DNA of 64,000 nt from Halieaceae bacterium (GTDB taxonomy: Bacteria > Pseudomonadota > Gammaproteobacteria > Pseudomonadales > Halieaceae). A program made the position numbers and the translations under genes. Shown here piece by piece: positions 1 through 64,000 of this stretch; positions within the stretch are counted from its first letter, which is position 1; each line of letters opens with the position of its first letter. Where the stretch lies: contig CABYEX010000005.1 in assembly GCA_902518075.1 (NCBI GenBank), positions 1 through 64,000 on the forward strand. The letters run 5' to 3'. Under the pieces are notes generated by a model. That model worked only from the letters and a program-made list of their open reading frames with translations, was not told where the DNA came from and made no database searches.

Positions 1-762
1 ACGCTGGCGATTGCCATTGGCGACAACTTGCTGTCGAAGCCCTGGGTGGCCGACCTGATGCGACTCAACAAGAGCTTTGTGGTGAAGCGGAATGTGAGTG
101 GCCCGCGCGCGCTGTTGGCGGCGACCAAGCTGCTGTCTCAATATATCCGTGACTCTGTGAGCACGGGCCGCGATCCGATCTGGATCGCGCATCGTGAAGG
201 TCGAGCCAAGGACGGGCGCGATGTTACCGAGCCCGCGGTGATCAAAATGCTCACCCTATCCAGAGAGCGCGGCGAGGCGCCGGAGGCGGTGCTCTCTGAC
301 CTCAATATTGTCCCACTGGTGATTTCTTACGAGGTGGATCCCTGCGATGCGCTGAAGGCGGCCGAGCTCGCAGCAGGTGAAGGGTACGTCAAGGCGGAGT
401 TTGAGGATGTGTCCTCGATAGCCCGAGGGATTACGGGTAACAAGGGTTGCGTTCATCTCCATTTTGGCGAACCGTTGCCGGTAGATTTGTCGGTGGAAGA
501 AGTGGTCGCAGCACTGGACCGACAAATGGCCCAGCATTACCGGCTTTACCGAACTAATCGGTGGGCGTGGGAGTGGTTACATGGTGAGAGTGTCCCGGCG
601 GCACTTGCCTTTCACGAGGGGTCGGTGACAGAGCAGTCGTTTCGGGGCCGCATCGAGAGCGCGCCGAGTGAGCACCGGCAGTGGTTGCTGACCATGTACG
701 CCAATCCGGTGAGCCGTCAGCTGGCGCTCGATGTCACTGACCAGGACCGACCATTTGATTGA
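1..762 (+). CDS. 1-acyl-sn-glycerol-3-phosphate acyltransferase-like protein (5' truncated)
   Basis: The reading frame is open at the window's first base, so the N-terminus and the HX4D catalytic motif of this PlsC/LPLAT-type enzyme lie outside the window. What remains shows the later blocks of the family: a substrate-binding block ending in SFVVKR, a degenerate PEGTR-like block (AHREGRAKDG) and a VPLVISYE block. Family members transfer an acyl chain to a lysophospholipid or related glycerol acceptor at the inner membrane. The C-terminal part after about residue 180 of the visible protein is not recognised. The stop codon lies 32 bases inside the next gene, suggesting co-transcription with dinG. 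The acceptor substrate is unknown. Confidence 0.75.
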   Translation, partial: TLAIAIGDNLLSKPWVADLMRLNKSFVVKRNVSGPRALLAATKLLSQYIRDSVSTGRDPIWIAHREGRAKDGRDVTEPAVIKMLTLSRERGEAPEAVLSDLNIVPLVISYEVDPCDALKAAELAAGEGYVKAEFEDVSSIARGITGNKGCVHLHFGEPLPVDLSVEEVVAALDRQMAQHYRLYRTNRWAWEWLHGESVPAALAFHEGSVTEQSFRGRIESAPSEHRQWLLTMYANPVSRQLALDVTDQDRPFD

Positions 763-2860
763 CGAGGGCCTCCAAGCCGAGATTCGTGCCGCGTATCAGG
801 AACTGACCGACTCGCTCAATCTGGTGCCGCGTTGGGGTCAGCGCCAGATGATTGCGGAGGTCGCCAATGCTTTGGCTGACCCGGAGGCCGAGACGCCGAT
901 CGCAGTGGTCGAGGCCGGCACGGGCACCGGAAAGACGATTGCCTACCTTGTCGCAGCACTGCCGATCGCGCGCGCCAGAGTTAAAAAACTGGTGGTCGCC
1001 TCTGCGACCGTGGCGCTACAGGAACAGTTGCTACTCCGCGATCTGCCCGATGTCATGCAGCACAGCGGCCTGAACTTTGATGCCGCGCTTGCCAAGGGGC
1101 GCGGCCGCTATGTCTGTTTGCTCAAGCTTGACCACCAGCTCTCAGACCATGGCTCTGATCCGCTGATACCGCTCTATCCCGATGAATTTCTGGGCGCAGA
1201 GGAGGAATTGGCTGGCCCGATTCTCGATGAGATGATTCAGGCCTTGGGTGACGGGAGCTGGGATGGTGATCTCGATGCCTGGCCCGAGCAACTTTCTTCC
1301 AGCGCCCGCAGACTCATCACCACCGATCAAAGCCAATGCACTGGCAGAAGATGTCCTCATATTGCCCAGTGCAGTTTTTTTCGCGCCCGCGAAGGGCTGG
1401 AGGAGGCGGACGTGATCGTTACCAATCACGACTTGGTGCTCTCCGATTTGCGCTTAGGCGGGGGTGTCATCCTGCCCGCCCCCGAAGACAGCCTGTATGT
1501 CTTTGATGAGGGTCATCAGCTGCCCGCAAAGTGTCTCAATCAATTTGCCCTGCGATTCCACGCGGGCGGCACATTACAAGGGCTCCGGGACAGCGAACGA
1601 TGGCTGGCAGCGAGCGCTAAGGCCTGGGTGGCTCAGGGTTTGGACGAGCGCCTGATTCCGTCCATGACATCGCTTTTGGGTGACCTGATACAGCGTAACG
1701 AGGATATCGCCGAACTCCTTTGGCAGTTGCTGCCAGAGGCGGATTTTGAGCGTGCAGAGCATCGCTTTCCCCATGGTCGCATTCCTGCAGATCTTGCGGA
1801 GCAGTCTGCAGGTCTCGTTGCGCAGTGGGATCAGCTTAATCGCGATGCGACACGTTTGGAGGCAGCATTGGAGAACAGTCAGACCTCTGGATCCTCATCC
1901 ACAGACAACGCGATTGCGGCAACGGCTGACCCGGATCTGAATCTTGCCAATGCGCAGGGGTTGGTTGCTCGAGCGGAACAGCAACTCGCGATCTGGCGGG
2001 CTTTTGCCGATGCACCTGGGGAGGGTGAGTCTGGAGACGGGTGGGCCCGCTGGTGCCAGCATCGCGGCACGCCACAGAGTGTGGAGTGTCAGGCGAGCCC
2101 GATCCTGCCAGGAGAACTCCTGCATGATGCGCTGTGGCAGCGGGCAGCGGGGGCGGTCATCACGTCAGCAACGCTCTCTGCTCTGGGGACTTTCGAGCGA
2201 TTTCGGGAGCGATCCGGGGTGCCCGCCAGCGCCCGCTGGAAGCAGGTCGCAAGTCCGTTCGATCCTCAGAAGGCCACTTTTTGTGTGCCGGCGATGACGT
2301 CAGATCCCGGTAATCAGGAGGCGCACACCCAGGAGTTGGTTGAGGTTCTTCCCGGGCTGATCTCGGGAGAGCAGGGTGTCCTGTTACTGTTTACATCACG
2401 ACGACAGATGGAAGCGGTGCTCGAACAGATTGAACCGGTGCTCACCCACCATGTGCTGGTTCAGGATCGGATGAGCAAAGCTCGCTTGTTGAACCAGCAT
2501 CGGGCGCACATTGATGCCGGAGAGGCTTCCGCGATCTTTGGCTTGGCCAGCTTCTTTGAGGGTATCGATTTGCCCGGCGAATATTGCCGGCACGTGGTGA
2601 TCGCCAAGCTCCCTTTTGCGGTGCCAGATGATCCTATCGCGGCGGCACATTCTGAACTTCTGGAGGCGCAGGGGCGTGACCCTTTCATGGAGATCAGTGT
2701 TCCCGATGCGGCGCAGAAGCTGGTGCAGGCCAGCGGACGATTACTCCGCACCGAGGAAGACGAGGGCCGCGTGACGCTCCTCGATACGCGGCTACTGAGC
2801 CGTCGTTACGGTCGCAGTATCCTTGACAGCTTGCCAGCCTTTACCATGGAGTTGGGTTAA
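731..2860 (+). CDS. dinG: ATP-dependent DNA helicase, DinG family
   Basis: This 709-residue protein is an XPD/Rad3-like superfamily 2 helicase that unwinds DNA 5' to 3' during repair and clearance of R-loops or replication conflicts. It has a Walker A (AGTGTGKT, residues 62-69), four cysteines suited to a 4Fe-4S cluster (C129, C203, C208, C214), a DEAH-box variant DEGH at about 259-262, and a C-terminal motif VI (QASGRLLR). Length matches DinG (about 715) better than YoaA (about 640). The ATG at 731 overlaps the upstream acyltransferase by 32 bases; no closer start with a better ribosome site is obvious. yqcC follows 38 bases downstream. Confidence 0.85.
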   Translation: MSLTRTDHLIDEGLQAEIRAAYQELTDSLNLVPRWGQRQMIAEVANALADPEAETPIAVVEAGTGTGKTIAYLVAALPIARARVKKLVVASATVALQEQLLLRDLPDVMQHSGLNFDAALAKGRGRYVCLLKLDHQLSDHGSDPLIPLYPDEFLGAEEELAGPILDEMIQALGDGSWDGDLDAWPEQLSSSARRLITTDQSQCTGRRCPHIAQCSFFRAREGLEEADVIVTNHDLVLSDLRLGGGVILPAPEDSLYVFDEGHQLPAKCLNQFALRFHAGGTLQGLRDSERWLAASAKAWVAQGLDERLIPSMTSLLGDLIQRNEDIAELLWQLLPEADFERAEHRFPHGRIPADLAEQSAGLVAQWDQLNRDATRLEAALENSQTSGSSSTDNAIAATADPDLNLANAQGLVARAEQQLAIWRAFADAPGEGESGDGWARWCQHRGTPQSVECQASPILPGELLHDALWQRAAGAVITSATLSALGTFERFRERSGVPASARWKQVASPFDPQKATFCVPAMTSDPGNQEAHTQELVEVLPGLISGEQGVLLLFTSRRQMEAVLEQIEPVLTHHVLVQDRMSKARLLNQHRAHIDAGEASAIFGLASFFEGIDLPGEYCRHVVIAKLPFAVPDDPIAAAHSELLEAQGRDPFMEISVPDAAQKLVQASGRLLRTEEDEGRVTLLDTRLLSRRYGRSILDSLPAFTMELG

Positions 2861-2898
2861 CGTGGGTTTGGGTCACCGGATGGAAAAGGGTTAGCGAC

Positions 2899-3234
2899 GT
2901 GGAGCTGGAGGGCCCTCGCAGTGCCATCGCGGCGCAGTTGATTGATCTGGAAGCCGCTCTGCGTCAGCTTGATCTCTGGTCTGATACGCCGCCATCACAG
3001 GAGGCGTTGAGCTCGGAGCAGCCCTTTGCCATGGATTCCCTCGAGTTCGAGGAGTGGTTGCAATTTATCTTTCTGCCCACCCTCTACGAGGTACTGGCGT
3101 CGGGAGGGGCGTTACCTGAGCGCTGTGCGATTGCGCCCATGGCCGAGGAGACGTTGGGCAAGCAGGCATTGCCAACGGAGGCCCTCATCGCGACGCTGCG
3201 TGAACTGGACCGGCTTATCACCGAGAGTGACTAA
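2899..3234 (+). CDS. yqcC: YqcC family protein (DUF446)
   Basis: This small acidic protein of 111 residues matches the YqcC/DUF446 pattern: an N-terminal helix ending in LDLW, the central FEEWLQFIFLP segment, a proline/glycine turn (GGALPERCAIAPMAEE) and a C-terminal helix. The family is mostly helical and cytoplasmic, of unknown biochemical role, and often lies beside tRNA-modification or repair genes. The start is GTG at 2899. It is probably the last gene of the acyltransferase-dinG unit, because a bidirectional terminator follows 15 bases after its stop. Confidence 0.75.
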   Translation: MELEGPRSAIAAQLIDLEAALRQLDLWSDTPPSQEALSSEQPFAMDSLEFEEWLQFIFLPTLYEVLASGGALPERCAIAPMAEETLGKQALPTEALIATLRELDRLITESD

Positions 3235-3248
3235 CTTCTGCCTGATAC

Positions 3249-3276
3249 AAAAACCCCGGCCTGTGCCGGGGTTTTT
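3249..3276. terminator. Bidirectional intrinsic terminator between yqcC and the SDR gene
   Basis: A perfect inverted repeat, AAAAACCCCGGC-CTGT-GCCGGGGTTTTT, has a GC-rich 7-bp core and A/T flanks on both sides, so it can end transcription from either direction. It sits between the convergent yqcC (+) and SDR (-) genes and marks the left edge of the catabolic island. Confidence 0.92.
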
Positions 3277-3300
3277 GTGGCGTTCAGTACCGGTGCGGAC

Positions 3301-4062
3301 TCAGAACTGCACCCGTTTGGTAAAGCCACCGTCGACCACGACGTTAGCGCCGGTCGTAAACGCCGAACGGGGGCTGGCTAGAAACGCCACGGTATCGGCG
3401 ATTTCATAGTTGGTACCCATTCTGCCCATCGGGATACTGGCGACCGTCGCATCGTAGAAATCGGTCATGTGAGTCTTGATTTGCTCCCAAGCGCCACCTT
3501 CGAAAAAGATCGGACCGGGGCTCACAGCATTGACCCGCACGCCCGACGCCGCCAGTGCTTGCGATAAATTGCTGGAATAGTTCAGCAGCCCTGCTTTGAT
3601 CGCGCCGTAGGGGCTGGGACCTGCGAAAGCTTCTACCGCGGCAGTGGTAGAGATAATGACAATAGCCCCCGACCCCGACTTGGAAAGATGCGGTGTAGTG
3701 AGTTCAACGCCTCGCCAGGTTGCCAACATGTCGGCCTCAAAGTTGGCCCGCCATCCCGCTTCGGAGCTGTCCGCGCCGCCGGCAGAGACATTGGGTACAA
3801 AAATATCGATTCCGCCCAGGGTGTCGGCACACTGATTCACCCAGGCTTCCATCGATGCGGCGTCCGTAACGTCGACCACGCTGCCACAGGCCTTCACGTC
3901 TTTAGCGGTTAATGCGGCGACCGTTTCTTCCACCTCAGCCTCATTCCGTGCGCAGACACCAACGTGGCACCCCTCATCCGCCAGAGTCTCGGCGATGGCA
4001 CGACCGATACCTTTGGTTGAGCCAGTGATCAGCGCCACTTTATCTTTTAGTTGCAGGTCCAT
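3301..4062 (-). CDS. SDR family NAD(P)-dependent oxidoreductase (island copy 1)
   Basis: A classical short-chain dehydrogenase/reductase of 253 residues. It has the nucleotide-binding TGSTKGIG (13-20), catalytic S138, and YGAIK with Y152 and K156. The usual NNAG stretch is replaced by NVSAGG (91-96), which is uncommon but tolerated in the family. A ribosome site (AAGGAG) lies about 7 bases before the ATG at 4062. It is the last gene of the leftward operon ligase-ACAD-ACAD-SDR. In that setting it is likely to oxidise a beta-hydroxyacyl-CoA or a ring hydroxyl (inference). The fold is certain; the substrate is not. Confidence 0.88.
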   Translation of the reverse strand: MDLQLKDKVALITGSTKGIGRAIAETLADEGCHVGVCARNEAEVEETVAALTAKDVKACGSVVDVTDAASMEAWVNQCADTLGGIDIFVPNVSAGGADSSEAGWRANFEADMLATWRGVELTTPHLSKSGSGAIVIISTTAAVEAFAGPSPYGAIKAGLLNYSSNLSQALAASGVRVNAVSPGPIFFEGGAWEQIKTHMTDFYDATVASIPMGRMGTNYEIADTVAFLASPRSAFTTGANVVVDGGFTKRVQF

Positions 4063-4134
4063 TATTTTTCTCCTTGGTTTTATGTCATTCGGTTCGGTGT
4101 GGATGCCCGGTATTTTGCGCTCTTCCAGCGAGAT

Positions 4135-5238
4135 CTAGGACAGCGAGAGCACCATGAATTCTTTCAGCGCTTCACCTTTGGAGCATACCCAGCTTTCCAG
4201 CGCGGTGATGCGTTTGAAAAAGTGTCCCACAATATATTCATCGGTTGTCGCAATGCCGCCGTGTAGCTGAATCGCCTCTTGGGAGACTGCTCTGCCCACC
4301 GTGGTCGCTTTCACTTTTGCCGCCCGAGCAAACCGCGCCGCGTCATCACGACCGTTATCGGCTGCGTTGCAGGCGGCGTAAATCAGTGACCGCGTGAGTT
4401 CGGTCTGGATCAGCATATTGGACATGCGGTGCTGCAGTGCCTGAAAAGAAGCCAGTGGCTGTCCAAACTGCATGCGCTGCTTGGTGTAGTCCACGGTGGT
4501 GTCCAGCGCAGCCTGTGTCGCGCCGAGCGTCTCGGCACTGCTCAGTGTCATCGCCAGCGCCCGGTATGCCTCTAGAGCGTCGGCGGCAGGCTGCCCTTGC
4601 CGCAGGATGTGGTCAGCCTCGAGCATGAGGTCGAATCGGCAGCTCATGCCGCCGCGTCCGTCATGAGTGGGGAAGCGCTCACACTCAACGCCGTCGGCCG
4701 CCGTTGCGACCAGCACCCAGGCCAGACCGTCCTCGCTTTGCGCCAGCACCGTCAAATGAGTGGCTGAGGCGCCGGCGCTGATCCAGTGCTTCGCGCCAGA
4801 AAGATGCCACCCCGCGTCGTTTTGGGTCAGCGTGGTAGCTGGCGTGAGTCGTGAAGCAGTCTCAGCCTCATCAATGGCCGCAACTGGTATCAGTTTTCCC
4901 TCGGCCACATGCGGTAACAGGCTTCCTTGCTGCTGGCTGACGCCAATAATGGCGTGCGTTGCCGCCAGTGCGTCTATCAGGGGTTCGGTGACAAGGAACT
5001 GACCACACAGTTCGGCCAGTATGGCCATCTCCCGGGTGCCCATTCCAAGGCCCCCAAACTCCTCTGCGACTGGTAGCGCCAGCCAGCCCATTTCGGCAAA
5101 GTCCTGCCACCGGTTGGGATCGCAGTAGACCCCCTCGGCGATCCGCTCCCGCCGCTGGTTGAAGTTGTAGCTGTCTCGCAGATAGCGTTCCGCCGCGTCC
5201 TGCAGCAGAGTCTGGTCCTCTGTCATGTGTCCCGACAT
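4135..5238 (-). CDS. Acyl-CoA dehydrogenase family protein, small subunit of a putative heteromeric pair
   Basis: This 367-residue acyl-CoA dehydrogenase-fold flavoprotein has the N-terminal helical domain, a beta-domain with LSGAKHWISAG, and a C-terminal domain with QLHGGIATTDEY. It is shorter than typical ACADs (380-400). It lies 3 bases downstream of a second ACAD gene on the same strand. In steroid and cyclic-acid pathways such paired genes commonly make alpha2-beta2 enzymes in which each subunit supplies part of the FAD and active site (established for actinobacterial ChsE-type enzymes). The ATG at 5238 is followed in frame by another at 5226; either could be used. Pairing is inferred from adjacency. 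Confidence 0.85.
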   Translation of the reverse strand: MSGHMTEDQTLLQDAAERYLRDSYNFNQRRERIAEGVYCDPNRWQDFAEMGWLALPVAEEFGGLGMGTREMAILAELCGQFLVTEPLIDALAATHAIIGVSQQQGSLLPHVAEGKLIPVAAIDEAETASRLTPATTLTQNDAGWHLSGAKHWISAGASATHLTVLAQSEDGLAWVLVATAADGVECERFPTHDGRGGMSCRFDLMLEADHILRQGQPAADALEAYRALAMTLSSAETLGATQAALDTTVDYTKQRMQFGQPLASFQALQHRMSNMLIQTELTRSLIYAACNAADNGRDDAARFARAAKVKATTVGRAVSQEAIQLHGGIATTDEYIVGHFFKRITALESWVCSKGEALKEFMVLSLS

Positions 5239-5241
5239 GGG

Positions 5242-6441
5242 TCAGAGTCCCAGTACATGCTTGGCGATGATACCGCGCTGGATTTCAGCGGTGCCGCCAT
5301 AAATCGTGGTGGCGCGACTATTGATGTATTCAGCCATGGTGGTCACAGATTCGGTAGGCGCGGCGGTGCCTCCCGTGTAGTGAGGCGCGAGCACTTCGCT
5401 TTGCCAGGGCATGGCGCTCTGGCCGGCTGCTTCGATCAACAGCTCGGCGCAGCGCTGGCCCAGCTCCGTGCCCGAGACCTTCACCAGAGACGACAGGGCA
5501 CCTGGATTATCGCCCGCAGAGAGACTGCCCTTGATGCGCAGCTCGGTCTGCTCCAACGCCATCACATCGATCTCGGTCTCTGCCACCCGATAGGCGTAGG
5601 TCGGGTCATCGACGGCGCGGCTGCTGGGGTTCGCCATGGCGCGCTGGAGTTTGCCCAACTGTTTTTTCAGCTCGATGGTGAAGTGCTGCCCGCCGCGCTC
5701 AAATTCCAGGAGGTACTTGGCCACCGTCCAGCCCTGGTTTTCTTCACCCAGCAGGTTGGCAGCGGGCACACGGACGTTCTCGAAAAACACTTGGCACTGC
5801 TCGACTTCGCCATCGAGGCTTGGGAAAGGGGCCACCGTGATGCCCGGAGTGGCCATATCGATCAACAGGAAGCTGATCCCCGCTTGTGGTTTCACAGTCT
5901 TGTCAGTGCGCACAAGACAGAAGATCCAGTTGGAGTGGTGTGCCATGCTGGTCCAGATCTTTGTGCCGTTGACCACGTATTCGTCACCATCACGATCCGC
6001 TGTTGTTTTCAGCGAGGCAAGATCCGAACCGGAGCCCGGCTCGGAGTAGCCCTGGCACCACACGTCATCACCCGAGATGATGCCGGGAAGAAACTGGGTT
6101 TTCTGCGCCTCGGTGCCAAAATGCATAAGCATGGGTCCCAGCATCTGTATGCCCATCATCACCGGGTTCGGCGCGTTGGCCAGCTTGCACTCCTCAAGAA
6201 AGATATAGCGCTGCTGAATGTCCCAGCCCGTGCCGCCGTGCTCCATCGGCCACTCGGGCGCACCCCAGCCTTTAGCGTGCAGGATGCTCTGCCATTGGCG
6301 ACCCGCTTCGAAATCGGAGAACACGCTGGTCGTGCGCTCGCCCGCCCGGACGAGCTCGGGGGTCAGCGCCTCTTTCAGAAACGCCCGAATGGACGTTCTG
6401 AAAGTCTCGTAGTCAGTTGGTATGGGATTGGAAGCATTCAC
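5242..6441 (-). CDS. Acyl-CoA dehydrogenase family protein, large subunit of a putative heteromeric pair
   Basis: An acyl-CoA dehydrogenase of 399 residues from the preferred GTG start at 6441, which has GAGAGG 9 bases upstream. A second in-frame GTG at 6483 would add 14 residues and overlap the ligase gene. Seen motifs are WCQGYSEPGSGSDLAS (flavin/substrate domain), VNGTKIWTSMAHH, and the C-terminal IYGGTAEIQRGIIA. The position that is Glu in medium-chain enzymes (YEGT) is Gly here, so the catalytic base must lie elsewhere, as in several long, branched or steroid-type ACADs. The gene sits between the ligase and the partner ACAD in one operon. Confidence 0.88.
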   Translation of the reverse strand: MNASNPIPTDYETFRTSIRAFLKEALTPELVRAGERTTSVFSDFEAGRQWQSILHAKGWGAPEWPMEHGGTGWDIQQRYIFLEECKLANAPNPVMMGIQMLGPMLMHFGTEAQKTQFLPGIISGDDVWCQGYSEPGSGSDLASLKTTADRDGDEYVVNGTKIWTSMAHHSNWIFCLVRTDKTVKPQAGISFLLIDMATPGITVAPFPSLDGEVEQCQVFFENVRVPAANLLGEENQGWTVAKYLLEFERGGQHFTIELKKQLGKLQRAMANPSSRAVDDPTYAYRVAETEIDVMALEQTELRIKGSLSAGDNPGALSSLVKVSGTELGQRCAELLIEAAGQSAMPWQSEVLAPHYTGGTAAPTESVTTMAEYINSRATTIYGGTAEIQRGIIAKHVLGL

Positions 6442-6466
6442 GGTTCGTATCCTCTCGATCCGGTGC

Positions 6467-8125
6467 TCAGCTGAGCTGAACACCCTGTTCCTTCAATTGC
6501 GCTCTCAACGCGGCCTTCTGAATCTTACCCGAAGGTGTTTTCGGCATTTCAGCTACGACAGATAGCCACTGTGGCCATTTCTGTTTGGCCAACTGGTGCT
6601 CAGCACATAGCTCTGTCAACATGGCCAGCGTGGGTGCCTCGTCGCCGTACAGCGTGACGAAGACGGCCACGCTCTCGCCCAATCGCTCATGTGGTGCTGA
6701 TACTGCTGCCGCTTCCGCCACTGCTGGGTGAAGCAGCACGATCTCCTCGATCTCTCTGGCCGACAAATTCTCGCCACCGCGAATGATAATGTCTTTTTTA
6801 CGGTCTGTGATGACGATGGCCTCAGAGTCGAGAAGTTGTCCGATGTCACCGGTTTTAAAGAAACCCTCCTCGGAAAACGCGGCGGCGTTCTGCTCCGCAT
6901 CCCGATAGCCCTGCATCATCGCGGGCCCTCGCACCCAGATTTCCCCATCGGCGCTCCGGCCCATATCTTGACCATCGTCATCGCAGATTTTGACTTCGTA
7001 GTTGAAGACCCGGCCGTCAGTTTCAGCGGCCAAATGGGTTTCGTCGTTTGCCACAAATCCAACCGTGACTAAGGGTACTTCTGTAGAGCCATAAACGCGC
7101 ACCGCGCGACAGTTGGCCAGCACCTCACTGGCTTCGTAGATCAGTGTAGAGGGCACCGCCGCGCCGCCGCAAGCGAACAGCCGGAAGCTCGGCAGATCCT
7201 TGCCCTGATCACGGCAGGCGTCCACCAGCTCGCGCAGAAAAGGGGTGGCACTGACGCAGGTTGTAGCGTGGTGCGTCTCGATGAGCTCCACGGCGCGGCT
7301 CACCACCCAGCTTTCCATAAGCAACACTTTGGTGTCGGTGAAAAAGGGCAGCTCGATCCCGTTGACGTAGCCTGTGACGTGGGTCACCGGGGACGGCATC
7401 AACATCATATCCCGCTCATCCAAGCCCCACGCAATCACGCCGTTGTCCATTGCTTTGGCGAGGGTGTTATGACTGTGACGCACGGCTTTGGGATTGCCGG
7501 TGGTGCCCGAGGTATAGAGCACGACCTTGGTGTCGTCGGGATCTACTGATGCGATGTCGGCCAATCCGGCGCCACCACACGTCATCACGTCTTCAAAACG
7601 TAGCACGTCCTCAGTCAGGTCATCCTCGCCACCACAGCAGACGACATGCCGCAGGTGGGGCAGACTGGAGCGCAACTCACGAACCATATCGACATAGTCA
7701 AAGCCGCGAATGCGGTGCGGTATGAACAGGATTTCGGTTTTGGCGTCGCCCAGAATGAACCCCAGTTCTTTGCCGCGATAAATCGGCACTACAGGGTTGA
7801 TGACCAGCCCGCAAATAGATGCGGCGATCGCCAGCGGCACGGCTTCGGGAATGTTGGGGAGTTGAAAGGTGAGCGTGGCGCCCCGTTTGACGCCCAGCTG
7901 CTGAATCCCTTTGGCCAACTGGTTGGCCTGCTGCCACGCCTCCGCGAAGGACAACCGAGTGCCCGAGTCGAACAGCAGCGCCGTGTCATCAGGTCGCGAA
8001 GACGCGCGCTCTTGCGCCAGCGCCGCCAGTGTCGTGTCCCTGAACGATGTGTCTGTGATGAGATTCACTGATTCCCCAGCCTGGTACTCGCCATTGGTGT
8101 TGTTGTCTCGAGAAGGTGCGCACAT
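6467..8125 (-). CDS. AMP-dependent acyl-CoA synthetase (carboxylic acid-CoA ligase)
   Basis: An ANL-superfamily ligase of 552 residues that adenylates a carboxylic acid and transfers it to CoA. The signature P-loop YTSGTTGNPK lies at 204-213; later come YGSTEVPLV, the hinge region TDRKKDIIIRGGENLS and the C-terminal catalytic lysine motif PSGKIQKAAL. The nearest named classes by motif are cyclohexanecarboxylate-CoA and medium/long-chain ligases. The start at 8125 has GGAGCG five bases upstream. It is the first gene of the leftward operon with two ACADs and an SDR, so it probably activates a side-chain or ring-opened acid for beta-oxidation. The exact substrate is unknown. Confidence 0.88.
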   Translation of the reverse strand: MCAPSRDNNTNGEYQAGESVNLITDTSFRDTTLAALAQERASSRPDDTALLFDSGTRLSFAEAWQQANQLAKGIQQLGVKRGATLTFQLPNIPEAVPLAIAASICGLVINPVVPIYRGKELGFILGDAKTEILFIPHRIRGFDYVDMVRELRSSLPHLRHVVCCGGEDDLTEDVLRFEDVMTCGGAGLADIASVDPDDTKVVLYTSGTTGNPKAVRHSHNTLAKAMDNGVIAWGLDERDMMLMPSPVTHVTGYVNGIELPFFTDTKVLLMESWVVSRAVELIETHHATTCVSATPFLRELVDACRDQGKDLPSFRLFACGGAAVPSTLIYEASEVLANCRAVRVYGSTEVPLVTVGFVANDETHLAAETDGRVFNYEVKICDDDGQDMGRSADGEIWVRGPAMMQGYRDAEQNAAAFSEEGFFKTGDIGQLLDSEAIVITDRKKDIIIRGGENLSAREIEEIVLLHPAVAEAAAVSAPHERLGESVAVFVTLYGDEAPTLAMLTELCAEHQLAKQKWPQWLSVVAEMPKTPSGKIQKAALRAQLKEQGVQLS

Positions 8126-8232
8126 GGGGGCGCTCCATACTCGCTTCCGTCAGCACAGCAACGTTGATCTCCGTCGCGGTGGTTTCTGTTGGCGGTCGAT
8201 GACTATATAGTATGGACGCCGTTTAAAACAAA

Positions 8233-8246
8233 CCAGCCCGCTTGTT
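8233..8246 (-). promoter_or_regulatory. Operator-like motif, site A1 (ligase/ACAD divergent promoter)
   Basis: On the minus strand this reads AACAAGCGGGCTGG and fits the shared consensus A-R-Y-A-A-G-C-N-N-G-M-Y-K-G found at five main promoter sites in this island. It is embedded in a longer imperfect palindrome (8225-8248) with AAAACAA and TTGTTTT arms. It lies between the divergent ligase and ACAD genes. Binding by the TetR protein encoded at 13341 is inferred. Confidence 0.65.
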
Positions 8247-8256
8247 TTATCCGTTG

Positions 8257-8270
8257 CAGACCAGCCTGTT
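8257..8270 (-). promoter_or_regulatory. Operator-like motif, site A2 (weaker second copy)
   Basis: The minus strand reads AACAGGCTGGTCTG, which matches 12 of 14 positions of the island consensus. It lies 24 bases from site A1 in the same divergent promoter, a spacing of a little over two helical turns that would suit two regulator dimers. The match is weaker than at the other sites. Confidence 0.4.
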
Positions 8271-8319
8271 TCTAGGTGCGGCGACGGAGAGCGGGTGATC
8301 ACAGTGTCAGAGGGGTTCC

Positions 8320-9549
8320 ATGATAGTTCCGAGTGAGAAGAGCGCGCGCATACTGGCCGAGTTGCAGGCCTTTATGTCAGAGCACATCTACCCGAATGAG
8401 GTGGCTCATCAGGAGGCGCTTGCGGGCGCTGATAACCGCTTCGCGTCCATGCCTCTCGTCGAATCTTTAAAGGACAAGGCCCGCAGCGCGGGGCTCTGGA
8501 ATCTCTTTGTGCCACCTGAATACGCCGAGTACAGCGATCATGGCGGCATGAGCTTTCTGGATTACGCGCCGCTGGCTGAAGAAATGGGGCGCGTAATCTG
8601 GTCGCCGGAGGTGTTCAACTGCAATGCGCCAGACACTGGCAATATGGAAGTGCTGATGAAGTTTGGCACGGAAGCGCAGAAGGCCGCTTGGTTACAGCCC
8701 CTGCTGGCCGGTGAGATTCGATCCTCGTACGCCATGACTGAGCCACAGGTTGCCTCCAGTGATGCAACCAACATCCAGCTCGATATCCACCGTGACGGTG
8801 ACGAATGGGTTCTGAATGGCCATAAGTGGTTCATCACCGGTGCGCCCTACGAGCGCTGCAAAATTTTTATCGTCATGGGTAAGAGCGATGCCGAGAACCC
8901 GAACCGACATTTGCAGCAAACCCAGATTCTTGTGCCCAAAGACACGCCGGGTGTAGAGGTGCTACGCCCGCTGACCACGCTTGGCTATGACGATGCACCG
9001 ATTGGGCATGCCGAAGTGACGTTCACTGATGTCCGCGCGCCCGCAGAAAATCTTTTGCTCGGTGAGGGTAGGGGGTTTGAGATCGCACAGAGCCGTCTGG
9101 CCCCCGGCCGGATGCACCATTGCATGCGTCTTATCGGCGCCGGGCAGCGCTGCCTTGAGCTCGCCTGCCAGCGCGTAGAAGACCGGGAAACCTTCGGCAA
9201 AAAACTGAGCCAGCATCAGTCGATTCGCGAGAACATCGCCAAGAGCTATGCTGAGCTGGAAATGGCGCGATTATTGGTTCACAAGACCTGCTGGCACATC
9301 GATCATCACGGCGTAAAGCCCTCAATCGAACTGATCTCGGCCACTAAAATCAGTGTGCCGCTAGTGATTCAGTCGATTATCGACCGCTGCATGCAAATGC
9401 ATGGCGCGGGTGGGCTGACCGAGGATTGGTGTATGGCCGAGCAGTTTAACTATGCGCGCTGGTGTCGTCAGGCTGATGGTCCTGACGAGGTGCACCAAAT
9501 GGCACTCGGCAAACGCATTATTCAGCAGTACGCTGAGGCGTCGAAGTGA
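8320..9549 (+). CDS. Acyl-CoA dehydrogenase family protein (ACAD10/11-like)
   Basis: This 409-residue acyl-CoA dehydrogenase has AMTEPQVASSDATN (the TEP..SSDA signature) and LNGHKWFITGA in the beta-domain, RVEDRETFGKKLSQHQ in the third domain, and a C-terminal HGAGGLTEDW followed by RQADGPDEVH. That last pattern is typical of ACAD10/11-like and FadE-type long-chain enzymes rather than short-chain ones. A strong ribosome site (AGAGGGG) precedes the ATG. It heads a rightward pair with the SnoaL-like gene at 9659. It is transcribed divergently from the ligase operon through the region holding operator sites A1 and A2. Confidence 0.88.
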   Translation: MIVPSEKSARILAELQAFMSEHIYPNEVAHQEALAGADNRFASMPLVESLKDKARSAGLWNLFVPPEYAEYSDHGGMSFLDYAPLAEEMGRVIWSPEVFNCNAPDTGNMEVLMKFGTEAQKAAWLQPLLAGEIRSSYAMTEPQVASSDATNIQLDIHRDGDEWVLNGHKWFITGAPYERCKIFIVMGKSDAENPNRHLQQTQILVPKDTPGVEVLRPLTTLGYDDAPIGHAEVTFTDVRAPAENLLLGEGRGFEIAQSRLAPGRMHHCMRLIGAGQRCLELACQRVEDRETFGKKLSQHQSIRENIAKSYAELEMARLLVHKTCWHIDHHGVKPSIELISATKISVPLVIQSIIDRCMQMHGAGGLTEDWCMAEQFNYARWCRQADGPDEVHQMALGKRIIQQYAEASK

Positions 9550-9658
9550 TCGCGTGATGCTGGCGCGTTGAATTCAAAACCGCTGGCGGTGACTCTGAGT
9601 CATGGATGCGGAATCGCGATAGAGCGATAAAGACAACCTTAGAGAGGGGGGTAGGACG

Positions 9659-10063
9659 ATGACCGATGACGAGAAGATGGCTTTTGTGCAGCAACTCTAT
9701 GCCACAACGGGTGCCGGGGATTTTGATACCGCCGAGACCATGCTGACCGACGATTTTTTCATCATTGAGGCCGAGGGCCTGCCGATGGCAGGGGAGTACC
9801 GCGGCAAGAGAGCGCTGCGCGATTTGTACTCACACGTCTTCGGGACATTGAAGGTTACTGACCTCGAGCCCGAGGGGATGACCGTCGGCGGCGATTATGT
9901 GATCAATGTGATTTCCTTCCGCTTCGAAGAACCCAGTCTTGCCCCCGCGCAACTGGCAGAATTGTTCCGCTTCCGTGACGGTAAAGTGTGCGAGATTCGC
10001 CCCTATTACTTTGACCCCAAGCCCATTGTGGATGCCTGGGCTCACTACAGTAGCGCCGCGTGA
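9659..10063 (+). CDS. SnoaL-like / NTF2-fold protein (island copy 1)
   Basis: A 134-residue protein with the NTF2-like alpha+beta cone fold pattern: a helical N-terminus (YATTGAGDFDTAETMLTDDF), a central GEYRGKRALRDLY segment and C-terminal strands (LFRFRDGKVCEIRPYYFDP). The superfamily includes ketosteroid isomerases, SnoaL cyclases and dehydratases. Here a role as isomerase, hydrolase or dehydratase of a CoA or cyclic intermediate is inferred from context only. A strong purine-rich ribosome site precedes the ATG. An intrinsic terminator follows 20 bases after the stop. Confidence 0.75.
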   Translation: MTDDEKMAFVQQLYATTGAGDFDTAETMLTDDFFIIEAEGLPMAGEYRGKRALRDLYSHVFGTLKVTDLEPEGMTVGGDYVINVISFRFEEPSLAPAQLAELFRFRDGKVCEIRPYYFDPKPIVDAWAHYSSAA

Positions 10064-10083
10064 TTTCACAACCCGCGCAATAA

Positions 10084-10110
10084 AAAAAGCCCCGGTAAGC
10101 GGGGCTTTTT
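10084..10110. terminator. Bidirectional intrinsic terminator
   Basis: The stem GCCCCG/CGGGGC closes over a 5-base loop and is flanked by A-rich and T-rich runs on opposite sides. It can therefore end the SnoaL unit (+) and the convergent Rieske oxygenase operon (-). Confidence 0.9.
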
Positions 10111-10138
10111 GTTTTTGTTGCCAGTAAGCTTGGTCGGT

Positions 10139-11518
10139 TTAACTCAGGTATTTGTCGATGGTCTGATGCAAATGCCGGATTCGGCTTTCCTGATAGCTGG
10201 CGAGAATGACCTTGCCGGTCGCTGAGTTTTTCATACCCTTCTGTACCGCCGGCAGGTTGGCGTCATCCTGATCAAAAACCCCTCCCAGTGAGCCCAGCTC
10301 TTCGTGGGACGCAAAAGGCTGATCTGCAGGGATCACCGTACAGGGGACCGCGGCCGGGCGCTCGCTACCTTTGGGGTAGCGCAGCAGAATGCGCACGTCG
10401 AAGATACAGCTGTCAGGGTCATTTCCATTGGGCAAAAAGCGATAAACGATGTTGCCGCCATAGCCGATCCAGACTTGGAAGTTCGGAAACAGGCTGTAGA
10501 GAATCGCATCCTGAAGCTCGGCCATAGTGGGGTCATCGAATTGCTCCCCGGCCGCTTCCTCAAACATCTCCCGGTTCATCTTCGCCACATACTCTCGCGC
10601 ACTTTGGCCGTCGTTCATCTGGACGCCTTCATCACTGTCCGTAGCCATGCGGCCTGATAGTTTCAAAATATCCCGGGTGATAGTTTCTTCCGAGACACCG
10701 CTCAGGTGTGGGCTGGCCACGCCCATAGGTGTCACCGATCGACTGACGTTGTCTCCCCAGCAGTCGTACTGCGAGTTGGCATCGCCGGTGAAGGTGAGGA
10801 TTTGCTTGTGGGTCTCCACAGTGTGCCAGGACTCCATGAAGGCCTCGGCGCCCACTTTCCAGTTGCAGTTCATCACGCGTTGTACGTGCACACCCGTGAA
10901 GTACTCCTCCAGCGGAAAGCGATTGAAATGGTCTGGCAAGACATCCATGTAGTCTTCGAGCGGCGGTGCATCCTGATCAAAGTTGATGAAGACGAAGCCA
11001 CCCCATGTCGCGACCTTCACCTGTGGCAGACTCATGTCGCGGCCTTCGATGTGCTCGAAGTCCCACTGATTCGGGATGCCTTGGAACTGTCCTTCCAGAT
11101 CCCAAGTGGCGCCGTGGAAGGGGCAGCGGAATTTATCGACAGACCCCGACTCGTCGCGCAAGCATCGCCCGCGATGTCGGCACGAGTTAATGTAGCCTTT
11201 GATCTCGCCCGAGGGTGTCCGGGTGACGATTACACTGCGGTCGATAATCCAGTATACGTGGTGATCACCCGGCTCGGGGATCTCCTCTTCGCGGCAGGCC
11301 ATTTGCCAGACGCGGGGCCACATTTCTTCTTTCTCTTTGTCGAAGAACTCCTGACTGATATACCGCTCGACAGAGAGATCCTCGTCGCCCATATTGGGAT
11401 TATTCTGAATCCGCAGATATTCGGGGACATCGACGGTTTCCAGATCAAGCAGGTCCTGCCAGGTCGTGCCGACGAACCGGCCGCCATCTCCCTGTTGCTT
11501 TTGTTCCGCGTTTGCCAT
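10139..11518 (-). CDS. Aromatic-ring-hydroxylating-type Rieske oxygenase, alpha subunit (459 aa)
   Basis: The terminal oxygenase of a Rieske non-haem iron system. The Rieske 2Fe-2S ligands are C113, H115, C132 and H135 (CRHRG...CPFHG). The mononuclear iron region is NCNWKVGAEAFMESWHTVETH, giving H232 and H237 with a nearby acidic bridge. At 459 residues it is like ring-hydroxylating dioxygenase large subunits, yet no small beta subunit gene is adjacent. An AAAGGA ribosome site precedes the ATG at 11518. It ends the leftward operon DUF35-thiolase-Rieske. It would hydroxylate a ring or side chain using electrons from a ferredoxin, possibly the one at 19233 (inference). Confidence 0.9.
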   Translation of the reverse strand: MANAEQKQQGDGGRFVGTTWQDLLDLETVDVPEYLRIQNNPNMGDEDLSVERYISQEFFDKEKEEMWPRVWQMACREEEIPEPGDHHVYWIIDRSVIVTRTPSGEIKGYINSCRHRGRCLRDESGSVDKFRCPFHGATWDLEGQFQGIPNQWDFEHIEGRDMSLPQVKVATWGGFVFINFDQDAPPLEDYMDVLPDHFNRFPLEEYFTGVHVQRVMNCNWKVGAEAFMESWHTVETHKQILTFTGDANSQYDCWGDNVSRSVTPMGVASPHLSGVSEETITRDILKLSGRMATDSDEGVQMNDGQSAREYVAKMNREMFEEAAGEQFDDPTMAELQDAILYSLFPNFQVWIGYGGNIVYRFLPNGNDPDSCIFDVRILLRYPKGSERPAAVPCTVIPADQPFASHEELGSLGGVFDQDDANLPAVQKGMKNSATGKVILASYQESRIRHLHQTIDKYLS

Positions 11519-11562
11519 GGTTAATCCTTTTTAAATTTCGCTTGAGTTAACGAAACGCGCGC

Positions 11563-12705
11563 TCAGCGCGCGAGAATATTAACGCCACTGATGCCTGGTG
11601 CACCGTACACATGGGTATAGCCAACTTTGGGCTCGTTCGGTACCTGTCGTGCATCCCCATCACCCCGCAGCTGCACACAAATTTCGTGGACCTGTCTGAG
11701 TCCCGACGCGCCAACGGGTTCGCCATTGGCGAGGCAGCCACCATCGGTATTCACGGGCAGCCGGCCGCCGATTTCAGTCACCCCGTCGGCCAGCCATTGT
11801 TCTTGATCGCCGTGATCACAAAAGCCGTTCTCGGCCATGTGCATGATTTCCGCGCCGACCTCAGTATCTTGAAGTTGGGCGACATCGATATCTTCCGGCC
11901 CTACCCCTGCCAGTTCGAATGCGGCCTGCGAGGCGGTCACCGTCGGCGAATCTGCAACTTCTGGCGGTTGAGCAGGACTGAACACCTCGAAACTGCCGTA
12001 GTTTCTGGATCGCACCACCGCGGTTTTCAAATAGACCGGGCGTGGATGAAATTCGTGTGCGATATCGGCCCGGCAGACGATCAGGGCGCAGCCGCCTTCA
12101 GCAGGCGAACAAAACATGTATTTGTTGAGGGGCTCACTGACCATAGGTGCATTGTCAATCTCTTCCCACGACAGTGCCGTCTGGCGCCACGCCGTCGAGG
12201 TCAATGAGCCGTTGCGGAACGCTTTCTCGGCCACGCGGAGTAGTGTCTCTCGTGAGATGCCATGGTCGTGCATGTAGCGCTGAATCTTCATGCCGAAATA
12301 TTGGGTGGTGAGCATCAGGCCGGTTTCGCCGTACCAGTCGTCGAGTCCCCAGTCAGCGGGCTGCGGGTTGAAGGCACCGCGGTCATGTTTGTCGAAGCCG
12401 ACTACCAATCCGACGTCGTATTGGCCACTTTTGATCGCCGAGTAGGCTGCGTTAAGAGAGCTGCCTCCCGTTGCGCAACCGTTTGCCACGTTGGTGAACT
12501 GAAGTCCGGTGAGGCCCAGTAAATTCACCAGCGAGTCGGCATTACCGCTGTCCTGGCTGCCGCCAAAGGCAAATTCCATGCGTTTAAAGTCGGTGCCTGC
12601 GTCAGCAAGTGCTGCCCGGGCCGCGGCCGCACCTTGCTCAAGGCCTGACATAGTGGGGGTTCTGCCAAAGGGGTGCATCCCCAATCCAACAATTGCCACG
12701 TCCAT
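11563..12705 (-). CDS. Thiolase-fold protein, SCP-x/Ltp2-like, possible retro-aldolase
   Basis: This 380-residue protein has a thiolase fold and resembles the lipid-transfer/SCP-x class: NGCATGGSS with Cys77, NTDGGCLANGEPVGASG, and a C-terminal HVYGAPGISG. The usual thiolase C-terminal CxG block is absent, and a Tyr (about residue 367) stands in that region, as in Ltp2 steroid side-chain aldolases. It still keeps the N-terminal Cys, so either thiolysis or aldol cleavage is possible. Its ATG overlaps the DUF35 gene's stop (ATGA), and in Ltp2-ChsH2 systems the DUF35 partner is required. It would cleave a C-C bond in a CoA thioester. Confidence 0.82.
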   Translation of the reverse strand: MDVAIVGLGMHPFGRTPTMSGLEQGAAAARAALADAGTDFKRMEFAFGGSQDSGNADSLVNLLGLTGLQFTNVANGCATGGSSLNAAYSAIKSGQYDVGLVVGFDKHDRGAFNPQPADWGLDDWYGETGLMLTTQYFGMKIQRYMHDHGISRETLLRVAEKAFRNGSLTSTAWRQTALSWEEIDNAPMVSEPLNKYMFCSPAEGGCALIVCRADIAHEFHPRPVYLKTAVVRSRNYGSFEVFSPAQPPEVADSPTVTASQAAFELAGVGPEDIDVAQLQDTEVGAEIMHMAENGFCDHGDQEQWLADGVTEIGGRLPVNTDGGCLANGEPVGASGLRQVHEICVQLRGDGDARQVPNEPKVGYTHVYGAPGISGVNILAR

Positions 12706-13139
12706 CAGTGTTGCTCCTCTGCCGCGCAGAACTGGAAGGTCAACAGGTTAGTACCCTCCTCATCTTTGCGCACGGTGATCATTTCCATTTTCATCGGCAT
12801 GCCAATGGTGAGTTGCTCCGGCGTATTCTCACGCAGGCGGCTCTCTACTTTCAGGCCACAAGCCAGCTCGATATAGCCTACCCCGTAGGGCGTGAAAGTC
12901 TCTGGTGTCTCGTCGGTATGGTAGGGGGTTTTTGGCATGAACGACTGTATCGTCCAGGTCCACAGCGTGCCTTCGCTGCCAAGATCAGCGACGGCCATGT
13001 TTTGTCCTGAGCAGGCTCGGCAGGCAGATTGGCTGGGAAAGGCGTGCTCTCCGCAGTCTAGGCAGCGGGTGCCGATCAGACTGGGCGTGTCTGCCGGCCA
13101 GCTGAACAGCCCCTCATGGAGTGGTTTGGCGTTGGACAT
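12705..13139 (-). CDS. Zn-ribbon OB-fold protein (DUF35), partner of the thiolase-fold protein
   Basis: A 144-residue DUF35 protein with a rubredoxin-like zinc ribbon (C26-x2-C29 ... C40-x2-C43) followed by an OB-fold domain (GTLWTWTIQSF, YGVGYIELACGLKVESRL). DUF35 proteins bind acyl-CoA and pair with thiolase-fold partners. Its stop codon overlaps the start of the thiolase-like gene by the ATGA arrangement, which points to translational coupling and a 1:1 complex. It is the first gene of the leftward operon starting at the divergent promoter with operator site B. No strong ribosome site is visible before the ATG. Confidence 0.87.
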   Translation of the reverse strand: MSNAKPLHEGLFSWPADTPSLIGTRCLDCGEHAFPSQSACRACSGQNMAVADLGSEGTLWTWTIQSFMPKTPYHTDETPETFTPYGVGYIELACGLKVESRLRENTPEQLTIGMPMKMEMITVRKDEEGTNLLTFQFCAAEEQH

Positions 13140-13244
13140 GGCGGTACCCCGAAGAAATAGTTGCGCACCAGCTTATGAGAGTGCTGAGAGCCGCTCGGGC
13201 TGGCCGCTTTGTAAAAATCAGTCTAGGATACAGCCGATAAAAAA

Positions 13245-13258
13245 AGCAAGCCGGATTG
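13245..13258 (+). promoter_or_regulatory. Operator-like motif, site B (TetR/DUF35 divergent promoter)
   Basis: AGCAAGCCGGATTG is flanked by an A-run on the left and TTTG on the right and fits the island consensus at every fixed position. It lies between the divergent DUF35 and tetR genes, 83 bases before the tetR ATG, where autoregulation by the TetR protein would be expected (inference). Confidence 0.65.
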
Positions 13259-13340
13259 TTTGCCGCGGGCGCCAGACGGGCGAGGTGGCCACTGCGACCC
13301 AGCTGCTCCTGCAGGCAACGCTCATCTCACGGGGATCACC

Positions 13341-14060
13341 ATGACAGCAAGGAAAGCGAGTGGCACATTGGGCAGGTCGGCCAGTGACCGACAAGCCGGT
13401 GCTAAATCCCGCCGTAGCGCAGAGGGACGCGTTGGTGACGGTTGGCAGGCAGAGAAAAGTGCGCTGACACGTCAGGCCATTCTCGAAGCGGCGGTGCGCT
13501 GCTTTGTCGAGCATGGCTACGCCAATACCACGACTGCGATGATCGCTGATGAAGCGAGCGTGTCTCGTGGCGCGATGATGCATCATTTTCCCTCGCGCTC
13601 AGCGGTAATGAACGCCGTGGTGGGTTATTTGCATGTCAGGCGGCTGAACGAATACCGCGCGTTAATGACCGATATCGATTCTCCCGATCAGACACTGACC
13701 CGTGCTGCAATCCGGCTGTCTGTGGAGAACGCCTGGAAGTACGTCAATCTTCCCTCGTTTATTGCTTATCAGGAATTGCTGGGTGCGGCGCGCACGGATC
13801 CGGAACTGGCCGAAGCAGTCGGAGAAGTGGAGCGCGATTTCGAGCGAGAGTTCTTGAGGACGGTGCGCTCGGTTTTTCCGCACTGGAAGCAGGTGAAATC
13901 GCTGCAGGCGGCACACGATCTGGTGCAATTCGTGATGCAGGGTATGGGTGTGGCGCATCGCTCATCCAATCGGGATCAGCGCGCAAAACGGATGATCGAG
14001 ACGGTGACGGACCATCTGGAGCGCATCTATCGCGCTGATACTGGCGATGGTGAACTTTGA
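13341..14060 (+). CDS. TetR/AcrR family transcriptional regulator, probable local regulator of the island
   Basis: A 239-residue TetR-type regulator. A basic N-terminal extension (about 1-40) precedes the helix-turn-helix region 45-90 (LTRQAILEAAVRCFVEHGY, then VSRGAMMHHFPSR). The larger C-terminal domain would bind a ligand, plausibly a CoA thioester or a cyclic intermediate. The ATG at 13341 is chosen because GGGGA lies 5 bases upstream; the frame is open to 13260 but has no better start. It is the first gene of the rightward unit tetR-SDR-SnoaL. A shared operator-like word occurs upstream of it and of four other transcription units, making it the prime candidate regulator. Confidence 0.88.
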   Translation: MTARKASGTLGRSASDRQAGAKSRRSAEGRVGDGWQAEKSALTRQAILEAAVRCFVEHGYANTTTAMIADEASVSRGAMMHHFPSRSAVMNAVVGYLHVRRLNEYRALMTDIDSPDQTLTRAAIRLSVENAWKYVNLPSFIAYQELLGAARTDPELAEAVGEVERDFEREFLRTVRSVFPHWKQVKSLQAAHDLVQFVMQGMGVAHRSSNRDQRAKRMIETVTDHLERIYRADTGDGEL

Positions 14061-14127
14061 GTCAACTGCGGGAGCAGGATTTTTCCGGGCCGGGGATCGC
14101 CGTAAAATGGGTAACTAGGGAGTAAAC

Positions 14128-14892
14128 ATGGGAATGGTAGAGGGCAAGATCTGTCTGGTGACAGGTGGCGCTTCCAATCCGGGACTGGGCCATGCGATAG
14201 CGCACAAGCTGGCCAGCGAGGGTGGGACCGTCATCGTGACCGATGTAGATGGTGAGGGGGCCGCGCGCACCGCAGCAGAAATTCAGGAGGCGGGCGGGCA
14301 AGCCCAGGCCTGGCAGCAGGATGTGACAGACGAGGCGGTGTGGGACAGCACAATGTCCCAGATCCGCGACGAGCATGGGCGATTGGACGCCCTTATTAAC
14401 AATGCGGGTATAGCGATATTGAAAACGTTACCCGAGCTCAGTTTGGCCGATTACAACCGGCAAATGCTGGTCAATATGACCAGTGTTTTTCTCGGCACCC
14501 AGAAAGCGGTGGCGTTGATGCGCGAGACCCGTGTGAAAGGGTCCATCATCAACATGTCATCGGTCGCGGCACTTGTCGGCGTGCCCGCATGCAGCGCTTA
14601 CGCGGCAGCAAAAGGGGGTGTGATCGGCTTTACCAAGACCATTGCCGCCGAGACAGCTGCTGAGGGTATTCGTTGCAATACGATCCACCCCGGGCTGATC
14701 GACACCAATATGCAGCGGCAGTCGTCGGTGGATAACCCCGAGGAGTATGTGAAGCTGAACGCGGCGGTGCCCATGGGATACATGGGCCCGCCCCACACCA
14801 TTGCGGATGCGGCGCTGTTCTTGGTGTCTGATTTATCCACTTACATGACGGGCGCCCAGATGGTGATCGATGGCGGCCTGATCAATCAATAA
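14128..14892 (+). CDS. SDR family oxidoreductase (island copy 2)
   Basis: A classical SDR of 254 residues with all signatures: TGGASNPGLG (12-21), NNAG (91-94), the serine of NMSSV (144/145), Y158 and K162. The insertion of Asn-Pro in the glycine loop is seen in some 3-alpha/7-alpha-hydroxysteroid-type and FabG-like enzymes. GGGAG lies 5-6 bases before the ATG. It follows tetR by 67 bases and precedes a SnoaL-like gene. It likely oxidises a secondary alcohol on a cyclic or acyl-CoA intermediate with NAD(P)+ (inference). Confidence 0.88.
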   Translation: MGMVEGKICLVTGGASNPGLGHAIAHKLASEGGTVIVTDVDGEGAARTAAEIQEAGGQAQAWQQDVTDEAVWDSTMSQIRDEHGRLDALINNAGIAILKTLPELSLADYNRQMLVNMTSVFLGTQKAVALMRETRVKGSIINMSSVAALVGVPACSAYAAAKGGVIGFTKTIAAETAAEGIRCNTIHPGLIDTNMQRQSSVDNPEEYVKLNAAVPMGYMGPPHTIADAALFLVSDLSTYMTGAQMVIDGGLINQ

Positions 14893-14941
14893 TACGGCGC
14901 GAAGCAATTTAATTGCGAGCGCAACAAGGGGAGTACCGACT

Positions 14942-15355
14942 ATGGGTGACCAGCATTTTGAGGACCAACAGGGCATTCGTGCTTTGCTGGAGCGATATTG
15001 TGAGGGCGTGAATCAGCGAGACGCGGAGGTGTGGGGGTCCACGTGGGCTGAGGATGCCGTGTGGGAACTGCCGCACCTCGACATGGAAGGTCTTCAGGGT
15101 CGTGAAACTATTGTAGGTGCATGGCTTGAGGCCATGAAAATGTTTCCTTTCGTGAACATGATGGCGATGCCGGGAGTGATTACCGTCGACGGTGAGCGCG
15201 CCACCATGCGCAGCTATACCGATGAAGTCGCGGTGATGCAGGACGGCACCGAGTTACGGCCCCGGGGTCAGTACGATGATGAGTGCGTCAAGGTCGACGG
15301 CGAGTGGAAGTTCAGCCGCCGCGTCTTCAAGGTATTGCACGGCGAGGAGACTTGA
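14942..15355 (+). CDS. SnoaL-like / NTF2-fold protein (island copy 2)
   Basis: A 137-residue NTF2-like protein with the pattern IRALLERYCEGVNQRDAEVW, TWAEDAVWELP, GRETIVGAWL, MRSYTDE and DECVKVDGEWKF. This is the layout of SnoaL_4-type proteins common in aromatic, steroid and lindane-type catabolic clusters. Some such proteins are dehydratases or isomerases; none of these activities is proved here. A GGGGAG ribosome site lies 8 bases before the ATG. It is the last gene of the tetR unit and ends 9 bases from the stop of the convergent SDR. Confidence 0.77.
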   Translation: MGDQHFEDQQGIRALLERYCEGVNQRDAEVWGSTWAEDAVWELPHLDMEGLQGRETIVGAWLEAMKMFPFVNMMAMPGVITVDGERATMRSYTDEVAVMQDGTELRPRGQYDDECVKVDGEWKFSRRVFKVLHGEET

Positions 15356-15364
15356 TCGGGCGTC

Positions 15365-16147
15365 TCAGACGCCTGGCAGTCCGGCGGTAGAGCCGCCATC
15401 GATGACGATCTCTGAGCCTGTCACAAATCGCGCCTCCTCGGAGGCGAGGTAAATTACCAGCGACACGATTTCTTCCATGCTGCCCAGGCGGCCCATCGGA
15501 GCGATGCCTTCCAGCATCCCTCTTGCGGCAGCGGGATCAGGCGCGCCATCGATAGCGCCTTGAATTAAAGGTGTTTCAATTACGCCGGGGTGAATCGAGT
15601 TGCAGCGGATCCCGGTTTTGGTTTTCGCCAAATGCACGGCAGTGGATTTGGCCAGCAACCGTAGCGCGCCCTTGGTGGTCGAGTAGGTGACATCCCCCGC
15701 TAATGCGAGCATGCCGTTAATTGAACTGTTCAGGATGATGGAACCGCCGCTCCCGTCAGGATTGGCCTTCATCAGTTCGATGCTCGCTTTGATCGCGAGC
15801 ATCATGCCGGTCAGATTAATGTCGACAAGGTTTTTCCAAGCGTCGACTTCGACCGTCTCGATATCGCTATCACCCGCATTGGTACCAGCATTGGAAAACG
15901 TGACGTCCAGCTGTCCATGCTGGTCGCGGATGGCGGCCTTGACTGCTTCCCAGCCCTCAACGTCCTGCACCGCGTGCTGGATAAAGGTTGCGCCGGTATC
16001 GCTTGCGATCTGATTGCCGGCCTCGGTGTTGTTACCGGTAAAGACGACTCTCGCACCTTCAAGGATCATCCCCTGCACAGCCGCCTTGCCGATGCCGTTA
16101 GTGCCGCCGGTGATGAGGGCAACTTTGTTCTGCAACCTGTTACTCAC
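15365..16147 (-). CDS. SDR family oxidoreductase (island copy 3)
   Basis: A classical SDR of 260 residues: TGGTNGIG (13-20), SNAG (85-88, for NNAG), a serine at 141/142 and Y155/K159. The start is GTG at 16147, supported by GGAG about 8 bases upstream. It stands alone on the minus strand, convergent with the SnoaL gene and divergent from the ABM-Rieske pair across a promoter region that holds operator site C. As one of three different SDRs in the island it probably handles its own intermediate. Confidence 0.88.
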   Translation of the reverse strand: MSNRLQNKVALITGGTNGIGKAAVQGMILEGARVVFTGNNTEAGNQIASDTGATFIQHAVQDVEGWEAVKAAIRDQHGQLDVTFSNAGTNAGDSDIETVEVDAWKNLVDINLTGMMLAIKASIELMKANPDGSGGSIILNSSINGMLALAGDVTYSTTKGALRLLAKSTAVHLAKTKTGIRCNSIHPGVIETPLIQGAIDGAPDPAAARGMLEGIAPMGRLGSMEEIVSLVIYLASEEARFVTGSEIVIDGGSTAGLPGV

Positions 16148-16454
16148 TGATGCTCTCCTTCAGCCTGACTCCCTGGGGATGATGGAATGACATGCCTGTT
16201 GGCAATGTTCTCTCACCTATTCTTTGCATTCGACATGGGTTTTGTCCCAGTCAAGGCAGTGGTGACGCCCCGTTCGCTATTTCAATCACGTTATTATTCT
16301 GATCGTGCGATGGCGACCAAGATTAGGTAGGGCGCTGTAAAAAAGCAAGCACGCTTGACTTTTTCTGTGGCGAAACCTAGGTTGGCGGCTGTGCAAAATC
16401 GCCGCAACAGGGGTGCTTCAGCATCGAGTCAGGCGACATACTTTTGGGGTCAAT
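16148..16454. promoter_or_regulatory. Divergent intergenic promoter region with operator site C
   Basis: This 307-base non-coding stretch separates the SDR (-) and the ABM monooxygenase (+). It carries the most symmetrical copy of the island operator at 16344-16357. No RNA gene or credible small reading frame is seen in the rest. Confidence 0.5.
16344..16357 (+). promoter_or_regulatory. Operator-like motif, site C (most symmetrical copy)
   Basis: AGCAAGCACGCTTG contains the perfect inverted repeat CAAGC-AC-GCTTG and is bounded by A6 on the left and a T5 run on the right. It defines the likely palindromic form of the island operator. It lies between the SDR (-) and ABM-Rieske (+) units. Confidence 0.7.
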
Positions 16455-16772
16455 ATGAGCACAGTTAGCGTGATTGTCCGGATTCAGCTCAGTGCAGCGA
16501 GTGCGCCGGCTTATGCAGAAGCGGCCAAGACCGTGGTGGAGGCAACCCGCGAGGAGGCGGGATGCCAGTGGTATGGTATTGCCGTGGACGTCGCCGACCC
16601 TTGTATCGTTTGGGTGTCAGAGCAGTGGGCATCGCAGGCGGACCTGGACGCACACCTCAAGACGCCTCACGTGGCGGCCTTCTTGGAGGCCTGTGCCGCA
16701 CTTGAGATATTGGATATGGAAGTACGTCGCTACGAGGTCAGCTCAGTGGGTGACTTGGTGAGGCCTGAATAG
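16455..16772 (+). CDS. Antibiotic biosynthesis monooxygenase (ABM) family protein
   Basis: A 105-residue dimeric ferredoxin-like-fold protein of the ABM/YgiN family, with VIVRIQLSAASAPAYAEAA, EEAGCQWYGIAVD, WVSEQWASQADLDAHLKTPHV and FLEACAAL. Some members are cofactor-free monooxygenases acting on quinols; many are uncharacterised. The ATG at 16455 is preferred to upstream non-ATG starts because the family begins with this first beta strand. It lies 30 bases before the Rieske oxygenase gene, in the same unit. Confidence 0.78.
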   Translation: MSTVSVIVRIQLSAASAPAYAEAAKTVVEATREEAGCQWYGIAVDVADPCIVWVSEQWASQADLDAHLKTPHVAAFLEACAALEILDMEVRRYEVSSVGDLVRPE

Positions 16773-16802
16773 CGGCAGACTGGAAAATAAGAGAGAGAAA
16801 CG

Positions 16803-17984
16803 ATGACGGTAGACACCAAAATTCAATACAGCCGCATGGCAGGTCGCCTGATCGATCACGTTGCCAATGGGACGACGGATTGGGCGGAAGGCACTATGGA
16901 GGTGCCCTCTACTGAGTACACGGATGCTGAGCAGTGGCAGCGCGAGATGGATTGCATCTTCAAAAGCCTGCCGATTCTAGTGGGGGTAACTCAAGAGATC
17001 CCTAACCCGGGCGACTTTCGCTCGCTTGAGATCCTGGGTATCCCGCTGTTGATCACCCGGCAAGCAGACGGCTCGGCCAAGGTTCTGATGAACGTCTGTA
17101 CCCACCGCGGCATGCAACTCACCTCAGAACCCTGCGGCAATCAAAAATTGTTCAGCTGCCCTTACCATGGTTGGACCTTCAAGTCCGACGGCGCACTGCG
17201 TGCCATTGCCGATGCGCCGAAGTTCGGCGACGTATGCGAGGGTGCCCGAGATCTGGTGCAGTTCCCCTGTCACGAAGAGGGCGGATTGATTTTTGCGGTG
17301 CTGGATGCCGAGAGCGATGTTGATATTCGCGCCTACCTCGGTGCCATGATGGACGATGTGGCGAAGAAAGGTATGGACCAGTGGACCTATGTGGGTCACC
17401 GCATCATTCATGGACCCAACTGGAAAGTGGCTTACGACGGCTACTTGGAGGGTTACCACTTCAAGGCCGCCCACCCCGAGACCATCGAACCCAGAACGTT
17501 TACCAATGTGATGGAGTACGACGCACACGGGCCTCATCAACTGGTCGGGTTTGCTGCAAAGAACGTGCTTGAGCTGGGCGACGTCGACCGGGACGAGCTC
17601 TGGCAGCATGAAACCAAGGGTTTTGATTTTATTCGGCTGTTCTTCCCGAACGTGTCGATCTTCATTGCGCCGGAAATCACGCAGGTGGCACAGATGATCC
17701 CGGGCCCAGGTCCGATGGAAAACACCACCATTTTGCACTTTCTGCACCCGACCCCGCCCGAGAACGACGAGGACGTTGCAGCGCGCATCGAGATGGCGGA
17801 TTGGCTGCGCAAAGTAGTGCAGGAGGAGGACTACAACGTCGGCCTGAAACTACAACAGGGCTTGGAGACTGGGCTGATGAAGAGCGTATTGTTTGGCCGC
17901 AATGAGCGGGGCAACCAATACTTTCATCGTTGCGTAAAATGGTATAGCGATGGGGATGCTAGCGCGCCGGAGCCGGAGCTTTAA
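16803..17984 (+). CDS. Aromatic-ring-hydroxylating-type Rieske oxygenase, alpha subunit (393 aa)
   Basis: A second Rieske terminal oxygenase, different from the 459-residue one. The 2Fe-2S ligands are C99, H101, C119 and H122 (CTHRGMQL...CPYHGW). The mononuclear iron site shows GPNWKVAYDGYLEGYHFKAAH, with H219 and H224. The GAGAGAGA ribosome site precedes the ATG at 16803. No beta subunit is adjacent, so a homotrimeric enzyme like KshA or other class IA oxygenases is likely. It is co-transcribed with the ABM protein. It would need an external ferredoxin and reductase. Confidence 0.9.
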   Translation: MTVDTKIQYSRMAGRLIDHVANGTTDWAEGTMEVPSTEYTDAEQWQREMDCIFKSLPILVGVTQEIPNPGDFRSLEILGIPLLITRQADGSAKVLMNVCTHRGMQLTSEPCGNQKLFSCPYHGWTFKSDGALRAIADAPKFGDVCEGARDLVQFPCHEEGGLIFAVLDAESDVDIRAYLGAMMDDVAKKGMDQWTYVGHRIIHGPNWKVAYDGYLEGYHFKAAHPETIEPRTFTNVMEYDAHGPHQLVGFAAKNVLELGDVDRDELWQHETKGFDFIRLFFPNVSIFIAPEITQVAQMIPGPGPMENTTILHFLHPTPPENDEDVAARIEMADWLRKVVQEEDYNVGLKLQQGLETGLMKSVLFGRNERGNQYFHRCVKWYSDGDASAPEPEL

Positions 17985-18068
17985 ACGTAAAGTGTGTGTC
18001 CCTGTGACTACAAGCCTGACGAGCACTTCAAGGAAAAAATCACTTACAGCGACTAGCTATAGCCGCGC

Positions 18069-19079
18069 TCAAACCTTAAGCATTAGCTTGCCTTGGTTTT
18101 CGCCCGAGAAGAGCAGATGAAACGTGTCAAGGCAATTTTCAATGCCCTCGTTTATGTGCTCACGAAACTTTATCTTGTCTGCCTTAATCCACTCGGCCAT
18201 TTGAACCTGACCTTCCTCAAAACGGTCGAAATAATCGGCGATGATGTAACCTTTGACTGTTATGGTTCTGGCAAGAATTTGCCAATAGTTTTTCGGTCCA
18301 GCGCCCATGTGGCCCGAGTTATAGTCGCTCATTGTTCCACAAAACAACAAAGTCGAGTTCTTGTTCATATTCAATAGACTAGCGTCTAAGATGTCACCTC
18401 CAACATTATCGTAATAGAAGTCGACCCCCTCTGGACAAGCATTGCGGATCGCAACTTCCATGTTTTCCGCGGTGCGATAATTAATGCAGTCGTCAAAGCC
18501 CAAATCTTGGGTTACCCACCGACACTTTTCGTCAGTCCCTGCAATTCCCACCACATTGAGGCCAAGAATTTTACCGATTTGGCCACCAATGGAGCCTACC
18601 GCTCCGGCCGCGGTGCTCATCAGCATAGTTTGTCCAGGCTTGGCCTCACCAGCCTCTACAATCGCAAAGTAAGGGGTAAGCCCCACTGCACCCAAAATGC
18701 TTAAGTAATAGTGAATAGGGAACTCGTTGTTCTCTGGTATTTTCATAAGTGACTCGGCGGGCATAGTGCTGTGTGTTTGCCATCCTCCCAAACCAACAAC
18801 CAGATCTCCCGGGTCGAGACTCCCGCTTCGACTTTCGATTACTTCACCCACCGTCGTGGCAGCGATTGGTTCTCCTAATGGGATCGGTGGATAATAGCTG
18901 GGAACCTCTGTCATCCATTGCCTGTTTGCTGGATCCAAGGAGATGTAGCGGTTTTTGACGAGCACCATCTCCGCCGGAGTTTCGGGGATGGGCGCTTCTT
19001 GAAAAACGACTTCAGAAGGATCAGGCACTCCCTCAGGACGTTTTGCTAATATCCATTGTTGTTTATTTCCCCAGCTCAT
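18069..19079 (-). CDS. NADP-dependent oxidoreductase, MDR family (island copy 1)
   Basis: A zinc-free medium-chain dehydrogenase/reductase of 336 residues, of the leukotriene B4 12-hydroxydehydrogenase / CurA type. Motifs are NRYISLDPANRQWM near the N-terminus, AAGAVGSIGGQIGK (nucleotide-binding loop) and GVDFYYDNVGGDILD. Family members reduce alkenal/one double bonds or enone carbonyl conjugates with NADPH. TGAGGT lies 5 bases before the ATG. Its base composition is visibly more AT-rich than most neighbours. It is divergent from the ferredoxin operon, with operator site D between. Confidence 0.87.
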   Translation of the reverse strand: MSWGNKQQWILAKRPEGVPDPSEVVFQEAPIPETPAEMVLVKNRYISLDPANRQWMTEVPSYYPPIPLGEPIAATTVGEVIESRSGSLDPGDLVVGLGGWQTHSTMPAESLMKIPENNEFPIHYYLSILGAVGLTPYFAIVEAGEAKPGQTMLMSTAAGAVGSIGGQIGKILGLNVVGIAGTDEKCRWVTQDLGFDDCINYRTAENMEVAIRNACPEGVDFYYDNVGGDILDASLLNMNKNSTLLFCGTMSDYNSGHMGAGPKNYWQILARTITVKGYIIADYFDRFEEGQVQMAEWIKADKIKFREHINEGIENCLDTFHLLFSGENQGKLMLKV

Positions 19080-19136
19080 GCTGACCTCAGTTTTTGAATT
19101 ATTTGAACAAAGAGACTATCGACGGCCATAAAAATA

Positions 19137-19150
19137 AGCAAGCAGGACGG
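19137..19150 (+). promoter_or_regulatory. Operator-like motif, site D (MDR/ferredoxin divergent promoter)
   Basis: AGCAAGCAGGACGG is flanked by an A-rich run and a T7 run (whole element 19130-19157) and fits the island consensus. It lies between the MDR gene (-) and the ferredoxin-MDR-P450-flavoprotein operon (+), 83 bases before the ferredoxin start, the same distance as site B to tetR. Confidence 0.65.
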
Positions 19151-19232
19151 TTTTTTTGGAAAGCTGCGGTGCTAACATCTCGGCCGCTCGCTGTTCTTTT
19201 ATACCCAAGCATTTTGCTCACCGGAGATTTAC

Positions 19233-19547
19233 TTGACAGATTACCAACCCACCTTCTCTGATACTGAATTAGCAGACAATGACAGTCGCGCAGTGATCGT
19301 CAACGGTACCAAGGTCCTGATTTGTCGGGCCGCGGGTGAGCTCTTCGCTGTAGAGAATCGATGTACGCATCAGGAGGCCGAGTTAGAGGGCGGACGCATT
19401 CGGGGCTGTTTTATTTCTTGCCCGTTGCACGGTGTCAGGTTTGATTTGCGGGATGGCACGCCGATTGGGCAACTGACTCGCCAGGCGCTGAATACCTATA
19501 ATTTGCGGGTGGTGGACGGCATGATTGAGGTGGCTGTGGGAAATTGA
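19233..19547 (+). CDS. Rieske [2Fe-2S] ferredoxin
   Basis: A 104-residue Rieske-type ferredoxin with ligands C44, H46, C63 and H66 (CTHQEAEL...CPLHGVRF). It carries electrons to a terminal oxygenase in the cytoplasm. The start is TTG at 19233, supported by CGGAG about 7 bases upstream and by absence of an ATG at a suitable place. It heads the operon ferredoxin-MDR-P450-flavoprotein. It may serve the two Rieske oxygenases of the island or the P450. No matching ferredoxin reductase gene is visible in the window. Confidence 0.87.
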   Translation: MTDYQPTFSDTELADNDSRAVIVNGTKVLICRAAGELFAVENRCTHQEAELEGGRIRGCFISCPLHGVRFDLRDGTPIGQLTRQALNTYNLRVVDGMIEVAVGN

Positions 19548-19621
19548 TGGGACCCTGAGCTCGTTGCAAAGGAAAATGTCCCTAATGAGAATAAAGTCTT
19601 AGAAATCAGGTTATATTCGAT

Positions 19622-20626
19622 ATGAACCAAGCAATAGTGCTCGCTCACCATCCGGTAGGGAAGGTTGCTGAGTCGGACTTTAAGCTTGTCGAACGCCCTA
19701 GTGGCCCTTGCGAGGACGGTTTCTTTCGTACGAAAAATATCTGGTTGTCCTTGGATGCTGGTTTTCGTCACTGGATGGCTGAGGGCGCTGGAGATAATTA
19801 TCTGCCAGGAATGCAGATAGGCGATCCGGTTCAGGGTGTCGTGATCGGAGAGGTGATCGAGTCCCGCCACTCTGGCTATCCGGTGGGGTGCATTGTGAGC
19901 GCTAGAGCGGGCTGGGAGCAGTTCAGTGTCTTAGATGGTACAGACCTTTGTAACACCTTATCTCCAGCAGCCGGTGTACCGCTGCACCAATATATGTCGA
20001 CACTTGGGCTGACTGGTATGACGGCTTGGGTGGGTCTTTATAGAGTAGGTAACCCCAGGGCCGGTGAAACCGTGGTGATCAGCGCTGCTGGCGGTGCAGT
20101 CGGTACTGTGGCGGGTCAGTTAGCTAAGGCTGAGGGATGCAGAGTCGTAGGCTTGACCAGTACGCGAAGCAAAGCCGATTGGCTGGTGGACGATGTGGGT
20201 TATGATTTAGTTATTGATCGCGAGACACAGCCGGATCTTGATCACAGCCTTCGTGATGCGGTCCCAGAGGGCATTGATGTCTATTTTGATAACGTGGGTG
20301 GCCATGTTCTAGATACGGTTATATCGCAGCTTAAGGAAGGCGCTCGCATAGCCCTTTCGGGTGCGATTTCGGAGTACGAAGGGCCGGTTGAGCCCCTCTT
20401 TAATAGTTATGAATTAGTGACCAAACGAGTTCGTATGGAGGGGTTTATGGTGACTGATCACGTGGAGGAGTTCCCTGCGATTTTAAAAGACCTTCAGAAT
20501 CGTTTGGCTGAGGGCACTCTGAAAAGCTACGAGCAGATTTATAGCGGTCTATCTGAGACCCCGCGCGCGTTCTGCGACATGATGCATGGGGCATCCAGAG
20601 GCAAGTGCTTAGTTGGATTGGATTGA
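19622..20626 (+). CDS. NADP-dependent oxidoreductase, MDR family (island copy 2)
   Basis: A zinc-free MDR of 334 residues closely similar in layout to copies at 18069 and 23694. It has NIWLSLDAGFRHWM, AAGGAVGTVAGQLAK and GIDVYFDNVGGHVLD. It follows the ferredoxin by 74 bases and its stop is 3 bases before the P450 ATG, so coupling is likely. It probably reduces an enone or enoyl bond with NADPH. The AT content is somewhat raised, as in copy 1. Confidence 0.87.
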   Translation: MNQAIVLAHHPVGKVAESDFKLVERPSGPCEDGFFRTKNIWLSLDAGFRHWMAEGAGDNYLPGMQIGDPVQGVVIGEVIESRHSGYPVGCIVSARAGWEQFSVLDGTDLCNTLSPAAGVPLHQYMSTLGLTGMTAWVGLYRVGNPRAGETVVISAAGGAVGTVAGQLAKAEGCRVVGLTSTRSKADWLVDDVGYDLVIDRETQPDLDHSLRDAVPEGIDVYFDNVGGHVLDTVISQLKEGARIALSGAISEYEGPVEPLFNSYELVTKRVRMEGFMVTDHVEEFPAILKDLQNRLAEGTLKSYEQIYSGLSETPRAFCDMMHGASRGKCLVGLD

Positions 20627-20629
20627 CTG

Positions 20630-21838
20630 ATGCCGACACAACTAAGTCAGGTACCCGAGGCGTTACAAAGTGATTTCGACATTGTTGGGGACAGCGGATT
20701 TTTTGCTGATCCTCAGCAGCTATTCCTGGACTCATTGGTTAAAGACCCTCGGGATATCGTTTACACCCCTCATAATGGCGGCCATTGGCTGATCACTTCC
20801 CACGAACTGGCTCGGGAAGTCCTCAGCAATGCCGAATTGTTTGGCTCTTTTCCGATCGGCATCCCCGCCAACATGGAGCAGCGCCCGCGGCTGATCCCGT
20901 TGGAGAGCGAAGCACATGAACATCGTCGTTACCGCCGTCTGCTGCTCCCCATTTTTGAGCCCACGGCCGTGGCGCGCCTGCAGACGGGAGCCGAAGCGCT
21001 CGCCGCTGAGGTGTTGGACGAGGTATTGCCCGCCGGGCAGTTCGACTTTTTATGGAAGGCCGCGAAGCCCATATCAATGGGGCTGTTTGTTCGCCAGTTG
21101 GGATTGGAGCCTGAGCGTCTCGATGAATTTTATGCCTGGGAGACCGGCTTTTATCGCGCGCCCACCATGGAAGAGCGTATCGCCTGCGGAGAGAAGATCG
21201 GCGGTTATCTCTTTGAGGTGGTGACACAGCACGTGGATAGCCCGAAGGATGACATTGTCGACATGTTGCTCAACGTCGATGTGGAGGGAGAGAAGCTCTC
21301 TCTGGAGGAGGTGCACGCGATCTGCTACCTGCTGTTCCTTGCGAGCATCGACACCGTGGCCACCATGCTCAGTTTCATCATTCGCCATCTGGCGAGGGAT
21401 TCAGCGCTGTTTGACAGCCTCAAGGCGGATCGCAGCAAGATCGCCAATTCGGTAGACGAGTTTCTGCGTATGCACGCTTTCATCAACCTGAACCGTATCT
21501 GTGAGCAGGACACGGAATTCCATGGAGTTCAGTTTCGCGCCGGCGATAATATTGTGATTCCGAGCTTTGTCACCGACCGCGATGAGCGGACGTTTGCCGA
21601 CCCCGATACGTTCAATCCGGATCGCAGTAAGAAAGAGCGCAACCAGCACCACGCTTTTGGTGCCGGCGCGCACAAGTGTATTGGCTTGCATGTTGCCAAG
21701 ATGGAGGTGCGGGTCGTGATGGAGGCTTTTTTCGAGCGCGTCGCATCGCTTGAGCTCGTTTCAGAGGAGGCCGTCACCGGGCACGGCGGCACGACGATGG
21801 GGCTCGATACGCTTCCCATAAAAGTGGTGCTCGAATAA
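20630..21838 (+). CDS. Cytochrome P450
   Basis: A soluble bacterial P450 of 402 residues. The haem-binding loop FGAGAHKCIG places the thiolate at about Cys350. The K-helix ExxR is EFLR, and the I-helix carries ASIDTVATM, with the acid-alcohol pair Asp-Thr needed for oxygen activation. No membrane anchor is seen. It sits in the operon behind the Rieske ferredoxin and an MDR and ahead of the flavoprotein. Family members of this size (CYP125/CYP142/CYP107-like) hydroxylate steroids, terpenes and fatty acids; the subfamily cannot be set by eye. Confidence 0.92.
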   Translation: MPTQLSQVPEALQSDFDIVGDSGFFADPQQLFLDSLVKDPRDIVYTPHNGGHWLITSHELAREVLSNAELFGSFPIGIPANMEQRPRLIPLESEAHEHRRYRRLLLPIFEPTAVARLQTGAEALAAEVLDEVLPAGQFDFLWKAAKPISMGLFVRQLGLEPERLDEFYAWETGFYRAPTMEERIACGEKIGGYLFEVVTQHVDSPKDDIVDMLLNVDVEGEKLSLEEVHAICYLLFLASIDTVATMLSFIIRHLARDSALFDSLKADRSKIANSVDEFLRMHAFINLNRICEQDTEFHGVQFRAGDNIVIPSFVTDRDERTFADPDTFNPDRSKKERNQHHAFGAGAHKCIGLHVAKMEVRVVMEAFFERVASLELVSEEAVTGHGGTTMGLDTLPIKVVLE

Positions 21839-21898
21839 TCCTGTGGTGAAGTTGAATCCATAGGCTGACGATGGAAGAGCGTCAGGGCTGGGGGAGAC

Positions 21899-23665
21899 AT
21901 GGCCGATCATAAGAAAATCTCACGCCGCCAAGCTTTGGGCGCTGCCGTGGCGGGAGGTACCGCGGCGACCCTTGGTAGCGCCATACACGCTGAGAGTGTG
22001 AACGGGCAGATTTCTTGGGATCTTGAGGCTGACATCGTCTGTGTTGGTTCAGGTGCCGCGTCTCTGGCAGCTGCCTCGACCGCCGCGGCCGGCGGGGTGT
22101 CGGTCATCGTGCTGGAAAAAGCCGCCGTTCTGGGAGGGACCACAGCCAAGTCCGGTGCAGTCATCTGGATACCCAACCATTTTGGCTTGAAGGCGCGAGG
22201 GATCGCTGATCCCCGTGAAGCCTGTATTCAATTCCTGAGTCGTTATGCGTTTCCGACGCTGTACTCGCCCGATGCGCCGCATTGTGGTCTGTCTGAGTTC
22301 GACTACGAGCGCATCGCCGCGTTTTATGACAACGGCTCAAAGGCCGTTGATTTTTTTCGCGCTGAAGGCATTTTCCAGCTCGCCGAGTGGCGCATGTGGG
22401 GGCTCGACAAGCCCGCGGTGGATTATCTCGAGCACGTACCGGAAAACATGACGCCAATGGGCCGCCCGCTGGCTGCCGTGGACGAGCAGGGCACCTTTTG
22501 TTGGGGCATCGGCATGATCCAGCAAATGGTGGCGTTCCTGAGTAAGCGCGATGTGCCCATTCTGACCGAGCATGCCGTCAAGGAACTGCTGACTGATGCC
22601 ACGGGTGCGGTGATCGGTGTCTTGGTTGAAACCCCCGATGGATTAAAACGGGTCCGCGGTCATCAGGCGGTGATCGTTGCAACCGGCGGCTATGCGCACA
22701 ACACCGATATGATTCAGCGCTATCAGGAGGTGTTTGCCTACGGATCCTGTGCGATGCCCTCATCGCAGGGCGATTTCATCCCCTTGGCAGGCCGGGTCGG
22801 CGCCCAGATGGGCAACTTACACGGTGCGTGGCGTTGCGGCGTGGTACTGGAGCAGGCGCTAGAGAATCGCTCTGTGGGTACCGGGCTTTTCGTGCCACCC
22901 GGTGATTCCATTCTATTGGTCAACCGCTTCGGTCAGCGTTTCGTCAACGAACACCGTAACTACAACGATCGCAGTCGCAGCCACGCGACTTTTGACCCCA
23001 ATCGAGTGGAATTCCCGAACGAGTTTCAGTTCATGGTTTACGATCAGCGCATTGTGGAGACCGTGGGCGAGCAGAACGGTCAGCCCCCCATTAAGCCGTC
23101 AGAAAGCTATGTGATTTCGGGTCAGACACTGTCGGATCTCGCCCAAAAAATCGTTGCGCGCATCGAAGCGCTTGCTCCACAGCTTGGAGGCTATGAGCTG
23201 GACGCGGCATTTGTCCGCAATCTGGAATCCACGGTGCAAAGCTTCAATCAGTATGCATTGGCAGGCCATGACCCGGACTTCGGTCGCGGTGAACTGCCCT
23301 ATGACAATGCTTGGCAGCAGTTATGGGCGCTGCCGACCTATACCGAAACACATCCGGCCAACCCGTACCCGAACCTCTCACTGCATCCCCTAGCAGCTCA
23401 GGGGCCTTATTACGCCATTATTCTGGCCCCCGGTTTGCTCGATACCAATGGCGGACCGCTGACAGATTCCTCAGCCCGCGTGGTCGACAAAGATTTTCAG
23501 CCGATACGTGGCTTATACGGTGCAGGGAACTGCATCTGTGCTCCGACCCGAAATGCCTACGCTGGTGCAGGTGGCACACTGGGTCCTGCGCTGACCTACG
23601 GTTACATCGCCGGTAAACACGCTCTTACCCGAACCGCTGTAGACGCCGCCGGCCGCACTGTCTGA
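21899..23665 (+). CDS. FAD-dependent 3-ketosteroid Delta1-dehydrogenase-like flavoprotein with Tat-type leader
   Basis: A 588-residue flavoprotein of the fumarate reductase/KstD superfamily. The N-terminus has a twin-arginine-like leader (SRRQALGAAVAGG, Arg9-Arg10) and an Ala-rich h-region ending near Ala31. The FAD loop GSGAASLAAA starts at about 50, then LEKAAVLGGTTAKSG. The C-terminal part NAYAGAGGTLGPALTYGY resembles the KstD block with its catalytic Tyr and Gly. It may introduce a double bond next to a ring ketone. GGGGGAG lies just before the ATG. It is the last gene of the ferredoxin operon. Confidence 0.82.
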   Translation: MADHKKISRRQALGAAVAGGTAATLGSAIHAESVNGQISWDLEADIVCVGSGAASLAAASTAAAGGVSVIVLEKAAVLGGTTAKSGAVIWIPNHFGLKARGIADPREACIQFLSRYAFPTLYSPDAPHCGLSEFDYERIAAFYDNGSKAVDFFRAEGIFQLAEWRMWGLDKPAVDYLEHVPENMTPMGRPLAAVDEQGTFCWGIGMIQQMVAFLSKRDVPILTEHAVKELLTDATGAVIGVLVETPDGLKRVRGHQAVIVATGGYAHNTDMIQRYQEVFAYGSCAMPSSQGDFIPLAGRVGAQMGNLHGAWRCGVVLEQALENRSVGTGLFVPPGDSILLVNRFGQRFVNEHRNYNDRSRSHATFDPNRVEFPNEFQFMVYDQRIVETVGEQNGQPPIKPSESYVISGQTLSDLAQKIVARIEALAPQLGGYELDAAFVRNLESTVQSFNQYALAGHDPDFGRGELPYDNAWQQLWALPTYTETHPANPYPNLSLHPLAAQGPYYAIILAPGLLDTNGGPLTDSSARVVDKDFQPIRGLYGAGNCICAPTRNAYAGAGGTLGPALTYGYIAGKHALTRTAVDAAGRTV

Positions 23666-23693
23666 TGAGTCAGTAGCGATGCCGGCATCGTGT

Positions 23694-24695
23694 CTACAAC
23701 GCGACGATGGTCTTGCCAAAGTTCTCGCCCGCAAATAGATCCGCGAAGGCCTTCCCGACGTTCTCGATCCCTTCGAGGCGATGCTCTGGCGACTGAATGA
23801 CGCCGTTTCGCAACCACTTGGAGAGCTGCTCCCGGGCTTCATCATAGCGATCGTGCCGGAAATGGGTCATGAAACCCTCTACCGAGAGCTCTTTAGTGAT
23901 GAGTTCAAACAGGTTGTTCGGCCCGTGAGGTGTTACGCCATACGTCGAGATTGCGCCGCATAGCACCATTCGACCGCGGTGATTCATGTTGCTGATAACC
24001 GCTTCCAGTGTTTGCCCGCCAACATTATCGAAGAAGACATCGACTCCGTCAGGGCAGGCCTTACCAATGGCCTCTGCCAGCGGTGTATCTCCTGAACGCA
24101 CGACGGCCGAGTCATAGCCCAGCGTGTTGCACAGCCAGTCGGCTTTGGCCTGAGAGCCCACGATGCCCGCCACCCGCGCTCCAGAAAGTTTGGCAATTTG
24201 CCCCGCGATAGTGCCTACCGCGCCGCCCGCCCCACTGATCAACACGCAGTCGTCCGCTGTGGGTTTGGCAATGTCGGTCATACCGAAGTAGGCCGACATA
24301 CCGGTGTCGCCCAAGACGCCCATGTAGGCACTGGGGTTGAACTCGAGTTCACCGGGGAGTCTGGCAATGAAGTCGCTGCCATCGCTCAGGCTGTGGGTTT
24401 GCCAGGCAAAGCGGGCCATCAGCTTGTCGCCGACCAGATAGTCGGGATGTTTTGATTCCAGCACCTCGGCGAGCACCAGGCCCATGACGGGCTCGTCCAA
24501 TTCCATGGCCGGTAACACTTCGTCTCCCGAGTCCTCGTTCATCCAGTTGCGAAAGCCTGCATCCAGCGAGACGAAGGTGTTGCGGGTAAGAAAAAATCCC
24601 TCACCCACCTTGGGCAGGGGGGCTTCCCGGACGGCAAAATCGGCCTCAACGGGGTTCCCCAGTGGCCTTCTGGCCAGTACAACGGAGTGCATCAT
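23694..24695 (-). CDS. NADP-dependent oxidoreductase, MDR family (island copy 3)
   Basis: A zinc-free MDR of 333 residues, more like copy 2 than copy 1: NTFVSLDAGFRNWM, GAGGAVGTIAGQIAK, GVDVFFDNVGGQTLE. A second ATG directly follows the first. It stands alone on the minus strand, convergent with the flavoprotein gene (28-base gap holding the 14-base palindrome CGATGCCGGCATCG at 23677-23690). Its leader lacks the island operator but has two other perfect inverted repeats. Function is presumably reduction of a conjugated double bond. Confidence 0.87.
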   Translation of the reverse strand: MMHSVVLARRPLGNPVEADFAVREAPLPKVGEGFFLTRNTFVSLDAGFRNWMNEDSGDEVLPAMELDEPVMGLVLAEVLESKHPDYLVGDKLMARFAWQTHSLSDGSDFIARLPGELEFNPSAYMGVLGDTGMSAYFGMTDIAKPTADDCVLISGAGGAVGTIAGQIAKLSGARVAGIVGSQAKADWLCNTLGYDSAVVRSGDTPLAEAIGKACPDGVDVFFDNVGGQTLEAVISNMNHRGRMVLCGAISTYGVTPHGPNNLFELITKELSVEGFMTHFRHDRYDEAREQLSKWLRNGVIQSPEHRLEGIENVGKAFADLFAGENFGKTIVAL

Positions 24696-24711
24696 CTAGG
24701 AGTCCTATTTA

Positions 24712-24727
24712 TTCAACTTATGTTGAA
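24712..24727. promoter_or_regulatory. Inverted repeat TTCAAC-TTAT-GTTGAA upstream of MDR copy 3
   Basis: A perfect 6-bp inverted repeat with a 4-base spacer lies 17 bases upstream of the MDR start codon, where a repressor could block transcription. It does not match the island operator word. Confidence 0.45.
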
Positions 24728-24732
24728 GGAGA

Positions 24733-24748
24733 GTGTCTGATCAGACAC
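24733..24748. promoter_or_regulatory. Perfect 16-base palindrome GTGTCTGATCAGACAC
   Basis: An uninterrupted palindrome with no spacer lies 38 bases upstream of the MDR copy 3 start and next to the terminator of the TonB receptor gene. Such short symmetrical sites fit a dimeric regulator; which one is unknown. Confidence 0.4.
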
Positions 24749-24774
24749 AAAAAAGCCACCCGAAGGTGGCTTTT
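24749..24774 (-). terminator. Intrinsic terminator of the TonB-dependent receptor gene
   Basis: The stem AAAAGCCACC-CGAA-GGTGGCTTTT reads on the minus strand as a hairpin followed by a T6 run. It begins 18 bases after the receptor's stop codon. Confidence 0.88.
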
Positions 24775-24791
24775 CAGTGAATGCCGAGTAC

Positions 24792-27086
24792 TTAGAACTC
24801 GTATCCAATCGTCACACCGAGTGTGCGACGTGGTATCAGGCTCGCAAAGGCAAATGCGCCGGCGTCGAAGGGTCGCTCAATGCGGCCGCCATCTTCAAGG
24901 ATGTCGGTGCCGTACACACGGATCATGGCGGTGCCATTACCCATTGACAGCATATAAGTCGCTGAGACGTCGAGGACCTTGAAGTCTTCTCTCAGAATCT
25001 CTGGACCATACTGGAAGTTGTAGGTGCCAAAGTCAGTGCGTCCCCACGCTTCATCGGTGTACTTGTAGTTGGCGTTGATAATCCACTCGCCACCCAAGCC
25101 GTTGATGCGATACTCGCCGCCGATATTGTAGGTCAGCTCAGGCGCCCAGACGACCTCGGCGCGGTCTGAAATGTCGCCAATACCCGCGTAGTCAAAGCGC
25201 GCGTAGTCAGCATCAAGCGTGCCCATGGCGCCGCGCAGCGTCAGGCGGTCAGTGACCATGGCCATGACTTCGAGCTCAAGACCGCTGGTATCGACTTCAC
25301 CTGCGTTGAAGATAAAGGTACAGGTCGGACCACCACAGTTCTCAGGTTGTCCGTTGTAGATGTAGCTGCCGTCGCCAGCAGTGACCACCTGCTCCTGCTT
25401 GTCTTCATAGGAGGCGTCGAAGTAGGTCGCGTTAAAGGTCAGGCGGTTATCGAACCACTCGGAGCGGAATCCGATTTCCATCGAGTCAACGGTCTCTGAG
25501 GCATAGGGACCCACCGTATTTTGGGTCGTGCCGCGGGAGTTAAAGCCGCCAGACTTGAAGCCCGTCGAGTAGGAGCCGTAGATCATGCCGAAATCAAAGT
25601 TACGTTGCAGTACGAGGCGATAGGTGACTTCGTCGTCCTCGAAGTTAAAGTCTTTCCCGTTGGGGAAGGCACCTGCGATCACGAAAAAGTCTTTCTCTTC
25701 TTCAGTGTAACGCGCGCCAGCCGTGAGCTCCCAGGCATCGGTGATGTCCCAGTTAATCTCACCATAGATCGCTCGCGCTTCCAGGTCCTGCAGAGACTCG
25801 ATGACCTGCACCGGGCCTGATTCGAAGGGCGCCTCGCTCTCCATTGTGTAGATACCCGCGACATAGTTGATCGGTCCGTCGAAATCAGACGTGATCTGGA
25901 TCTCGTTAGAGGACTGCTCGAATTCTTGCTCTCGCAACACCGGGAACATACAGGGTGCATCGGAGGGGTTGTCAGGTGTGCCCGTGCCAAAAGGGAAGAT
26001 GATGCCGGGTACGGGCGAGCCCCAGGAGCAGATATCCATGCGCTCTTTGGTGTCCATCGTGGAGGTAATGAACTTCAGATCATGATTGCCAATGCGACCA
26101 TCGATCGCCAGAGCGTAGTTGTTGCCCTGAATTGTGCTCATGAAGTTGCCGCTGGAGTAGGTAGTCGTGTAGTCGTTGGCGCGCGAGCGGTCCGCAGACT
26201 CCGCCTTGCCATGGAAGGGGGAGATCAGCGCGAAACCGTTAGCACCTTCGAAGTTGGGTCCACCGGTGGTGCTGATGCTCAGCAGGTCGACCAATTGGGT
26301 GTTGTCGTTGTAGTTGTCCCAAGTGAACTGCGCTGACCAGTCGTCAGAGAAGTCGTAACGTAATGCAACGCTGGCCGTGACGAGGTCGCGGTTATCAGAG
26401 TTCTCACCCTTAGTGATGTTTTTGGCAAAGGATTCGCTTTGCAGAGAGCGGAGCGAGACCTTGATGCCACCGTTGTCGCCAAGAGGTGCATTCATGATCG
26501 CTTTAAAATCCTGACGCTCAAATTCGTCAAATGTAGCTTGAAGACGCATACCCGCCTCACCGGTCGGCTTGGAGCGCTGGATGTTGATTACCCCACCAAT
26601 GGTATTCCGGCCAAATAGAGTGCCCTGCGGTCCCCGCAGGACTTCTATTGCTTCCACATCGAACAGGTCTACGTTCGCACCCGCCGTTGAAGAGTAGAAG
26701 ACCCCGTCCACTGAAACAGCGACCGTGGGCTCAAAGGTCTTTTCCAAATCGTCCAGGCCAACACCGCGAATGGAGGCAGCCAGAGCGGAGCCCGCAAACG
26801 GTTGCGCAATCAGCTCGACATTTGGCGCCATCTTCGCCACATCTACAACAGAATTCAGATTGCCGCGCTCGATCATGCCGGCGGTCAAAGCAGTCACCGC
26901 AACGGGCACGTCCTGCAGTGATTCCGCCCGCTTTCGGGCGGTGACCACCACCTCTTCGAGGCCGGCGGCTGATTCGTTTTGCGCGATAGCGGGTACAGCA
27001 GTAGTCAGTGCGCCGGCTGTCGTGGCAGCGAGCGCTACGTCGACTGCGCGGCGGATCCATATAGATGGGTGTTGGGATTGTGGCAT
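24792..27086 (-). CDS. TonB-dependent outer-membrane receptor
   Basis: A 764-residue outer-membrane receptor. It has a signal sequence (ALAATTAGALTTAVPAIAQ), a TonB-box/plug start (LEEVVVTARKRAESLQDVPV), the plug motif LRGPQGTLFGRNTIGGVINI, and a beta-barrel ending in an aromatic residue (IGYEF). The ATG at 27086 is preferred to the one at 27104 because GAGAGGA lies about 10 bases before it. The class was first linked to iron complexes, but in catabolic islands such receptors often import hydrophobic substrates. It is the only transporter seen in the island. Operator site E lies about 145 bases upstream of the start. Confidence 0.93.
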   Translation of the reverse strand: MPQSQHPSIWIRRAVDVALAATTAGALTTAVPAIAQNESAAGLEEVVVTARKRAESLQDVPVAVTALTAGMIERGNLNSVVDVAKMAPNVELIAQPFAGSALAASIRGVGLDDLEKTFEPTVAVSVDGVFYSSTAGANVDLFDVEAIEVLRGPQGTLFGRNTIGGVINIQRSKPTGEAGMRLQATFDEFERQDFKAIMNAPLGDNGGIKVSLRSLQSESFAKNITKGENSDNRDLVTASVALRYDFSDDWSAQFTWDNYNDNTQLVDLLSISTTGGPNFEGANGFALISPFHGKAESADRSRANDYTTTYSSGNFMSTIQGNNYALAIDGRIGNHDLKFITSTMDTKERMDICSWGSPVPGIIFPFGTGTPDNPSDAPCMFPVLREQEFEQSSNEIQITSDFDGPINYVAGIYTMESEAPFESGPVQVIESLQDLEARAIYGEINWDITDAWELTAGARYTEEEKDFFVIAGAFPNGKDFNFEDDEVTYRLVLQRNFDFGMIYGSYSTGFKSGGFNSRGTTQNTVGPYASETVDSMEIGFRSEWFDNRLTFNATYFDASYEDKQEQVVTAGDGSYIYNGQPENCGGPTCTFIFNAGEVDTSGLELEVMAMVTDRLTLRGAMGTLDADYARFDYAGIGDISDRAEVVWAPELTYNIGGEYRINGLGGEWIINANYKYTDEAWGRTDFGTYNFQYGPEILREDFKVLDVSATYMLSMGNGTAMIRVYGTDILEDGGRIERPFDAGAFAFASLIPRRTLGVTIGYEF

Positions 27087-27104
27087 GGTCAACTGTCCTC
27101 TCAT

Positions 27105-27540
27105 TGATTTTTGGGGCTTTTCCCGGGTAGCAACGTCTTCATTGCGGAGCTTGTCCGGTCAAGTGGCCGAAGGCTGACATAAGTCTGCTTGGGACGCAAA
27201 CAATGGTGATTGTTTTTTTACATACTTCCCAGTCTGGCTTACTAAAACGGTTTAGGTAAAGCCAAAAATGAGTGCTCGGGTTTACATTTTTGCTGTTAAA
27301 AGGGGTGGAAAAGGCGCTTTAAGACGCCCTAGTTTGATGGCGGCAGTGATGTCGACGGGGATCGTTAATAAGGCGAGCCCGACACCCATAATCAAAGGCC
27401 CCAAGTGCCCAATATCAGCGGGATCTGGTATGGCAGTTTTGATTTTTGCCGACGGCAGTCAATAGTCCGACCGATGTACCGTCGAAGTGCCTGTAACCTG
27501 AATGACGACCCGGGTGCGAGCAAGTCTGGACGGCAGCGGC
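27105..27540. other. Intergenic region upstream of the TonB receptor
   Basis: This stretch contains the receptor promoter and operator site E. A short minus-strand frame at 27282-27389 (35 codons, a hydrophobic stretch then a basic tail) has no clear ribosome site and is not called as a gene. Nothing else is recognised. Confidence 0.4.
27230..27243 (-). promoter_or_regulatory. Operator-like motif, site E (TonB receptor promoter)
   Basis: The minus strand reads AGTAAGCCAGACTG and fits the island consensus. It is the only copy not in a divergent promoter of the core island, and it ties the receptor to the same regulon (inference). It lacks the long A/T flanks of sites B, C and D. Confidence 0.55.
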
Positions 27541-27951
27541 CTAGGCAACCGGGTTTTGCTCAAAGCAGGGCATCTTGTTATCCGGTGGCATCCAGTCACG
27601 GGCCGTGCTGGTCCAGCAGGTGAACTCTATCGAGAGCCAGCTGGTGTCTTCCATCCCGCCGGCTTTGATGAACATCTGGCCAGGGATTTCATCGACGAAG
27701 GTGAACATCTGGCTGCCGCACGTGGGGCAAAATCCGCGGTTGACGTGGGAACCATCAAAACCGCGTGAGGCGAAGGTTTTGTAATCGCCCTCGATATTGA
27801 CGGCGTCTTGAGGAAACATGATGACGGTCGCCTTGCCCGAGCCTGTGACACGTTGGCAATCTCTGCAGTGGCAATGAAGCGCCATACCGACTTGCGTCTC
27901 GTCAAACTCGTATTGCACGCTGCCGCACAAACAATGACCTTTTTGCATCAT
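27541..27951 (-). CDS. GFA family (glutathione-dependent formaldehyde-activating enzyme-like) protein
   Basis: A 136-residue protein of the GFA/CENP-V family. It shows the zinc-binding pattern CLCGSVQY, CHCRDCQRVTGS and CPTCGSQMF, with the closing FTCW. Members bind two zinc ions with conserved cysteines and are linked to thiol-conjugate chemistry. No formaldehyde pathway gene lies near. Transcription from its leader may extend from the esterase gene upstream; the gap is 105 bases. Confidence 0.85.
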   Translation of the reverse strand: MMQKGHCLCGSVQYEFDETQVGMALHCHCRDCQRVTGSGKATVIMFPQDAVNIEGDYKTFASRGFDGSHVNRGFCPTCGSQMFTFVDEIPGQMFIKAGGMEDTSWLSIEFTCWTSTARDWMPPDNKMPCFEQNPVA

Positions 27952-28056
27952 GCCCTTCCTTTCTGGTTTTCGGTTTTTATCACTTTATCAGGCTACCTAT
28001 TCCGCGCAAAAACATGTCAGCTTGGCAATGAAAGCGTGGCGTACTCCAACGCTAGA

Positions 28057-29010
28057 TCAGCTATCAATGCCAGCAAATCGCCGGATAGCCGCATACCGGG
28101 TGGCCCAGATGCGCTGGCTTAGGGCCGCCAGCGGCGCGAACAGCTCAGAGCAGTGATAGGCACCGGCCCACAGATGAAATTCGACCGGGACACCCGCTGC
28201 AGAGAGGCGTTGAGCAATCAGAATGTCCTCATCCCTAAACAGGTCAAGGTCGCCCACATCGATGTAGGTGGGGGGTAGCCCCGACAAATCCTCTGTTCTG
28301 GCAGGCGCGGCATAGGCGTCGGGTGCCGAGTCGCCCAGGTACCAGTTCCAGGCTTCAATAGAGCCCTCTCGATCCCAGATGCCGATATCCAATACCGTTT
28401 TAGAAGAGTCCGTGTGATGTCGATCGTCGATCATGGGACAGATAGGGATTAGATGCTTGAGCTTGGGCCCTTCCCGATCGCGCAGCATCAGTGCGGTGGC
28501 CAGCGCGAGGCCGCCACCAGCCGACACCCCCATTAGGCCAATATTGTTGGTATCCATTCCCAGCGCTGCGGCGTTTTCAAATACCCAGCAGACGCCGGCG
28601 TAGCAATCTTCCGGTGCGGCGGGGTAGGGGTGCTCGGGCGCTTTGCGATAATCGATAGAAGCAATCGGGATGCCGAGCTCAGAGGCGGTGATTTTCAGTA
28701 CTTCATCCTGAGTTTCGAGATTGCCCATGATCATGCCGCCGCCGTGGATGTAGATAAGCCCGGGAGCTGGCGCGGAAGCGCTTTGCGGTCGATACAACCG
28801 GAGAGACAAGTCACCGTCGGGTCCGGCATAGGAGTGGTCCGACACATTCAGATTGGGGAACTCCCCCTTCGGGGCCGCGGCACGGAAAGCCTCGTAGGCG
28901 GCGCGGCGCGCAACGATATCCGGAATGCTGTTCAGACCACCGGGTAGAGCCTCCCAGAGAATATCCAGCGCCGGTTTGCTCTCGGCATCAATGCGATCCC
29001 ATAAAGACAT
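28057..29010 (-). CDS. Alpha/beta hydrolase, hormone-sensitive-lipase-type esterase
   Basis: A 317-residue esterase of the HSL (family IV) group. The oxyanion motif is IHGGGM, the nucleophile elbow is GVSAGG, and the late Asp (VGDLDLF) and His (AGAYHCSEL) complete the triad. Such enzymes cleave short esters, including acetylated terpenoids and lactones. CGGAG lies 8 bases before the ATG. It borders the catabolic island and could act on an ester form of the substrate, but it lacks the island operator. Confidence 0.88.
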   Translation of the reverse strand: MSLWDRIDAESKPALDILWEALPGGLNSIPDIVARRAAYEAFRAAAPKGEFPNLNVSDHSYAGPDGDLSLRLYRPQSASAPAPGLIYIHGGGMIMGNLETQDEVLKITASELGIPIASIDYRKAPEHPYPAAPEDCYAGVCWVFENAAALGMDTNNIGLMGVSAGGGLALATALMLRDREGPKLKHLIPICPMIDDRHHTDSSKTVLDIGIWDREGSIEAWNWYLGDSAPDAYAAPARTEDLSGLPPTYIDVGDLDLFRDEDILIAQRLSAAGVPVEFHLWAGAYHCSELFAPLAALSQRIWATRYAAIRRFAGIDS

Positions 29011-29116
29011 AACATGTCACTCCGCTTTTTCGAGCGCGGAGTGTAACGCTTATCACTGACCAGCGGCGGTTATAGGAACTGATAGACGATGGTGAACACT
29101 AAAGCTCTGCTCGGAC

Positions 29117-29143
29117 AAAAAAAGGCGCACTCAGTGCGCCTTT
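29117..29143 (-). terminator. Intrinsic terminator of nrdB
   Basis: The stem GGCGCAC-TCA-GTGCGCC lies 18 bases after the nrdB stop, with an A7 run on the plus strand that reads as T7 on the transcribed minus strand. Confidence 0.9.
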
Positions 29144-29160
29144 CTTCAATAAGAGACCGC

Positions 29161-30408
29161 TCAGTCCCAGCTCAGAGCGCCGCCTGTCTGGTACTCAATG
29201 ACTCGAGTCTCAAAGAAGTTCTTCTCTTTTCTGAGGTCCATGATCTCGGACATCCACGGGAATGGATTTTGCGCGCCCGGGAACTGCTCGGAGAGGCCCA
29301 GTTGGTTCAGGCGCCTATTGGCGATGAAGTGCAAGTACTCTTCCATCATCGCCGCGTTCATGCCCAGCACGCCTCGCGGCATAGTGTCGCGTGCGTACTC
29401 AATCTCGAGCGCAGTCCCCTCGAGAATCATTTGCGTTACCTCTTCCCTGAACTCTTCGGTCCAGAGATGCGGGTTTTCCAATTTTATCTGGTTGATCACA
29501 TCGATGCCGAAGTTCAGATGCATCGACTCGTCGCGGAGGATGTATTGGAACTGTTCTGCAACGCCGGTCATCTTGTTGCGGCGGCCCATGGACAAAATTT
29601 GCGTGAAGCCGCAATAGAAGAAGATGCCTTCTGTAACACCATAGAAGCCAATCAGATTGCGCAGTAGCTGTTGATCAGCCTCTATCGTGCCGGTGCTGAA
29701 GTTGGGGTCAGACAGCTCGTGGGTATGACTGAGGGACCACGCGGCCTTTTTCGCTACCGACGGCACCTCGCGGTACATGTTGAAGATTTCACCTTCATCC
29801 ATACCCAGGGATTCGATGCAGTATTGGTAAGCGTGAGTATGAATGGCCTCTTCAAAGGCCTGCCGCAGTAAATACTGCCGACACTCTGGATTGGTGATTA
29901 AGCGGTAGATGCCGAGCACCAGGTTATTGGCTACCAGAGAATCCGCTGTCGAGAAATATCCTAGAGAACGCATCACGATGCGGCGCTCGTCCTCAGTCAG
30001 ACCGTCGCTGCTCTTCCAGGTGGCGACGTCGGCGGTCATGTTGATTTCCTGAGGCATCCAGTGGTTGGCACAACCATCCAGATATTTCTGCCAAGCCCAG
30101 TCGTACTTGAAGGGCACGAGCTGATTGAGATCAGCGCGGCAGTTGATCATGGCTTTCTCATCAACCGATAGGCGTGAAGCTCCCATTTCAAGCTCCTCGA
30201 CGCCAGCCGAGGCGTCCATATTGGCGATAACTGCTTCCGCGGCTTGCATCGCCTCGTGCGAAGGCTCGGCTGGTGCAGGCTCCGCAACCACGGGTTCAGG
30301 CGTGGTTACGACCTTCTGCGCCGCTGCGGCCGCTGCCACCACGGCGGGTTCGGGGGCTGCCGTTGCAGCCATACTGTCTTCCTGATTGTAGTCGTCCCAA
30401 GTCAACAT
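29161..30408 (-). CDS. nrdB: Class Ia ribonucleoside-diphosphate reductase, beta subunit
   Basis: The radical-bearing R2 subunit, 415 residues. It has the di-iron-site helices ([27 protein letters not shown]) and ends with a C-terminal tail that docks to NrdA. An Ala/Pro-rich N-terminal extension (about residues 12-70, with runs such as VVAAAAAAQ) precedes the conserved core, as in some Pseudomonas-like NrdB proteins. The ribosome site TAGGAGAAG precedes the ATG. It follows nrdA by 35 bases on the same strand. Confidence 0.95.
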
Positions 30409-30443
30409 AATCTTCTTCTCCTATTACAACGTGCGGCCAGCTC

Positions 30444-33329
30444 TTACTGGCAGGCTTCACAGTCTGGATCGTCCAGCGAGCAGGCCTGAGGCACTGGTGC
30501 TGGCTGAGGGGTTTCGGTAGCGCTGGACACGGCATTGAGATTGCCCGTATCAACCGTCGATTTTTCGGTGCCGGTGGCGGCCAGAGATCTCAGGTAATAC
30601 GTCGTTTTGAGACCGCTGAACCACGCCATGCGGTAGGTCACGTCCAGCTTCTTGCCGCTGGCATTGTTAATATAAAGATTCAGGGACTGAGCCTGATCAA
30701 TCCACTTCTGGCGACGGCTCGCACTGTCGACCAACCAGCGGGGCTCGATCTCAAAAGCGGTCGCATACTTGGCTTTCAGGTCGGCTGGAATACGGTCTAT
30801 GGTCTGCACGCTGCCATCGAAGTATTTCAGATCGTTGACCATGACCTTGTCCCACAGGTCGCGGCCCTTCAGGTCATTGACCAGGTACGGGTTCACGACA
30901 GTGAACTCACCGGACAGATTCGATTTCACATAAAGGTTCTGATATGTGGGTTCGATGGACTGTGATACGCCGGTGATGTTGGCAATGGTCGCCGTTGGTG
31001 CGATGGCCATCACGTTTGAATTTCGCATGCCTGCTGAGGCCACCTTGGCCTTCAATGCATCCCAGTCGAGGGTCTTGTCACGATTGACGTCGATGTACTT
31101 TTCGCCCCGTTGCTCAATCAGGATGTCCAAGGAATCAAGCGGGAAGATGCCGCGGCTCCACAGCGATCCCTCATAGGATGAGTAGCTGCCGCGTTCACTC
31201 GCCAGCTCACTGGACGCCTCGATGGCGAAGTAGCTGATAGCCTCCATGGATCTATCCGCAAAAGTGACTGTGGCCTCTGATCCGTAGGGTGCATCGATCT
31301 TATACAGCGCATCCTGGAAGCCCATCAGGCCGAGGCCAATCGGGCGATGACGGAAGTTCGATCTTTCCGCCTGAGGCACAGAGTAGTAGTTGATGTCGAT
31401 CACGTTATCGAGCATGCGGATCGCCGTGCGCACTGTCCCCCTGAGCTTGTCGAGATTCAGTTCACCGTTCTCAACGTGCTGCGGTAAATTCACCGACCCC
31501 AGATTGCAAACCGCGATCTCTTCAGAGTTGGTGTTCAACGTGATCTCGGTGCAAAGATTGGATGAGTGCACGACGCCACAGTGTTGCTGGGGCGAGCGCA
31601 GGTTGCAGGGATCTTTGAAGGTCATCCAGGGGTGACCGGTCTCGAAGATCATACCCAGCATCTTGCGCCAGAGGTTCTGTGCTTTCAGCGTTTTATGTAG
31701 CTTGAGCTCGCCATCCCGTGCCATCTGCTCGTAATGCTCGTAGCGCTCCTCGAACGCTGTGCCATACAGGTCATGCAGGTCCGGCACGTCATTGGGTGAG
31801 AAGAGGGTCCAGTCACCATCCTCGAATACGCGCTTCATAAACAGATCGGGGATCCAGTTGGCGGTATTCATGTCGTGGGTTCGGCGACGGTCATCACCAG
31901 TATTTTTGCGCAGGTCGAGGAATTCCTCGATATCCATGTGCCAGGTTTCAAGGTAGGCGCACACAGCCCCCTTGCGCTTGCCGCCCTGATTCACCGCTAC
32001 TGCGGTGTCATTGACGACTTTCAGGAAGGGCACGATGCCTTGGCTTTTGCCGTTGGTGCCCTTGATATAAGCACCCAGCGCCCGCACCGGTGTCCAGTCG
32101 TTACCGAGGCCCCCGGCAAACTTGGACAGCATGGCGTTGTCCTGAATTGCGCCGTAAATGCCGAACAGATCATCCGGCACGGTCGTCAGATAACAGGAGC
32201 TCAGCTGCGGCCGAAGTGTGCCAGAGTTGAATAGTGTCGGTGTCGAACTCATGTAGTCGAAGGACGACAACAGTCGATAAAATTCAATCGCTCGTGCGTT
32301 CGGGTTGTCTTCCCGCACGGACAGCCCCATCGCGACACGCATAAAGAAGATCTGCGGCAGCTCGAAACGCACTTCATCGCTGTGGATAAAGTAGCGGTCA
32401 TACAAAGTCTGCAGCCCGAGATATGTGAACTGCAGATCTCGCTCGGCTTCCAGCGCTTCACCCAGCATGTCGAGGTCAAACTCGGCGAGGTTCGGTGCCA
32501 GCAGCTCCAGCTCAATGCCGCGCTGGATGAACGCCTTGAGTGCCTGCGGGTAATAGGTGCTCATTTCTGCCTGAGTGGCGCTCTCTGCTACCCCCATAAA
32601 GCTCAGGCCTTCTGCGCGCAGATCATCGAGTAACAGCCGCGCGGCCGCGTAGCTGTAGTTGGGATCCTGCTCGATCAAGGTGCGTGCCGTGATCACCAGT
32701 GAGGTGCTGCACTCTTTTGCCGATACCCCGTCGTAGAGATTGCGAAGGGCTTCATCGATGATGGCCGACTCGCTGACATCCTGCAGTCTGGCACAGGCTT
32801 CGGAGACGATAGTGCCAATGCGGTCGATATCCAGAGGTGCCTTGCTGCCATCGGGCTGAACAATATTGATGCCCTTTGCAGCGGCCTGTGATTCAGCAGA
32901 CAGCTCTACCTTGGCATCGCGTTCTTGGCGTCGCGCTTCTCGATAGATCACATAGTCGCGCGCGATTTTGTGCTCACCGCCGCGCATCAATTCGAGCTCG
33001 ACCTGATCCTGGATGTCCTCGATGTGCAGCGTGCCGCCCGAGGGCATGCGGCGTTTAAAGGTCGCGACGACCTGCGCAGTCAGGTTGGCAACTGTTTCAT
33101 GAATGCGGCTACTGGCAGCAGCGGTGCCACCTTCCACAGCCAAAAAGGCCTTGGTAATTGCAACCGTGATTTTGCTGTCCTCAAAAGGGACCACGGTGCC
33201 GTTACGTTTGATAACCCGCAATTGGCCAGGAGCAGTGGCGGACAATCGTGTCGGGTTGGGGTTTTCTCGAGTCGCAGCTGGATTGGACGCGACGCTTTCT
33301 TGTTCTATTGACTCACTGCCTGTTTGCAT
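30444..33329 (-). CDS. nrdA: Class Ia ribonucleoside-diphosphate reductase, alpha subunit
   Basis: The catalytic R1 subunit, 961 residues, which makes deoxyribonucleotides. Two N-terminal ATP cones are visible (KRNGTVVPFEDSKI at about 39 and a second starting near QPDGSKAPLDIDRI), as in Pseudomonas NrdA. The catalytic barrel has SSCYLTT and SNLCTEI, and the C-terminal redox cysteines are CSLDDPDCEACQ. It is the first gene of the nrdA-nrdB operon. No convincing NrdR box was found in its leader. Confidence 0.95.
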   Translation of the reverse strand: MQTGSESIEQESVASNPAATRENPNPTRLSATAPGQLRVIKRNGTVVPFEDSKITVAITKAFLAVEGGTAAASSRIHETVANLTAQVVATFKRRMPSGGTLHIEDIQDQVELELMRGGEHKIARDYVIYREARRQERDAKVELSAESQAAAKGINIVQPDGSKAPLDIDRIGTIVSEACARLQDVSESAIIDEALRNLYDGVSAKECSTSLVITARTLIEQDPNYSYAAARLLLDDLRAEGLSFMGVAESATQAEMSTYYPQALKAFIQRGIELELLAPNLAEFDLDMLGEALEAERDLQFTYLGLQTLYDRYFIHSDEVRFELPQIFFMRVAMGLSVREDNPNARAIEFYRLLSSFDYMSSTPTLFNSGTLRPQLSSCYLTTVPDDLFGIYGAIQDNAMLSKFAGGLGNDWTPVRALGAYIKGTNGKSQGIVPFLKVVNDTAVAVNQGGKRKGAVCAYLETWHMDIEEFLDLRKNTGDDRRRTHDMNTANWIPDLFMKRVFEDGDWTLFSPNDVPDLHDLYGTAFEERYEHYEQMARDGELKLHKTLKAQNLWRKMLGMIFETGHPWMTFKDPCNLRSPQQHCGVVHSSNLCTEITLNTNSEEIAVCNLGSVNLPQHVENGELNLDKLRGTVRTAIRMLDNVIDINYYSVPQAERSNFRHRPIGLGLMGFQDALYKIDAPYGSEATVTFADRSMEAISYFAIEASSELASERGSYSSYEGSLWSRGIFPLDSLDILIEQRGEKYIDVNRDKTLDWDALKAKVASAGMRNSNVMAIAPTATIANITGVSQSIEPTYQNLYVKSNLSGEFTVVNPYLVNDLKGRDLWDKVMVNDLKYFDGSVQTIDRIPADLKAKYATAFEIEPRWLVDSASRRQKWIDQAQSLNLYINNASGKKLDVTYRMAWFSGLKTTYYLRSLAATGTEKSTVDTGNLNAVSSATETPQPAPVPQACSLDDPDCEACQ

Positions 33330-33682
33330 GTCTTGGGCTGCCTCTGAAACGCCAATTTTTCGTGATGTGTTGGTCCTTTTTTTCCGGGAACAGGCCTCCG
33401 TTGAGCTTTATTTGGTTTTTGGCTCAACAACTATATGTGGGGGTTCACAGCTCCGGAAACCCCAAGATAGGCGGGTATGATCGACAATGCAAGCAGAGGA
33501 TGCTGGGTCTTTTTTGTGGACATTCTGTGGGTAACGGACCGCAGCCGGCAGGCCCGTCGCGCTAAGTCACTGACTTTTAGCTCGAAAACGGGCTTATCCC
33601 CGCGAATGCCGGGCGTGGAAAATTTTTATGATTGTCTCGGAAAAAACGGTAATACCCACAGCATAGGACTCGGGCGGGGTAA
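33330..33682. other. Intergenic region upstream of nrdA
   Basis: This 353-base stretch between argF and nrdA should hold the nrdA promoter. No strong terminator, RNA gene or regulatory palindrome could be supported. A weakly symmetrical ACTATATGT segment near 33430 was considered for NrdR and rejected. Confidence 0.4.
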
Positions 33683-34591
33683 TCAGGCGCTGAGCAGTAA
33701 CTCCATCAGTGCTTTTTGCGCATGCAGGCGATTTTCCGCTTCCTGCCAGATGACGGAATCGGGAGCGTCCATGAGCTCCGCCGTGATTTCCTCGCCCCGA
33801 TGAGCGGGCAGACAATGCATATATAGGGCGTCCGAGGACGCGCGATCGAGCAGCGCCCGATTTAGTTGGTAAGGCGCCAACACGGCCTCGCGCGCCGCCT
33901 GCTCACTCTCCTGACCCATCGACGCCCAGACATCGGTCACTAACAGGTGCGCTCCCTCTGCGGCGGAAGCGGGATCGCGGTCGATACGCGCGTATTGTTC
34001 GCAGGCGGCCAGTAGCGAGGGGTCTGGGTCATACCCCTCCGGACACGCTACCACCAGCTCGAAGTCTAGTTGGCGGGCGGCGTTCATCCAGGAGTGACAG
34101 ACGTTGTTGCCGTCCCCTAACCAGCAGACCTTGCGTCCGCTGATGTCTCCATTGATTTCAAAATAGGTCTGTAGATCAGCCAGAATTTGGCAAGGGTGGT
34201 AGTCGTCCGTCAGACCGTTGATGACGGGCACGTTGGAGTGTGCGGCAAAATCTTCGACGTCGGCATGAGCAAACGTTCTGATCATGACGATATCGACCAT
34301 TGAGGAGATCACGCGGGCGCTGTCCGCGATAGGCTCACCACGTCCCAGTTGGGTGTCCTGACCAGAGAGAAACAGCGCGCTACCACCGAGCTGCGCCATG
34401 CCGGCTTCGAATGAGACGCGGGTGCGAGTGGAGGCTTTGGTGAAAATCATCGCCAACACCTTACCCTCGAGGCTGCGCGGCGCGGTACCGGCGCGGTGTT
34501 GTGTTTTCAACTCAATCGCACGCGCGATCAGCGCCCGGATTTCATCGGGCGCCAGATCCATCAGCGTAAGGAAGTGTCTTGGCGCAGTCAT
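33683..34591 (-). CDS. argF: Ornithine carbamoyltransferase
   Basis: A 302-residue enzyme that makes citrulline from ornithine and carbamoyl phosphate in arginine synthesis. The carbamoyl-phosphate loop STRTR is at 54-58, and [10 protein letters not shown] carries the ornithine-site Cys. GGAAGA lies upstream of the ATG. Its start overlaps the argD stop (ATGA), showing translational coupling. Confidence 0.95.
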
Positions 34592-35784
34592 GCGTTGTCT
34601 TCCTGCTCTGCAATGTCGTTGAGAATGTGTGCGATGCCCGCGCCCAACTCGCCGGCTTGCTCCAGGGTCATCACGAGCGGCGGTAGCACGCGGATAGTAT
34701 CGCCCCCAGCAATATTCAGCAGTAAACCGTGGTCCAGACCGCGCTTAACGATCTCGCCGGTCTCAGTGTTGGGCTGTATGCCGATCATGAGCCCTTTGCC
34801 TCGCACTTCGCTGATCAGCTTGGCGTCGCACAGATTGTCTTGCAGGGCGCTGACCAGCGCCTCGCGTATGAGGGTGGCCTGTTGCATCACACCGTCCTTG
34901 GCCAGCGCGGTCAGCACGGCTTGCGCTGCCGCACAGCAGAGCGGGTTGCCACCATAAGTAGAGCCGTGATCGCCCGGGCCCAACTGTTCTGCGGCGACAC
35001 CCTTCGCCATGCAAACACCAATAGGCAGACCATTGCCTAACCCCTTGGCGGTCAGCAATACATCTGGTTCAACGCCCAACTGTTCAAACACATAGGTTGA
35101 TCCGCAGCGACCGTTGCCGGTTTGCACCTCATCGAATATCAACAGCCATCCGTGCTGATCACACAGTCGCCGCAGACTTTTAAGATAGTCAATGGCGAGT
35201 GGCCTGATGCCTCCCTCGCCTAGAATCGGTTCCACCAGCACCGCAACGATATCCTGACGTTCAGCCGCCAGCGCCTCGACTGCGGGCAGGTCGTCAGGCG
35301 CCACGCGTTGGAACCCCTCAAGCAGCGGACCAAATCCCTGTCGGATTTTTTGGTTGCCGGTAGCAGAGAGTGCGCCGAGGGTGCGCCCATGGAAGGCGCC
35401 ATCGAGCACAATGATCTGGGGTGACGCGATCCCTTTTTGATCGCCATACCGGCGTGCGAGTTTTATGGCCGCCTCGTTAGCCTCTGCACCCGAGTTGCAG
35501 AAAAACATGTTTTCCATGCCGGTCGCGGCGCGCAGTTGCTCTGCCACGGCTTCCTGCAAGCCAATGTGAAACAGATTTGAGGTGTGAATGAGGCGGCTCG
35601 CCTGCTCGGCGACAGCCCGGGTCACACGCGGATACTGGTGTCCCAGATTCGTCACCGCAATGCCCGACACGCCATCCAGATAGGCACGGTCGTTCGTGTC
35701 GTACAGCACGGCGCCCTCCCCTCTGGAGAAGGTGACGGGCAAGCGACCGTATGTCGGCATGATGGCGGGCGACGCGTCTGGCAT
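34588..35784 (-). CDS. argD: Acetylornithine/succinylornithine aminotransferase family
   Basis: A class III PLP aminotransferase of 398 residues. The PLP phosphate loop is [13 protein letters not shown], the [10 protein letters not shown] block binds the cofactor, and the Schiff-base lysine is in LTAKGLGNG. Coupling to argF supports an acetylornithine aminotransferase role in arginine synthesis, with possible succinyldiaminopimelate activity as known for ArgD. It is the first gene of the pair and is divergent from grxD. Confidence 0.92.
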
Positions 35785-35961
35785 CAGGATCAGCCCTTAT
35801 GTCCGCGGGGGAGCAAGAGTAGCGGAGCGTCCGCCTGAGTCAAATCCACAGTGTGTGCGGTTTTACATCCCTCACCGCGCTCACTACGCCTTTGTCGTAT
35901 TACAATAGGGGTTTTAGCGCCAGCCGGGTTAATGCTGGTCGCCTTCAAGACGGAGCAGTTT

Positions 35962-36288
35962 ATGGACATCATGGAAACCATCCGCGAGCAAGTAGAGGGA
36001 AACCGTATCATCCTCTACATGAAAGGCTCGCCCAACCAACCGCAGTGCGGCTTCTCTGCGCGCACCGTGCAGGCGCTCATGTCCTGCGGGGAGCGATTCG
36101 CCTATGTTGACGTGCTGAGCAGCCCGGAGATCCGTGCGAATATGCCCACCTATGCCAATTGGCCAACGTTCCCTCAGCTCTGGGTCGATGGTGAATTGAT
36201 TGGTGGTTGCGACATTGTCTGCGACATGGAAGCCTCCGGTGAATTGAAAGAGCTCGTGTCAACCGGTGCTGGCGAGGGCGACGACTGA
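35962..36288 (+). CDS. grxD: Monothiol glutaredoxin, Grx4 family
   Basis: A 108-residue monothiol glutaredoxin with the CGFS active site ([12 protein letters not shown]) and the glutathione-binding [16 protein letters not shown]. Such proteins hand over Fe-S clusters with BolA partners. The ATG at 35962 is chosen because CGGAG lies 6 bases upstream; the frame stays open further 5' but without family similarity. It is followed 26 bases later by proA. Confidence 0.93.
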
Positions 36289-36314
36289 GCCCTGCGGGGG
36301 CGGCACACACGACG

Positions 36315-37571
36315 ATGGAAGTTCAGGCGGTCATGACCGAAATGGGGCGATCAGCCCGCGCTGCTGCGCGGGTGTTGGCGTCGTCGAGTGTCGAGCAGCG
36401 CAATGAGGCGCTGCTGCAAATTCGCGCCGAGATAGCCGCTGGTCGGGACGCCATTCTGGCAGCAAATGAGATGGACCTGGAGCAGGGCCGAGAGAGCGGA
36501 CTTGAGGCCGCCTTGCTCGACCGCCTCGCGTTGACGCCCGCACAACTCGATGTGTTGGAGCAGGGACTCTCTCAAGTGACGGCGCTACCTGATCCTATCG
36601 GCGCTATGTCGGACATGCGCAAGATGCCGTCGGGCATCGACGTTGGCACCATGCGTGTGCCTCTTGGTGTGATCGGCATGATTTATGAATCCCGGCCGAA
36701 CGTGACGATCGAAGCAGCGTCACTATGCCTTAAGGCGGGCAATGCGGTGATTTTGCGCGGGGGTTCGGAAGCGATCCACTGTAACAAGCGGCTGGGTGAG
36801 TCGCTCGCAGCCGGGCTGTCAGCCGCTGGTTTGCCAGTGGAGGCGGCTCAGGTGGTGCCGTTGGTGGATCGTGCGGCGGTGGGGGCTTTGCTCACCATGC
36901 CCGCCTACATTGACATGGTGGTGCCGCGCGGTGGCAAAGGGCTGATCGAGCGCGTTGCGGAGGAAAGTAAAGTGCCGGTGTTGGCGCACCTCGATGGCAT
37001 CTGCCATGTTTATATCGACACAGACGCTGATCGAGATAAAGCTCATCGCATCGCCTTCAACGCCAAAACGCAGCGTTACGGCACCTGCAACACCATGGAG
37101 ACTTTGCTGGTGGCCAGAGTGCAGGCGGACATGTTGCCCGGGCTGGTCACTGCGCTGCAGTCAGAGGGCGTGGAGGTCAGAGGCTGTGAGGCATCTCGTC
37201 AGGCGGCCCCTGATATCACTGTCGACGCTATAGAGGCAGACTGGTCAACCGAGTATCTGGCGCCGATTCTCTCGGTGAAGATGGTGGATGACGTTGACGA
37301 GGCCATGTCCCATATCGCCCGGTACGGGTCGAATCACACCGAGAGCATCGTTACTGAGAACGCGCGTACGGCGGAGCGTTTCTTCCGCGAGGTGGATTCG
37401 GGGTCTGTGATGCACAATGCCTCGACCCGATTCGCCGACGGTTTTGAATACGGTCTCGGCGCTGAAATTGGTATCTCCACCGGTAAGCTGCATGCGCGGG
37501 GTCCCGTTGGCCTGGAAGGGCTTACCTCCAGAAAATATATCGTGAAAGGGGACGGGCACATTCGCCAGTGA
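36315..37571 (+). CDS. proA: Glutamate-5-semialdehyde dehydrogenase (gamma-glutamyl phosphate reductase)
   Basis: A 418-residue enzyme of proline synthesis that reduces gamma-glutamyl phosphate with NADPH. The active-site Cys lies in [12 protein letters not shown], and the family block [14 protein letters not shown] is present. ATG codons at 36315 and 36333 are both possible. It overlaps nadD by the GTGA arrangement. proB is not adjacent. Confidence 0.95.
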
Positions 37572-38236
37572 GTGCCGGAGCGATGAACAACCTGCAACCC
37601 CCCCTTGGATTTTTGGGCGGCGCTTTTGATCCGGTCCATATCGGTCACCTGCGTGGCGCGATGGCCGTGCGCGACACCCTAAACCTGGAGCGGGTCGACT
37701 TGATACCCGCCGCGAAGTCTCCCCTGAAAGACCAGGCGACGGTCGACGCCATGCATCGGTTGGCGATGCTGGAACGGGCGGTGGCTGACTTGCACGGTGT
37801 CGCCGTGGATGCCCGTGAACTCGACAGACCTGGCCCGTCCTACACCGCCGATACGCTCGCGGGTCTGCGACACGAGTACGGTGCTGAGCGCACGCTGGTG
37901 TGGATTATCGGTGCCGATATTCTGGCGACCTTGCCCCGGTGGTCGCGATGGCGGGAGCTGTTGGAATTTGCCCACATAGTGGTGATGGCCCGCCCCGATG
38001 CTGAGCCGCATCCGCCAGAGGTATCCGCTTGGTTAGAAGAAAACAAGAGCGATCAAGCCGGGCTGCTATCGCGTCCCCGCGGCGGCGTGTTCACGCTGGC
38101 GCAGCCTTTGCTGGATATTTCATCTAGCGATATTCGGGCGATGATTGCGGCAGGTCGTGACCCGAGGTTTCTGCTGCCCGACGGCGTTATGGAGTATATT
38201 TCCGATAATGCACTGTTCAGTCGCGACCTCGCATGA
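37568..38236 (+). CDS. nadD: Nicotinate-nucleotide adenylyltransferase
   Basis: A 222-residue nucleotidyltransferase that adenylates nicotinate mononucleotide in NAD synthesis. It has [12 protein letters not shown] (the HxGH motif), [10 protein letters not shown] and the [10 protein letters not shown] signature. The start is GTG at 37568 overlapping the proA stop, or ATG at 37583; the latter has GGAG only two bases away, which is too close. It overlaps rsfS by ATGA. Confidence 0.93.
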
Positions 38237-38607
38237 CCACTGAAATCATCGCTCCGGGACTTCCCGAGGGGGTTGACCTGCTCGCTATCGCGCAGCTGGC
38301 ACTCGAAGATCTCAAGGCGGTTGACCCCGTTGTGCTCGACGTCCGCGAGCTTAGCTCTGTCATGGACTGGCTGATCGTTGCTAGCGGCACATCAAGTCGA
38401 CACGTCAAATCACTGGCCGACAACGTCATGATGAAAGCAAAACAGCAGGGCTTGCGACCACTGGGTGTAGAGGGTGAACGAGTGGGCGAGTGGGTGCTGG
38501 TCGACTTTGGCGATGTGGTGGTGCACGTCATGCAACCTGCCGCTCGCAGTTTTTATGACCTCGAGCGCCTGTGGTCGGTTCAGTCAGCCCAGCCTGAGAG
38601 CAGCTGA
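38233..38607 (+). CDS. rsfS: Ribosome silencing factor
   Basis: A 124-residue RsfS/iojap protein that binds L14 on the 50S subunit and blocks 30S joining when nutrients are short. Conserved segments are [47 protein letters not shown] and FYDLERLW. It overlaps nadD (ATGA) and rlmH (TGATG), the standard gene order in gammaproteobacteria. Confidence 0.95.
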
Positions 38608-39077
38608 TGCGGCTCAGAGTACTGGCAGTAGGACAGAAAATGCCGGCATGGGTGGATCAGGGAGTGGAGGAGTACGCGCGTCGCATGCCCCGGGAAATGC
38701 CGGTGGAGTGGCTCGATATCCCGCCTGCTAAACGCGGCTCAGCGACCCCTGAGCAATATCGCGAGCAGGAGGCGGAGGCGATCAAGGCGAAGCTCAGGGA
38801 CAAGGATTACGTCGTCGCACTGGATATTGCGGGTAAAGGGGTCAGCACCGAGCTGATTGCTAAGCGCTTTGACCGGTGGCAGATGCAGGGTGATCAAGTC
38901 AGCATTGTCATCGGCGGCCCAGATGGACTTCACCCGCAGATTCTCAAAGGTGCAAAAGAGCGCTGGTCTCTCGGGCAGATCACCCTGCCACATCCCTTGG
39001 TGAGGGTGATCCTCGCCGAGCAAATGTATCGGGCATGGTCGGTTCAGGCCGGCCATCCCTATCACCGTGGTAGCTGA
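38607..39077 (+). CDS. rlmH: 23S rRNA (pseudouridine-1915-N3)-methyltransferase
   Basis: A 156-residue SPOUT methyltransferase that methylates pseudouridine 1915 in helix 69. The knot region has YVVALDIAGKG, VSIVIGGPDGLH and the C-terminal LVRVILAEQMYRAWS...PYHRGS. It overlaps both neighbours by TGATG, so the operon is tightly coupled. Confidence 0.96.
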   Translation: MRLRVLAVGQKMPAWVDQGVEEYARRMPREMPVEWLDIPPAKRGSATPEQYREQEAEAIKAKLRDKDYVVALDIAGKGVSTELIAKRFDRWQMQGDQVSIVIGGPDGLHPQILKGAKERWSLGQITLPHPLVRVILAEQMYRAWSVQAGHPYHRGS

Positions 39078-40924
39078 TGGCCAGAACCCTCGATGCGCTG
39101 CGAGACACCCGCCGGGAGTGGATGATCAATCGCTCTCGCTTGATCGTGGCGGTGCTGGCGATCTTCGTTGTGCTCGGTGTGCTGGTCTATCGCTACTACT
39201 CGCTGCAGATTGTTCAGCACGATGATTTTATGACCCAATCGGATCGAAACCGGATCCGGGTCGAGGTGATTCCGCCCACGCGCGGGCAGATTGTGGATCG
39301 CAAAGGGCGGCTGTTGGCCGCCAACAAACCGACCTTTGTGATTGGCGTTGTCAGAGAGCGCAGTAAGGATCCCGCCGCATTGGTCGATACCCTCACTGAG
39401 CGTCTATCGCTGTCCGATCGTGAACTCAAGGCGTTTCAGGAACGCTCTGAGCGTCGCCGACCCTTCGAGGCGGTGCCCATCAAGCTGGGTCTGGACGACG
39501 CGGCGCTGGCGACGGTCGCAGTCGACTTGCATCAGCTGCCCGGAGTTGTGGTCGACGCAAAGCTGACCCGCGACTACCCCTACGGTGAAGCGCTGAGCCA
39601 CGTGCTGGGCTACGTTGGCAGAGTGAGCGCTGAGGATCTGTTTGAGCTCGATGCAGAGCGCTATCGAGGCACCTTACATACCGGGAAGGTAGGGCTGGAA
39701 AAGCGCTACGAGCCGCTGCTCCACGGCAAGCCAGGTTATCAGTATGTCGAGACCAATGCCCACGGGCGAGTCCTGCGGGTGTTGGAGAAGCAGGCACCAG
39801 TGCCGGGCAAGAACCTCCGCCTGTATCTCGATCTGGACTTGCAGCGTGAGGCGGTGGCGGCGCTCGGTGATCAACGGGGCGCCGTGGTGGCCCTGGATCC
39901 CCTAACGGGTGGCGTGCTGGCCATGGTGTCGAACCCCAGCTACGACCCGAACCTCTTTGTTGAGGGAATCAGCTATTCGGATTACGCAAAGCTGCGCGGC
40001 TCACTGGACACGCCGCTCCTGAATCGCGCGGTTCAGGGGCAGTACCCGCCCGGTTCCACGGTCAAGCCGCTGATCAGTCTGGGCGCGTTGGCTCGGGATT
40101 TCATCACACCTGACACCGAGATACGTGACCCCGGCTGGTACCGATTGCCCGGCGATGATCGCCGCTATAGGGACTGGACGCTGCGTATCCGCGGCACGGG
40201 TCATGCCGAAACGGTGGATCTGAGAATGGCTATCGCAGAGTCCTGCGATACATATTACTACGACCTTGCGCATCGCATGGGTATCGACGCGATGGCCGAG
40301 GTGCTTCAGCCGTTCGGTCTTGGCCAGCCGACAGGGATCGACATTCCCGGCGAGCAGGACGGCATTCTGCCCAACACTGATTGGAAACGTGCCGCATTGG
40401 GTGAGCCCTGGTATCCAGGCGAAACGATCAGCGCCGGGATCGGTCAGGGGTATATGTTGACCACTCCCTTGCAGTTGGCGCAGGCGGCAATGGTGCTGGC
40501 AAATAAAGGCGAGAGCTTTGTGCCCTCGGTCGTTCATCGCGTCGGTGATCTGACGGTCGGAGGTGTCCAGCGACCGTCCATACCGATGGATGAGGCTGAT
40601 TGGCAGGCGGTCGTGGTGGGCATGGTGGATGTGGTCCACTCGCCTCGTGGGACTGCGGCGGGGATAGCGAGGGGCATCGGGTACCAAATTGCGGGTAAGA
40701 CCGGTACAACACAGGTGGTCAGCATTGCGCAGGACGCGATCTACGACGAAGACGCCATCAGCGAACGTAACCGCAACCACGGGCTGTTTATCGCGTTTGC
40801 GCCGGTTGAAAATCCGCGCATTGTGGTGGCGGTTATAGCTGAAAACGGTGGAGGCAGTCGTGCGGCGTCACCGGTCGCCCAGCGAATCATGGATGCCTGG
40901 TTGAGCGAGGCGAGCGATGTCTGA
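39077..40924 (+). CDS. mrdA: Penicillin-binding protein 2 (peptidoglycan transpeptidase)
   Basis: A 615-residue class B PBP of the elongasome. One membrane segment (about 18-40, LIVAVLAIFVVLGVLV) precedes the PBP dimerisation domain and the transpeptidase with PPGSTVKPL (SxxK), AESCDTYYYD (SxD/N-like) and KTGTTQ (KTG). It cross-links peptidoglycan with RodA, encoded next with an 8-base overlap. Confidence 0.96.
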   Translation: MARTLDALRDTRREWMINRSRLIVAVLAIFVVLGVLVYRYYSLQIVQHDDFMTQSDRNRIRVEVIPPTRGQIVDRKGRLLAANKPTFVIGVVRERSKDPAALVDTLTERLSLSDRELKAFQERSERRRPFEAVPIKLGLDDAALATVAVDLHQLPGVVVDAKLTRDYPYGEALSHVLGYVGRVSAEDLFELDAERYRGTLHTGKVGLEKRYEPLLHGKPGYQYVETNAHGRVLRVLEKQAPVPGKNLRLYLDLDLQREAVAALGDQRGAVVALDPLTGGVLAMVSNPSYDPNLFVEGISYSDYAKLRGSLDTPLLNRAVQGQYPPGSTVKPLISLGALARDFITPDTEIRDPGWYRLPGDDRRYRDWTLRIRGTGHAETVDLRMAIAESCDTYYYDLAHRMGIDAMAEVLQPFGLGQPTGIDIPGEQDGILPNTDWKRAALGEPWYPGETISAGIGQGYMLTTPLQLAQAAMVLANKGESFVPSVVHRVGDLTVGGVQRPSIPMDEADWQAVVVGMVDVVHSPRGTAAGIARGIGYQIAGKTGTTQVVSIAQDAIYDEDAISERNRNHGLFIAFAPVENPRIVVAVIAENGGGSRAASPVAQRIMDAWLSEASDV

Positions 40925-42053
40925 GTACACCCGTTTTTTAGAGGGGTCTGACCGGGACTTCGCTAACGCGCAAACGCTTGCTGAACGACTCCGCCTCGAC
41001 GTGCTGCTGCTGCTGCCTATGCTGGCCATTATGACAACGGGTTTGTTCGTGCTCTTTAGCGCCTCGGATGGTGACTGGGACATCGTCAGTCTGCAGATTC
41101 GTAATTTTCTGATCGGTTTTGCTGTCCTAGTGGTCGTGGCCCAAATTCGCCTCGATACCCTGCAGCGATGGGCCCCCACGCTGTATCTTGGCGCCCTCTT
41201 TCTACTGCTGCTTGTGCCTTTTTTTGGGGTGGGGGTAAAGGGCGCGCAGCGATGGCTCAGCTTGGGGTTTATCCGCTTTCAGCCATCAGAGATCATGAAG
41301 ATTGCGATGCCGTTAATGGTGGCAGCATGGGTTGTGCGTTCCGCTCTGCCGCCGCGGCCGACTACCACCGTGACAGCACTTATGATCATCGCGCTACCGG
41401 CTGTCGCGATCGCGACCCAGCCGGATTTGGGCACGGCCATTTTGGTGGGTGCCAGCGGCGCGTTTGTGGTGTTCATGGCGGGCGTTAGCTGGTGGCAGAT
41501 TTTCTCGGGTGCACTGGCGGCGCTGGCCTGCGCATGGCCCGCCTGGTTGTTCTTGCTTCGGGATTATCAAAAGCAACGCATCATGACGCTGTTCGACCCT
41601 GAAGCAGACCGGTTAGGCGCCGGGTGGAACATCATTCAGTCCAAGACCGCCATTGGCTCGGGCGGCTGGTCCGGGAAAGGATACTTGCAGGGCACTCAGT
41701 CACACCTGGATTTCCTGCCCGAGAGTCAGACCGACTTTATTATCGCGGTGCTGGCCGAGGAGTGGGGGTTACGCGGCGTGCTTTTATTACTGCTCCTCTA
41801 CGGCCTGGTGGTTGCCCGGGGCCTTTGGATAAGCTTCACAGCGCAGACCAGCTACGGGCGGTTACTGGCCAGTGCCATTACGCTTACGTTTGGGGTTTAT
41901 GTGGTGGTGAACATGGGCATGGTTGCCGGGATCCTGCCTGTTGTGGGCGTGCCACTGCCATTTGTAAGTTTTGGAGGCACGTCGATTGTCACCTTGCTGC
42001 TGGGTTTCGGTATTCTCAGCGCCATCAGCACTGAAAAGAGGGTCCTGTCATGA
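40917..42053 (+). CDS. rodA: Peptidoglycan glycosyltransferase RodA
   Basis: A 378-residue SEDS-family membrane protein that polymerises lipid II with PBP2. About ten membrane segments are visible. Signature parts are GVKGAQRWLSLGFIRFQPSE, QPDLGTA and the C-terminal LPFVSFGGTS. It overlaps mrdA upstream and mltB downstream (ATGATGA). Confidence 0.96.
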   Translation: MSEYTRFLEGSDRDFANAQTLAERLRLDVLLLLPMLAIMTTGLFVLFSASDGDWDIVSLQIRNFLIGFAVLVVVAQIRLDTLQRWAPTLYLGALFLLLLVPFFGVGVKGAQRWLSLGFIRFQPSEIMKIAMPLMVAAWVVRSALPPRPTTTVTALMIIALPAVAIATQPDLGTAILVGASGAFVVFMAGVSWWQIFSGALAALACAWPAWLFLLRDYQKQRIMTLFDPEADRLGAGWNIIQSKTAIGSGGWSGKGYLQGTQSHLDFLPESQTDFIIAVLAEEWGLRGVLLLLLLYGLVVARGLWISFTAQTSYGRLLASAITLTFGVYVVVNMGMVAGILPVVGVPLPFVSFGGTSIVTLLLGFGILSAISTEKRVLS

Positions 42054-43081
42054 TGATCACGACAAACCGACTTCGGCGATGGGGCTCCGCACAGGCGTGT
42101 CGAATAGGCTGTCGCGTGTTGTTTCTGTGCGCAGGGCTTAACATGCCCGTCATGGTCTCGGCCGGAGATTACAGCGACCATGGAGCTGCGCAACAGGTGA
42201 TCGCCGCCGCGCAGGAAGCGGGGGTGGATCCGGACTGGGTGCAGCAGCTGATTGACGCCGCGGAACGGCAGCAGAGTATTCTCGATGCGATCTCAAGGCC
42301 GGCGGAAAAAACCAAAGCCTGGCACGAGTATAGAAAAATCTTTCTCACCGATCGTCGGATCCGAGAGGGCGTCACCTTCTGGAGCGCGCATGCGGGCACG
42401 CTACAAACGGTGTCGGCGCGCACTGGCGTACCGGCGGAGTTGTTGGTGGCGATCATCGGCGTGGAGACTTACTACGGCCGTATCACGGGGAGTTATCGCG
42501 TGATCGATGCGCTGGCGACACTGGCGTTCGACTACCCGAGACGCTCTCCCTTTTTCACCGGAGAGCTGGAGCAATTTCTGGTACTGGCCTGGGAGTCGGG
42601 TAAGGACCCGTTAGCGTTGAAAGGCTCCTATGCGGGTGCTATGGGTTACGGCCAATTCATGCCATCAAGTTATCGCGCCTATGCACGAAGTTACAAGGGC
42701 GACGGAGCGCCTGATATCTGGGACAACCCCGCCGATGCGATTGCCAGTGTGGGGAATTATCTGCAGGCCCACGGTTGGCGCGGGGGCGAGCAGGTAGTGA
42801 CCGACGGCATTGCCGATGAGCCGGACCCGGCCGTGTTCAAAGGTGGATTAAAGCCCAAGAAAACGGTCGCCGCGCTGGCGCTGGAGGGGCTTCAGCCCAC
42901 CGAGCCACTGAACCCCGCGGATCTGGCGACGCCGATCCGGCTCGAAGAGGAAGACGGCATGCGCTACTGGTTGGGGCTGCAAAATTTCTATGTCATCACG
43001 CGCTACAACCACAGCGCGATGTATGCGATGGCAGTATGGGAGCTCAGTCAGGCGATCGCGGCGGCGCGCGCAAGCTCTTGA
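42050..43081 (+). CDS. mltB: Lytic murein transglycosylase B
   Basis: A 343-residue transglycosylase that cuts peptidoglycan glycan strands. An N-terminal signal sequence (VLFLCAGLNMPVMVSAG) is followed by the catalytic domain with IIGVETYYGRITGSYRV, whose Glu is the catalytic residue, and AYAGAMGYGQFMPSSYR. No clear lipobox is seen, so it may be periplasmic and soluble. It sits between rodA and rlpA. Confidence 0.93.
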   Translation: MMITTNRLRRWGSAQACRIGCRVLFLCAGLNMPVMVSAGDYSDHGAAQQVIAAAQEAGVDPDWVQQLIDAAERQQSILDAISRPAEKTKAWHEYRKIFLTDRRIREGVTFWSAHAGTLQTVSARTGVPAELLVAIIGVETYYGRITGSYRVIDALATLAFDYPRRSPFFTGELEQFLVLAWESGKDPLALKGSYAGAMGYGQFMPSSYRAYARSYKGDGAPDIWDNPADAIASVGNYLQAHGWRGGEQVVTDGIADEPDPAVFKGGLKPKKTVAALALEGLQPTEPLNPADLATPIRLEEEDGMRYWLGLQNFYVITRYNHSAMYAMAVWELSQAIAAARASS

Positions 43082-43866
43082 AACAGCTGTTGATCAGCGC
43101 AACGTGCTGCGCCGCGGTTGCTTTGACCGCATGCTCCACGTGTCGAGATGCGTCGGCCACAGAGCAAGAAGATGTCGCGCCATCCCCTTCAGATCGATCG
43201 CCATGGCAGGACGCCATTCTCCGACCCGACCCTATTCTGGCCGAGGGTAATCGGAGCCCTTATGAAGTGAATGGTGCCCTATATACCGTGCACGGTAGCG
43301 CGCGGGGCTACCGCGAACAGGGTGTGGCTTCATGGTATGGCATGAAATTTCAAGGCCGACCCACAGCCAACGGCGAAATCTTTGATGTGTATGGCGCTAC
43401 CGCTGCGCACCGCTCACTGCCGATTCCGACCTATGTCCGCGTTACCAACGTGGAAAACCATCGCAGCGTGGTATTGCGGGTAAACGACCGTGGCCCCTTC
43501 CACCCGGAAAGGCTGATCGACATATCTTACGGGGCGGCATTGCAGCTCGGCTTCGCCGAACGGGGCACCGCGACCGTATTGATCGAATCCCTCGAGCTGG
43601 TCGAGGTGGATGATCGCCGTGAACTGGAGGCTGCCACCTACCGCTACCTGCAGCTAGGTGCTTATACCTCGGAGAGTGCTGCGGGCCACCTGGGTCACGA
43701 GATTAGGCATCGGTGGGCCTATCCTGTTTCGGTCAGTGCCGTGGACACCGATGGCCGGCGACTCCACCGCGTTCGAGTGGGGCCCTTTTCCACGATACAG
43801 ACGCTTGATCAGGCGCGCGACGTATTGATCGAAGCGGGTTATCCCTCGCCGGATCCAATCCCCTGA
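43078..43866 (+). CDS. rlpA: RlpA family septal lytic transglycosylase lipoprotein with SPOR domain
   Basis: A 262-residue lipoprotein from the TTG at 43078, which overlaps the mltB stop (TTGA) and gives a short ideal signal peptide ending in LTAC, so Cys19 is lipidated. An ATG at 43036 would add 14 residues and place the Cys at 33. The double-psi beta-barrel domain has GVASWYGMKFQGRPTANGE and VNDRGPF..LIDISYGAA; a SPOR domain ends the protein. SPOR domains bind denuded septal glycan. Confidence 0.9.
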   Translation: MKQLLISATCCAAVALTACSTCRDASATEQEDVAPSPSDRSPWQDAILRPDPILAEGNRSPYEVNGALYTVHGSARGYREQGVASWYGMKFQGRPTANGEIFDVYGATAAHRSLPIPTYVRVTNVENHRSVVLRVNDRGPFHPERLIDISYGAALQLGFAERGTATVLIESLELVEVDDRRELEAATYRYLQLGAYTSESAAGHLGHEIRHRWAYPVSVSAVDTDGRRLHRVRVGPFSTIQTLDQARDVLIEAGYPSPDPIP

Positions 43867-43938
43867 TGCGATTTTCATCAGACGGCCCGCGGGCTTACAC
43901 TGGCGCCGTCACAGGGTGACCTGCAGGAGAATGCGTCG

Positions 43939-45120
43939 ATGACAGGAGTGAGGGCGAACATTAAGCGCTCGGGGTGGTATCTGATTACCATATTGTGGCT
44001 GCCGCTGGTGGGATCGGCGAGCTCGGCGTTGGTGCCCGCGCCGCCGGCCATCAACGCCGATTCCTACCTGCTCGTCGATTTCGACACCGGAGCCGTGCTG
44101 GTAGAGCACAATCCCGACCTGCAGCTACCGCCTGCCAGTCTGACTAAGCTCATGACCGCCTATATTCTCGCTCAGGAGGTCGAGCTGGGTCGGCTGAGTC
44201 TGGATGATTTGGTGCCGGTGAGCCGCAATGCCTGGTCACAAAACCCCGTATTTGAGGGTTCGTCGCTGATGTGGATCGAGCCCGGCAAGCCGGTCACGGT
44301 AGCGGAGCTGGAGCGTGGCATTGTGATTTCATCTGGCAACGACGCGACGGTTGCGATTGCCGAGTATATTGCTGGCAGTGAGGCGGCGTTTGTCGACTTG
44401 ATGAATCGCTACGCCAAAGAGATGGGGCTTACGGGCACGCACTTTGAAAACAGCCACGGCTTACCCCACCCCGGCCATTTGTCTACCGCGCGCGATCTCG
44501 CCTTGACGGCCGCCGCCGCGATTCGCGACCACCCCGAGCGTTATTCTGTTTATAAAGAGCAGAGGTACACTTACAACGACATCACGCAATACAACCGCAA
44601 CCACTTGCTGCGCGAAGACGACTCAGTGGACGGGCTTAAGACCGGGTATACCAGCGTCGCGGGCTATGGTCTTATCGCCTCGGCGAAGCGAGAGGGGATG
44701 CGGCTGATTTCCGTGGTGATGGGCAGCAGCTCCCCATCGAGCCGGAAGTCGGAAACCCGCAGCCTGCTGAACTACGGCTTTCGTTTTTATGAAACGGCGA
44801 CACCTCTGAGCGGCGGTGCTGAACTCACACAGGGTCGTGTGTGGAAAGGTCAGGTACCACAGGTCGCGTTGGGGGTGACATCGGATGTGGTGCTGACTTT
44901 GTCCAGAAGCGCCGCCGAGATTACCCCGTCGGTTGAAATTGATGCTCCGCTGATTGCGCCCCTCAAGTCGGGTGATGTGGTGGGCCGGGTGGTGCTGACC
45001 CGCGCTGGGGAGTCTGTGGGTGAAGCGCCGCTAAAGGTCCTGCAAGCGGTCGAGCCTGCCGGGTTTTTCGCACGGCTCTGGGACACTATTTTGCTCTGGT
45101 TTCAGCAGTTGCTGGGTTAA
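43939..45120 (+). CDS. dacA: D-alanyl-D-alanine carboxypeptidase (PBP5/6 type)
   Basis: A 393-residue low-molecular-weight PBP that trims the terminal D-Ala of peptidoglycan pentapeptides. After a signal peptide it has PPASLTKLMT (SxxK), SSGNDATV (SxN) and DGLKTGYT (KTG), then a beta-rich C-terminal domain and an amphipathic tail (FARLWDTILLWFQQLLG) that anchors it to the inner membrane. The ATG at 43939 follows AGGAGA by 9 bases. Confidence 0.94.
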   Translation: MTGVRANIKRSGWYLITILWLPLVGSASSALVPAPPAINADSYLLVDFDTGAVLVEHNPDLQLPPASLTKLMTAYILAQEVELGRLSLDDLVPVSRNAWSQNPVFEGSSLMWIEPGKPVTVAELERGIVISSGNDATVAIAEYIAGSEAAFVDLMNRYAKEMGLTGTHFENSHGLPHPGHLSTARDLALTAAAAIRDHPERYSVYKEQRYTYNDITQYNRNHLLREDDSVDGLKTGYTSVAGYGLIASAKREGMRLISVVMGSSSPSSRKSETRSLLNYGFRFYETATPLSGGAELTQGRVWKGQVPQVALGVTSDVVLTLSRSAAEITPSVEIDAPLIAPLKSGDVVGRVVLTRAGESVGEAPLKVLQAVEPAGFFARLWDTILLWFQQLLG

Positions 45121-45126
45121 TCGTCA

Positions 45127-45393
45127 GTGAGCGAGGACCCGCCAAAGATTGTTTTTCCCTGCGCGTACCCCATTAAGGTGCTGGGCAGGGCTGTATCAAC
45201 CTTTCAACCCGCGGTGATGTCCGTATTCAATCAGTATGCAGCCGGATTTTCGGAGCAGGACGTGCTGGTCAAAGACTCTCGTAATGGCACTTTTCGGTCG
45301 ATTACCATCACCATTGAGGCGCAGAGCGAGGAGCAGCTGCGTCAGATTCATCAGGATCTGATGGATACCGGTCTGGTATCCATGGTGCTCTGA
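45127..45393 (+). CDS. ybeD: YbeD family protein (DUF493)
   Basis: An 88-residue ACT-like protein with FPCAYPIKVLGR, SVTI-like RSITITIEAQSEEQL and LMDTGLVSMVL, the usual YbeD layout. It is commonly placed between dacA and lipB. The role is not settled. The start is GTG at 45127, seven bases after dacA. Confidence 0.9.
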   Translation: MSEDPPKIVFPCAYPIKVLGRAVSTFQPAVMSVFNQYAAGFSEQDVLVKDSRNGTFRSITITIEAQSEEQLRQIHQDLMDTGLVSMVL

Positions 45394-45397
45394 CACC

Positions 45398-46012
45398 GTG
45401 TTGTGTCGGCGTTTGGGCACGGTTGATTTTGAGTCGACCTTCGATGGGATGAAGGCCTTTACCGCGTCGCGCACTCCCGAAACTGAAGATGAAATTTGGC
45501 TGCTCCAGCACCCGCCCGTGTATACACAAGGCCTGTCGGGCAAGCCGGAACACGTGCTCGACCCCGGTGAAGTACCCATTATTCAGATCGATCGCGGCGG
45601 TCAGGTGACCTATCACGGCCCTGGCCAATGGGTCGCCTATGTGCTCTACGATCTGCGCCGAGCGAATGTCAATGTCAGACAGCTGGTCACTCTGCTCGAG
45701 TCCGCCGTGGTGGAGGTGCTGGGCGAGTGGGGTATTAAGGCCCGCGGTGACCCCGATGCGCGGGGCGTGTATGTCCACGGCTGTAAAATCGCGGCATTGG
45801 GCTTGAAGGTGAGCAAAGGGCGCAGCTATCACGGCCTCTCACTCAACGTCGACATGGATCTTAGCCCGTTTCGCGGCATCAATCCCTGCGGTTACGAGGG
45901 CCTTGAGGTCACTTCTATCGCCACGCTCATGGGGTCCGACTGCCCCACTATGGATGAAGTGGGCGAAGTCCTGCTCAGACACCTTAAGGCACTGTTGCCC
46001 GGTCCAGACTGA
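45398..46012 (+). CDS. lipB: Octanoyl-[acyl-carrier-protein]-protein N-octanoyltransferase
   Basis: A 204-residue enzyme that moves octanoate from ACP to lipoyl domains. The motif RGGQVTYHGPGQ, the catalytic Lys in HGCKIAALGLKV and the Cys of INPCGYEGLEVT are all present. Starts at GTG 45398 or TTG 45401 are both possible. lipA, usually next, is not in this window; prfC follows instead. Confidence 0.95.
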   Translation: MLCRRLGTVDFESTFDGMKAFTASRTPETEDEIWLLQHPPVYTQGLSGKPEHVLDPGEVPIIQIDRGGQVTYHGPGQWVAYVLYDLRRANVNVRQLVTLLESAVVEVLGEWGIKARGDPDARGVYVHGCKIAALGLKVSKGRSYHGLSLNVDMDLSPFRGINPCGYEGLEVTSIATLMGSDCPTMDEVGEVLLRHLKALLPGPD

Positions 46013-46060
46013 CGCCAGTGATATTGGCTGGCATAATCGCGCCTCTTCCGAGGAGCCATC

Positions 46061-47638
46061 ATGTCTGAACTTCAACGCGGCATCGACGCGCGTCGCACCT
46101 TCGCCATTATTTCTCACCCCGACGCGGGTAAGACAACCATCACCGAGAAGCTGTTGCTGCTCGGCCAGGCAATTCAGGTGGCTGGCTCAGTGAAGGGTAA
46201 GCGCGGGCCCCATGCGACCTCGGACTGGATGGCGCTGGAACAGGAGCGCGGTATCTCTGTCACGTCCTCGGTGATGCAGTTTCCTTACAAAGAACGCTGG
46301 GTGAATTTGCTAGACACGCCAGGCCACGAGGACTTCTCAGAAGACACCTACCGGACCCTGACGGCGGTCGATTCTGCGCTCATGGTGATCGACGGTGCCA
46401 AGGGCGTCGAGGACCGCACCGTCAAGCTGATGAATGTGTGCCGACTGCGGGACACGCCCATCATGACCTTCGTCAACAAGCTTGACCGTGATATCCGCGA
46501 CCCTATCGAATTGTTGGACGAGGTTGAGGAGGTACTGGGTATTGCCGGCGCGCCCATCAACTGGCCAATCGGTATGGGCCGCGACTTCAGCGGCGTTTAT
46601 AACCTCTACACCGACACCATTCATCGTTACCAAGCGGGTGACGGCAGTACGCTGGCTGGAGAAGATTTGATTACGGGTCTCAATTCTGATGAGGCCAGAG
46701 CATTACTCGCGGAGGACTATGATAGTTTTATCGAGGAGATCGAGCTGGTTCGCGGCGCGTCGCACGGGTTCTCCATCGAGGACTTTCTGGCCGGCCAGCT
46801 GACCCCCGTCTTTTTCGGGACGGCGCTGGGCAACTTTGGCGTCAGGGAGATGCTCAATGACTTTGTCGAGTGGGCGCCTGCCCCTCGGCCCAGAACATCA
46901 TCAGAGCGGCTTATTGAGGCATCCCAGCCGGAATTCACCGGCTTTGTCTTCAAGATTCAGGCCAACATGGACCCCAAGCACCGGGATCGCATTGCCTTCA
47001 TGAGGATTTGCTCGGGCCGCTATGACAAGGGAATGAAGATGCGCCACGTGCGTATCGACAAGGATGTGCGCATTGCAGACGCGGTAACCTTTCGCGCGGG
47101 TGATCGCACCCTTGTTGAGTCCGCGGTGGCAGGGGACATTATCGGCCTGCACAACCACGGCACGATTCAGATCGGCGACACCTTCACTACCGGCGAAGCG
47201 CTCCGCTTTACAGGAATTCCCCACTTTGCACCCGAGTTATTCCGGCGTATTCGGCTTGCCGATCCGATGAAGACCAAAGCCCTGCAAAAAGGGTTACAAC
47301 AGTTATCCGAGGAGGGCTCCACACAGGTGTTCTCGCCGCTCAAGAGCAGTGACCTCATTGTGGGTGCCGTGGGTCAGTTGCAGTTCGACGTGGTGGCCTA
47401 TCGCTTAGCCAACGAATATAAAGTCGAGGCACTCTACGAACCGGTCAACATCTACACGGCTCGCTGGATAGAGGCTGAGGACGAGCGCAAGCTGGAAGAG
47501 TTCCGCAAGAAAGCGGCGGAGCATTTGTCGGAGGACGGCGGGGGTTATCTCACCTACCTGGCGCCTACCCGCGTCAACCTCTCACTGGTGGAGGAGCGCT
47601 GGCCTGACATTCGCTTCCGCGAGACGCGAGAGCACTGA
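46061..47638 (+). CDS. prfC: Peptide chain release factor 3
   Basis: A 525-residue translational GTPase that recycles RF1/RF2. The P-loop is SHPDAGKTT, with [12 protein letters not shown] and NKLDRD as further G motifs. GAGGAG lies 8 bases before the ATG. It is a separate unit convergent with the glutathione peroxidase gene. Confidence 0.96.
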
Positions 47639-47644
47639 GTCGCA

Positions 47645-48124
47645 TCAAAGCAGTGCTTCAATGTCGCTCGCAATGGCCTCGGGCTTGGTCGACGGCGCGT
47701 AGCGCTTGACCACCTCGCCCTGCTGGTTGACCAAGAACTTCGTAAAGTTCCATTTGATGCGCTTACTACCCAGCACACCGGGCGTCTGCTCTTTCAGGTG
47801 AATGAATAGCGGGTGGCTGTCCGCGCCATTGACCTCAATCTTGCTGAACAGCGGGAAGCTGGTCTTGTAGTTCAGGTCGCAGAACAACTGAATTTCTGCC
47901 TCATTGCCGGGCTCCTGGCCGCCAAATTGATTGCAGGGAAATGCCAGCACCGAAAAGCCGCGTTCGCCATAGGACTTTTGCAGCGCCTCCAGTCCCTCAT
48001 ATTGCGGGGTAAACCCGCACTTGGAGGCGGTATTCACGATCAGTAGTACCTTGCCGCTAAATTCGCTGAGCGCGGTGTCTTCACCGTTCGCCCGGGCGGC
48101 AGAAAAATCCAAAACAGTCGTCAT
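47645..48124 (-). CDS. Glutathione peroxidase (thioredoxin-fold, cysteine type)
   Basis: A 159-residue peroxidase with the catalytic Cys36 in NTASKCGFT, CNQFGGQEPG and WNFTKFLV. The position is Cys, not selenocysteine, so it is of the bacterial BsaA/BtuE-like group that often uses thioredoxin. The ATG at 48124 follows GGAG by 6 bases and is preferred to a TTG at 48136. Confidence 0.93.
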   Translation of the reverse strand: MTTVLDFSAARANGEDTALSEFSGKVLLIVNTASKCGFTPQYEGLEALQKSYGERGFSVLAFPCNQFGGQEPGNEAEIQLFCDLNYKTSFPLFSKIEVNGADSHPLFIHLKEQTPGVLGSKRIKWNFTKFLVNQQGEVVKRYAPSTKPEAIASDIEALL

Positions 48125-48160
48125 AGAGTGCTCCAAAGAGAGAATAGGGTAAGTGGGTAT

Positions 48161-49504
48161 TCAGGCCGAGAGGTAGGTTTCCAACTCAAAGTCCGTCACA
48201 CGGCGCTCAAATTCGCCGAGCTCCTGCTTTTTAACCTCGCTGAAGGCGAATTGGAATTCCGCCGATAGTGTCTCGCGCACATTGGCAGATTCAGAGAATC
48301 GCGCGATAGCTTCTGCCATGTGCCCGGGCAGGCAAACGTTGGCTGCATCTTCAACCCACGCATTGCCGCTGATCGGAGGAGGGGCCTCACACTGTCGGTC
48401 AATGCCCAAGTGGATTCCTGCGAGTAGCGCAGCCACTGCCAGGTAAGGGTTGCTGTCAGCGCCGGCGACGCGGTGCTCAATGCGGGTGGCCGGACTCGGG
48501 CTGGCAGGGATTCTCAGTGCCGTGGTGCGGTTGTCATAGCCCCAGTTGGGTTGCGTCGGCGCGTGATTCCCAGCCTGAAACCGACGGTAGGCGTTGTAGC
48601 TGGGCGCAAAAATAAGCTGAGTGTCTGCCATAAGTTCGAGACATCCGGCGACCGCTTGCTGTAATTGCGGGGTGCCGTTGAGATCGCCGCTGTCGAAAAC
48701 ATTTTTACCCGATGTGTCGAGCAGGCTGCAGTGCACATGCATGCCATTGCCAGCCTGATTTTCCATAGGCTTTGGCATAAAGCTTGCCAGCGCTCCGAAC
48801 CGCTGGGCGACGGCGCGAATACAGCGCTGCATGCTAATGATTTGGTCGCAATAGGCGACAGCGTTGTCGCAGTAGGCAACATTGATTTCGTATTGGGCGG
48901 GTGCCGCTTCCTTCAAGACGCCTTCGTATGGCAGACGCTGCGTCTCAAAACTGGCTTTCAGCGCGTCAAACAACGTCGCATGTTCATCGAGCGAGCTGAG
49001 TCCGTAGAGATTGCCGCCAGTCTCATTCTCGGCAGGTAGTGCGTCCCGTAGTGTCTGGTTGTCATCCGGGCGTTTGAACAGATTGAACTCGAGCTCAATG
49101 GCGACTCTGGGTACTAAGCCTTTTTGCTCAAGCTTGTCGACCACCTGCGCCAGCACCTGTCTTGGGTCAGAGAGAAGGGGTGCTCCGTCGTCCTTGAACA
49201 TGGTCAGTACGACCTGCGCGCGATCGACGCCGGTCGCTGTCAACACCGGGACCAGAGAGTCCGGTACTGCCTGACACCAGCCATCGAGATCTCCGTTATC
49301 GAGTGCGATCCGGGGTACGTCGCGACCCCAGGCGTCCTGCGCCACGGCTGACTTTGGAAGTTTGACGCCGTCGGAGAGGAGCGCGGACAGCTTTTCGATG
49401 GGCAACCACTTACCGCGAGCGGCGCCATTACAGTCCGTGATTAGGGCTTCTACCGTCTCGATGTCGGGGTGTTGAGCTAGCAGTGTGTCAGCGTTTGAGT
49501 GCAT
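48161..49504 (-). CDS. Glutamine synthetase family protein (gamma-glutamylpolyamine synthetase-like)
   Basis: A 447-residue GS-fold ligase. Metal and ATP sites are visible (VAIELEFNLF, NGMHVHCSLLD, TRIEHRVAGADSNPYLAVAA). It begins with TVEALITDCNGAARGKWLP, typical of PuuA/GlnA-like proteins rather than true GlnA, which is longer and has a Tyr adenylylation loop. It may glutamylate putrescine or another amine, but no puu genes lie near. Confidence 0.87.
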   Translation of the reverse strand: MHSNADTLLAQHPDIETVEALITDCNGAARGKWLPIEKLSALLSDGVKLPKSAVAQDAWGRDVPRIALDNGDLDGWCQAVPDSLVPVLTATGVDRAQVVLTMFKDDGAPLLSDPRQVLAQVVDKLEQKGLVPRVAIELEFNLFKRPDDNQTLRDALPAENETGGNLYGLSSLDEHATLFDALKASFETQRLPYEGVLKEAAPAQYEINVAYCDNAVAYCDQIISMQRCIRAVAQRFGALASFMPKPMENQAGNGMHVHCSLLDTSGKNVFDSGDLNGTPQLQQAVAGCLELMADTQLIFAPSYNAYRRFQAGNHAPTQPNWGYDNRTTALRIPASPSPATRIEHRVAGADSNPYLAVAALLAGIHLGIDRQCEAPPPISGNAWVEDAANVCLPGHMAEAIARFSESANVRETLSAEFQFAFSEVKKQELGEFERRVTDFELETYLSA

Positions 49505-49965
49505 CTGGGGATTCTCTGTCGAGGTGGCGAGTTTAACCGCGTGGGCATCCGCTCACCAGTCGAGAGGCGCGGTACCCAGTGGTTTCCCCAGGCTGCGCGC
49601 ACCTTGTTGGGGTAGCGCAGGCTGCCGCTGGAACCGTTGTAGGCGGCCAGTGCCCAGTTCAGGTTCTGGTCTTCTCGATCCACATAAAAGCGAAGAATGC
49701 GACAGCCGTAACGAAGATTGATGGCAGTGTGGGTCAGGTTGTCGTCGCTTCGCCCGATTTTGTCTCTCCAAAACGGCATGGTCTGCATCAGGCGCTGCGC
49801 CCCGACGCGAGAGACCGAGTGGCGATCCTCAAATCCGCCCTCGGCTGATAAAGTCCGCTTCAGATAGGCGGTTAGAGCGGCCCGGCCTTCTGCGGACTAA
49901 GCCTTTAGTGCCGCAGCAGTAAGTATTAACAGTGAGAGCAGAATCCCGGGCTGTGTGGGGCCCAA
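49477..49965 (-). pseudogene. Decayed lytic transglycosylase (SLT domain) with in-frame amber codon
   Basis: The minus frame begins at a TTG (49965) with a signal-like segment (GILLSLLILTAAALKA), then hits TAG at 49897-49899. The same frame continues with ALTAYLKRTL and an SLT catalytic-domain match: VSRVGAQRLMQTMPFW, then NLRYGCRILRFYVD and ALAAYNGSSGS. The part between the leader and the SLT core is far shorter than in relatives, suggesting a deletion. No ATG, GTG or TTG lies between the amber codon and the ATG at 49788. It lies between proS and the GS-like gene. Confidence 0.7.
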
Positions 49966-49970
49966 ATCGG

Positions 49971-51689
49971 TCAGCCGTCGGCAAGAAGTTGCTGTAAGCG
50001 GTCGACGGTGTCGGTGGGCGAGACCATCTCGGTCTCGCCGTTGCGGCGCTGGGTGAGCTCAAGATGACCCTCGGCCAGCGACCGTTCTCCCACGGTCACC
50101 CTCAGCGGCATCCCCAAAAGCTCCATTTCCGCGAACTTCACGCCCGGCCGCTCCGACCGGTCGTCGAGAAGGGCGGTGAGACCCACATCCTCACACGCGG
50201 CGTAGAGCTGCTCGGTGACCTCGCGCACCACATCCGATTTCTCCATCCCAAGCGGGACGATCGCCACGTCGAAAGGCGCCATCGCAGCGGGCCAGATGAT
50301 GCCTTTGTCGTCATGGTTTTGCTCAATGGCTGCCGCGACAATGCGCGTAATACCAATGCCATAACAGCCCATGACCATGGGCTGGCTTCGGCCCTGTTCA
50401 TCCAACACAGAAGCATTCATTGATTCGGAGTACTTGGTACCCAACTGAAAAATATGACCGACCTCGATGCCCCGGCGAATCTCCAGGGTGCCCTCGCCGC
50501 AAGGGCTCGGGTCGCCACTCACGATCTCACGAATATCGGCAAACTCGGCATCGGGGACGTCGCGGTGCCAGGTGGCGCCCTTGACGTGGTAGCCGTCCTC
50601 ATTGGCCCCGCACACAAAACTGGGCATTTGCGCCGCGGTGTGATCCACCACGACTCTGATGGGGACGCTCACAGGGCCCAGTGAACCAAAGCCGGCGCCC
50701 AGACACGCTTTCACTTCATCAGGTTCCGCCATCACCAGCGGCGCCGCCATGCCCGGCAATTTGGCTGCCTTGATGGCATTCAGTCGATGGTCACCGCGAA
50801 CGACCAAGGCCACCAGCTCACCCTGCACGTCTTTTGCGAGCAGTGTTTTGATCGACTGTTCAGCAGGAATACCCAACTGCTCGGCGAGGTCATCAATCGT
50901 GGTCATCCCGGGCGTTGCGAATTTCTCCAGCGCGGGCATCTCGCCGTCTTCGGCAGCATCAGCGGCCTCTGGCAGGGCGGGCGCCAGCTCCACGTTGGCC
51001 GCGTATTCGCTGCCGGTTGAGAAGGCAATGGCGTCCTCGCCACTTTCTGCCAAAACATGGAACTCGTGGGAATGTGCTCCACCAATGGCGCCGGTATCGG
51101 CCTCGACTGCGCGGAAGTCGAGGCCCAGCCGGGTAAAGATAGCGTTGTAGGCTTCGTGCATGCGCCAGTAGGTCTGTTCCTGCGACGCTTGATCAATATG
51201 AAAGGAGTAGGCGTCTTTCATGATGAACTCTCTGGAGCGCATCACGCCAAAGCGCGGGCGGATTTCGTCGCGGAATTTGGTCTGGATCTGAAACAGATTG
51301 ATCGGCAGCTGTTTATAGCTCTTGATCTCGTTTTTGGCAATCTGGGTGATGACCTCTTCGTGGGTGGGCCCGAGGCAGAACGGGCGATGGTAACGGTCTT
51401 CCAGTCGACACAGCTCGGGCCCGTAGAGCTCCCAGCGGCCAGACTCCTCCCACAGCTCGCCCGGCTGAACCACCGGCATGCTAAGCTCCAGCGCGCCGGC
51501 GCGCTCCATTTCTTCGCGGACAATTTGCTCAACTCTGCGCAGTACGCGAACCCCCAGCGGCATCCAGTTATAGATGCCGGCGGCGACCCGGCGAATCAAC
51601 CCAGCCCGCAGCATCAGCTGATGGCTGACAACCTCAGCGTCTGAAGGGGTCTCTTTCAAGGTCGATAGCAGGAACTCGCTGGTTCGCAT
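49971..51689 (-). CDS. proS: Proline--tRNA ligase
   Basis: A 572-residue class II aminoacyl-tRNA synthetase, exactly the usual long bacterial ProRS length, with the editing (INS) domain between motifs 2 and 3. Seen are [13 protein letters not shown] at the start, [16 protein letters not shown] and GCYGIGITR. The ATG at 51689 has GGAG 6 bases upstream; the open frame upstream of it is not part of the gene. Confidence 0.96.
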
Positions 51690-51924
51690 AACACACTCCA
51701 CTTCGGTGGCCGTCATTCTAAAGGGGCCGGGTGCAGGCCGTACAGTTATGGCGACGTTAATCGTAGATGTGCCCGCGATGTGCTCGTGCCGATGACTGCG
51801 TCGACGATGCCGCCCATGAATCTTGCCAAGCAGGCTTGTAGGTGGCAGTTGGGTGTTGTTGAATCGTTTCCGGAGCAGTTGGGGCGATGCCGCCCTGGAT
51901 GAGGTAATCGCGTGAGGCAGGCCA

Positions 51925-52296
51925 ATGGGAAAGAAGAAAACCGACAAGCAACTGAAAAAACCCGCTGAAGCCAAAAAACTCAAGCCGGTCAAAACCAAGC
52001 TCTCCAAGTCGCAGGTGCTTCAAGCGCTGGCCGAAGACAGTGGTATGTCCAAGTCGGAGGTCAAAAAAGTGTGGGGTTCCCTCGAGCGGCTCATTGAAGC
52101 GAGCATTTGTGATCAGGGCTACGGTCAGTTCACCCTGCCGGGGCTGATGAAAGTTACCACCGTTCGAAGACCCGCGATTAAAGCGCGACGGGGCATCAAC
52201 CCCTTTACCAAGGAAGAGACCTGGTTCAAGGCCAAACCTGCCTGCACGGGCGTCAGAATTCGAGCATTGAAAAAAATGAAGGGCTTCGCCAATTGA
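51925..52296 (+). CDS. HU family DNA-binding protein with lysine-rich N-terminal tail
   Basis: A 123-residue protein. A basic tail (about 1-28, with [16 protein letters not shown]) precedes an HU/IHF-like core: [25 protein letters not shown] and then [22 protein letters not shown] with the arm motif NPFTKEE. It should bend or coat DNA. Such tailed HU variants occur in several gammaproteobacteria. It is divergent from proS across a 235-base promoter region. Confidence 0.83.
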
Positions 52297-52487
52297 ACCG
52301 CATCACAGCCTTTTTAACTTGGCGACGTCCCGCCTTTTCTGGTCGCTTTGACTGCAGCGAGCTGAATGTTAACGCTCTGCGTATCTTTCACTGATTCAGG
52401 GTTTACGGTACGCTCCGCGCCCTTACAGAGAGACCCTTAACCTCAGGCAGAGCCGGTTGTGATCGAGCCCTGCTCGGGAAGAGCGCT

Positions 52488-52820
52488 ATGCCCATTTACG
52501 AATACTGCTGTCAGGAATGTGGACACTCGCTGGAGGCCATCCAAAAGTTGGCCGAAGTGCCATTGACTGACTGCCCTGAATGCGGAAAACCCGCTTTGCG
52601 GAAGCAGGTTAGTGCTCCCACTTTCCGCCTATCTGGTGGCGGTTGGTACGAGACCGACTTCAAAACTGGCGACAAAAAAAATATTGCCGGCGAGCGCGGT
52701 GATACTGCGGACAAGCCAGCCGCGAAAACGGAATCTGGCAGTACCTCGAGTGACGGCACCAAAAAAGCCGAGTCGAAATCGGCTACGACGGCCAAGCCTG
52801 ACAACTCGAAAGCCAGCTAA
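52488..52820 (+). CDS. FmdB-type zinc-ribbon protein
   Basis: A 110-residue protein starting [16 protein letters not shown] and with [14 protein letters not shown], two CxxC pairs that form a zinc ribbon, then a low-complexity Lys/Ser/Thr-rich tail. FmdB-like proteins lie before aspS in many gammaproteobacteria and their role is unknown. Confidence 0.87.
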
Positions 52821-52837
52821 CGGCGGGAAACCACACC

Positions 52838-54628
52838 ATGGAAACAGCGATGCGAACCCACTACTGCGGCCTGATCAATGAGAATTTGATCGACCATACC
52901 CTGACACTGTGCGGCTGGGTAGATCGCCGCCGGGACCATGGCGGTGTCATTTTCCTCGACATGCGAGACCGGGAAGGCGTGGTGCAGGTGGTATTTGATC
53001 CTGATACTGAGGAGCACTTTCAGCGCGCCGACAGTGTGCGCAGCGAGTACGTCTTGCGCATCACAGGGCGCGTTCGCGCGCGTGCGGCCGAGACGGTGAA
53101 TCCAAATATGGCCTCGGGAAAGATAGAAGTGTTGGGTAAAACCTTGGAGATTCTCAACGCCGCGCAGACGCCACCCTTCCCCCTCGATGAACATCACTCG
53201 GTGGGTGAGGACGTCCGCCTGCGCTACCGCTTTATGGATCTGCGTCGGCCGGAGATGCAGCAGAACCTGATTGCCCGGGCGAAGATTACCTCTAGCATTC
53301 GGCGCTACCTCGACGAGCAGGGCTTCTTGGATATCGAAACCCCGATTCTGACGCGGGCGACACCCGAGGGCGCGCGGGATTATCTGGTGCCCAGCAGAAC
53401 CCAACCCGGCGCGTTTTTTGCGTTGCCCCAGTCTCCTCAGCTTTTCAAACAGTTGCTGATGGTCTCTGGGTTCGATCGCTACTACCAAATCGCACGCTGC
53501 TTTAGGGACGAAGACCTTCGGGCAGACCGACAGCCTGAATTTACCCAAATCGATATCGAAACCGCGTTTCTCAATGCCGAAGAGGTGATGTCGATCACTG
53601 AAGGCATGGTGCGCAGCCTGTTCCAAGAGCAGTTCGAGGTGGAGCTGGACGCATTCCCCCGCATGACCTGGGCAGATGCCATGGAGCGCTACGGCTCGGA
53701 TAAACCGGATCTTCGAATCGCGTGGGAGCTGGTATCCATCGATGACTTGATGGCGGGGGTCGACTTTAAAGTCTTCAGTGGTCCCGCTAATGATGCGGGC
53801 AGCCGCGTGGCCGCGCTCAAGGTGCCGGGTGGTGCGTCGCTGTCGCGGAAAGAAATCGACGATTACACCGACTACGTGGGCGTCTACGGTGCCAAGGGGC
53901 TGGCCTGGATCAAGGTGAACGACCGCGCGGCGGGCATGGAGGGCCTGCAGTCGCCGATTATCAAGTTTATGCCTGATGAGACCGTGTTCGCGATGCTGGA
54001 CCGGCTCGATGCAATAGATGGCGACATTTTGTTCTTTGGAGCTGACAAGCGCTCGGTGGTCAATGAGTCCCTGGGCGCACTGCGCCTAAAGATCGCTGCA
54101 GATCTGGATCAGATTGCCGAGGGATGGGCGCCACTCTGGGTTGTCGACTTCCCCATGTTTGAGCGCGATGAACGCGGCGGTATAACAGCCCTGCACCACC
54201 CCTTCACTGCGCCCGCCTGTTCGGTGGACGAGCTACGGGCAGAGCCTGAGGCTGCCCTGTCGCGGGCCTACGATATGGTACTGAACGGTAGCGAGATTGG
54301 CGGCGGCTCAGTTCGTATTCATGAACAGGACATGCAGCAGGCCGTATTCGACCTGCTGGGCCTTGATAAGGCAGAGGCGGAATCCAAGTTCGGGTTCCTG
54401 TTGAGTGCGCTGCGTCATGGCGCGCCGCCCCATGCGGGCCTCGCCTTTGGTCTGGATCGGCTCGTCATGCTGATGGTGGGTGGGCAGTCGATTCGCGACG
54501 TGATCGCCTTCCCCAAAACCCAGAGTGCTCAGTGCGTGATGACCGAGGCCCCGGGTAAAGTCTCGGAGCAGCAACTGCGGGAGCTGTCTTTGCGCCCCCG
54601 GCGCACCGAGCAACCCACCGCGGACTGA
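52838..54628 (+). CDS. aspS: Aspartate--tRNA ligase
   Basis: A 596-residue bacterial-type AspRS. The N-terminal OB domain ([21 protein letters not shown]) binds the anticodon; the class II core has [29 protein letters not shown] (split here: [22 protein letters not shown]) and motif 3 GLDRLVMLM. It carries the GAD insertion of bacterial enzymes. ATGs at 52838 and 52850 are possible; the second matches most family members better. Confidence 0.96.
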
Positions 54629-54634
54629 TTCGTA

Positions 54635-55378
54635 GTGGCGGGCCACAGTAAATGGGCGAACATCAAGCATCGCAAGGCAGCGCAAGACGCCAAGCGGGGC
54701 AAGCTCTTTACCAAGTTAATCCGGGAACTGGTCGTAGCCGCGCGAGCCGGTGGTGCTGCCGTTGAGGACAACCCGCGACTCCGTGCAGCGGTAGACAAGG
54801 CGCTTGGTGCCAATATGAAGCGGGACACCATCGATAATGCCATCGCCCGTGGTGCGGGCACCGGTGAAGCCGACAACATGGAGGAGCTGAACTATGAGGG
54901 TTATGCGCCAGGTGGTGTGGCGGTTCTCGTGGAAGTGATGACAGACAACCGCAATCGCACAGTCGCTGAAGTGCGGCATGCCTTTACCAAGCGTGGCGGT
55001 AATCTGGGCACAGACGGGTCAGTGGCCTATCTGTTTTCCCGCACCGGACTTATTCAGTTTGCACCGGGTGTTGATGAGGAAGCGGTGATGGAAGCTGCCT
55101 TGGAGGCGGGTGCCGAAGACATCGTGGCAGCTGAGGATGGCAGCGTCGATGTGATGACGCCCTGGGAGCGTGTCACTGAGGTGCGGGATGCGCTGGTAGC
55201 TGCGGGGCTCGAACCCATTCAGGCCGAGGTCACCATGCTGCCCAGCACAGAAGTCCAGCTGGATGCCGACACTGCCCCGAGCGTCATGGGGCTGATCGAC
55301 ATGCTCGAGGATCTCGATGACGTCCAGAATGTCTACTCCAATGCAGACATACCGGAAGGGGTTCTCGCCACTTTGTAA
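54635..55378 (+). CDS. YebC/PmpR family transcriptional regulator
   Basis: A 247-residue YebC protein with the standard start [18 protein letters not shown] (GTG at 54635) and [20 protein letters not shown], then the acidic C-terminal domain. Family members regulate transcription and in some cases aid translation at proline stretches. It lies 7 bases after aspS and before ruvC, the normal order. Confidence 0.93.
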
Positions 55379-55458
55379 TACCCCGTGAGTCGCGTCCGGC
55401 TCATGATCTTTTCGCCACAATCGTTCACACTAGGCGCTGGTTTGCGCTGGTTGCCATC

Positions 55459-55977
55459 ATGACAGTCATACTTGGCATCGACCCCGGCTCCCGAATAACG
55501 GGCTTTGGTGTCATCCGCGTTGAGCGAAATCAGGCCCAGTACGTCTCGAGCGGTACCATCCGTTTGCCGGTCAAGGAAGCGCTCGGTGCGCGTCTTCGGG
55601 TGTTGTTCGAGTCCCTCTCAGAGATCATTGACACTTATCAGCCCGCGGTAGCGTCCATTGAAAGCGTCTTTATGGCCAAGAGTGCAGATTCTGCGCTAAA
55701 GCTGGGTCATGCCCGGGGTGCAGCGATGGTGGCCTGTGTGACCAACGATCTCGAGGTCCACGAGTATGCAGCGCGACAGATCAAGCAGTCGGTCGTGGGC
55801 ACGGGCGCGGCCAACAAGCGGCAGGTGCAACATATGGTGACCGCACTGTTGGGTCTGTCCGCGGAGCCAGCAGAGGACGCGGCCGATGGCCTTGCCGCAG
55901 CGCTGTGTCACTGCCACACCCAAGGCCTAGCCGGCGCATTGGCTGCCAGCCGCTTCAGGGCAGGGCGTTTGAGGTAA
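55459..55977 (+). CDS. ruvC: Crossover junction endodeoxyribonuclease RuvC
   Basis: A 172-residue Holliday-junction resolvase. The acidic metal site uses the Asp of [11 protein letters not shown], the Glu of ASIESVFM and the Asp pair in [11 protein letters not shown]. It heads the ruvC-ruvA-ruvB group. Confidence 0.96.
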
Positions 55978-55986
55978 AGTGGCGGT

Positions 55987-56613
55987 ATGATTGGTCAAAT
56001 TCGAGGCACATTGATCGCGCGTCAGGCGCCTGAGATTCTGGTGGATGTCGGGGGCATTGGCTACGAAATTCAGGTGCCCATGACCACGCTTTATCAATTA
56101 CCTGAACTCGGTCAGCCCGTCACCTTGTTGACGCACTTTGTGGTGCGCGAGGACGCGCAACAACTGTTCGGCTTTGCTGAATCCGCCGACCGACGTTTAT
56201 TTAGAGAACTGATTAAAGTCAGCGGCGTTGGCCCGCGACTAGCGTTGACATTACTCTCAGGGATGGATGCAGCGGACTTCGCGCGCTGCCTGCAACGCGA
56301 TGACGCGGCTGCCCTGGTGGCACTGCCCGGCGTGGGCCGCAAGACGGCGGAGCGGTTGTTGGTGGAGATGCGCGATAAGGCGGGGGATTGGCTCGATGAG
56401 CTCTCTCCCGGGTCAGCCGCGCAGGCTGAGACGGGCAAAGCCGGCGCGCATGGCAATGACCAACGCGCGGAGGCCGAGCAGGCACTCGTTGCCCTGGGCT
56501 ACAAACTTACAGAAGCCGCGAAGCTGATGGCTGCCGCTGATGCAGCGCCAGAGACTCCCAGCGAAGACTTGATTAGGCTGGCACTGCGCATTGCCGGAGG
56601 GGCGAGAAGATGA
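55987..56613 (+). CDS. ruvA: Holliday junction branch migration complex subunit RuvA
   Basis: A 208-residue protein: N-terminal OB domain ([20 protein letters not shown]), two helix-hairpin-helix motifs ([27 protein letters not shown]), and a C-terminal domain III that binds RuvB. It lies 9 bases after ruvC. Confidence 0.96.
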
Positions 56614-56638
56614 CAGCAGTGCTGCAGGAGGTGCGCCG

Positions 56639-57688
56639 GTGATCGAGACGGATCGTCTTTTAGTGCCTGACTCGGACGACCAGCGCGATGATGCGATGGA
56701 CCGTGCAATCCGACCGCGCAGGCTCGACGAGTACATTGGGCAACGTGCGGTGCGGGAACAAATGGAGATCTTCCTCTCAGCGGCGCGAGGCCGTGGAGAG
56801 CCGCTCGACCATACCTTGATCTTTGGCCCGCCGGGTCTGGGCAAGACCACACTCGCCAGCATCATTGCGGAGGAAATGGGTGTACAGCTGAAAACCACCA
56901 GCGGGCCCGTTTTGGAAAAGCCCGGTGACATTGCGGCCCTAATGACCAATCTCGAGCCCGGCGATGTGCTGTTTATCGACGAGATTCATCGCCTCAGCCC
57001 TCATGTTGAGGAAATCCTCTACCCTGCGATGGAGGACTATCAGCTCGACATTATGATCGGTGAGGGACCCGCCGCGCGCTCCATCAAGCTCAACTTGCCG
57101 CCTTTTACTTTGGTCGGCGCCACGACGCGTGCAGGATTGCTCACATCGCCACTGCGCGATCGCTTCGGCATTGTGCAGCGGCTGGAATTCTATGACGCCG
57201 CAGAGCTCACTGAAATCGTGAAGCGCTCAGCCAGCATTCTTGAGATTCCCAGCGATGATGAAGGCGCGGTGGCCATTGCCAAGCGCTCCAGAGGGACGCC
57301 GCGTATCGCCAATCGCCTGCTGCGTCGGGTTCGCGATTACGCCGAGGTGAAGGCCAACGGCGCGGTGACCGGCGGCACGGCAGAGGCTGCGCTTGATTTG
57401 CTCAACGTGGACGCCCTGGGTTTTGATCATTTTGATCGTCGATTGCTGCTCACCATGATTGAAAAGTTCGATGGTGGCCCGGTGGGGGTGGACAGCCTGG
57501 CAGCCGCACTGTCAGAGGAGCGGGGCACCATTGAGGATGTGTTGGAACCGTTCCTTATTCAGCAGGGGTTTATTTTGAGAACGCCGCGTGGCCGGATCGC
57601 GACGCGGCATGCATACGTCCATTTTGGCATCGCCTTTCAGGGGTCCGCGGCGGAAAACCTCAGCCTCGATCTGGATGAGTCATCGTGA
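56639..57688 (+). CDS. ruvB: Holliday junction branch migration helicase RuvB
   Basis: A 349-residue AAA+ motor. Walker A is [10 protein letters not shown], Walker [10 protein letters not shown], sensor 1 region LVGATTRAG and the arginine-finger part LRDRFG. The GTG at 56639 is chosen for AGGAGG 8 bases upstream. It overlaps ybgC by GTGA. Confidence 0.96.
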
Positions 57689-58110
57689 CGGCGGAATTTT
57701 CGCTGCCGATTCGAGTCTATATCGAAGACACCGACGCCGGGGGCATTGTCTATTACGTCAACTACCTCAGGTATTTGGAGCGGGCACGCACTGAGTTGAT
57801 GCGGACCTTCGGTTTGGAAAGGGCCGCTGTCTCGGATGGGGGGCAGAACTTTGTGGTGTCGGACGTGTCGCTCTCCTACAAGGAACCTGCGCGTCTTGAT
57901 GATCAGTTGCATGCCACCGCAGTGATATCGGCGGTGGGTGGCGCCAAAGTGACATTCCACCAGACTGTGCGCCGAGATGATGCTGTGCTGGTGGCAGGGG
58001 TTATCCAGATCGCCTGCATCGATCGCGGAACGGGTCGCCCCACGCGGCTCGACGCAGACCTGCGGCAACAAATAGAGGCGACACTTGCTGCCACGGAGGA
58101 GGTCACATGA
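57685..58110 (+). CDS. ybgC: Tol-Pal-associated acyl-CoA thioesterase
   Basis: A 141-residue hot-dog-fold thioesterase. The signature [22 protein letters not shown] holds the catalytic Asp (cited in part: [10 protein letters not shown]). It starts at GTG 57685 inside the ruvB stop and overlaps tolQ by ATGA. Confidence 0.95.
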
Positions 58111-58817
58111 CGCAAGAGCTGGGAGTGTTGGAGCTCATATTCGGTGCCAGTGCGCTGGTGCAGGCGGTGATGCTGCTACTGGTACTGGCGTCTCTGTCAT
58201 CGTGGTTTCTGATTGTGCAGCGCATGATGCTGATGCGTCGGGCTGACGACGAGCTACTGGTATTTGAGGAGCGATTCTGGTCTGGCATCGACCTCGCCCA
58301 GCTTTATCGCGAAGGCAATCAGGCGGTTGTGGATGGTCAATTGCCCACCGGTGTTGAGAGCCTGTTCCGCGCCGGCTTCAAGGAATTCTCGCGTCTGTCA
58401 CAACAATCCGATATGGATGCCGATGCGATTCTCGAGGGGTCGCGGCGAGCCATGCGCGTGGCACTGATGCGCGAGACAGACCGAGTCGAGCAGCACCTTC
58501 CTTTTCTGGCGTCCGTTGGTTCCACCAGTCCTTACATCGGACTGTTGGGTACAGTGTGGGGCATCATGCATTCCTTCAGGGGGCTGGCCAACGCGACACA
58601 GGCTACCTTGGCGACCGTGGCGCCGGGCATCTCGGAGGCGTTGATCGCCACGGCAATGGGGCTATTTGCCGCAATTCCAGCCGTCTTGGCCTATAACCGT
58701 CTGGCAGCCCGAAGCGACGCGCTGCTTAATAGGTATGAGACGTTTCTCGATGAGTTCTCGGGCATTCTGCAGCGCCAGACGTATGCGCTGAAAGCGAAAA
58801 AATTCCAGAGACCCTGA
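58107..58817 (+). CDS. tolQ: Tol-Pal system protein TolQ
   Basis: A 236-residue inner-membrane protein with three membrane segments (about 12-36 and two near 130-190, with VGSTSPYIGLLGTVWGIM and GLFAAIPAVLAYN). With TolR it forms the proton channel that drives TolA. GGAGG lies just before the ATG. Confidence 0.96.
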   Translation: MTQELGVLELIFGASALVQAVMLLLVLASLSSWFLIVQRMMLMRRADDELLVFEERFWSGIDLAQLYREGNQAVVDGQLPTGVESLFRAGFKEFSRLSQQSDMDADAILEGSRRAMRVALMRETDRVEQHLPFLASVGSTSPYIGLLGTVWGIMHSFRGLANATQATLATVAPGISEALIATAMGLFAAIPAVLAYNRLAARSDALLNRYETFLDEFSGILQRQTYALKAKKFQRP

Positions 58818-58819
58818 TC

Positions 58820-59236
58820 ATGCGTCGACGCCGGATGCTCGCAGAAATCAATGTCGTGCCTTATATCGACGTGATGTTGGTGCTGTTGGTGATCTTTATG
58901 GTGACGGCACCTATGCTAATGCAGGGCGTCGAGGTGGACTTGCCTGATGCCGATGCTGCGCCAGTCAAAGATCAGGACGCCGAACCGTTAATCGTCTCGA
59001 TCGACGATCGCGGCCAACTGTTTCTCAATCTAGGTGCCGATGAAAATCAGGCGCTTGAACTGGCGACGATTCGTCAGAGGGTGGCTGCTGTGCTGAGGCG
59101 CACGCCCGACAAGCCGGTACTGGTATGGGGCGATCAGAAGGTGGCCTACGGGGACGTCGTAGTGGTCATGACTGCGTTGCAGGAAGCTGGTGCGCCCACA
59201 GTGGGTTTGGTGACCGAGAGTCCGGCTGGGAACTGA
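58820..59236 (+). CDS. tolR: Tol-Pal system protein TolR
   Basis: A 138-residue protein with one membrane segment, INVVPYIDVMLVLLVIFMVT, that holds the conserved channel Asp, and an ExbD-like periplasmic domain. Its stop overlaps tolA (TGATG). Confidence 0.96.
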   Translation: MRRRRMLAEINVVPYIDVMLVLLVIFMVTAPMLMQGVEVDLPDADAAPVKDQDAEPLIVSIDDRGQLFLNLGADENQALELATIRQRVAAVLRRTPDKPVLVWGDQKVAYGDVVVVMTALQEAGAPTVGLVTESPAGN

Positions 59237-59925
59237 TGTCAGCGGATCGGGTGCTTTTCACGGGTCTGCCCGCCATCCTGACACTGGCAGTGCATGGGAT
59301 GCTGGTCCTGATGTTGGTGGTGCGCTGGACAGGCCCTAGTGAAGTGATCGCGGCCGCTCCGAGCATTCAGCCGATTCAAGCCAGCCTGGTTCAGTCAGAG
59401 ACGTTGAAGCCAAAACCCAAGCCGAAAGCCAAACCCAAACCAAAGTCGAAACCTGAGCCTCAACCGGCGACAGAGCAGGCTCCTCAGCCAGCGCCCGAGC
59501 CCAAACCCGCGGAAGTCGAGAAGCCCGAGCCGGCGCTGGACGCAGAGCAGTTGGCGGCGTTGACCCGAAACGAGATCGATTCTCTTGTCGATGCAGAGAT
59601 ATCGGCCGCGGGCGCTAATGAGCTGAGCTTGCGTGACGTGGTGGCAGCCACTATTAGGGCGTCGGTCATCAATCGCTGGACTCGGCCACCCAGTGCTCGC
59701 AACGGTATGGTATCGATATTGTCGATACAATTGGTACCGACAGGTGAGGTGGTAGGCGTCAGCGTGCTGCAGTCCAGCGGCAACACCGCCTTCGACCGCA
59801 GCGCCATGACAGCAGTGGAACGGACAGGGCGATTTCCCGAGGTTGCCAAGCTTGATAACCGCACATTTGAGGCTAACTTTCGGCGATTTCAGCTGATATT
59901 CAAGCCCGAAGACTTGAGGTATTAG
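59236..59925 (+). CDS. tolA: Tol-Pal system protein TolA (short)
   Basis: A 229-residue TolA, much shorter than the roughly 420-residue E. coli form. One membrane segment (about 8-30) is followed by a short Pro-Lys linker (PKPKPKAKPKPKSKPEPQ) instead of a long Ala-rich helix, and a C-terminal TonB_C-like domain (VISVLQSSGN-type VGVSVLQSSGNTAFDRSAM). The ATG at 59236 overlaps the tolR stop. Confidence 0.93.
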   Translation: MSADRVLFTGLPAILTLAVHGMLVLMLVVRWTGPSEVIAAAPSIQPIQASLVQSETLKPKPKPKAKPKPKSKPEPQPATEQAPQPAPEPKPAEVEKPEPALDAEQLAALTRNEIDSLVDAEISAAGANELSLRDVVAATIRASVINRWTRPPSARNGMVSILSIQLVPTGEVVGVSVLQSSGNTAFDRSAMTAVERTGRFPEVAKLDNRTFEANFRRFQLIFKPEDLRY

Positions 59926-61218
59926 ATGGTGTTAGCGAGACGCGGGTTCATTTTGTTTGCGCTGCTGCTGGCATTGGCCGCCCGCGCAGAGCTGCAGATC
60001 GAAATTAATCAGGGAGTGGAGAATCCCACGCCCATTGCGGTGGTGCCATTTGCCTGGCAAGGGGTCGGCTCGCCGCCTGCGGATGTTTCACAGATTGTCG
60101 ATTCGGATCTGGCCCGCAGTGGCCAGTTCTCACCTGTCAGCCGGCGTGACATGCTGAGCTATCCCACCCGCGAGTCAGAGCTTTTTTTCCGGGACTGGCG
60201 GGCGATTTCTGCCGAGTATGTGCTAATCGGCCGGGTCACCGTGGGGTCACAGGCGCGCATTGATTTTCAACTATTTGATACCACTCGTCAGGAAGCCGTG
60301 GCGGACGGCACCGTAACAGGACCTGTTGCGGAACTGCGTATGTTGGCGCATCGGGTGTCCGACTCAGTATATGAAACCTTGACGGGTATCCCTGGTGCTT
60401 TCGCAACGCGACTCCTTTACGTTTCGGTGACCCGCAATCCGGACGGCAAAGATTTTTATCGCCTGACGCTGGCGGATGCCGACGGGCGCCGGCCCATCGT
60501 CCTTCTGGAGGGACGAGACCCTATATTGGCCCCGGCGTGGTCGCCCGACGGCACCGAGGTGGCCTATGTATCGTTTGAGACTTCAAGACCAGCTATTTAC
60601 CGGCAGAATCTGCGCACCGGTGAGCGTGAGCAGTTGACGAATTTCAAAGGTTTGAACAACTCGCCCGCGTGGTCGCCGGATGGAGACAGTATGGCGCTGG
60701 TGTTGTCCAAGGACGGCAATCCGGATATCTACCTCTTGAATCTGAAGAGCCGCGCCTTGACCCGTCTGACCCGCCATTTTGCGATCGACACAGAGCCGAC
60801 CTGGATGCCCGATGGCAAATCACTGTTGTTTACGTCAGACCGGGGCGGACGACCGCAAATCTATCGCTACGACCTGCGGACCCAAAAAATACAGCGGGTC
60901 ACTTTTGAGGGGCGCTACAACGCCCGTGCGCGGGTTGCGCAGGATGGCCGCAATGTCGCGTTGGTCCATCAGCGAAACGGTCGGTACCACATCGCGGTAT
61001 TTGATTTGGTGACGGACAGACTGACGGTGCTGACCGAGACGAGTCTTGATGAGAGCCCCAGTATCGCGCCTAACGGCTCGATCGTGCTCTATGCCACCAA
61101 ACGCGGTGAAGACAGCATTCTCGGTGCGGTGGCGGTCGACGGTGGTGTGCGATTCAGCCTGCCAGCCCGTCAGGGTAGTGTTCAAGAGCCCGCTTGGTCG
61201 CCTTACGTGACGCCCTAG
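59926..61218 (+). CDS. tolB: Tol-Pal system beta-propeller protein TolB
   Basis: A 430-residue periplasmic protein with a signal peptide ([14 protein letters not shown]), an N-terminal domain and a six-blade propeller with repeats such as [29 protein letters not shown] and [15 protein letters not shown]. It binds Pal and TolA. Confidence 0.96.
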
Positions 61219-61397
61219 GCTTTCTGTCACTGTTGGATTTCTGAAGAAAGTGTTTTTAAAAGTGGACTATTGTTGGCTGTTGTAAATGCGCTGTTCGTTT
61301 GGTGCAAAATTTCTGGGCTTCAACGCGAGAAAATTACCCATATATGCGCTACATTACGGCAAGTTGAGGTTCCAGTGACTTGGGAAGGACTAACAGT

Positions 61398-61922
61398 ATG
61401 AAAAATGTAACGCTGAGTGCGAAGTGGTTAGGTGTGGTTTTTGCTGCACTGTTTCTGGCGGCATGTTCCAGCAACGAAACCAAAGAAGCAGAAGCTGCGG
61501 CCGCTGCTGCTGCTGAGCAGGCCGCTGAAGACGCTGCCGCACGCGAGGCGGAGCAACAGGCGCAGGCTGCTGCTCAAGAGACACGTGAAGCGGCTGCTGC
61601 CAACGTAGGAACCGTTTTTTACTTTGACTTCGATAGCTCGTCGTTGACCGACGAAGCCCGCGGGCAGGTGGATGCTCATATCGCCGCGCTGCTGGGTAAC
61701 AATGACAGCGTCCGACTCGAAGGCCATACCGATGAGCGTGGCACGCGTGAGTACAACCTCGCCTTGGGTGAGCGGCGTGCGAATGCCGTGCGCGATTACA
61801 TGGTCGCTAACGGTGTGCCTAGCTACCGCATCGAAACCATCAGCTATGGTGAAGAAAACCCGGTTGCTTATGGCTCTGGCGAGTCCAACTGGCAGCAGAA
61901 CCGCCGCGTTGAGCTCAAATAA
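61398..61922 (+). CDS. pal: Peptidoglycan-associated lipoprotein
   Basis: A 174-residue lipoprotein: signal peptide with lipobox LAAC, an Ala/Glu-rich helical linker (about 30-70) and an OmpA-like domain with YFDFDSSSLT and LEGHTDERGTREYNLALG. It ties the outer membrane to peptidoglycan. The ATG at 61398 follows GGGAAGGA by about 8 bases. Confidence 0.96.
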   Translation: MKNVTLSAKWLGVVFAALFLAACSSNETKEAEAAAAAAAEQAAEDAAAREAEQQAQAAAQETREAAAANVGTVFYFDFDSSSLTDEARGQVDAHIAALLGNNDSVRLEGHTDERGTREYNLALGERRANAVRDYMVANGVPSYRIETISYGEENPVAYGSGESNWQQNRRVELK

Positions 61923-61936
61923 CTGAGGATCTCACT

Positions 61937-62824
61937 TTGACAGTGTTACCCATCAAGCCGGCGTTGTGCGCCGGCTTTTTGTTGTTGGGCACCTCATTAC
62001 AGGTTGCGCAAGTCTTTGCTCAGGACTACGTGGATGTGGAGGCGGAGCGTCGCGCCGCTTCGCAGGCACCTGTTGAAGAGGCGTCGGAGGTGGCACCCGC
62101 CGCGTCTTATCCCCGCATTCAGCCGTACTCCGGTTCTACAACGGTGGCGCAACCGCCCGTGGAAACCACAGCCGCGCCGATCACGGGTACTGATCCAGGC
62201 AGCCTGATGCTCCGCGTGCAGCAACTTGAGGCTGACGTGCGCCGACTGAACGGCTTGCTTGAGGAAGCCGCCCAGGCGCTGCAGCTCCTGGAAACACAGA
62301 GCCTCGAGCGCTACGTCGATCTGGATCGTCGTCTGGCGTCGGGTGTCGCTGCGGGGATCGATGAGAGCACAGGGTCGACGGGTGTCGCGCCAATAACTGC
62401 GGCATCGGAGACCCCTGCGGCCTCACGAGCCGTCGATGCGCAAGAGGGGGAGGAGGCCGCTTATCGGGCTGCCTACGAACTGGTGCGCGAGCGGGAGTTT
62501 AATGATGCTGTTGCGGCGTTCACGGCGTTTCTCGCCGACTTCCCGTTTGGGCGATATTCGCCCAATGCCCATTACTGGCTGGGGGAGCTTTTTTTGGTCC
62601 TGGACCCCCCCGATCCTGAATTGGCGCGACAGAACTTTAAATTACTGCTTAATCAATACCCTTCTGATCCCAAGGTGCCCGACGCCCTGTATAAGCTGGG
62701 CCGGGTACAGTTCATCAAAGGTAACCGCCAGCGCTCGAAGGAGTATCTAGACGAGGTGATTCGGGAGTATCCCTCCCACGCGGCCGCACAGCTAGCGCGG
62801 CAGTTTTTGCTGGAGAACTTCTAG
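61937..62824 (+). CDS. cpoB: Tol-Pal system protein CpoB (YbgF)
   Basis: A 295-residue periplasmic protein. A signal peptide ends near VFAQ, a short coiled coil (about 90-130) follows, and TPR-like repeats close the protein (AYELVREREFNDAVAAF, YWLGELFLVL, YKLGRVQF). CpoB links PBP1B function to Tol. The start is TTG at 61937 (GAGG 9 bases upstream) or GTG at 61943. A terminator-like hairpin lies within its first codons. Confidence 0.92.
   Translation: MTVLPIKPALCAGFLLLGTSLQVAQVFAQDYVDVEAERRAASQAPVEEASEVAPAASYPRIQPYSGSTTVAQPPVETTAAPITGTDPGSLMLRVQQLEADVRRLNGLLEEAAQALQLLETQSLERYVDLDRRLASGVAAGIDESTGSTGVAPITAASETPAASRAVDAQEGEEAAYRAAYELVREREFNDAVAAFTAFLADFPFGRYSPNAHYWLGELFLVLDPPDPELARQNFKLLLNQYPSDPKVPDALYKLGRVQFIKGNRQRSKEYLDEVIREYPSHAAAQLARQFLLENF
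61955..61980 (+). terminator. Terminator-like hairpin inside the cpoB signal-peptide codons
   Basis: The 9-bp stem AAGCCGGCG-TTGTG-CGCCGGCTT is followed by TTT. It lies 32 bases after the pal stop codon yet within the cpoB reading frame. It could end part of the pal transcripts or act as an attenuator, so that cpoB is made at a lower level than pal. Confidence 0.7.
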
Positions 62825-62938
62825 AAAGAGGCCGACACGCGCTATAGGCGGACTTCGCGGTTGGCCATTATGAATTTCATGCCCTGCCGGGGCTTGAATT
62901 TTCACCCGTTAGCGTTAGCATACGCGCCTTCTGTTTTC

Positions 62939-63014
62939 GGGCCGTTAGCTCAGTCGGTAGAGCAGTTGGCTTTTAACCAATTGGTCGCTGGTTCGAACCC
63001 AGCACGGCCCACCA
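62939..63014 (+). tRNA. tRNA-Lys (anticodon TTT)
   Basis: A 76-base tRNA with an acceptor stem GGGCCGT/ACGGCCC, a D-arm with AGCTCAGTCGGTAGAGC, an anticodon loop CTTTTAA giving anticodon TTT, a T-arm with GGTTCGAACCC, discriminator A and an encoded CCA. Confidence 0.97.
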
Positions 63015-63021
63015 TTACAGC

Positions 63022-63047
63022 AAACCACCCAAGGGTGGTTTTTTTTT
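63022..63047 (+). terminator. Intrinsic terminator of tRNA-Lys
   Basis: The stem AAACCACCC-AA-GGGTGGTTT is followed by a long T run. It begins 8 bases after the tRNA's CCA end. Confidence 0.9.
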
Positions 63048-63127
63048 AAATTTACCGCGATGACGCGGCAAGTCAGTAAGCGCTGTGTGATCACGACCGT
63101 AATAGTATTGTCCTCATGGAGTTGTCA

Positions 63128-64000
63128 ATGTCCCCAACCTTTCATCCTCCGCAGCGCACACTGATGGGACCAGGACCTTCCGATGTCTCCTCGCGGGTTT
63201 TGGCGGCATCGGCGCGTCCAACGATTGGTCATCTGGATCCTGAATTTGTGAGACTGATGGATGACGTTAAACGTTTGCTGCAGTTCGCCTTCCAAACTCA
63301 AAACGAGTTGACCATTCCGCTATCCGCTCCTGGTTCTGCTGGGATGGAGGCGGCGTTTGTCAATTTGCTGGAGCCAGGCGATACCGCCATTGTTTGCCAG
63401 AACGGTGTTTTCGGTGGACGAATGAAGGAGAACGTCGAGCGATGTGGAGCCAAAGTGGCGTTGGTGCAGGACCGTTGGGGCGACCCGGTAGACCCTGAAA
63501 AAGTGTCTGCAGCGATCCAAGCTAACCCCAACGCTAAAGTACTCGCATTTGTTCATGCAGAGACCTCTACGGGGGTGCGTAGCGATGCGGAGCAACTCTG
63601 TCAGCTTGCAAAAGCCGCGGGTATTTTGACCATTGTGGATGCCGTGACATCTCTTGCGGGCATTGATCTAAAGGTCGATGCCTGGGGTGCGGATGTCGTC
63701 TATTCGGGCACGCAGAAATGTCTATCCAGCTTGCCGGGTATTGCACCGATCACTTTCAGTCCCGATGCAGTCGCTGCGATCACATCGCGCACCCATAAAG
63801 TGCAGAGCTGGTTTCTGGATATGAACTTGATCATGGGCTACTGGGGTGAGGGGGCAAAGCGTGCCTACCATCACACCGCACCCGTTAACGCAATCTATGC
63901 GCTCCACGAGTCCCTCCTGATGCTGGAAGAGGAAGGCCTTCTGGAGAGCTTTGCACGTCATCGTGAGAATCATGCCGCATTGGCTACCGGGCTTGCGGAG
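63128..64000 (+). CDS. Class V aminotransferase, serine/alanine--glyoxylate type (3' truncated)
   Basis: The frame is open from the ATG at 63128 to the window's end (291 codons). GGAG lies 6 bases before this ATG, so it is preferred to an ATG at 63116. It is a fold-type I PLP enzyme: MGPGPSDVSSRV, a GSAGMEAAF phosphate loop, VDAVTSLAGIDL and the Schiff-base lysine of YSGTQKCLSSLPG. These fit serine-glyoxylate or alanine-glyoxylate aminotransferases. The C-terminus is outside the window. Confidence 0.9.
   Translation, partial: MSPTFHPPQRTLMGPGPSDVSSRVLAASARPTIGHLDPEFVRLMDDVKRLLQFAFQTQNELTIPLSAPGSAGMEAAFVNLLEPGDTAIVCQNGVFGGRMKENVERCGAKVALVQDRWGDPVDPEKVSAAIQANPNAKVLAFVHAETSTGVRSDAEQLCQLAKAAGILTIVDAVTSLAGIDLKVDAWGADVVYSGTQKCLSSLPGIAPITFSPDAVAAITSRTHKVQSWFLDMNLIMGYWGEGAKRAYHHTAPVNAIYALHESLLMLEEEGLLESFARHRENHAALATGLAE

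What the first reader, a model, noticed from the sequence alone, without database searches (positions are those of the whole stretch)
8233..27243. A shared operator word marks an island-wide regulon
Five sites fit A-R-Y-A-A-G-C-N-N-G-M-Y-K-G: 8233-8246 (-), 13245-13258 (+), 16344-16357 (+), 19137-19150 (+) and 27230-27243 (-), with a weaker sixth at 8257-8270 (-). They occupy all four divergent promoter regions of the island plus the TonB receptor promoter. The most symmetrical copy contains CAAGC-AC-GCTTG. Sites B and D are each 83 bases before the rightward start codon. One TetR protein is encoded among the targets. The consensus resembles no operator I can name with certainty; the actinobacterial KstR2 site also has CAAG/CTTG arms but a different spacing.
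Basis: partly seen in the sequence, partly recalled or inferred. Interest (0 to 1): 0.8.

Follow-up and report, generated by a model that had tools for sequence, protein, structure and literature searches.

The report
TetR operator controlling one catabolic island
A marine bacterium very probably switches on a whole 22-gene breakdown pathway together, using one repressor protein and five copies of one DNA switch; this is a known kind of control with a newly recognised switch sequence, and one of the five copies lies at a different spot from the one first proposed.

Summary
The shared operator is real, and the core reading (one local TetR regulon) is well supported. The 14-base word occurs five times in the window against 0.30 expected. 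Four copies (A 8233, B 13245, C 16344, D 19137) are conserved, with flanks, at the same promoters in relatives. The fifth (27230) and the weaker sixth (8257) look like chance: matrix scores -15.8 and -16.9, not conserved. The TonB-receptor operator lies 29 bases away at 27201-27214 (-), score 22.1. A symmetrised matrix from relatives' tetR promoters only ranks B, E', C, A, D first in 64 kb (24.5-31.3; next 8.6). In 16 tetR-bearing relatives, 53 of 57 strict-pattern matches lie in island promoters; in 8 relatives without tetR, 9 of 9 lie inside open frames. tetR and the island's thiolase co-occur in 26 of 57 genus genomes; the two with thiolase only are cut at contig ends. The organism is most likely Luminiphilus-like (Halieaceae). 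Mechanism, inferred: a TetR dimer covers the -35 regions of divergent promoters; inducer and substrate are unknown. New member of a known kind.

The parts
8233..8246 (-). Operator A (core), between the CoA-ligase operon (-) and acyl-CoA dehydrogenase gene (+)
   Evidence: Matrix score 30.7; site >=14 upstream of ACAD3 in 13 of 16 relatives whose fetched region holds ACAD3; alignment of 13 sequences
13245..13258 (+). Operator B (core), between the DUF35-thiolase-Rieske operon (-) and tetR (+)
   Evidence: Score 33.6; 23 of 23 relatives with TetR over 50% identical; alignment of 13 sequences
16344..16357 (+). Operator C (core), most symmetric copy, between SDR (-) and ABM-Rieske oxygenase operon (+)
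   Evidence: Score 38.4; 20 of 22 relatives upstream of RieskeB; TAnnnT box 26.5 bp from the dyad on the right in 23 of 23 and on the left in 22 of 23 sequences
19137..19150 (+). Operator D (core), between MDR reductase (-) and Rieske ferredoxin-MDR-P450-KstD-like operon (+)
   Evidence: Score 39.2; 19 of 19 relatives
27201..27214 (-).
   Evidence: Score 22.1; site >=14 upstream of the TBDR (44-45% identical) in 5 of 5 relatives with sequence to test; AAACAATCACCATTGTTTG identical in two 94-95% orthologues; second-best hit of the symmetrised tetR-only matrix
27230..27243 (-).
   Evidence: Score -15.8; not conserved in closest TBDR orthologues
8257..8270 (-).
   Evidence: Score -16.9; not conserved
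13341..14060 (+). TetR-family regulator (239 aa), proposed repressor
   Evidence: PF00440 57.5 bits against a cut-off of 24; AlphaFold2 pLDDT 85.5, TetR fold
3301..8125 (-). Operon left of A: AMP-binding CoA ligase, two acyl-CoA dehydrogenases, SDR
   Evidence: operon inferred from orientation and spacing
8320..10063 (+). Operon right of A: acyl-CoA dehydrogenase, SnoaL-like protein
10139..13139 (-). Operon left of B: Rieske oxygenase, SCP2-type thiolase, ChsH2-type OB-fold (DUF35)
14128..15355 (+). SDR and SnoaL genes downstream of tetR
15365..16147 (-). SDR left of C
   Evidence: conserved in synteny
16416..17984 (+). Operon right of C: ABM-domain protein, Rieske oxygenase
18069..19079 (-). 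MDR enal/enone-reductase-like protein left of D
19233..23665 (+). Operon right of D: Rieske ferredoxin, MDR reductase, CYP101-like P450, KstD-like flavoprotein
23694..27104 (-). Operon left of E': TonB-dependent receptor, MDR reductase

Best explanation
The TetR-family protein at 13341-14060 is a local repressor. Its dimer recognises a dyad of about 20-26 bp (AAAAARCAAGC-nn-GMTTGTTTTT) present once at each of five promoter regions (A, B, C, D, E'), which together would serve all 22 genes of the island, tetR included. At the divergent regions the operator lies where the -35 boxes would be (in C its two arms read TTGACT rightward and TTGCTT leftward, each 17 bp from a conserved -10-like box), so one dimer would block polymerase in both directions. 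When a pathway compound (identity unknown) binds, the repressor leaves and uptake plus catabolic genes are expressed together. Shown here: the sites, their conservation, clustering and link to tetR. Inferred: operons, binding, repression, autoregulation, promoter boxes, inducer.
For: Conservation upstream of the orthologous genes, score >=14: B 23 of 23, D 19 of 19, C 20 of 22, A 13 of 16, E' 5 of 5 testable (the matrix was trained on strict sites of these same relatives, so this counts conservation and is not a blind test). In raw alignments the operator and -10-like blocks are the main conserved blocks outside the genes. Cross-promoter test: a matrix from 16 distinct tetR-promoter sites of relatives, symmetrised, ranks B, E', C, A, D first in 64 kb, 24.5 or more against 8.6 for the next (those training sites were located with the full matrix). 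Null for the full matrix: 0 hits >=20 in 100 order-1 and 0.01 per window in 100 order-3 random windows. Scans of relatives: 57 matches in 16 genomes with tetR (reversed control 8), 53 of them in island promoters; 9 in 8 genomes without tetR (control 4), all 9 in open frames. TBDR-type pattern: 49 rows in 57 genomes, reversed control 0; a strict-pattern site sits before a TBDR 1.5 Mb from the island in a one-contig genome. -10-like boxes at fixed distance from C in 23 of 23 (right) and 22 of 23 (left) sequences. tetR in 26 of 57 genus genomes, all 26 with the thiolase; two genomes with thiolase only are cut at contig ends.
Against: No binding, expression or ligand data. E' lacks the GC step of the core and scores lower. 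The generic sigma-70 scan found no consensus promoter at any operator (13 found in 8000-27500, 10.3 expected), so promoter boxes rest on conservation and spacing. No conserved -10-like box was seen on the tetR side of B, the ACAD3 side of A, or by the strict rule at E'. One strict match in G088 (contig 32) is off-island and not in an open frame of 80 residues or more. The TBDR-type pattern also matches in 7 of the 31 genus genomes scored without tetR: three of these lie in open frames, two are at cut islands or contig ends, two were not examined. Ten of 29 more distant tetR loci showed no upstream site >=14. In G028 (TetR 43%) the tetR-upstream match is weak, 12.3.
Confidence: 0.82

Rival explanations
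1. The sites are operators, but of another regulator encoded elsewhere; the local TetR controls only itself or something else.
For: Relatives carry many TetR-like candidates in a loose first look. Similar AAACA..C..G..TGTTT dyads occur near other TetR relatives in alphaproteobacteria.
Against: tetR's own promoter carries the site in 23 of 23 relatives; no intergenic site was found by the strict pattern in 8 of the 31 genus genomes without tetR; profile scans of the 22 island proteins found no other regulator.
Confidence: 0.1
2. The local TetR binds the sites but acts as an activator, or as a dual regulator, rather than a simple repressor.
For: Operator overlaps the -35 region, a position used by some activators (recalled); promoter boxes are poor matches to consensus.
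Against: The operator is placed symmetrically between two promoters, and most investigated TetR-family members are repressors (abstract start of PMC3511530 in the listing).
Confidence: 0.06
3. The repeated word is only a shared AT-rich promoter element or a chance word.
Against: Dyad symmetry of the matrix (0.68 at the centre; other shifts -0.09 to 0.54), conservation at tetR where TetR is only 54-58% identical, near-restriction to the island in relatives' genomes.
Confidence: 0.02

Closest known systems
KstR2 and its regulon (Mycobacterium, Rhodococcus; PMC3068626, passages read)
   Same: TetR repressor encoded inside a catabolic island, few palindromic sites in divergent promoters, CAAG/CTTG arms (AnCAAGnnCTTGnT)
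   Different: Here the arms are four bases apart, not two (CAAGCnnGCTTG in C); A/T flanks; a different gene set; no chain named KstR2 among the 60 rows shown of 86 PDB sequence matches (unnamed entries could include it)
EdcR of Caenibius tardaugens (PMC8700777, passages read)
   Same: TetR-like repressor, encoded inside a steroid catabolic cluster, acting on several of its promoters
   Different: Proposed operator TnnCnnTACnAnTnGTAnnGnnA, over the -10 box; C-terminal domain PF16859, not reported for this protein at E <= 0.001
PheR of Sphingobium SHPJ-2 (PMC13273656, passages read)
   Same: Repressor whose loss raises both catabolic genes and TonB-dependent receptors
   Different: IclR family, GCAACG motif
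TetR-like EGO55_16300 of the bsd I bile-salt cluster, C. tardaugens (PMC12882949, passages read)
   Same: Local TetR with proposed palindromes in the cluster's intergenic regions
   Different: Proposed palindromes ATAGGGCCATTG and GCATGCGGGATGC; no binding shown in the passages read

Membership tests
TetR family of regulators | N-terminal TetR_N helix-turn-helix domain | tested here: met
   PF00440 57.5 bits, cut-off 24
TetR family of regulators | All-helical TetR fold | tested here: met
TetR family of regulators | Binds a palindromic operator, often in its own promoter | tested here: inconclusive
   Conserved dyad in the tetR promoter of 23 of 23 relatives; binding not tested
TetR family of regulators | Ligand-dependent release | not testable with these tools
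   Needs protein and candidate ligands
KstR2 | Operator AnCAAGnnCTTGnT | tested here: not met
   Arms are spaced by four bases, not two, in A-D and relatives; KstR2 motif from PMC3068626
KstR2 | Sequence orthology to KstR2 | tested here: inconclusive
   No chain named KstR2 among 60 rows shown of 86; no direct comparison made
EdcR | Operator TnnCnnTACnAnTnGTAnnGnnA | tested here: not met
   Different arms and spacing
EdcR | C-terminal domain PF16859 | tested here: not met
   Only PF00440 reported at E <= 0.001

The most novel reading that the evidence does not exclude
A previously undescribed TetR-operator pair defines an uncharacterised uptake-and-catabolism pathway for an unknown cyclic (terpenoid- or steroid-like) compound, kept as a Rieske-SCP2 thiolase-OB-fold core with its divergent tetR across several marine gammaproteobacterial genera; its operator arms serve as both divergent -35 boxes and also tag displaced TonB receptors, so the operator can be used to find the pathway's receptors.
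Probability: 0.4. Interest if true: 0.58.

Novelty: new member of a known kind. Interest (0 to 1): 0.42.

Why it matters
It gives a testable regulator-operator pair for a conserved but unassigned catabolic island in Luminiphilus, a coastal marine group, and lets the operator be used to assign TonB receptors, also far from the island, to the same unknown substrate. It could become a sensor for that substrate. As regulation it is ordinary in kind.

Tried and rejected
The 83-base spacing as a rule: not general. Two apparent site-C copies in tetR-less genomes (G071, G073): both inside an open frame of 234 residues. KstR2 or EdcR membership: operator differs. Substrate from single proteins: the P450's best PDB rows are CYP101J2 and camphor 5-monooxygenase, the flavoprotein's are 8am8/8am3/8am6 and then KstD-type enzymes, the thiolase's are a benzoylsuccinyl-CoA thiolase subunit, acetoacetyl-CoA and SCP2 thiolases; these do not agree on one substrate, and the 9,10-seco steroid genes were not searched for. 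PMC4810484 (passages) lists the OM60 clade among putative steroid degraders, a lead only. The consensus promoter scan gave nothing at operators. A first TBDR-promoter alignment had two sequences in the wrong orientation and was redone. A regular expression for site C spacing was mistyped and rerun. Fold comparison gave many TetR structures of similar score and no assignment. Paper searches in whose listings (8 to 15 rows each at most, several of longer result lists) I saw no description of this operator; open-licence library only; passages of five papers read.

Rows left out: one search covered 16 genomes with tetR (15 of 26 in the genus plus G134) and 8 of the 31 genus genomes without. Of 24 relatives fetched, G028 (TetR 43%) falls under the identity filter. 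41 of 80 loci were scanned. 16 loci were examined (11 upstream of a TBDR, some of these also overlapped by other open frames; 1 at a contig edge beside the GFA and esterase genes; 4 inside open frames), the rest not. Alignment A3 used 32 of 37 proteins first listed (L159 for a stop codon; L144, L146, L150 and L154 not re-entered). The output was cut in the middle; the sites lost there are.

Full report
Observation. The island from 3301 to 27104 holds 22 genes (domains) with four divergent intergenic regions and one receptor promoter.

Whose genome. The window's own assembly is not held; the nearest held genome, G001, shares 36% of sampled 31-letter words. Contig lengths tie G001, G060 and G113 to a Halieaceae MAG, HTCC2080 and Luminiphilus syltensis NOR5-1B in the titles, so the window is most likely from a Luminiphilus-like bacterium (inference).

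Conservation. A TetR relative at E <= 1e-20 was found in 60 of 140 family genomes; 26 of these are among the 57 of the genus. I fetched regions of 24 relatives. The operator recurs at the same promoters with its A and T flanks. Counting relatives whose fetched region holds the gene (over 50% identical, 44% for TBDR) and a site of 14 or more within 350 bases upstream (800 for C): B 23 of 23, D 19 of 19, C 20 of 22, A 13 of 16, E' 5 of 5, one more at a contig edge. Misses: A in G060, G105 and G109, where ACAD3 and the ligase are not adjacent and a lower-scoring site lies before the ligase instead; C in G113 and G134, where a site lies before an MDR gene instead. These counts use a matrix of 46 distinct sites (70 in all) from the same relatives, window excluded, so they measure conservation and are not blind. 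In alignments of 11 to 13 sequences, window included, the operator is nearly invariant while the two central bases drift in A, B and D, as expected for a dimer site.

Cross-promoter test. A matrix from 16 distinct tetR-promoter sites of relatives only, symmetrised to 26 bp, scores the window's B 31.3, E' 26.6, C 26.0, A 24.8, D 24.5; the next of the whole 64 kb is 8.6. The training sites were located with the full matrix, and B is not independent here; A, C, D and above all E', which the pattern does not match, are predictions across promoters. The unsymmetrised version also ranks the five first (C lowest at 12.3, next 8.8), with A in a register shifted by four bases. With the full matrix, 100 order-1 random windows gave no hit of 20 or more and 100 order-3 windows 0.01 per window.

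Corrections to the finding. In the closest TBDR orthologues (G087, G083; 94-95% identical) the bases of site E are not kept, while AAACAATCACCATTGTTTG, 29 bases nearer the receptor gene, is identical. This E' (27201-27214, minus) is the better-supported operator of the receptor.

Specificity in relatives' genomes. In G001 the 14-mer has 9 matches (reversed control 5): four are island sites, the other five all lie inside open frames. The stricter AARCAAGCNNGHYKGNNT has 57 matches in 16 genomes with tetR (control 8); 53 are island promoters. Of the other four, two lie in open frames, one is intergenic and unexplained (G088 contig 32), and one (G113) sits before a TBDR 68.5% identical to the window's and about 1.5 Mb from the island. 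In 8 genomes without tetR there are 9 matches (control 4), all in open frames. The receptor-type pattern AAACAANCNNNNYTGTTTG has 49 rows (both strands of palindromic sites counted) in 29 of 57 genus genomes and none in the reversed control: 22 of the 26 with tetR and 7 of the 31 without. Of 16 of its loci examined, 11 lie upstream of a TBDR, one at a contig edge, four in open frames. Of the seven genomes without tetR, three have the match in an open frame (G071, G100, G104), two at a cut island or contig end (G074, G077), and two (G073, G093) were not examined.

Regulator. tetR and the island's SCP2-type thiolase: 26 genomes have both, 29 neither, two only the thiolase, and both of these are cut at the contig end. 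Two of the 29 carry an island cut at a contig end (G074) or a receptor-type site at a contig end (G077). Residues of the SRGAMMHHF stretch, in the DNA-binding domain, are invariant or nearly so across 21 proteins. The model has a TetR fold.

Mechanism (inferred). In C both -10-like boxes start 26.5 bp from the dyad and the -35-like hexamers TTGACT and TTGCTT are the two arms, each with a 17-bp spacer; a TAnnnT box stands at exactly that distance on the right in 23 of 23 sequences and on the left in 22 of 23, the exception being G134 (window included). In the window's D the distances are 28.5 and 26.5; A and B have a box at 26.5 and 27.5 on one side, with alternatives at 31.5 and 22.5. The right side of D is two bases longer in G062 and G111. 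A dimer there would block both divergent promoters. The consensus promoter scan does not find these promoters, so the boxes rest on conservation and spacing. The arms contain AAGCAAGC and the matrix has secondary dyad peaks at shifts of four bases (0.53 and 0.54 against 0.68), so overlapping registers or two dimers are possible.

Wider family. Of 29 loci with TetR 49-76% identical, 19 have a site of 14 or more within 250 bases upstream of the tetR match, often more degenerate, and 10 do not (L162 is the same contig as G134 of the training set). The Rieske-thiolase-DUF35 operon faces tetR also in Zhongshania, Aestuariicella, Pseudomaricurvus and Parahaliea.

Known systems. The logic is that of KstR2 and EdcR, but the operator differs from both. 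I saw no description of this operator in the paper searches listed under Tried and rejected. The finding is an ordinary kind of regulation with an apparently new, well-supported operator; substrate and inducer are open.

Noticed in passing
window 8202-8211: An ACTATATAGT block about 27-36 bases from the dyad of operator A is invariant in 13 of 13 aligned sequences; it may be the CoA-ligase -10 box but is itself palindromic.
   Followed up: partly
L220 (G113:C1:2187800-2191800), site near 1985: A TBDR 68.5% identical to the window's, about 1.5 Mb from the island in a one-contig genome, carries the operator: a displaced regulon member.
   Followed up: partly
L162, L164, L167, L170, L173, L174, L178, L195, L196: The Rieske oxygenase-SCP2 thiolase-DUF35 operon divergent from tetR is kept in several other gammaproteobacterial genera, while much of the rest of the island changes.
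   Followed up: partly
L166, L176, L180, L185, L190, L192: SAR92/HTCC2207/Porticoccaceae-type loci have the tetR relative next to an ACAD3 relative (69-71%) with no thiolase match in the about 20-kb locus.
   Followed up: no
L051 (G063), L064 (G099), L052 (G113), L077 (G079), L070 (G105), L057 (G016), L055 (G134): A second site of type AAAAAACATGCTGTAnTGTTT or a variant lies between tetR and an extra SDR gene in these relatives.
   Followed up: no
window 27541-29010: GFA-domain and esterase genes lie beside the receptor gene also in relatives but have no operator match of their own in the window.
   Followed up: no
L222 (G088:C32:8000-11500), near 1722: An off-island strict pattern match not inside an open frame of 80 residues or more; meaning unknown.
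   Followed up: no
L198-L219 (11 loci scanned): More distant relatives of the TetR protein (34-43%), mostly alphaproteobacterial, lie among similar AAACA..C..G..TGTTT dyads, hinting that the whole subfamily reads one operator type.
   Followed up: no
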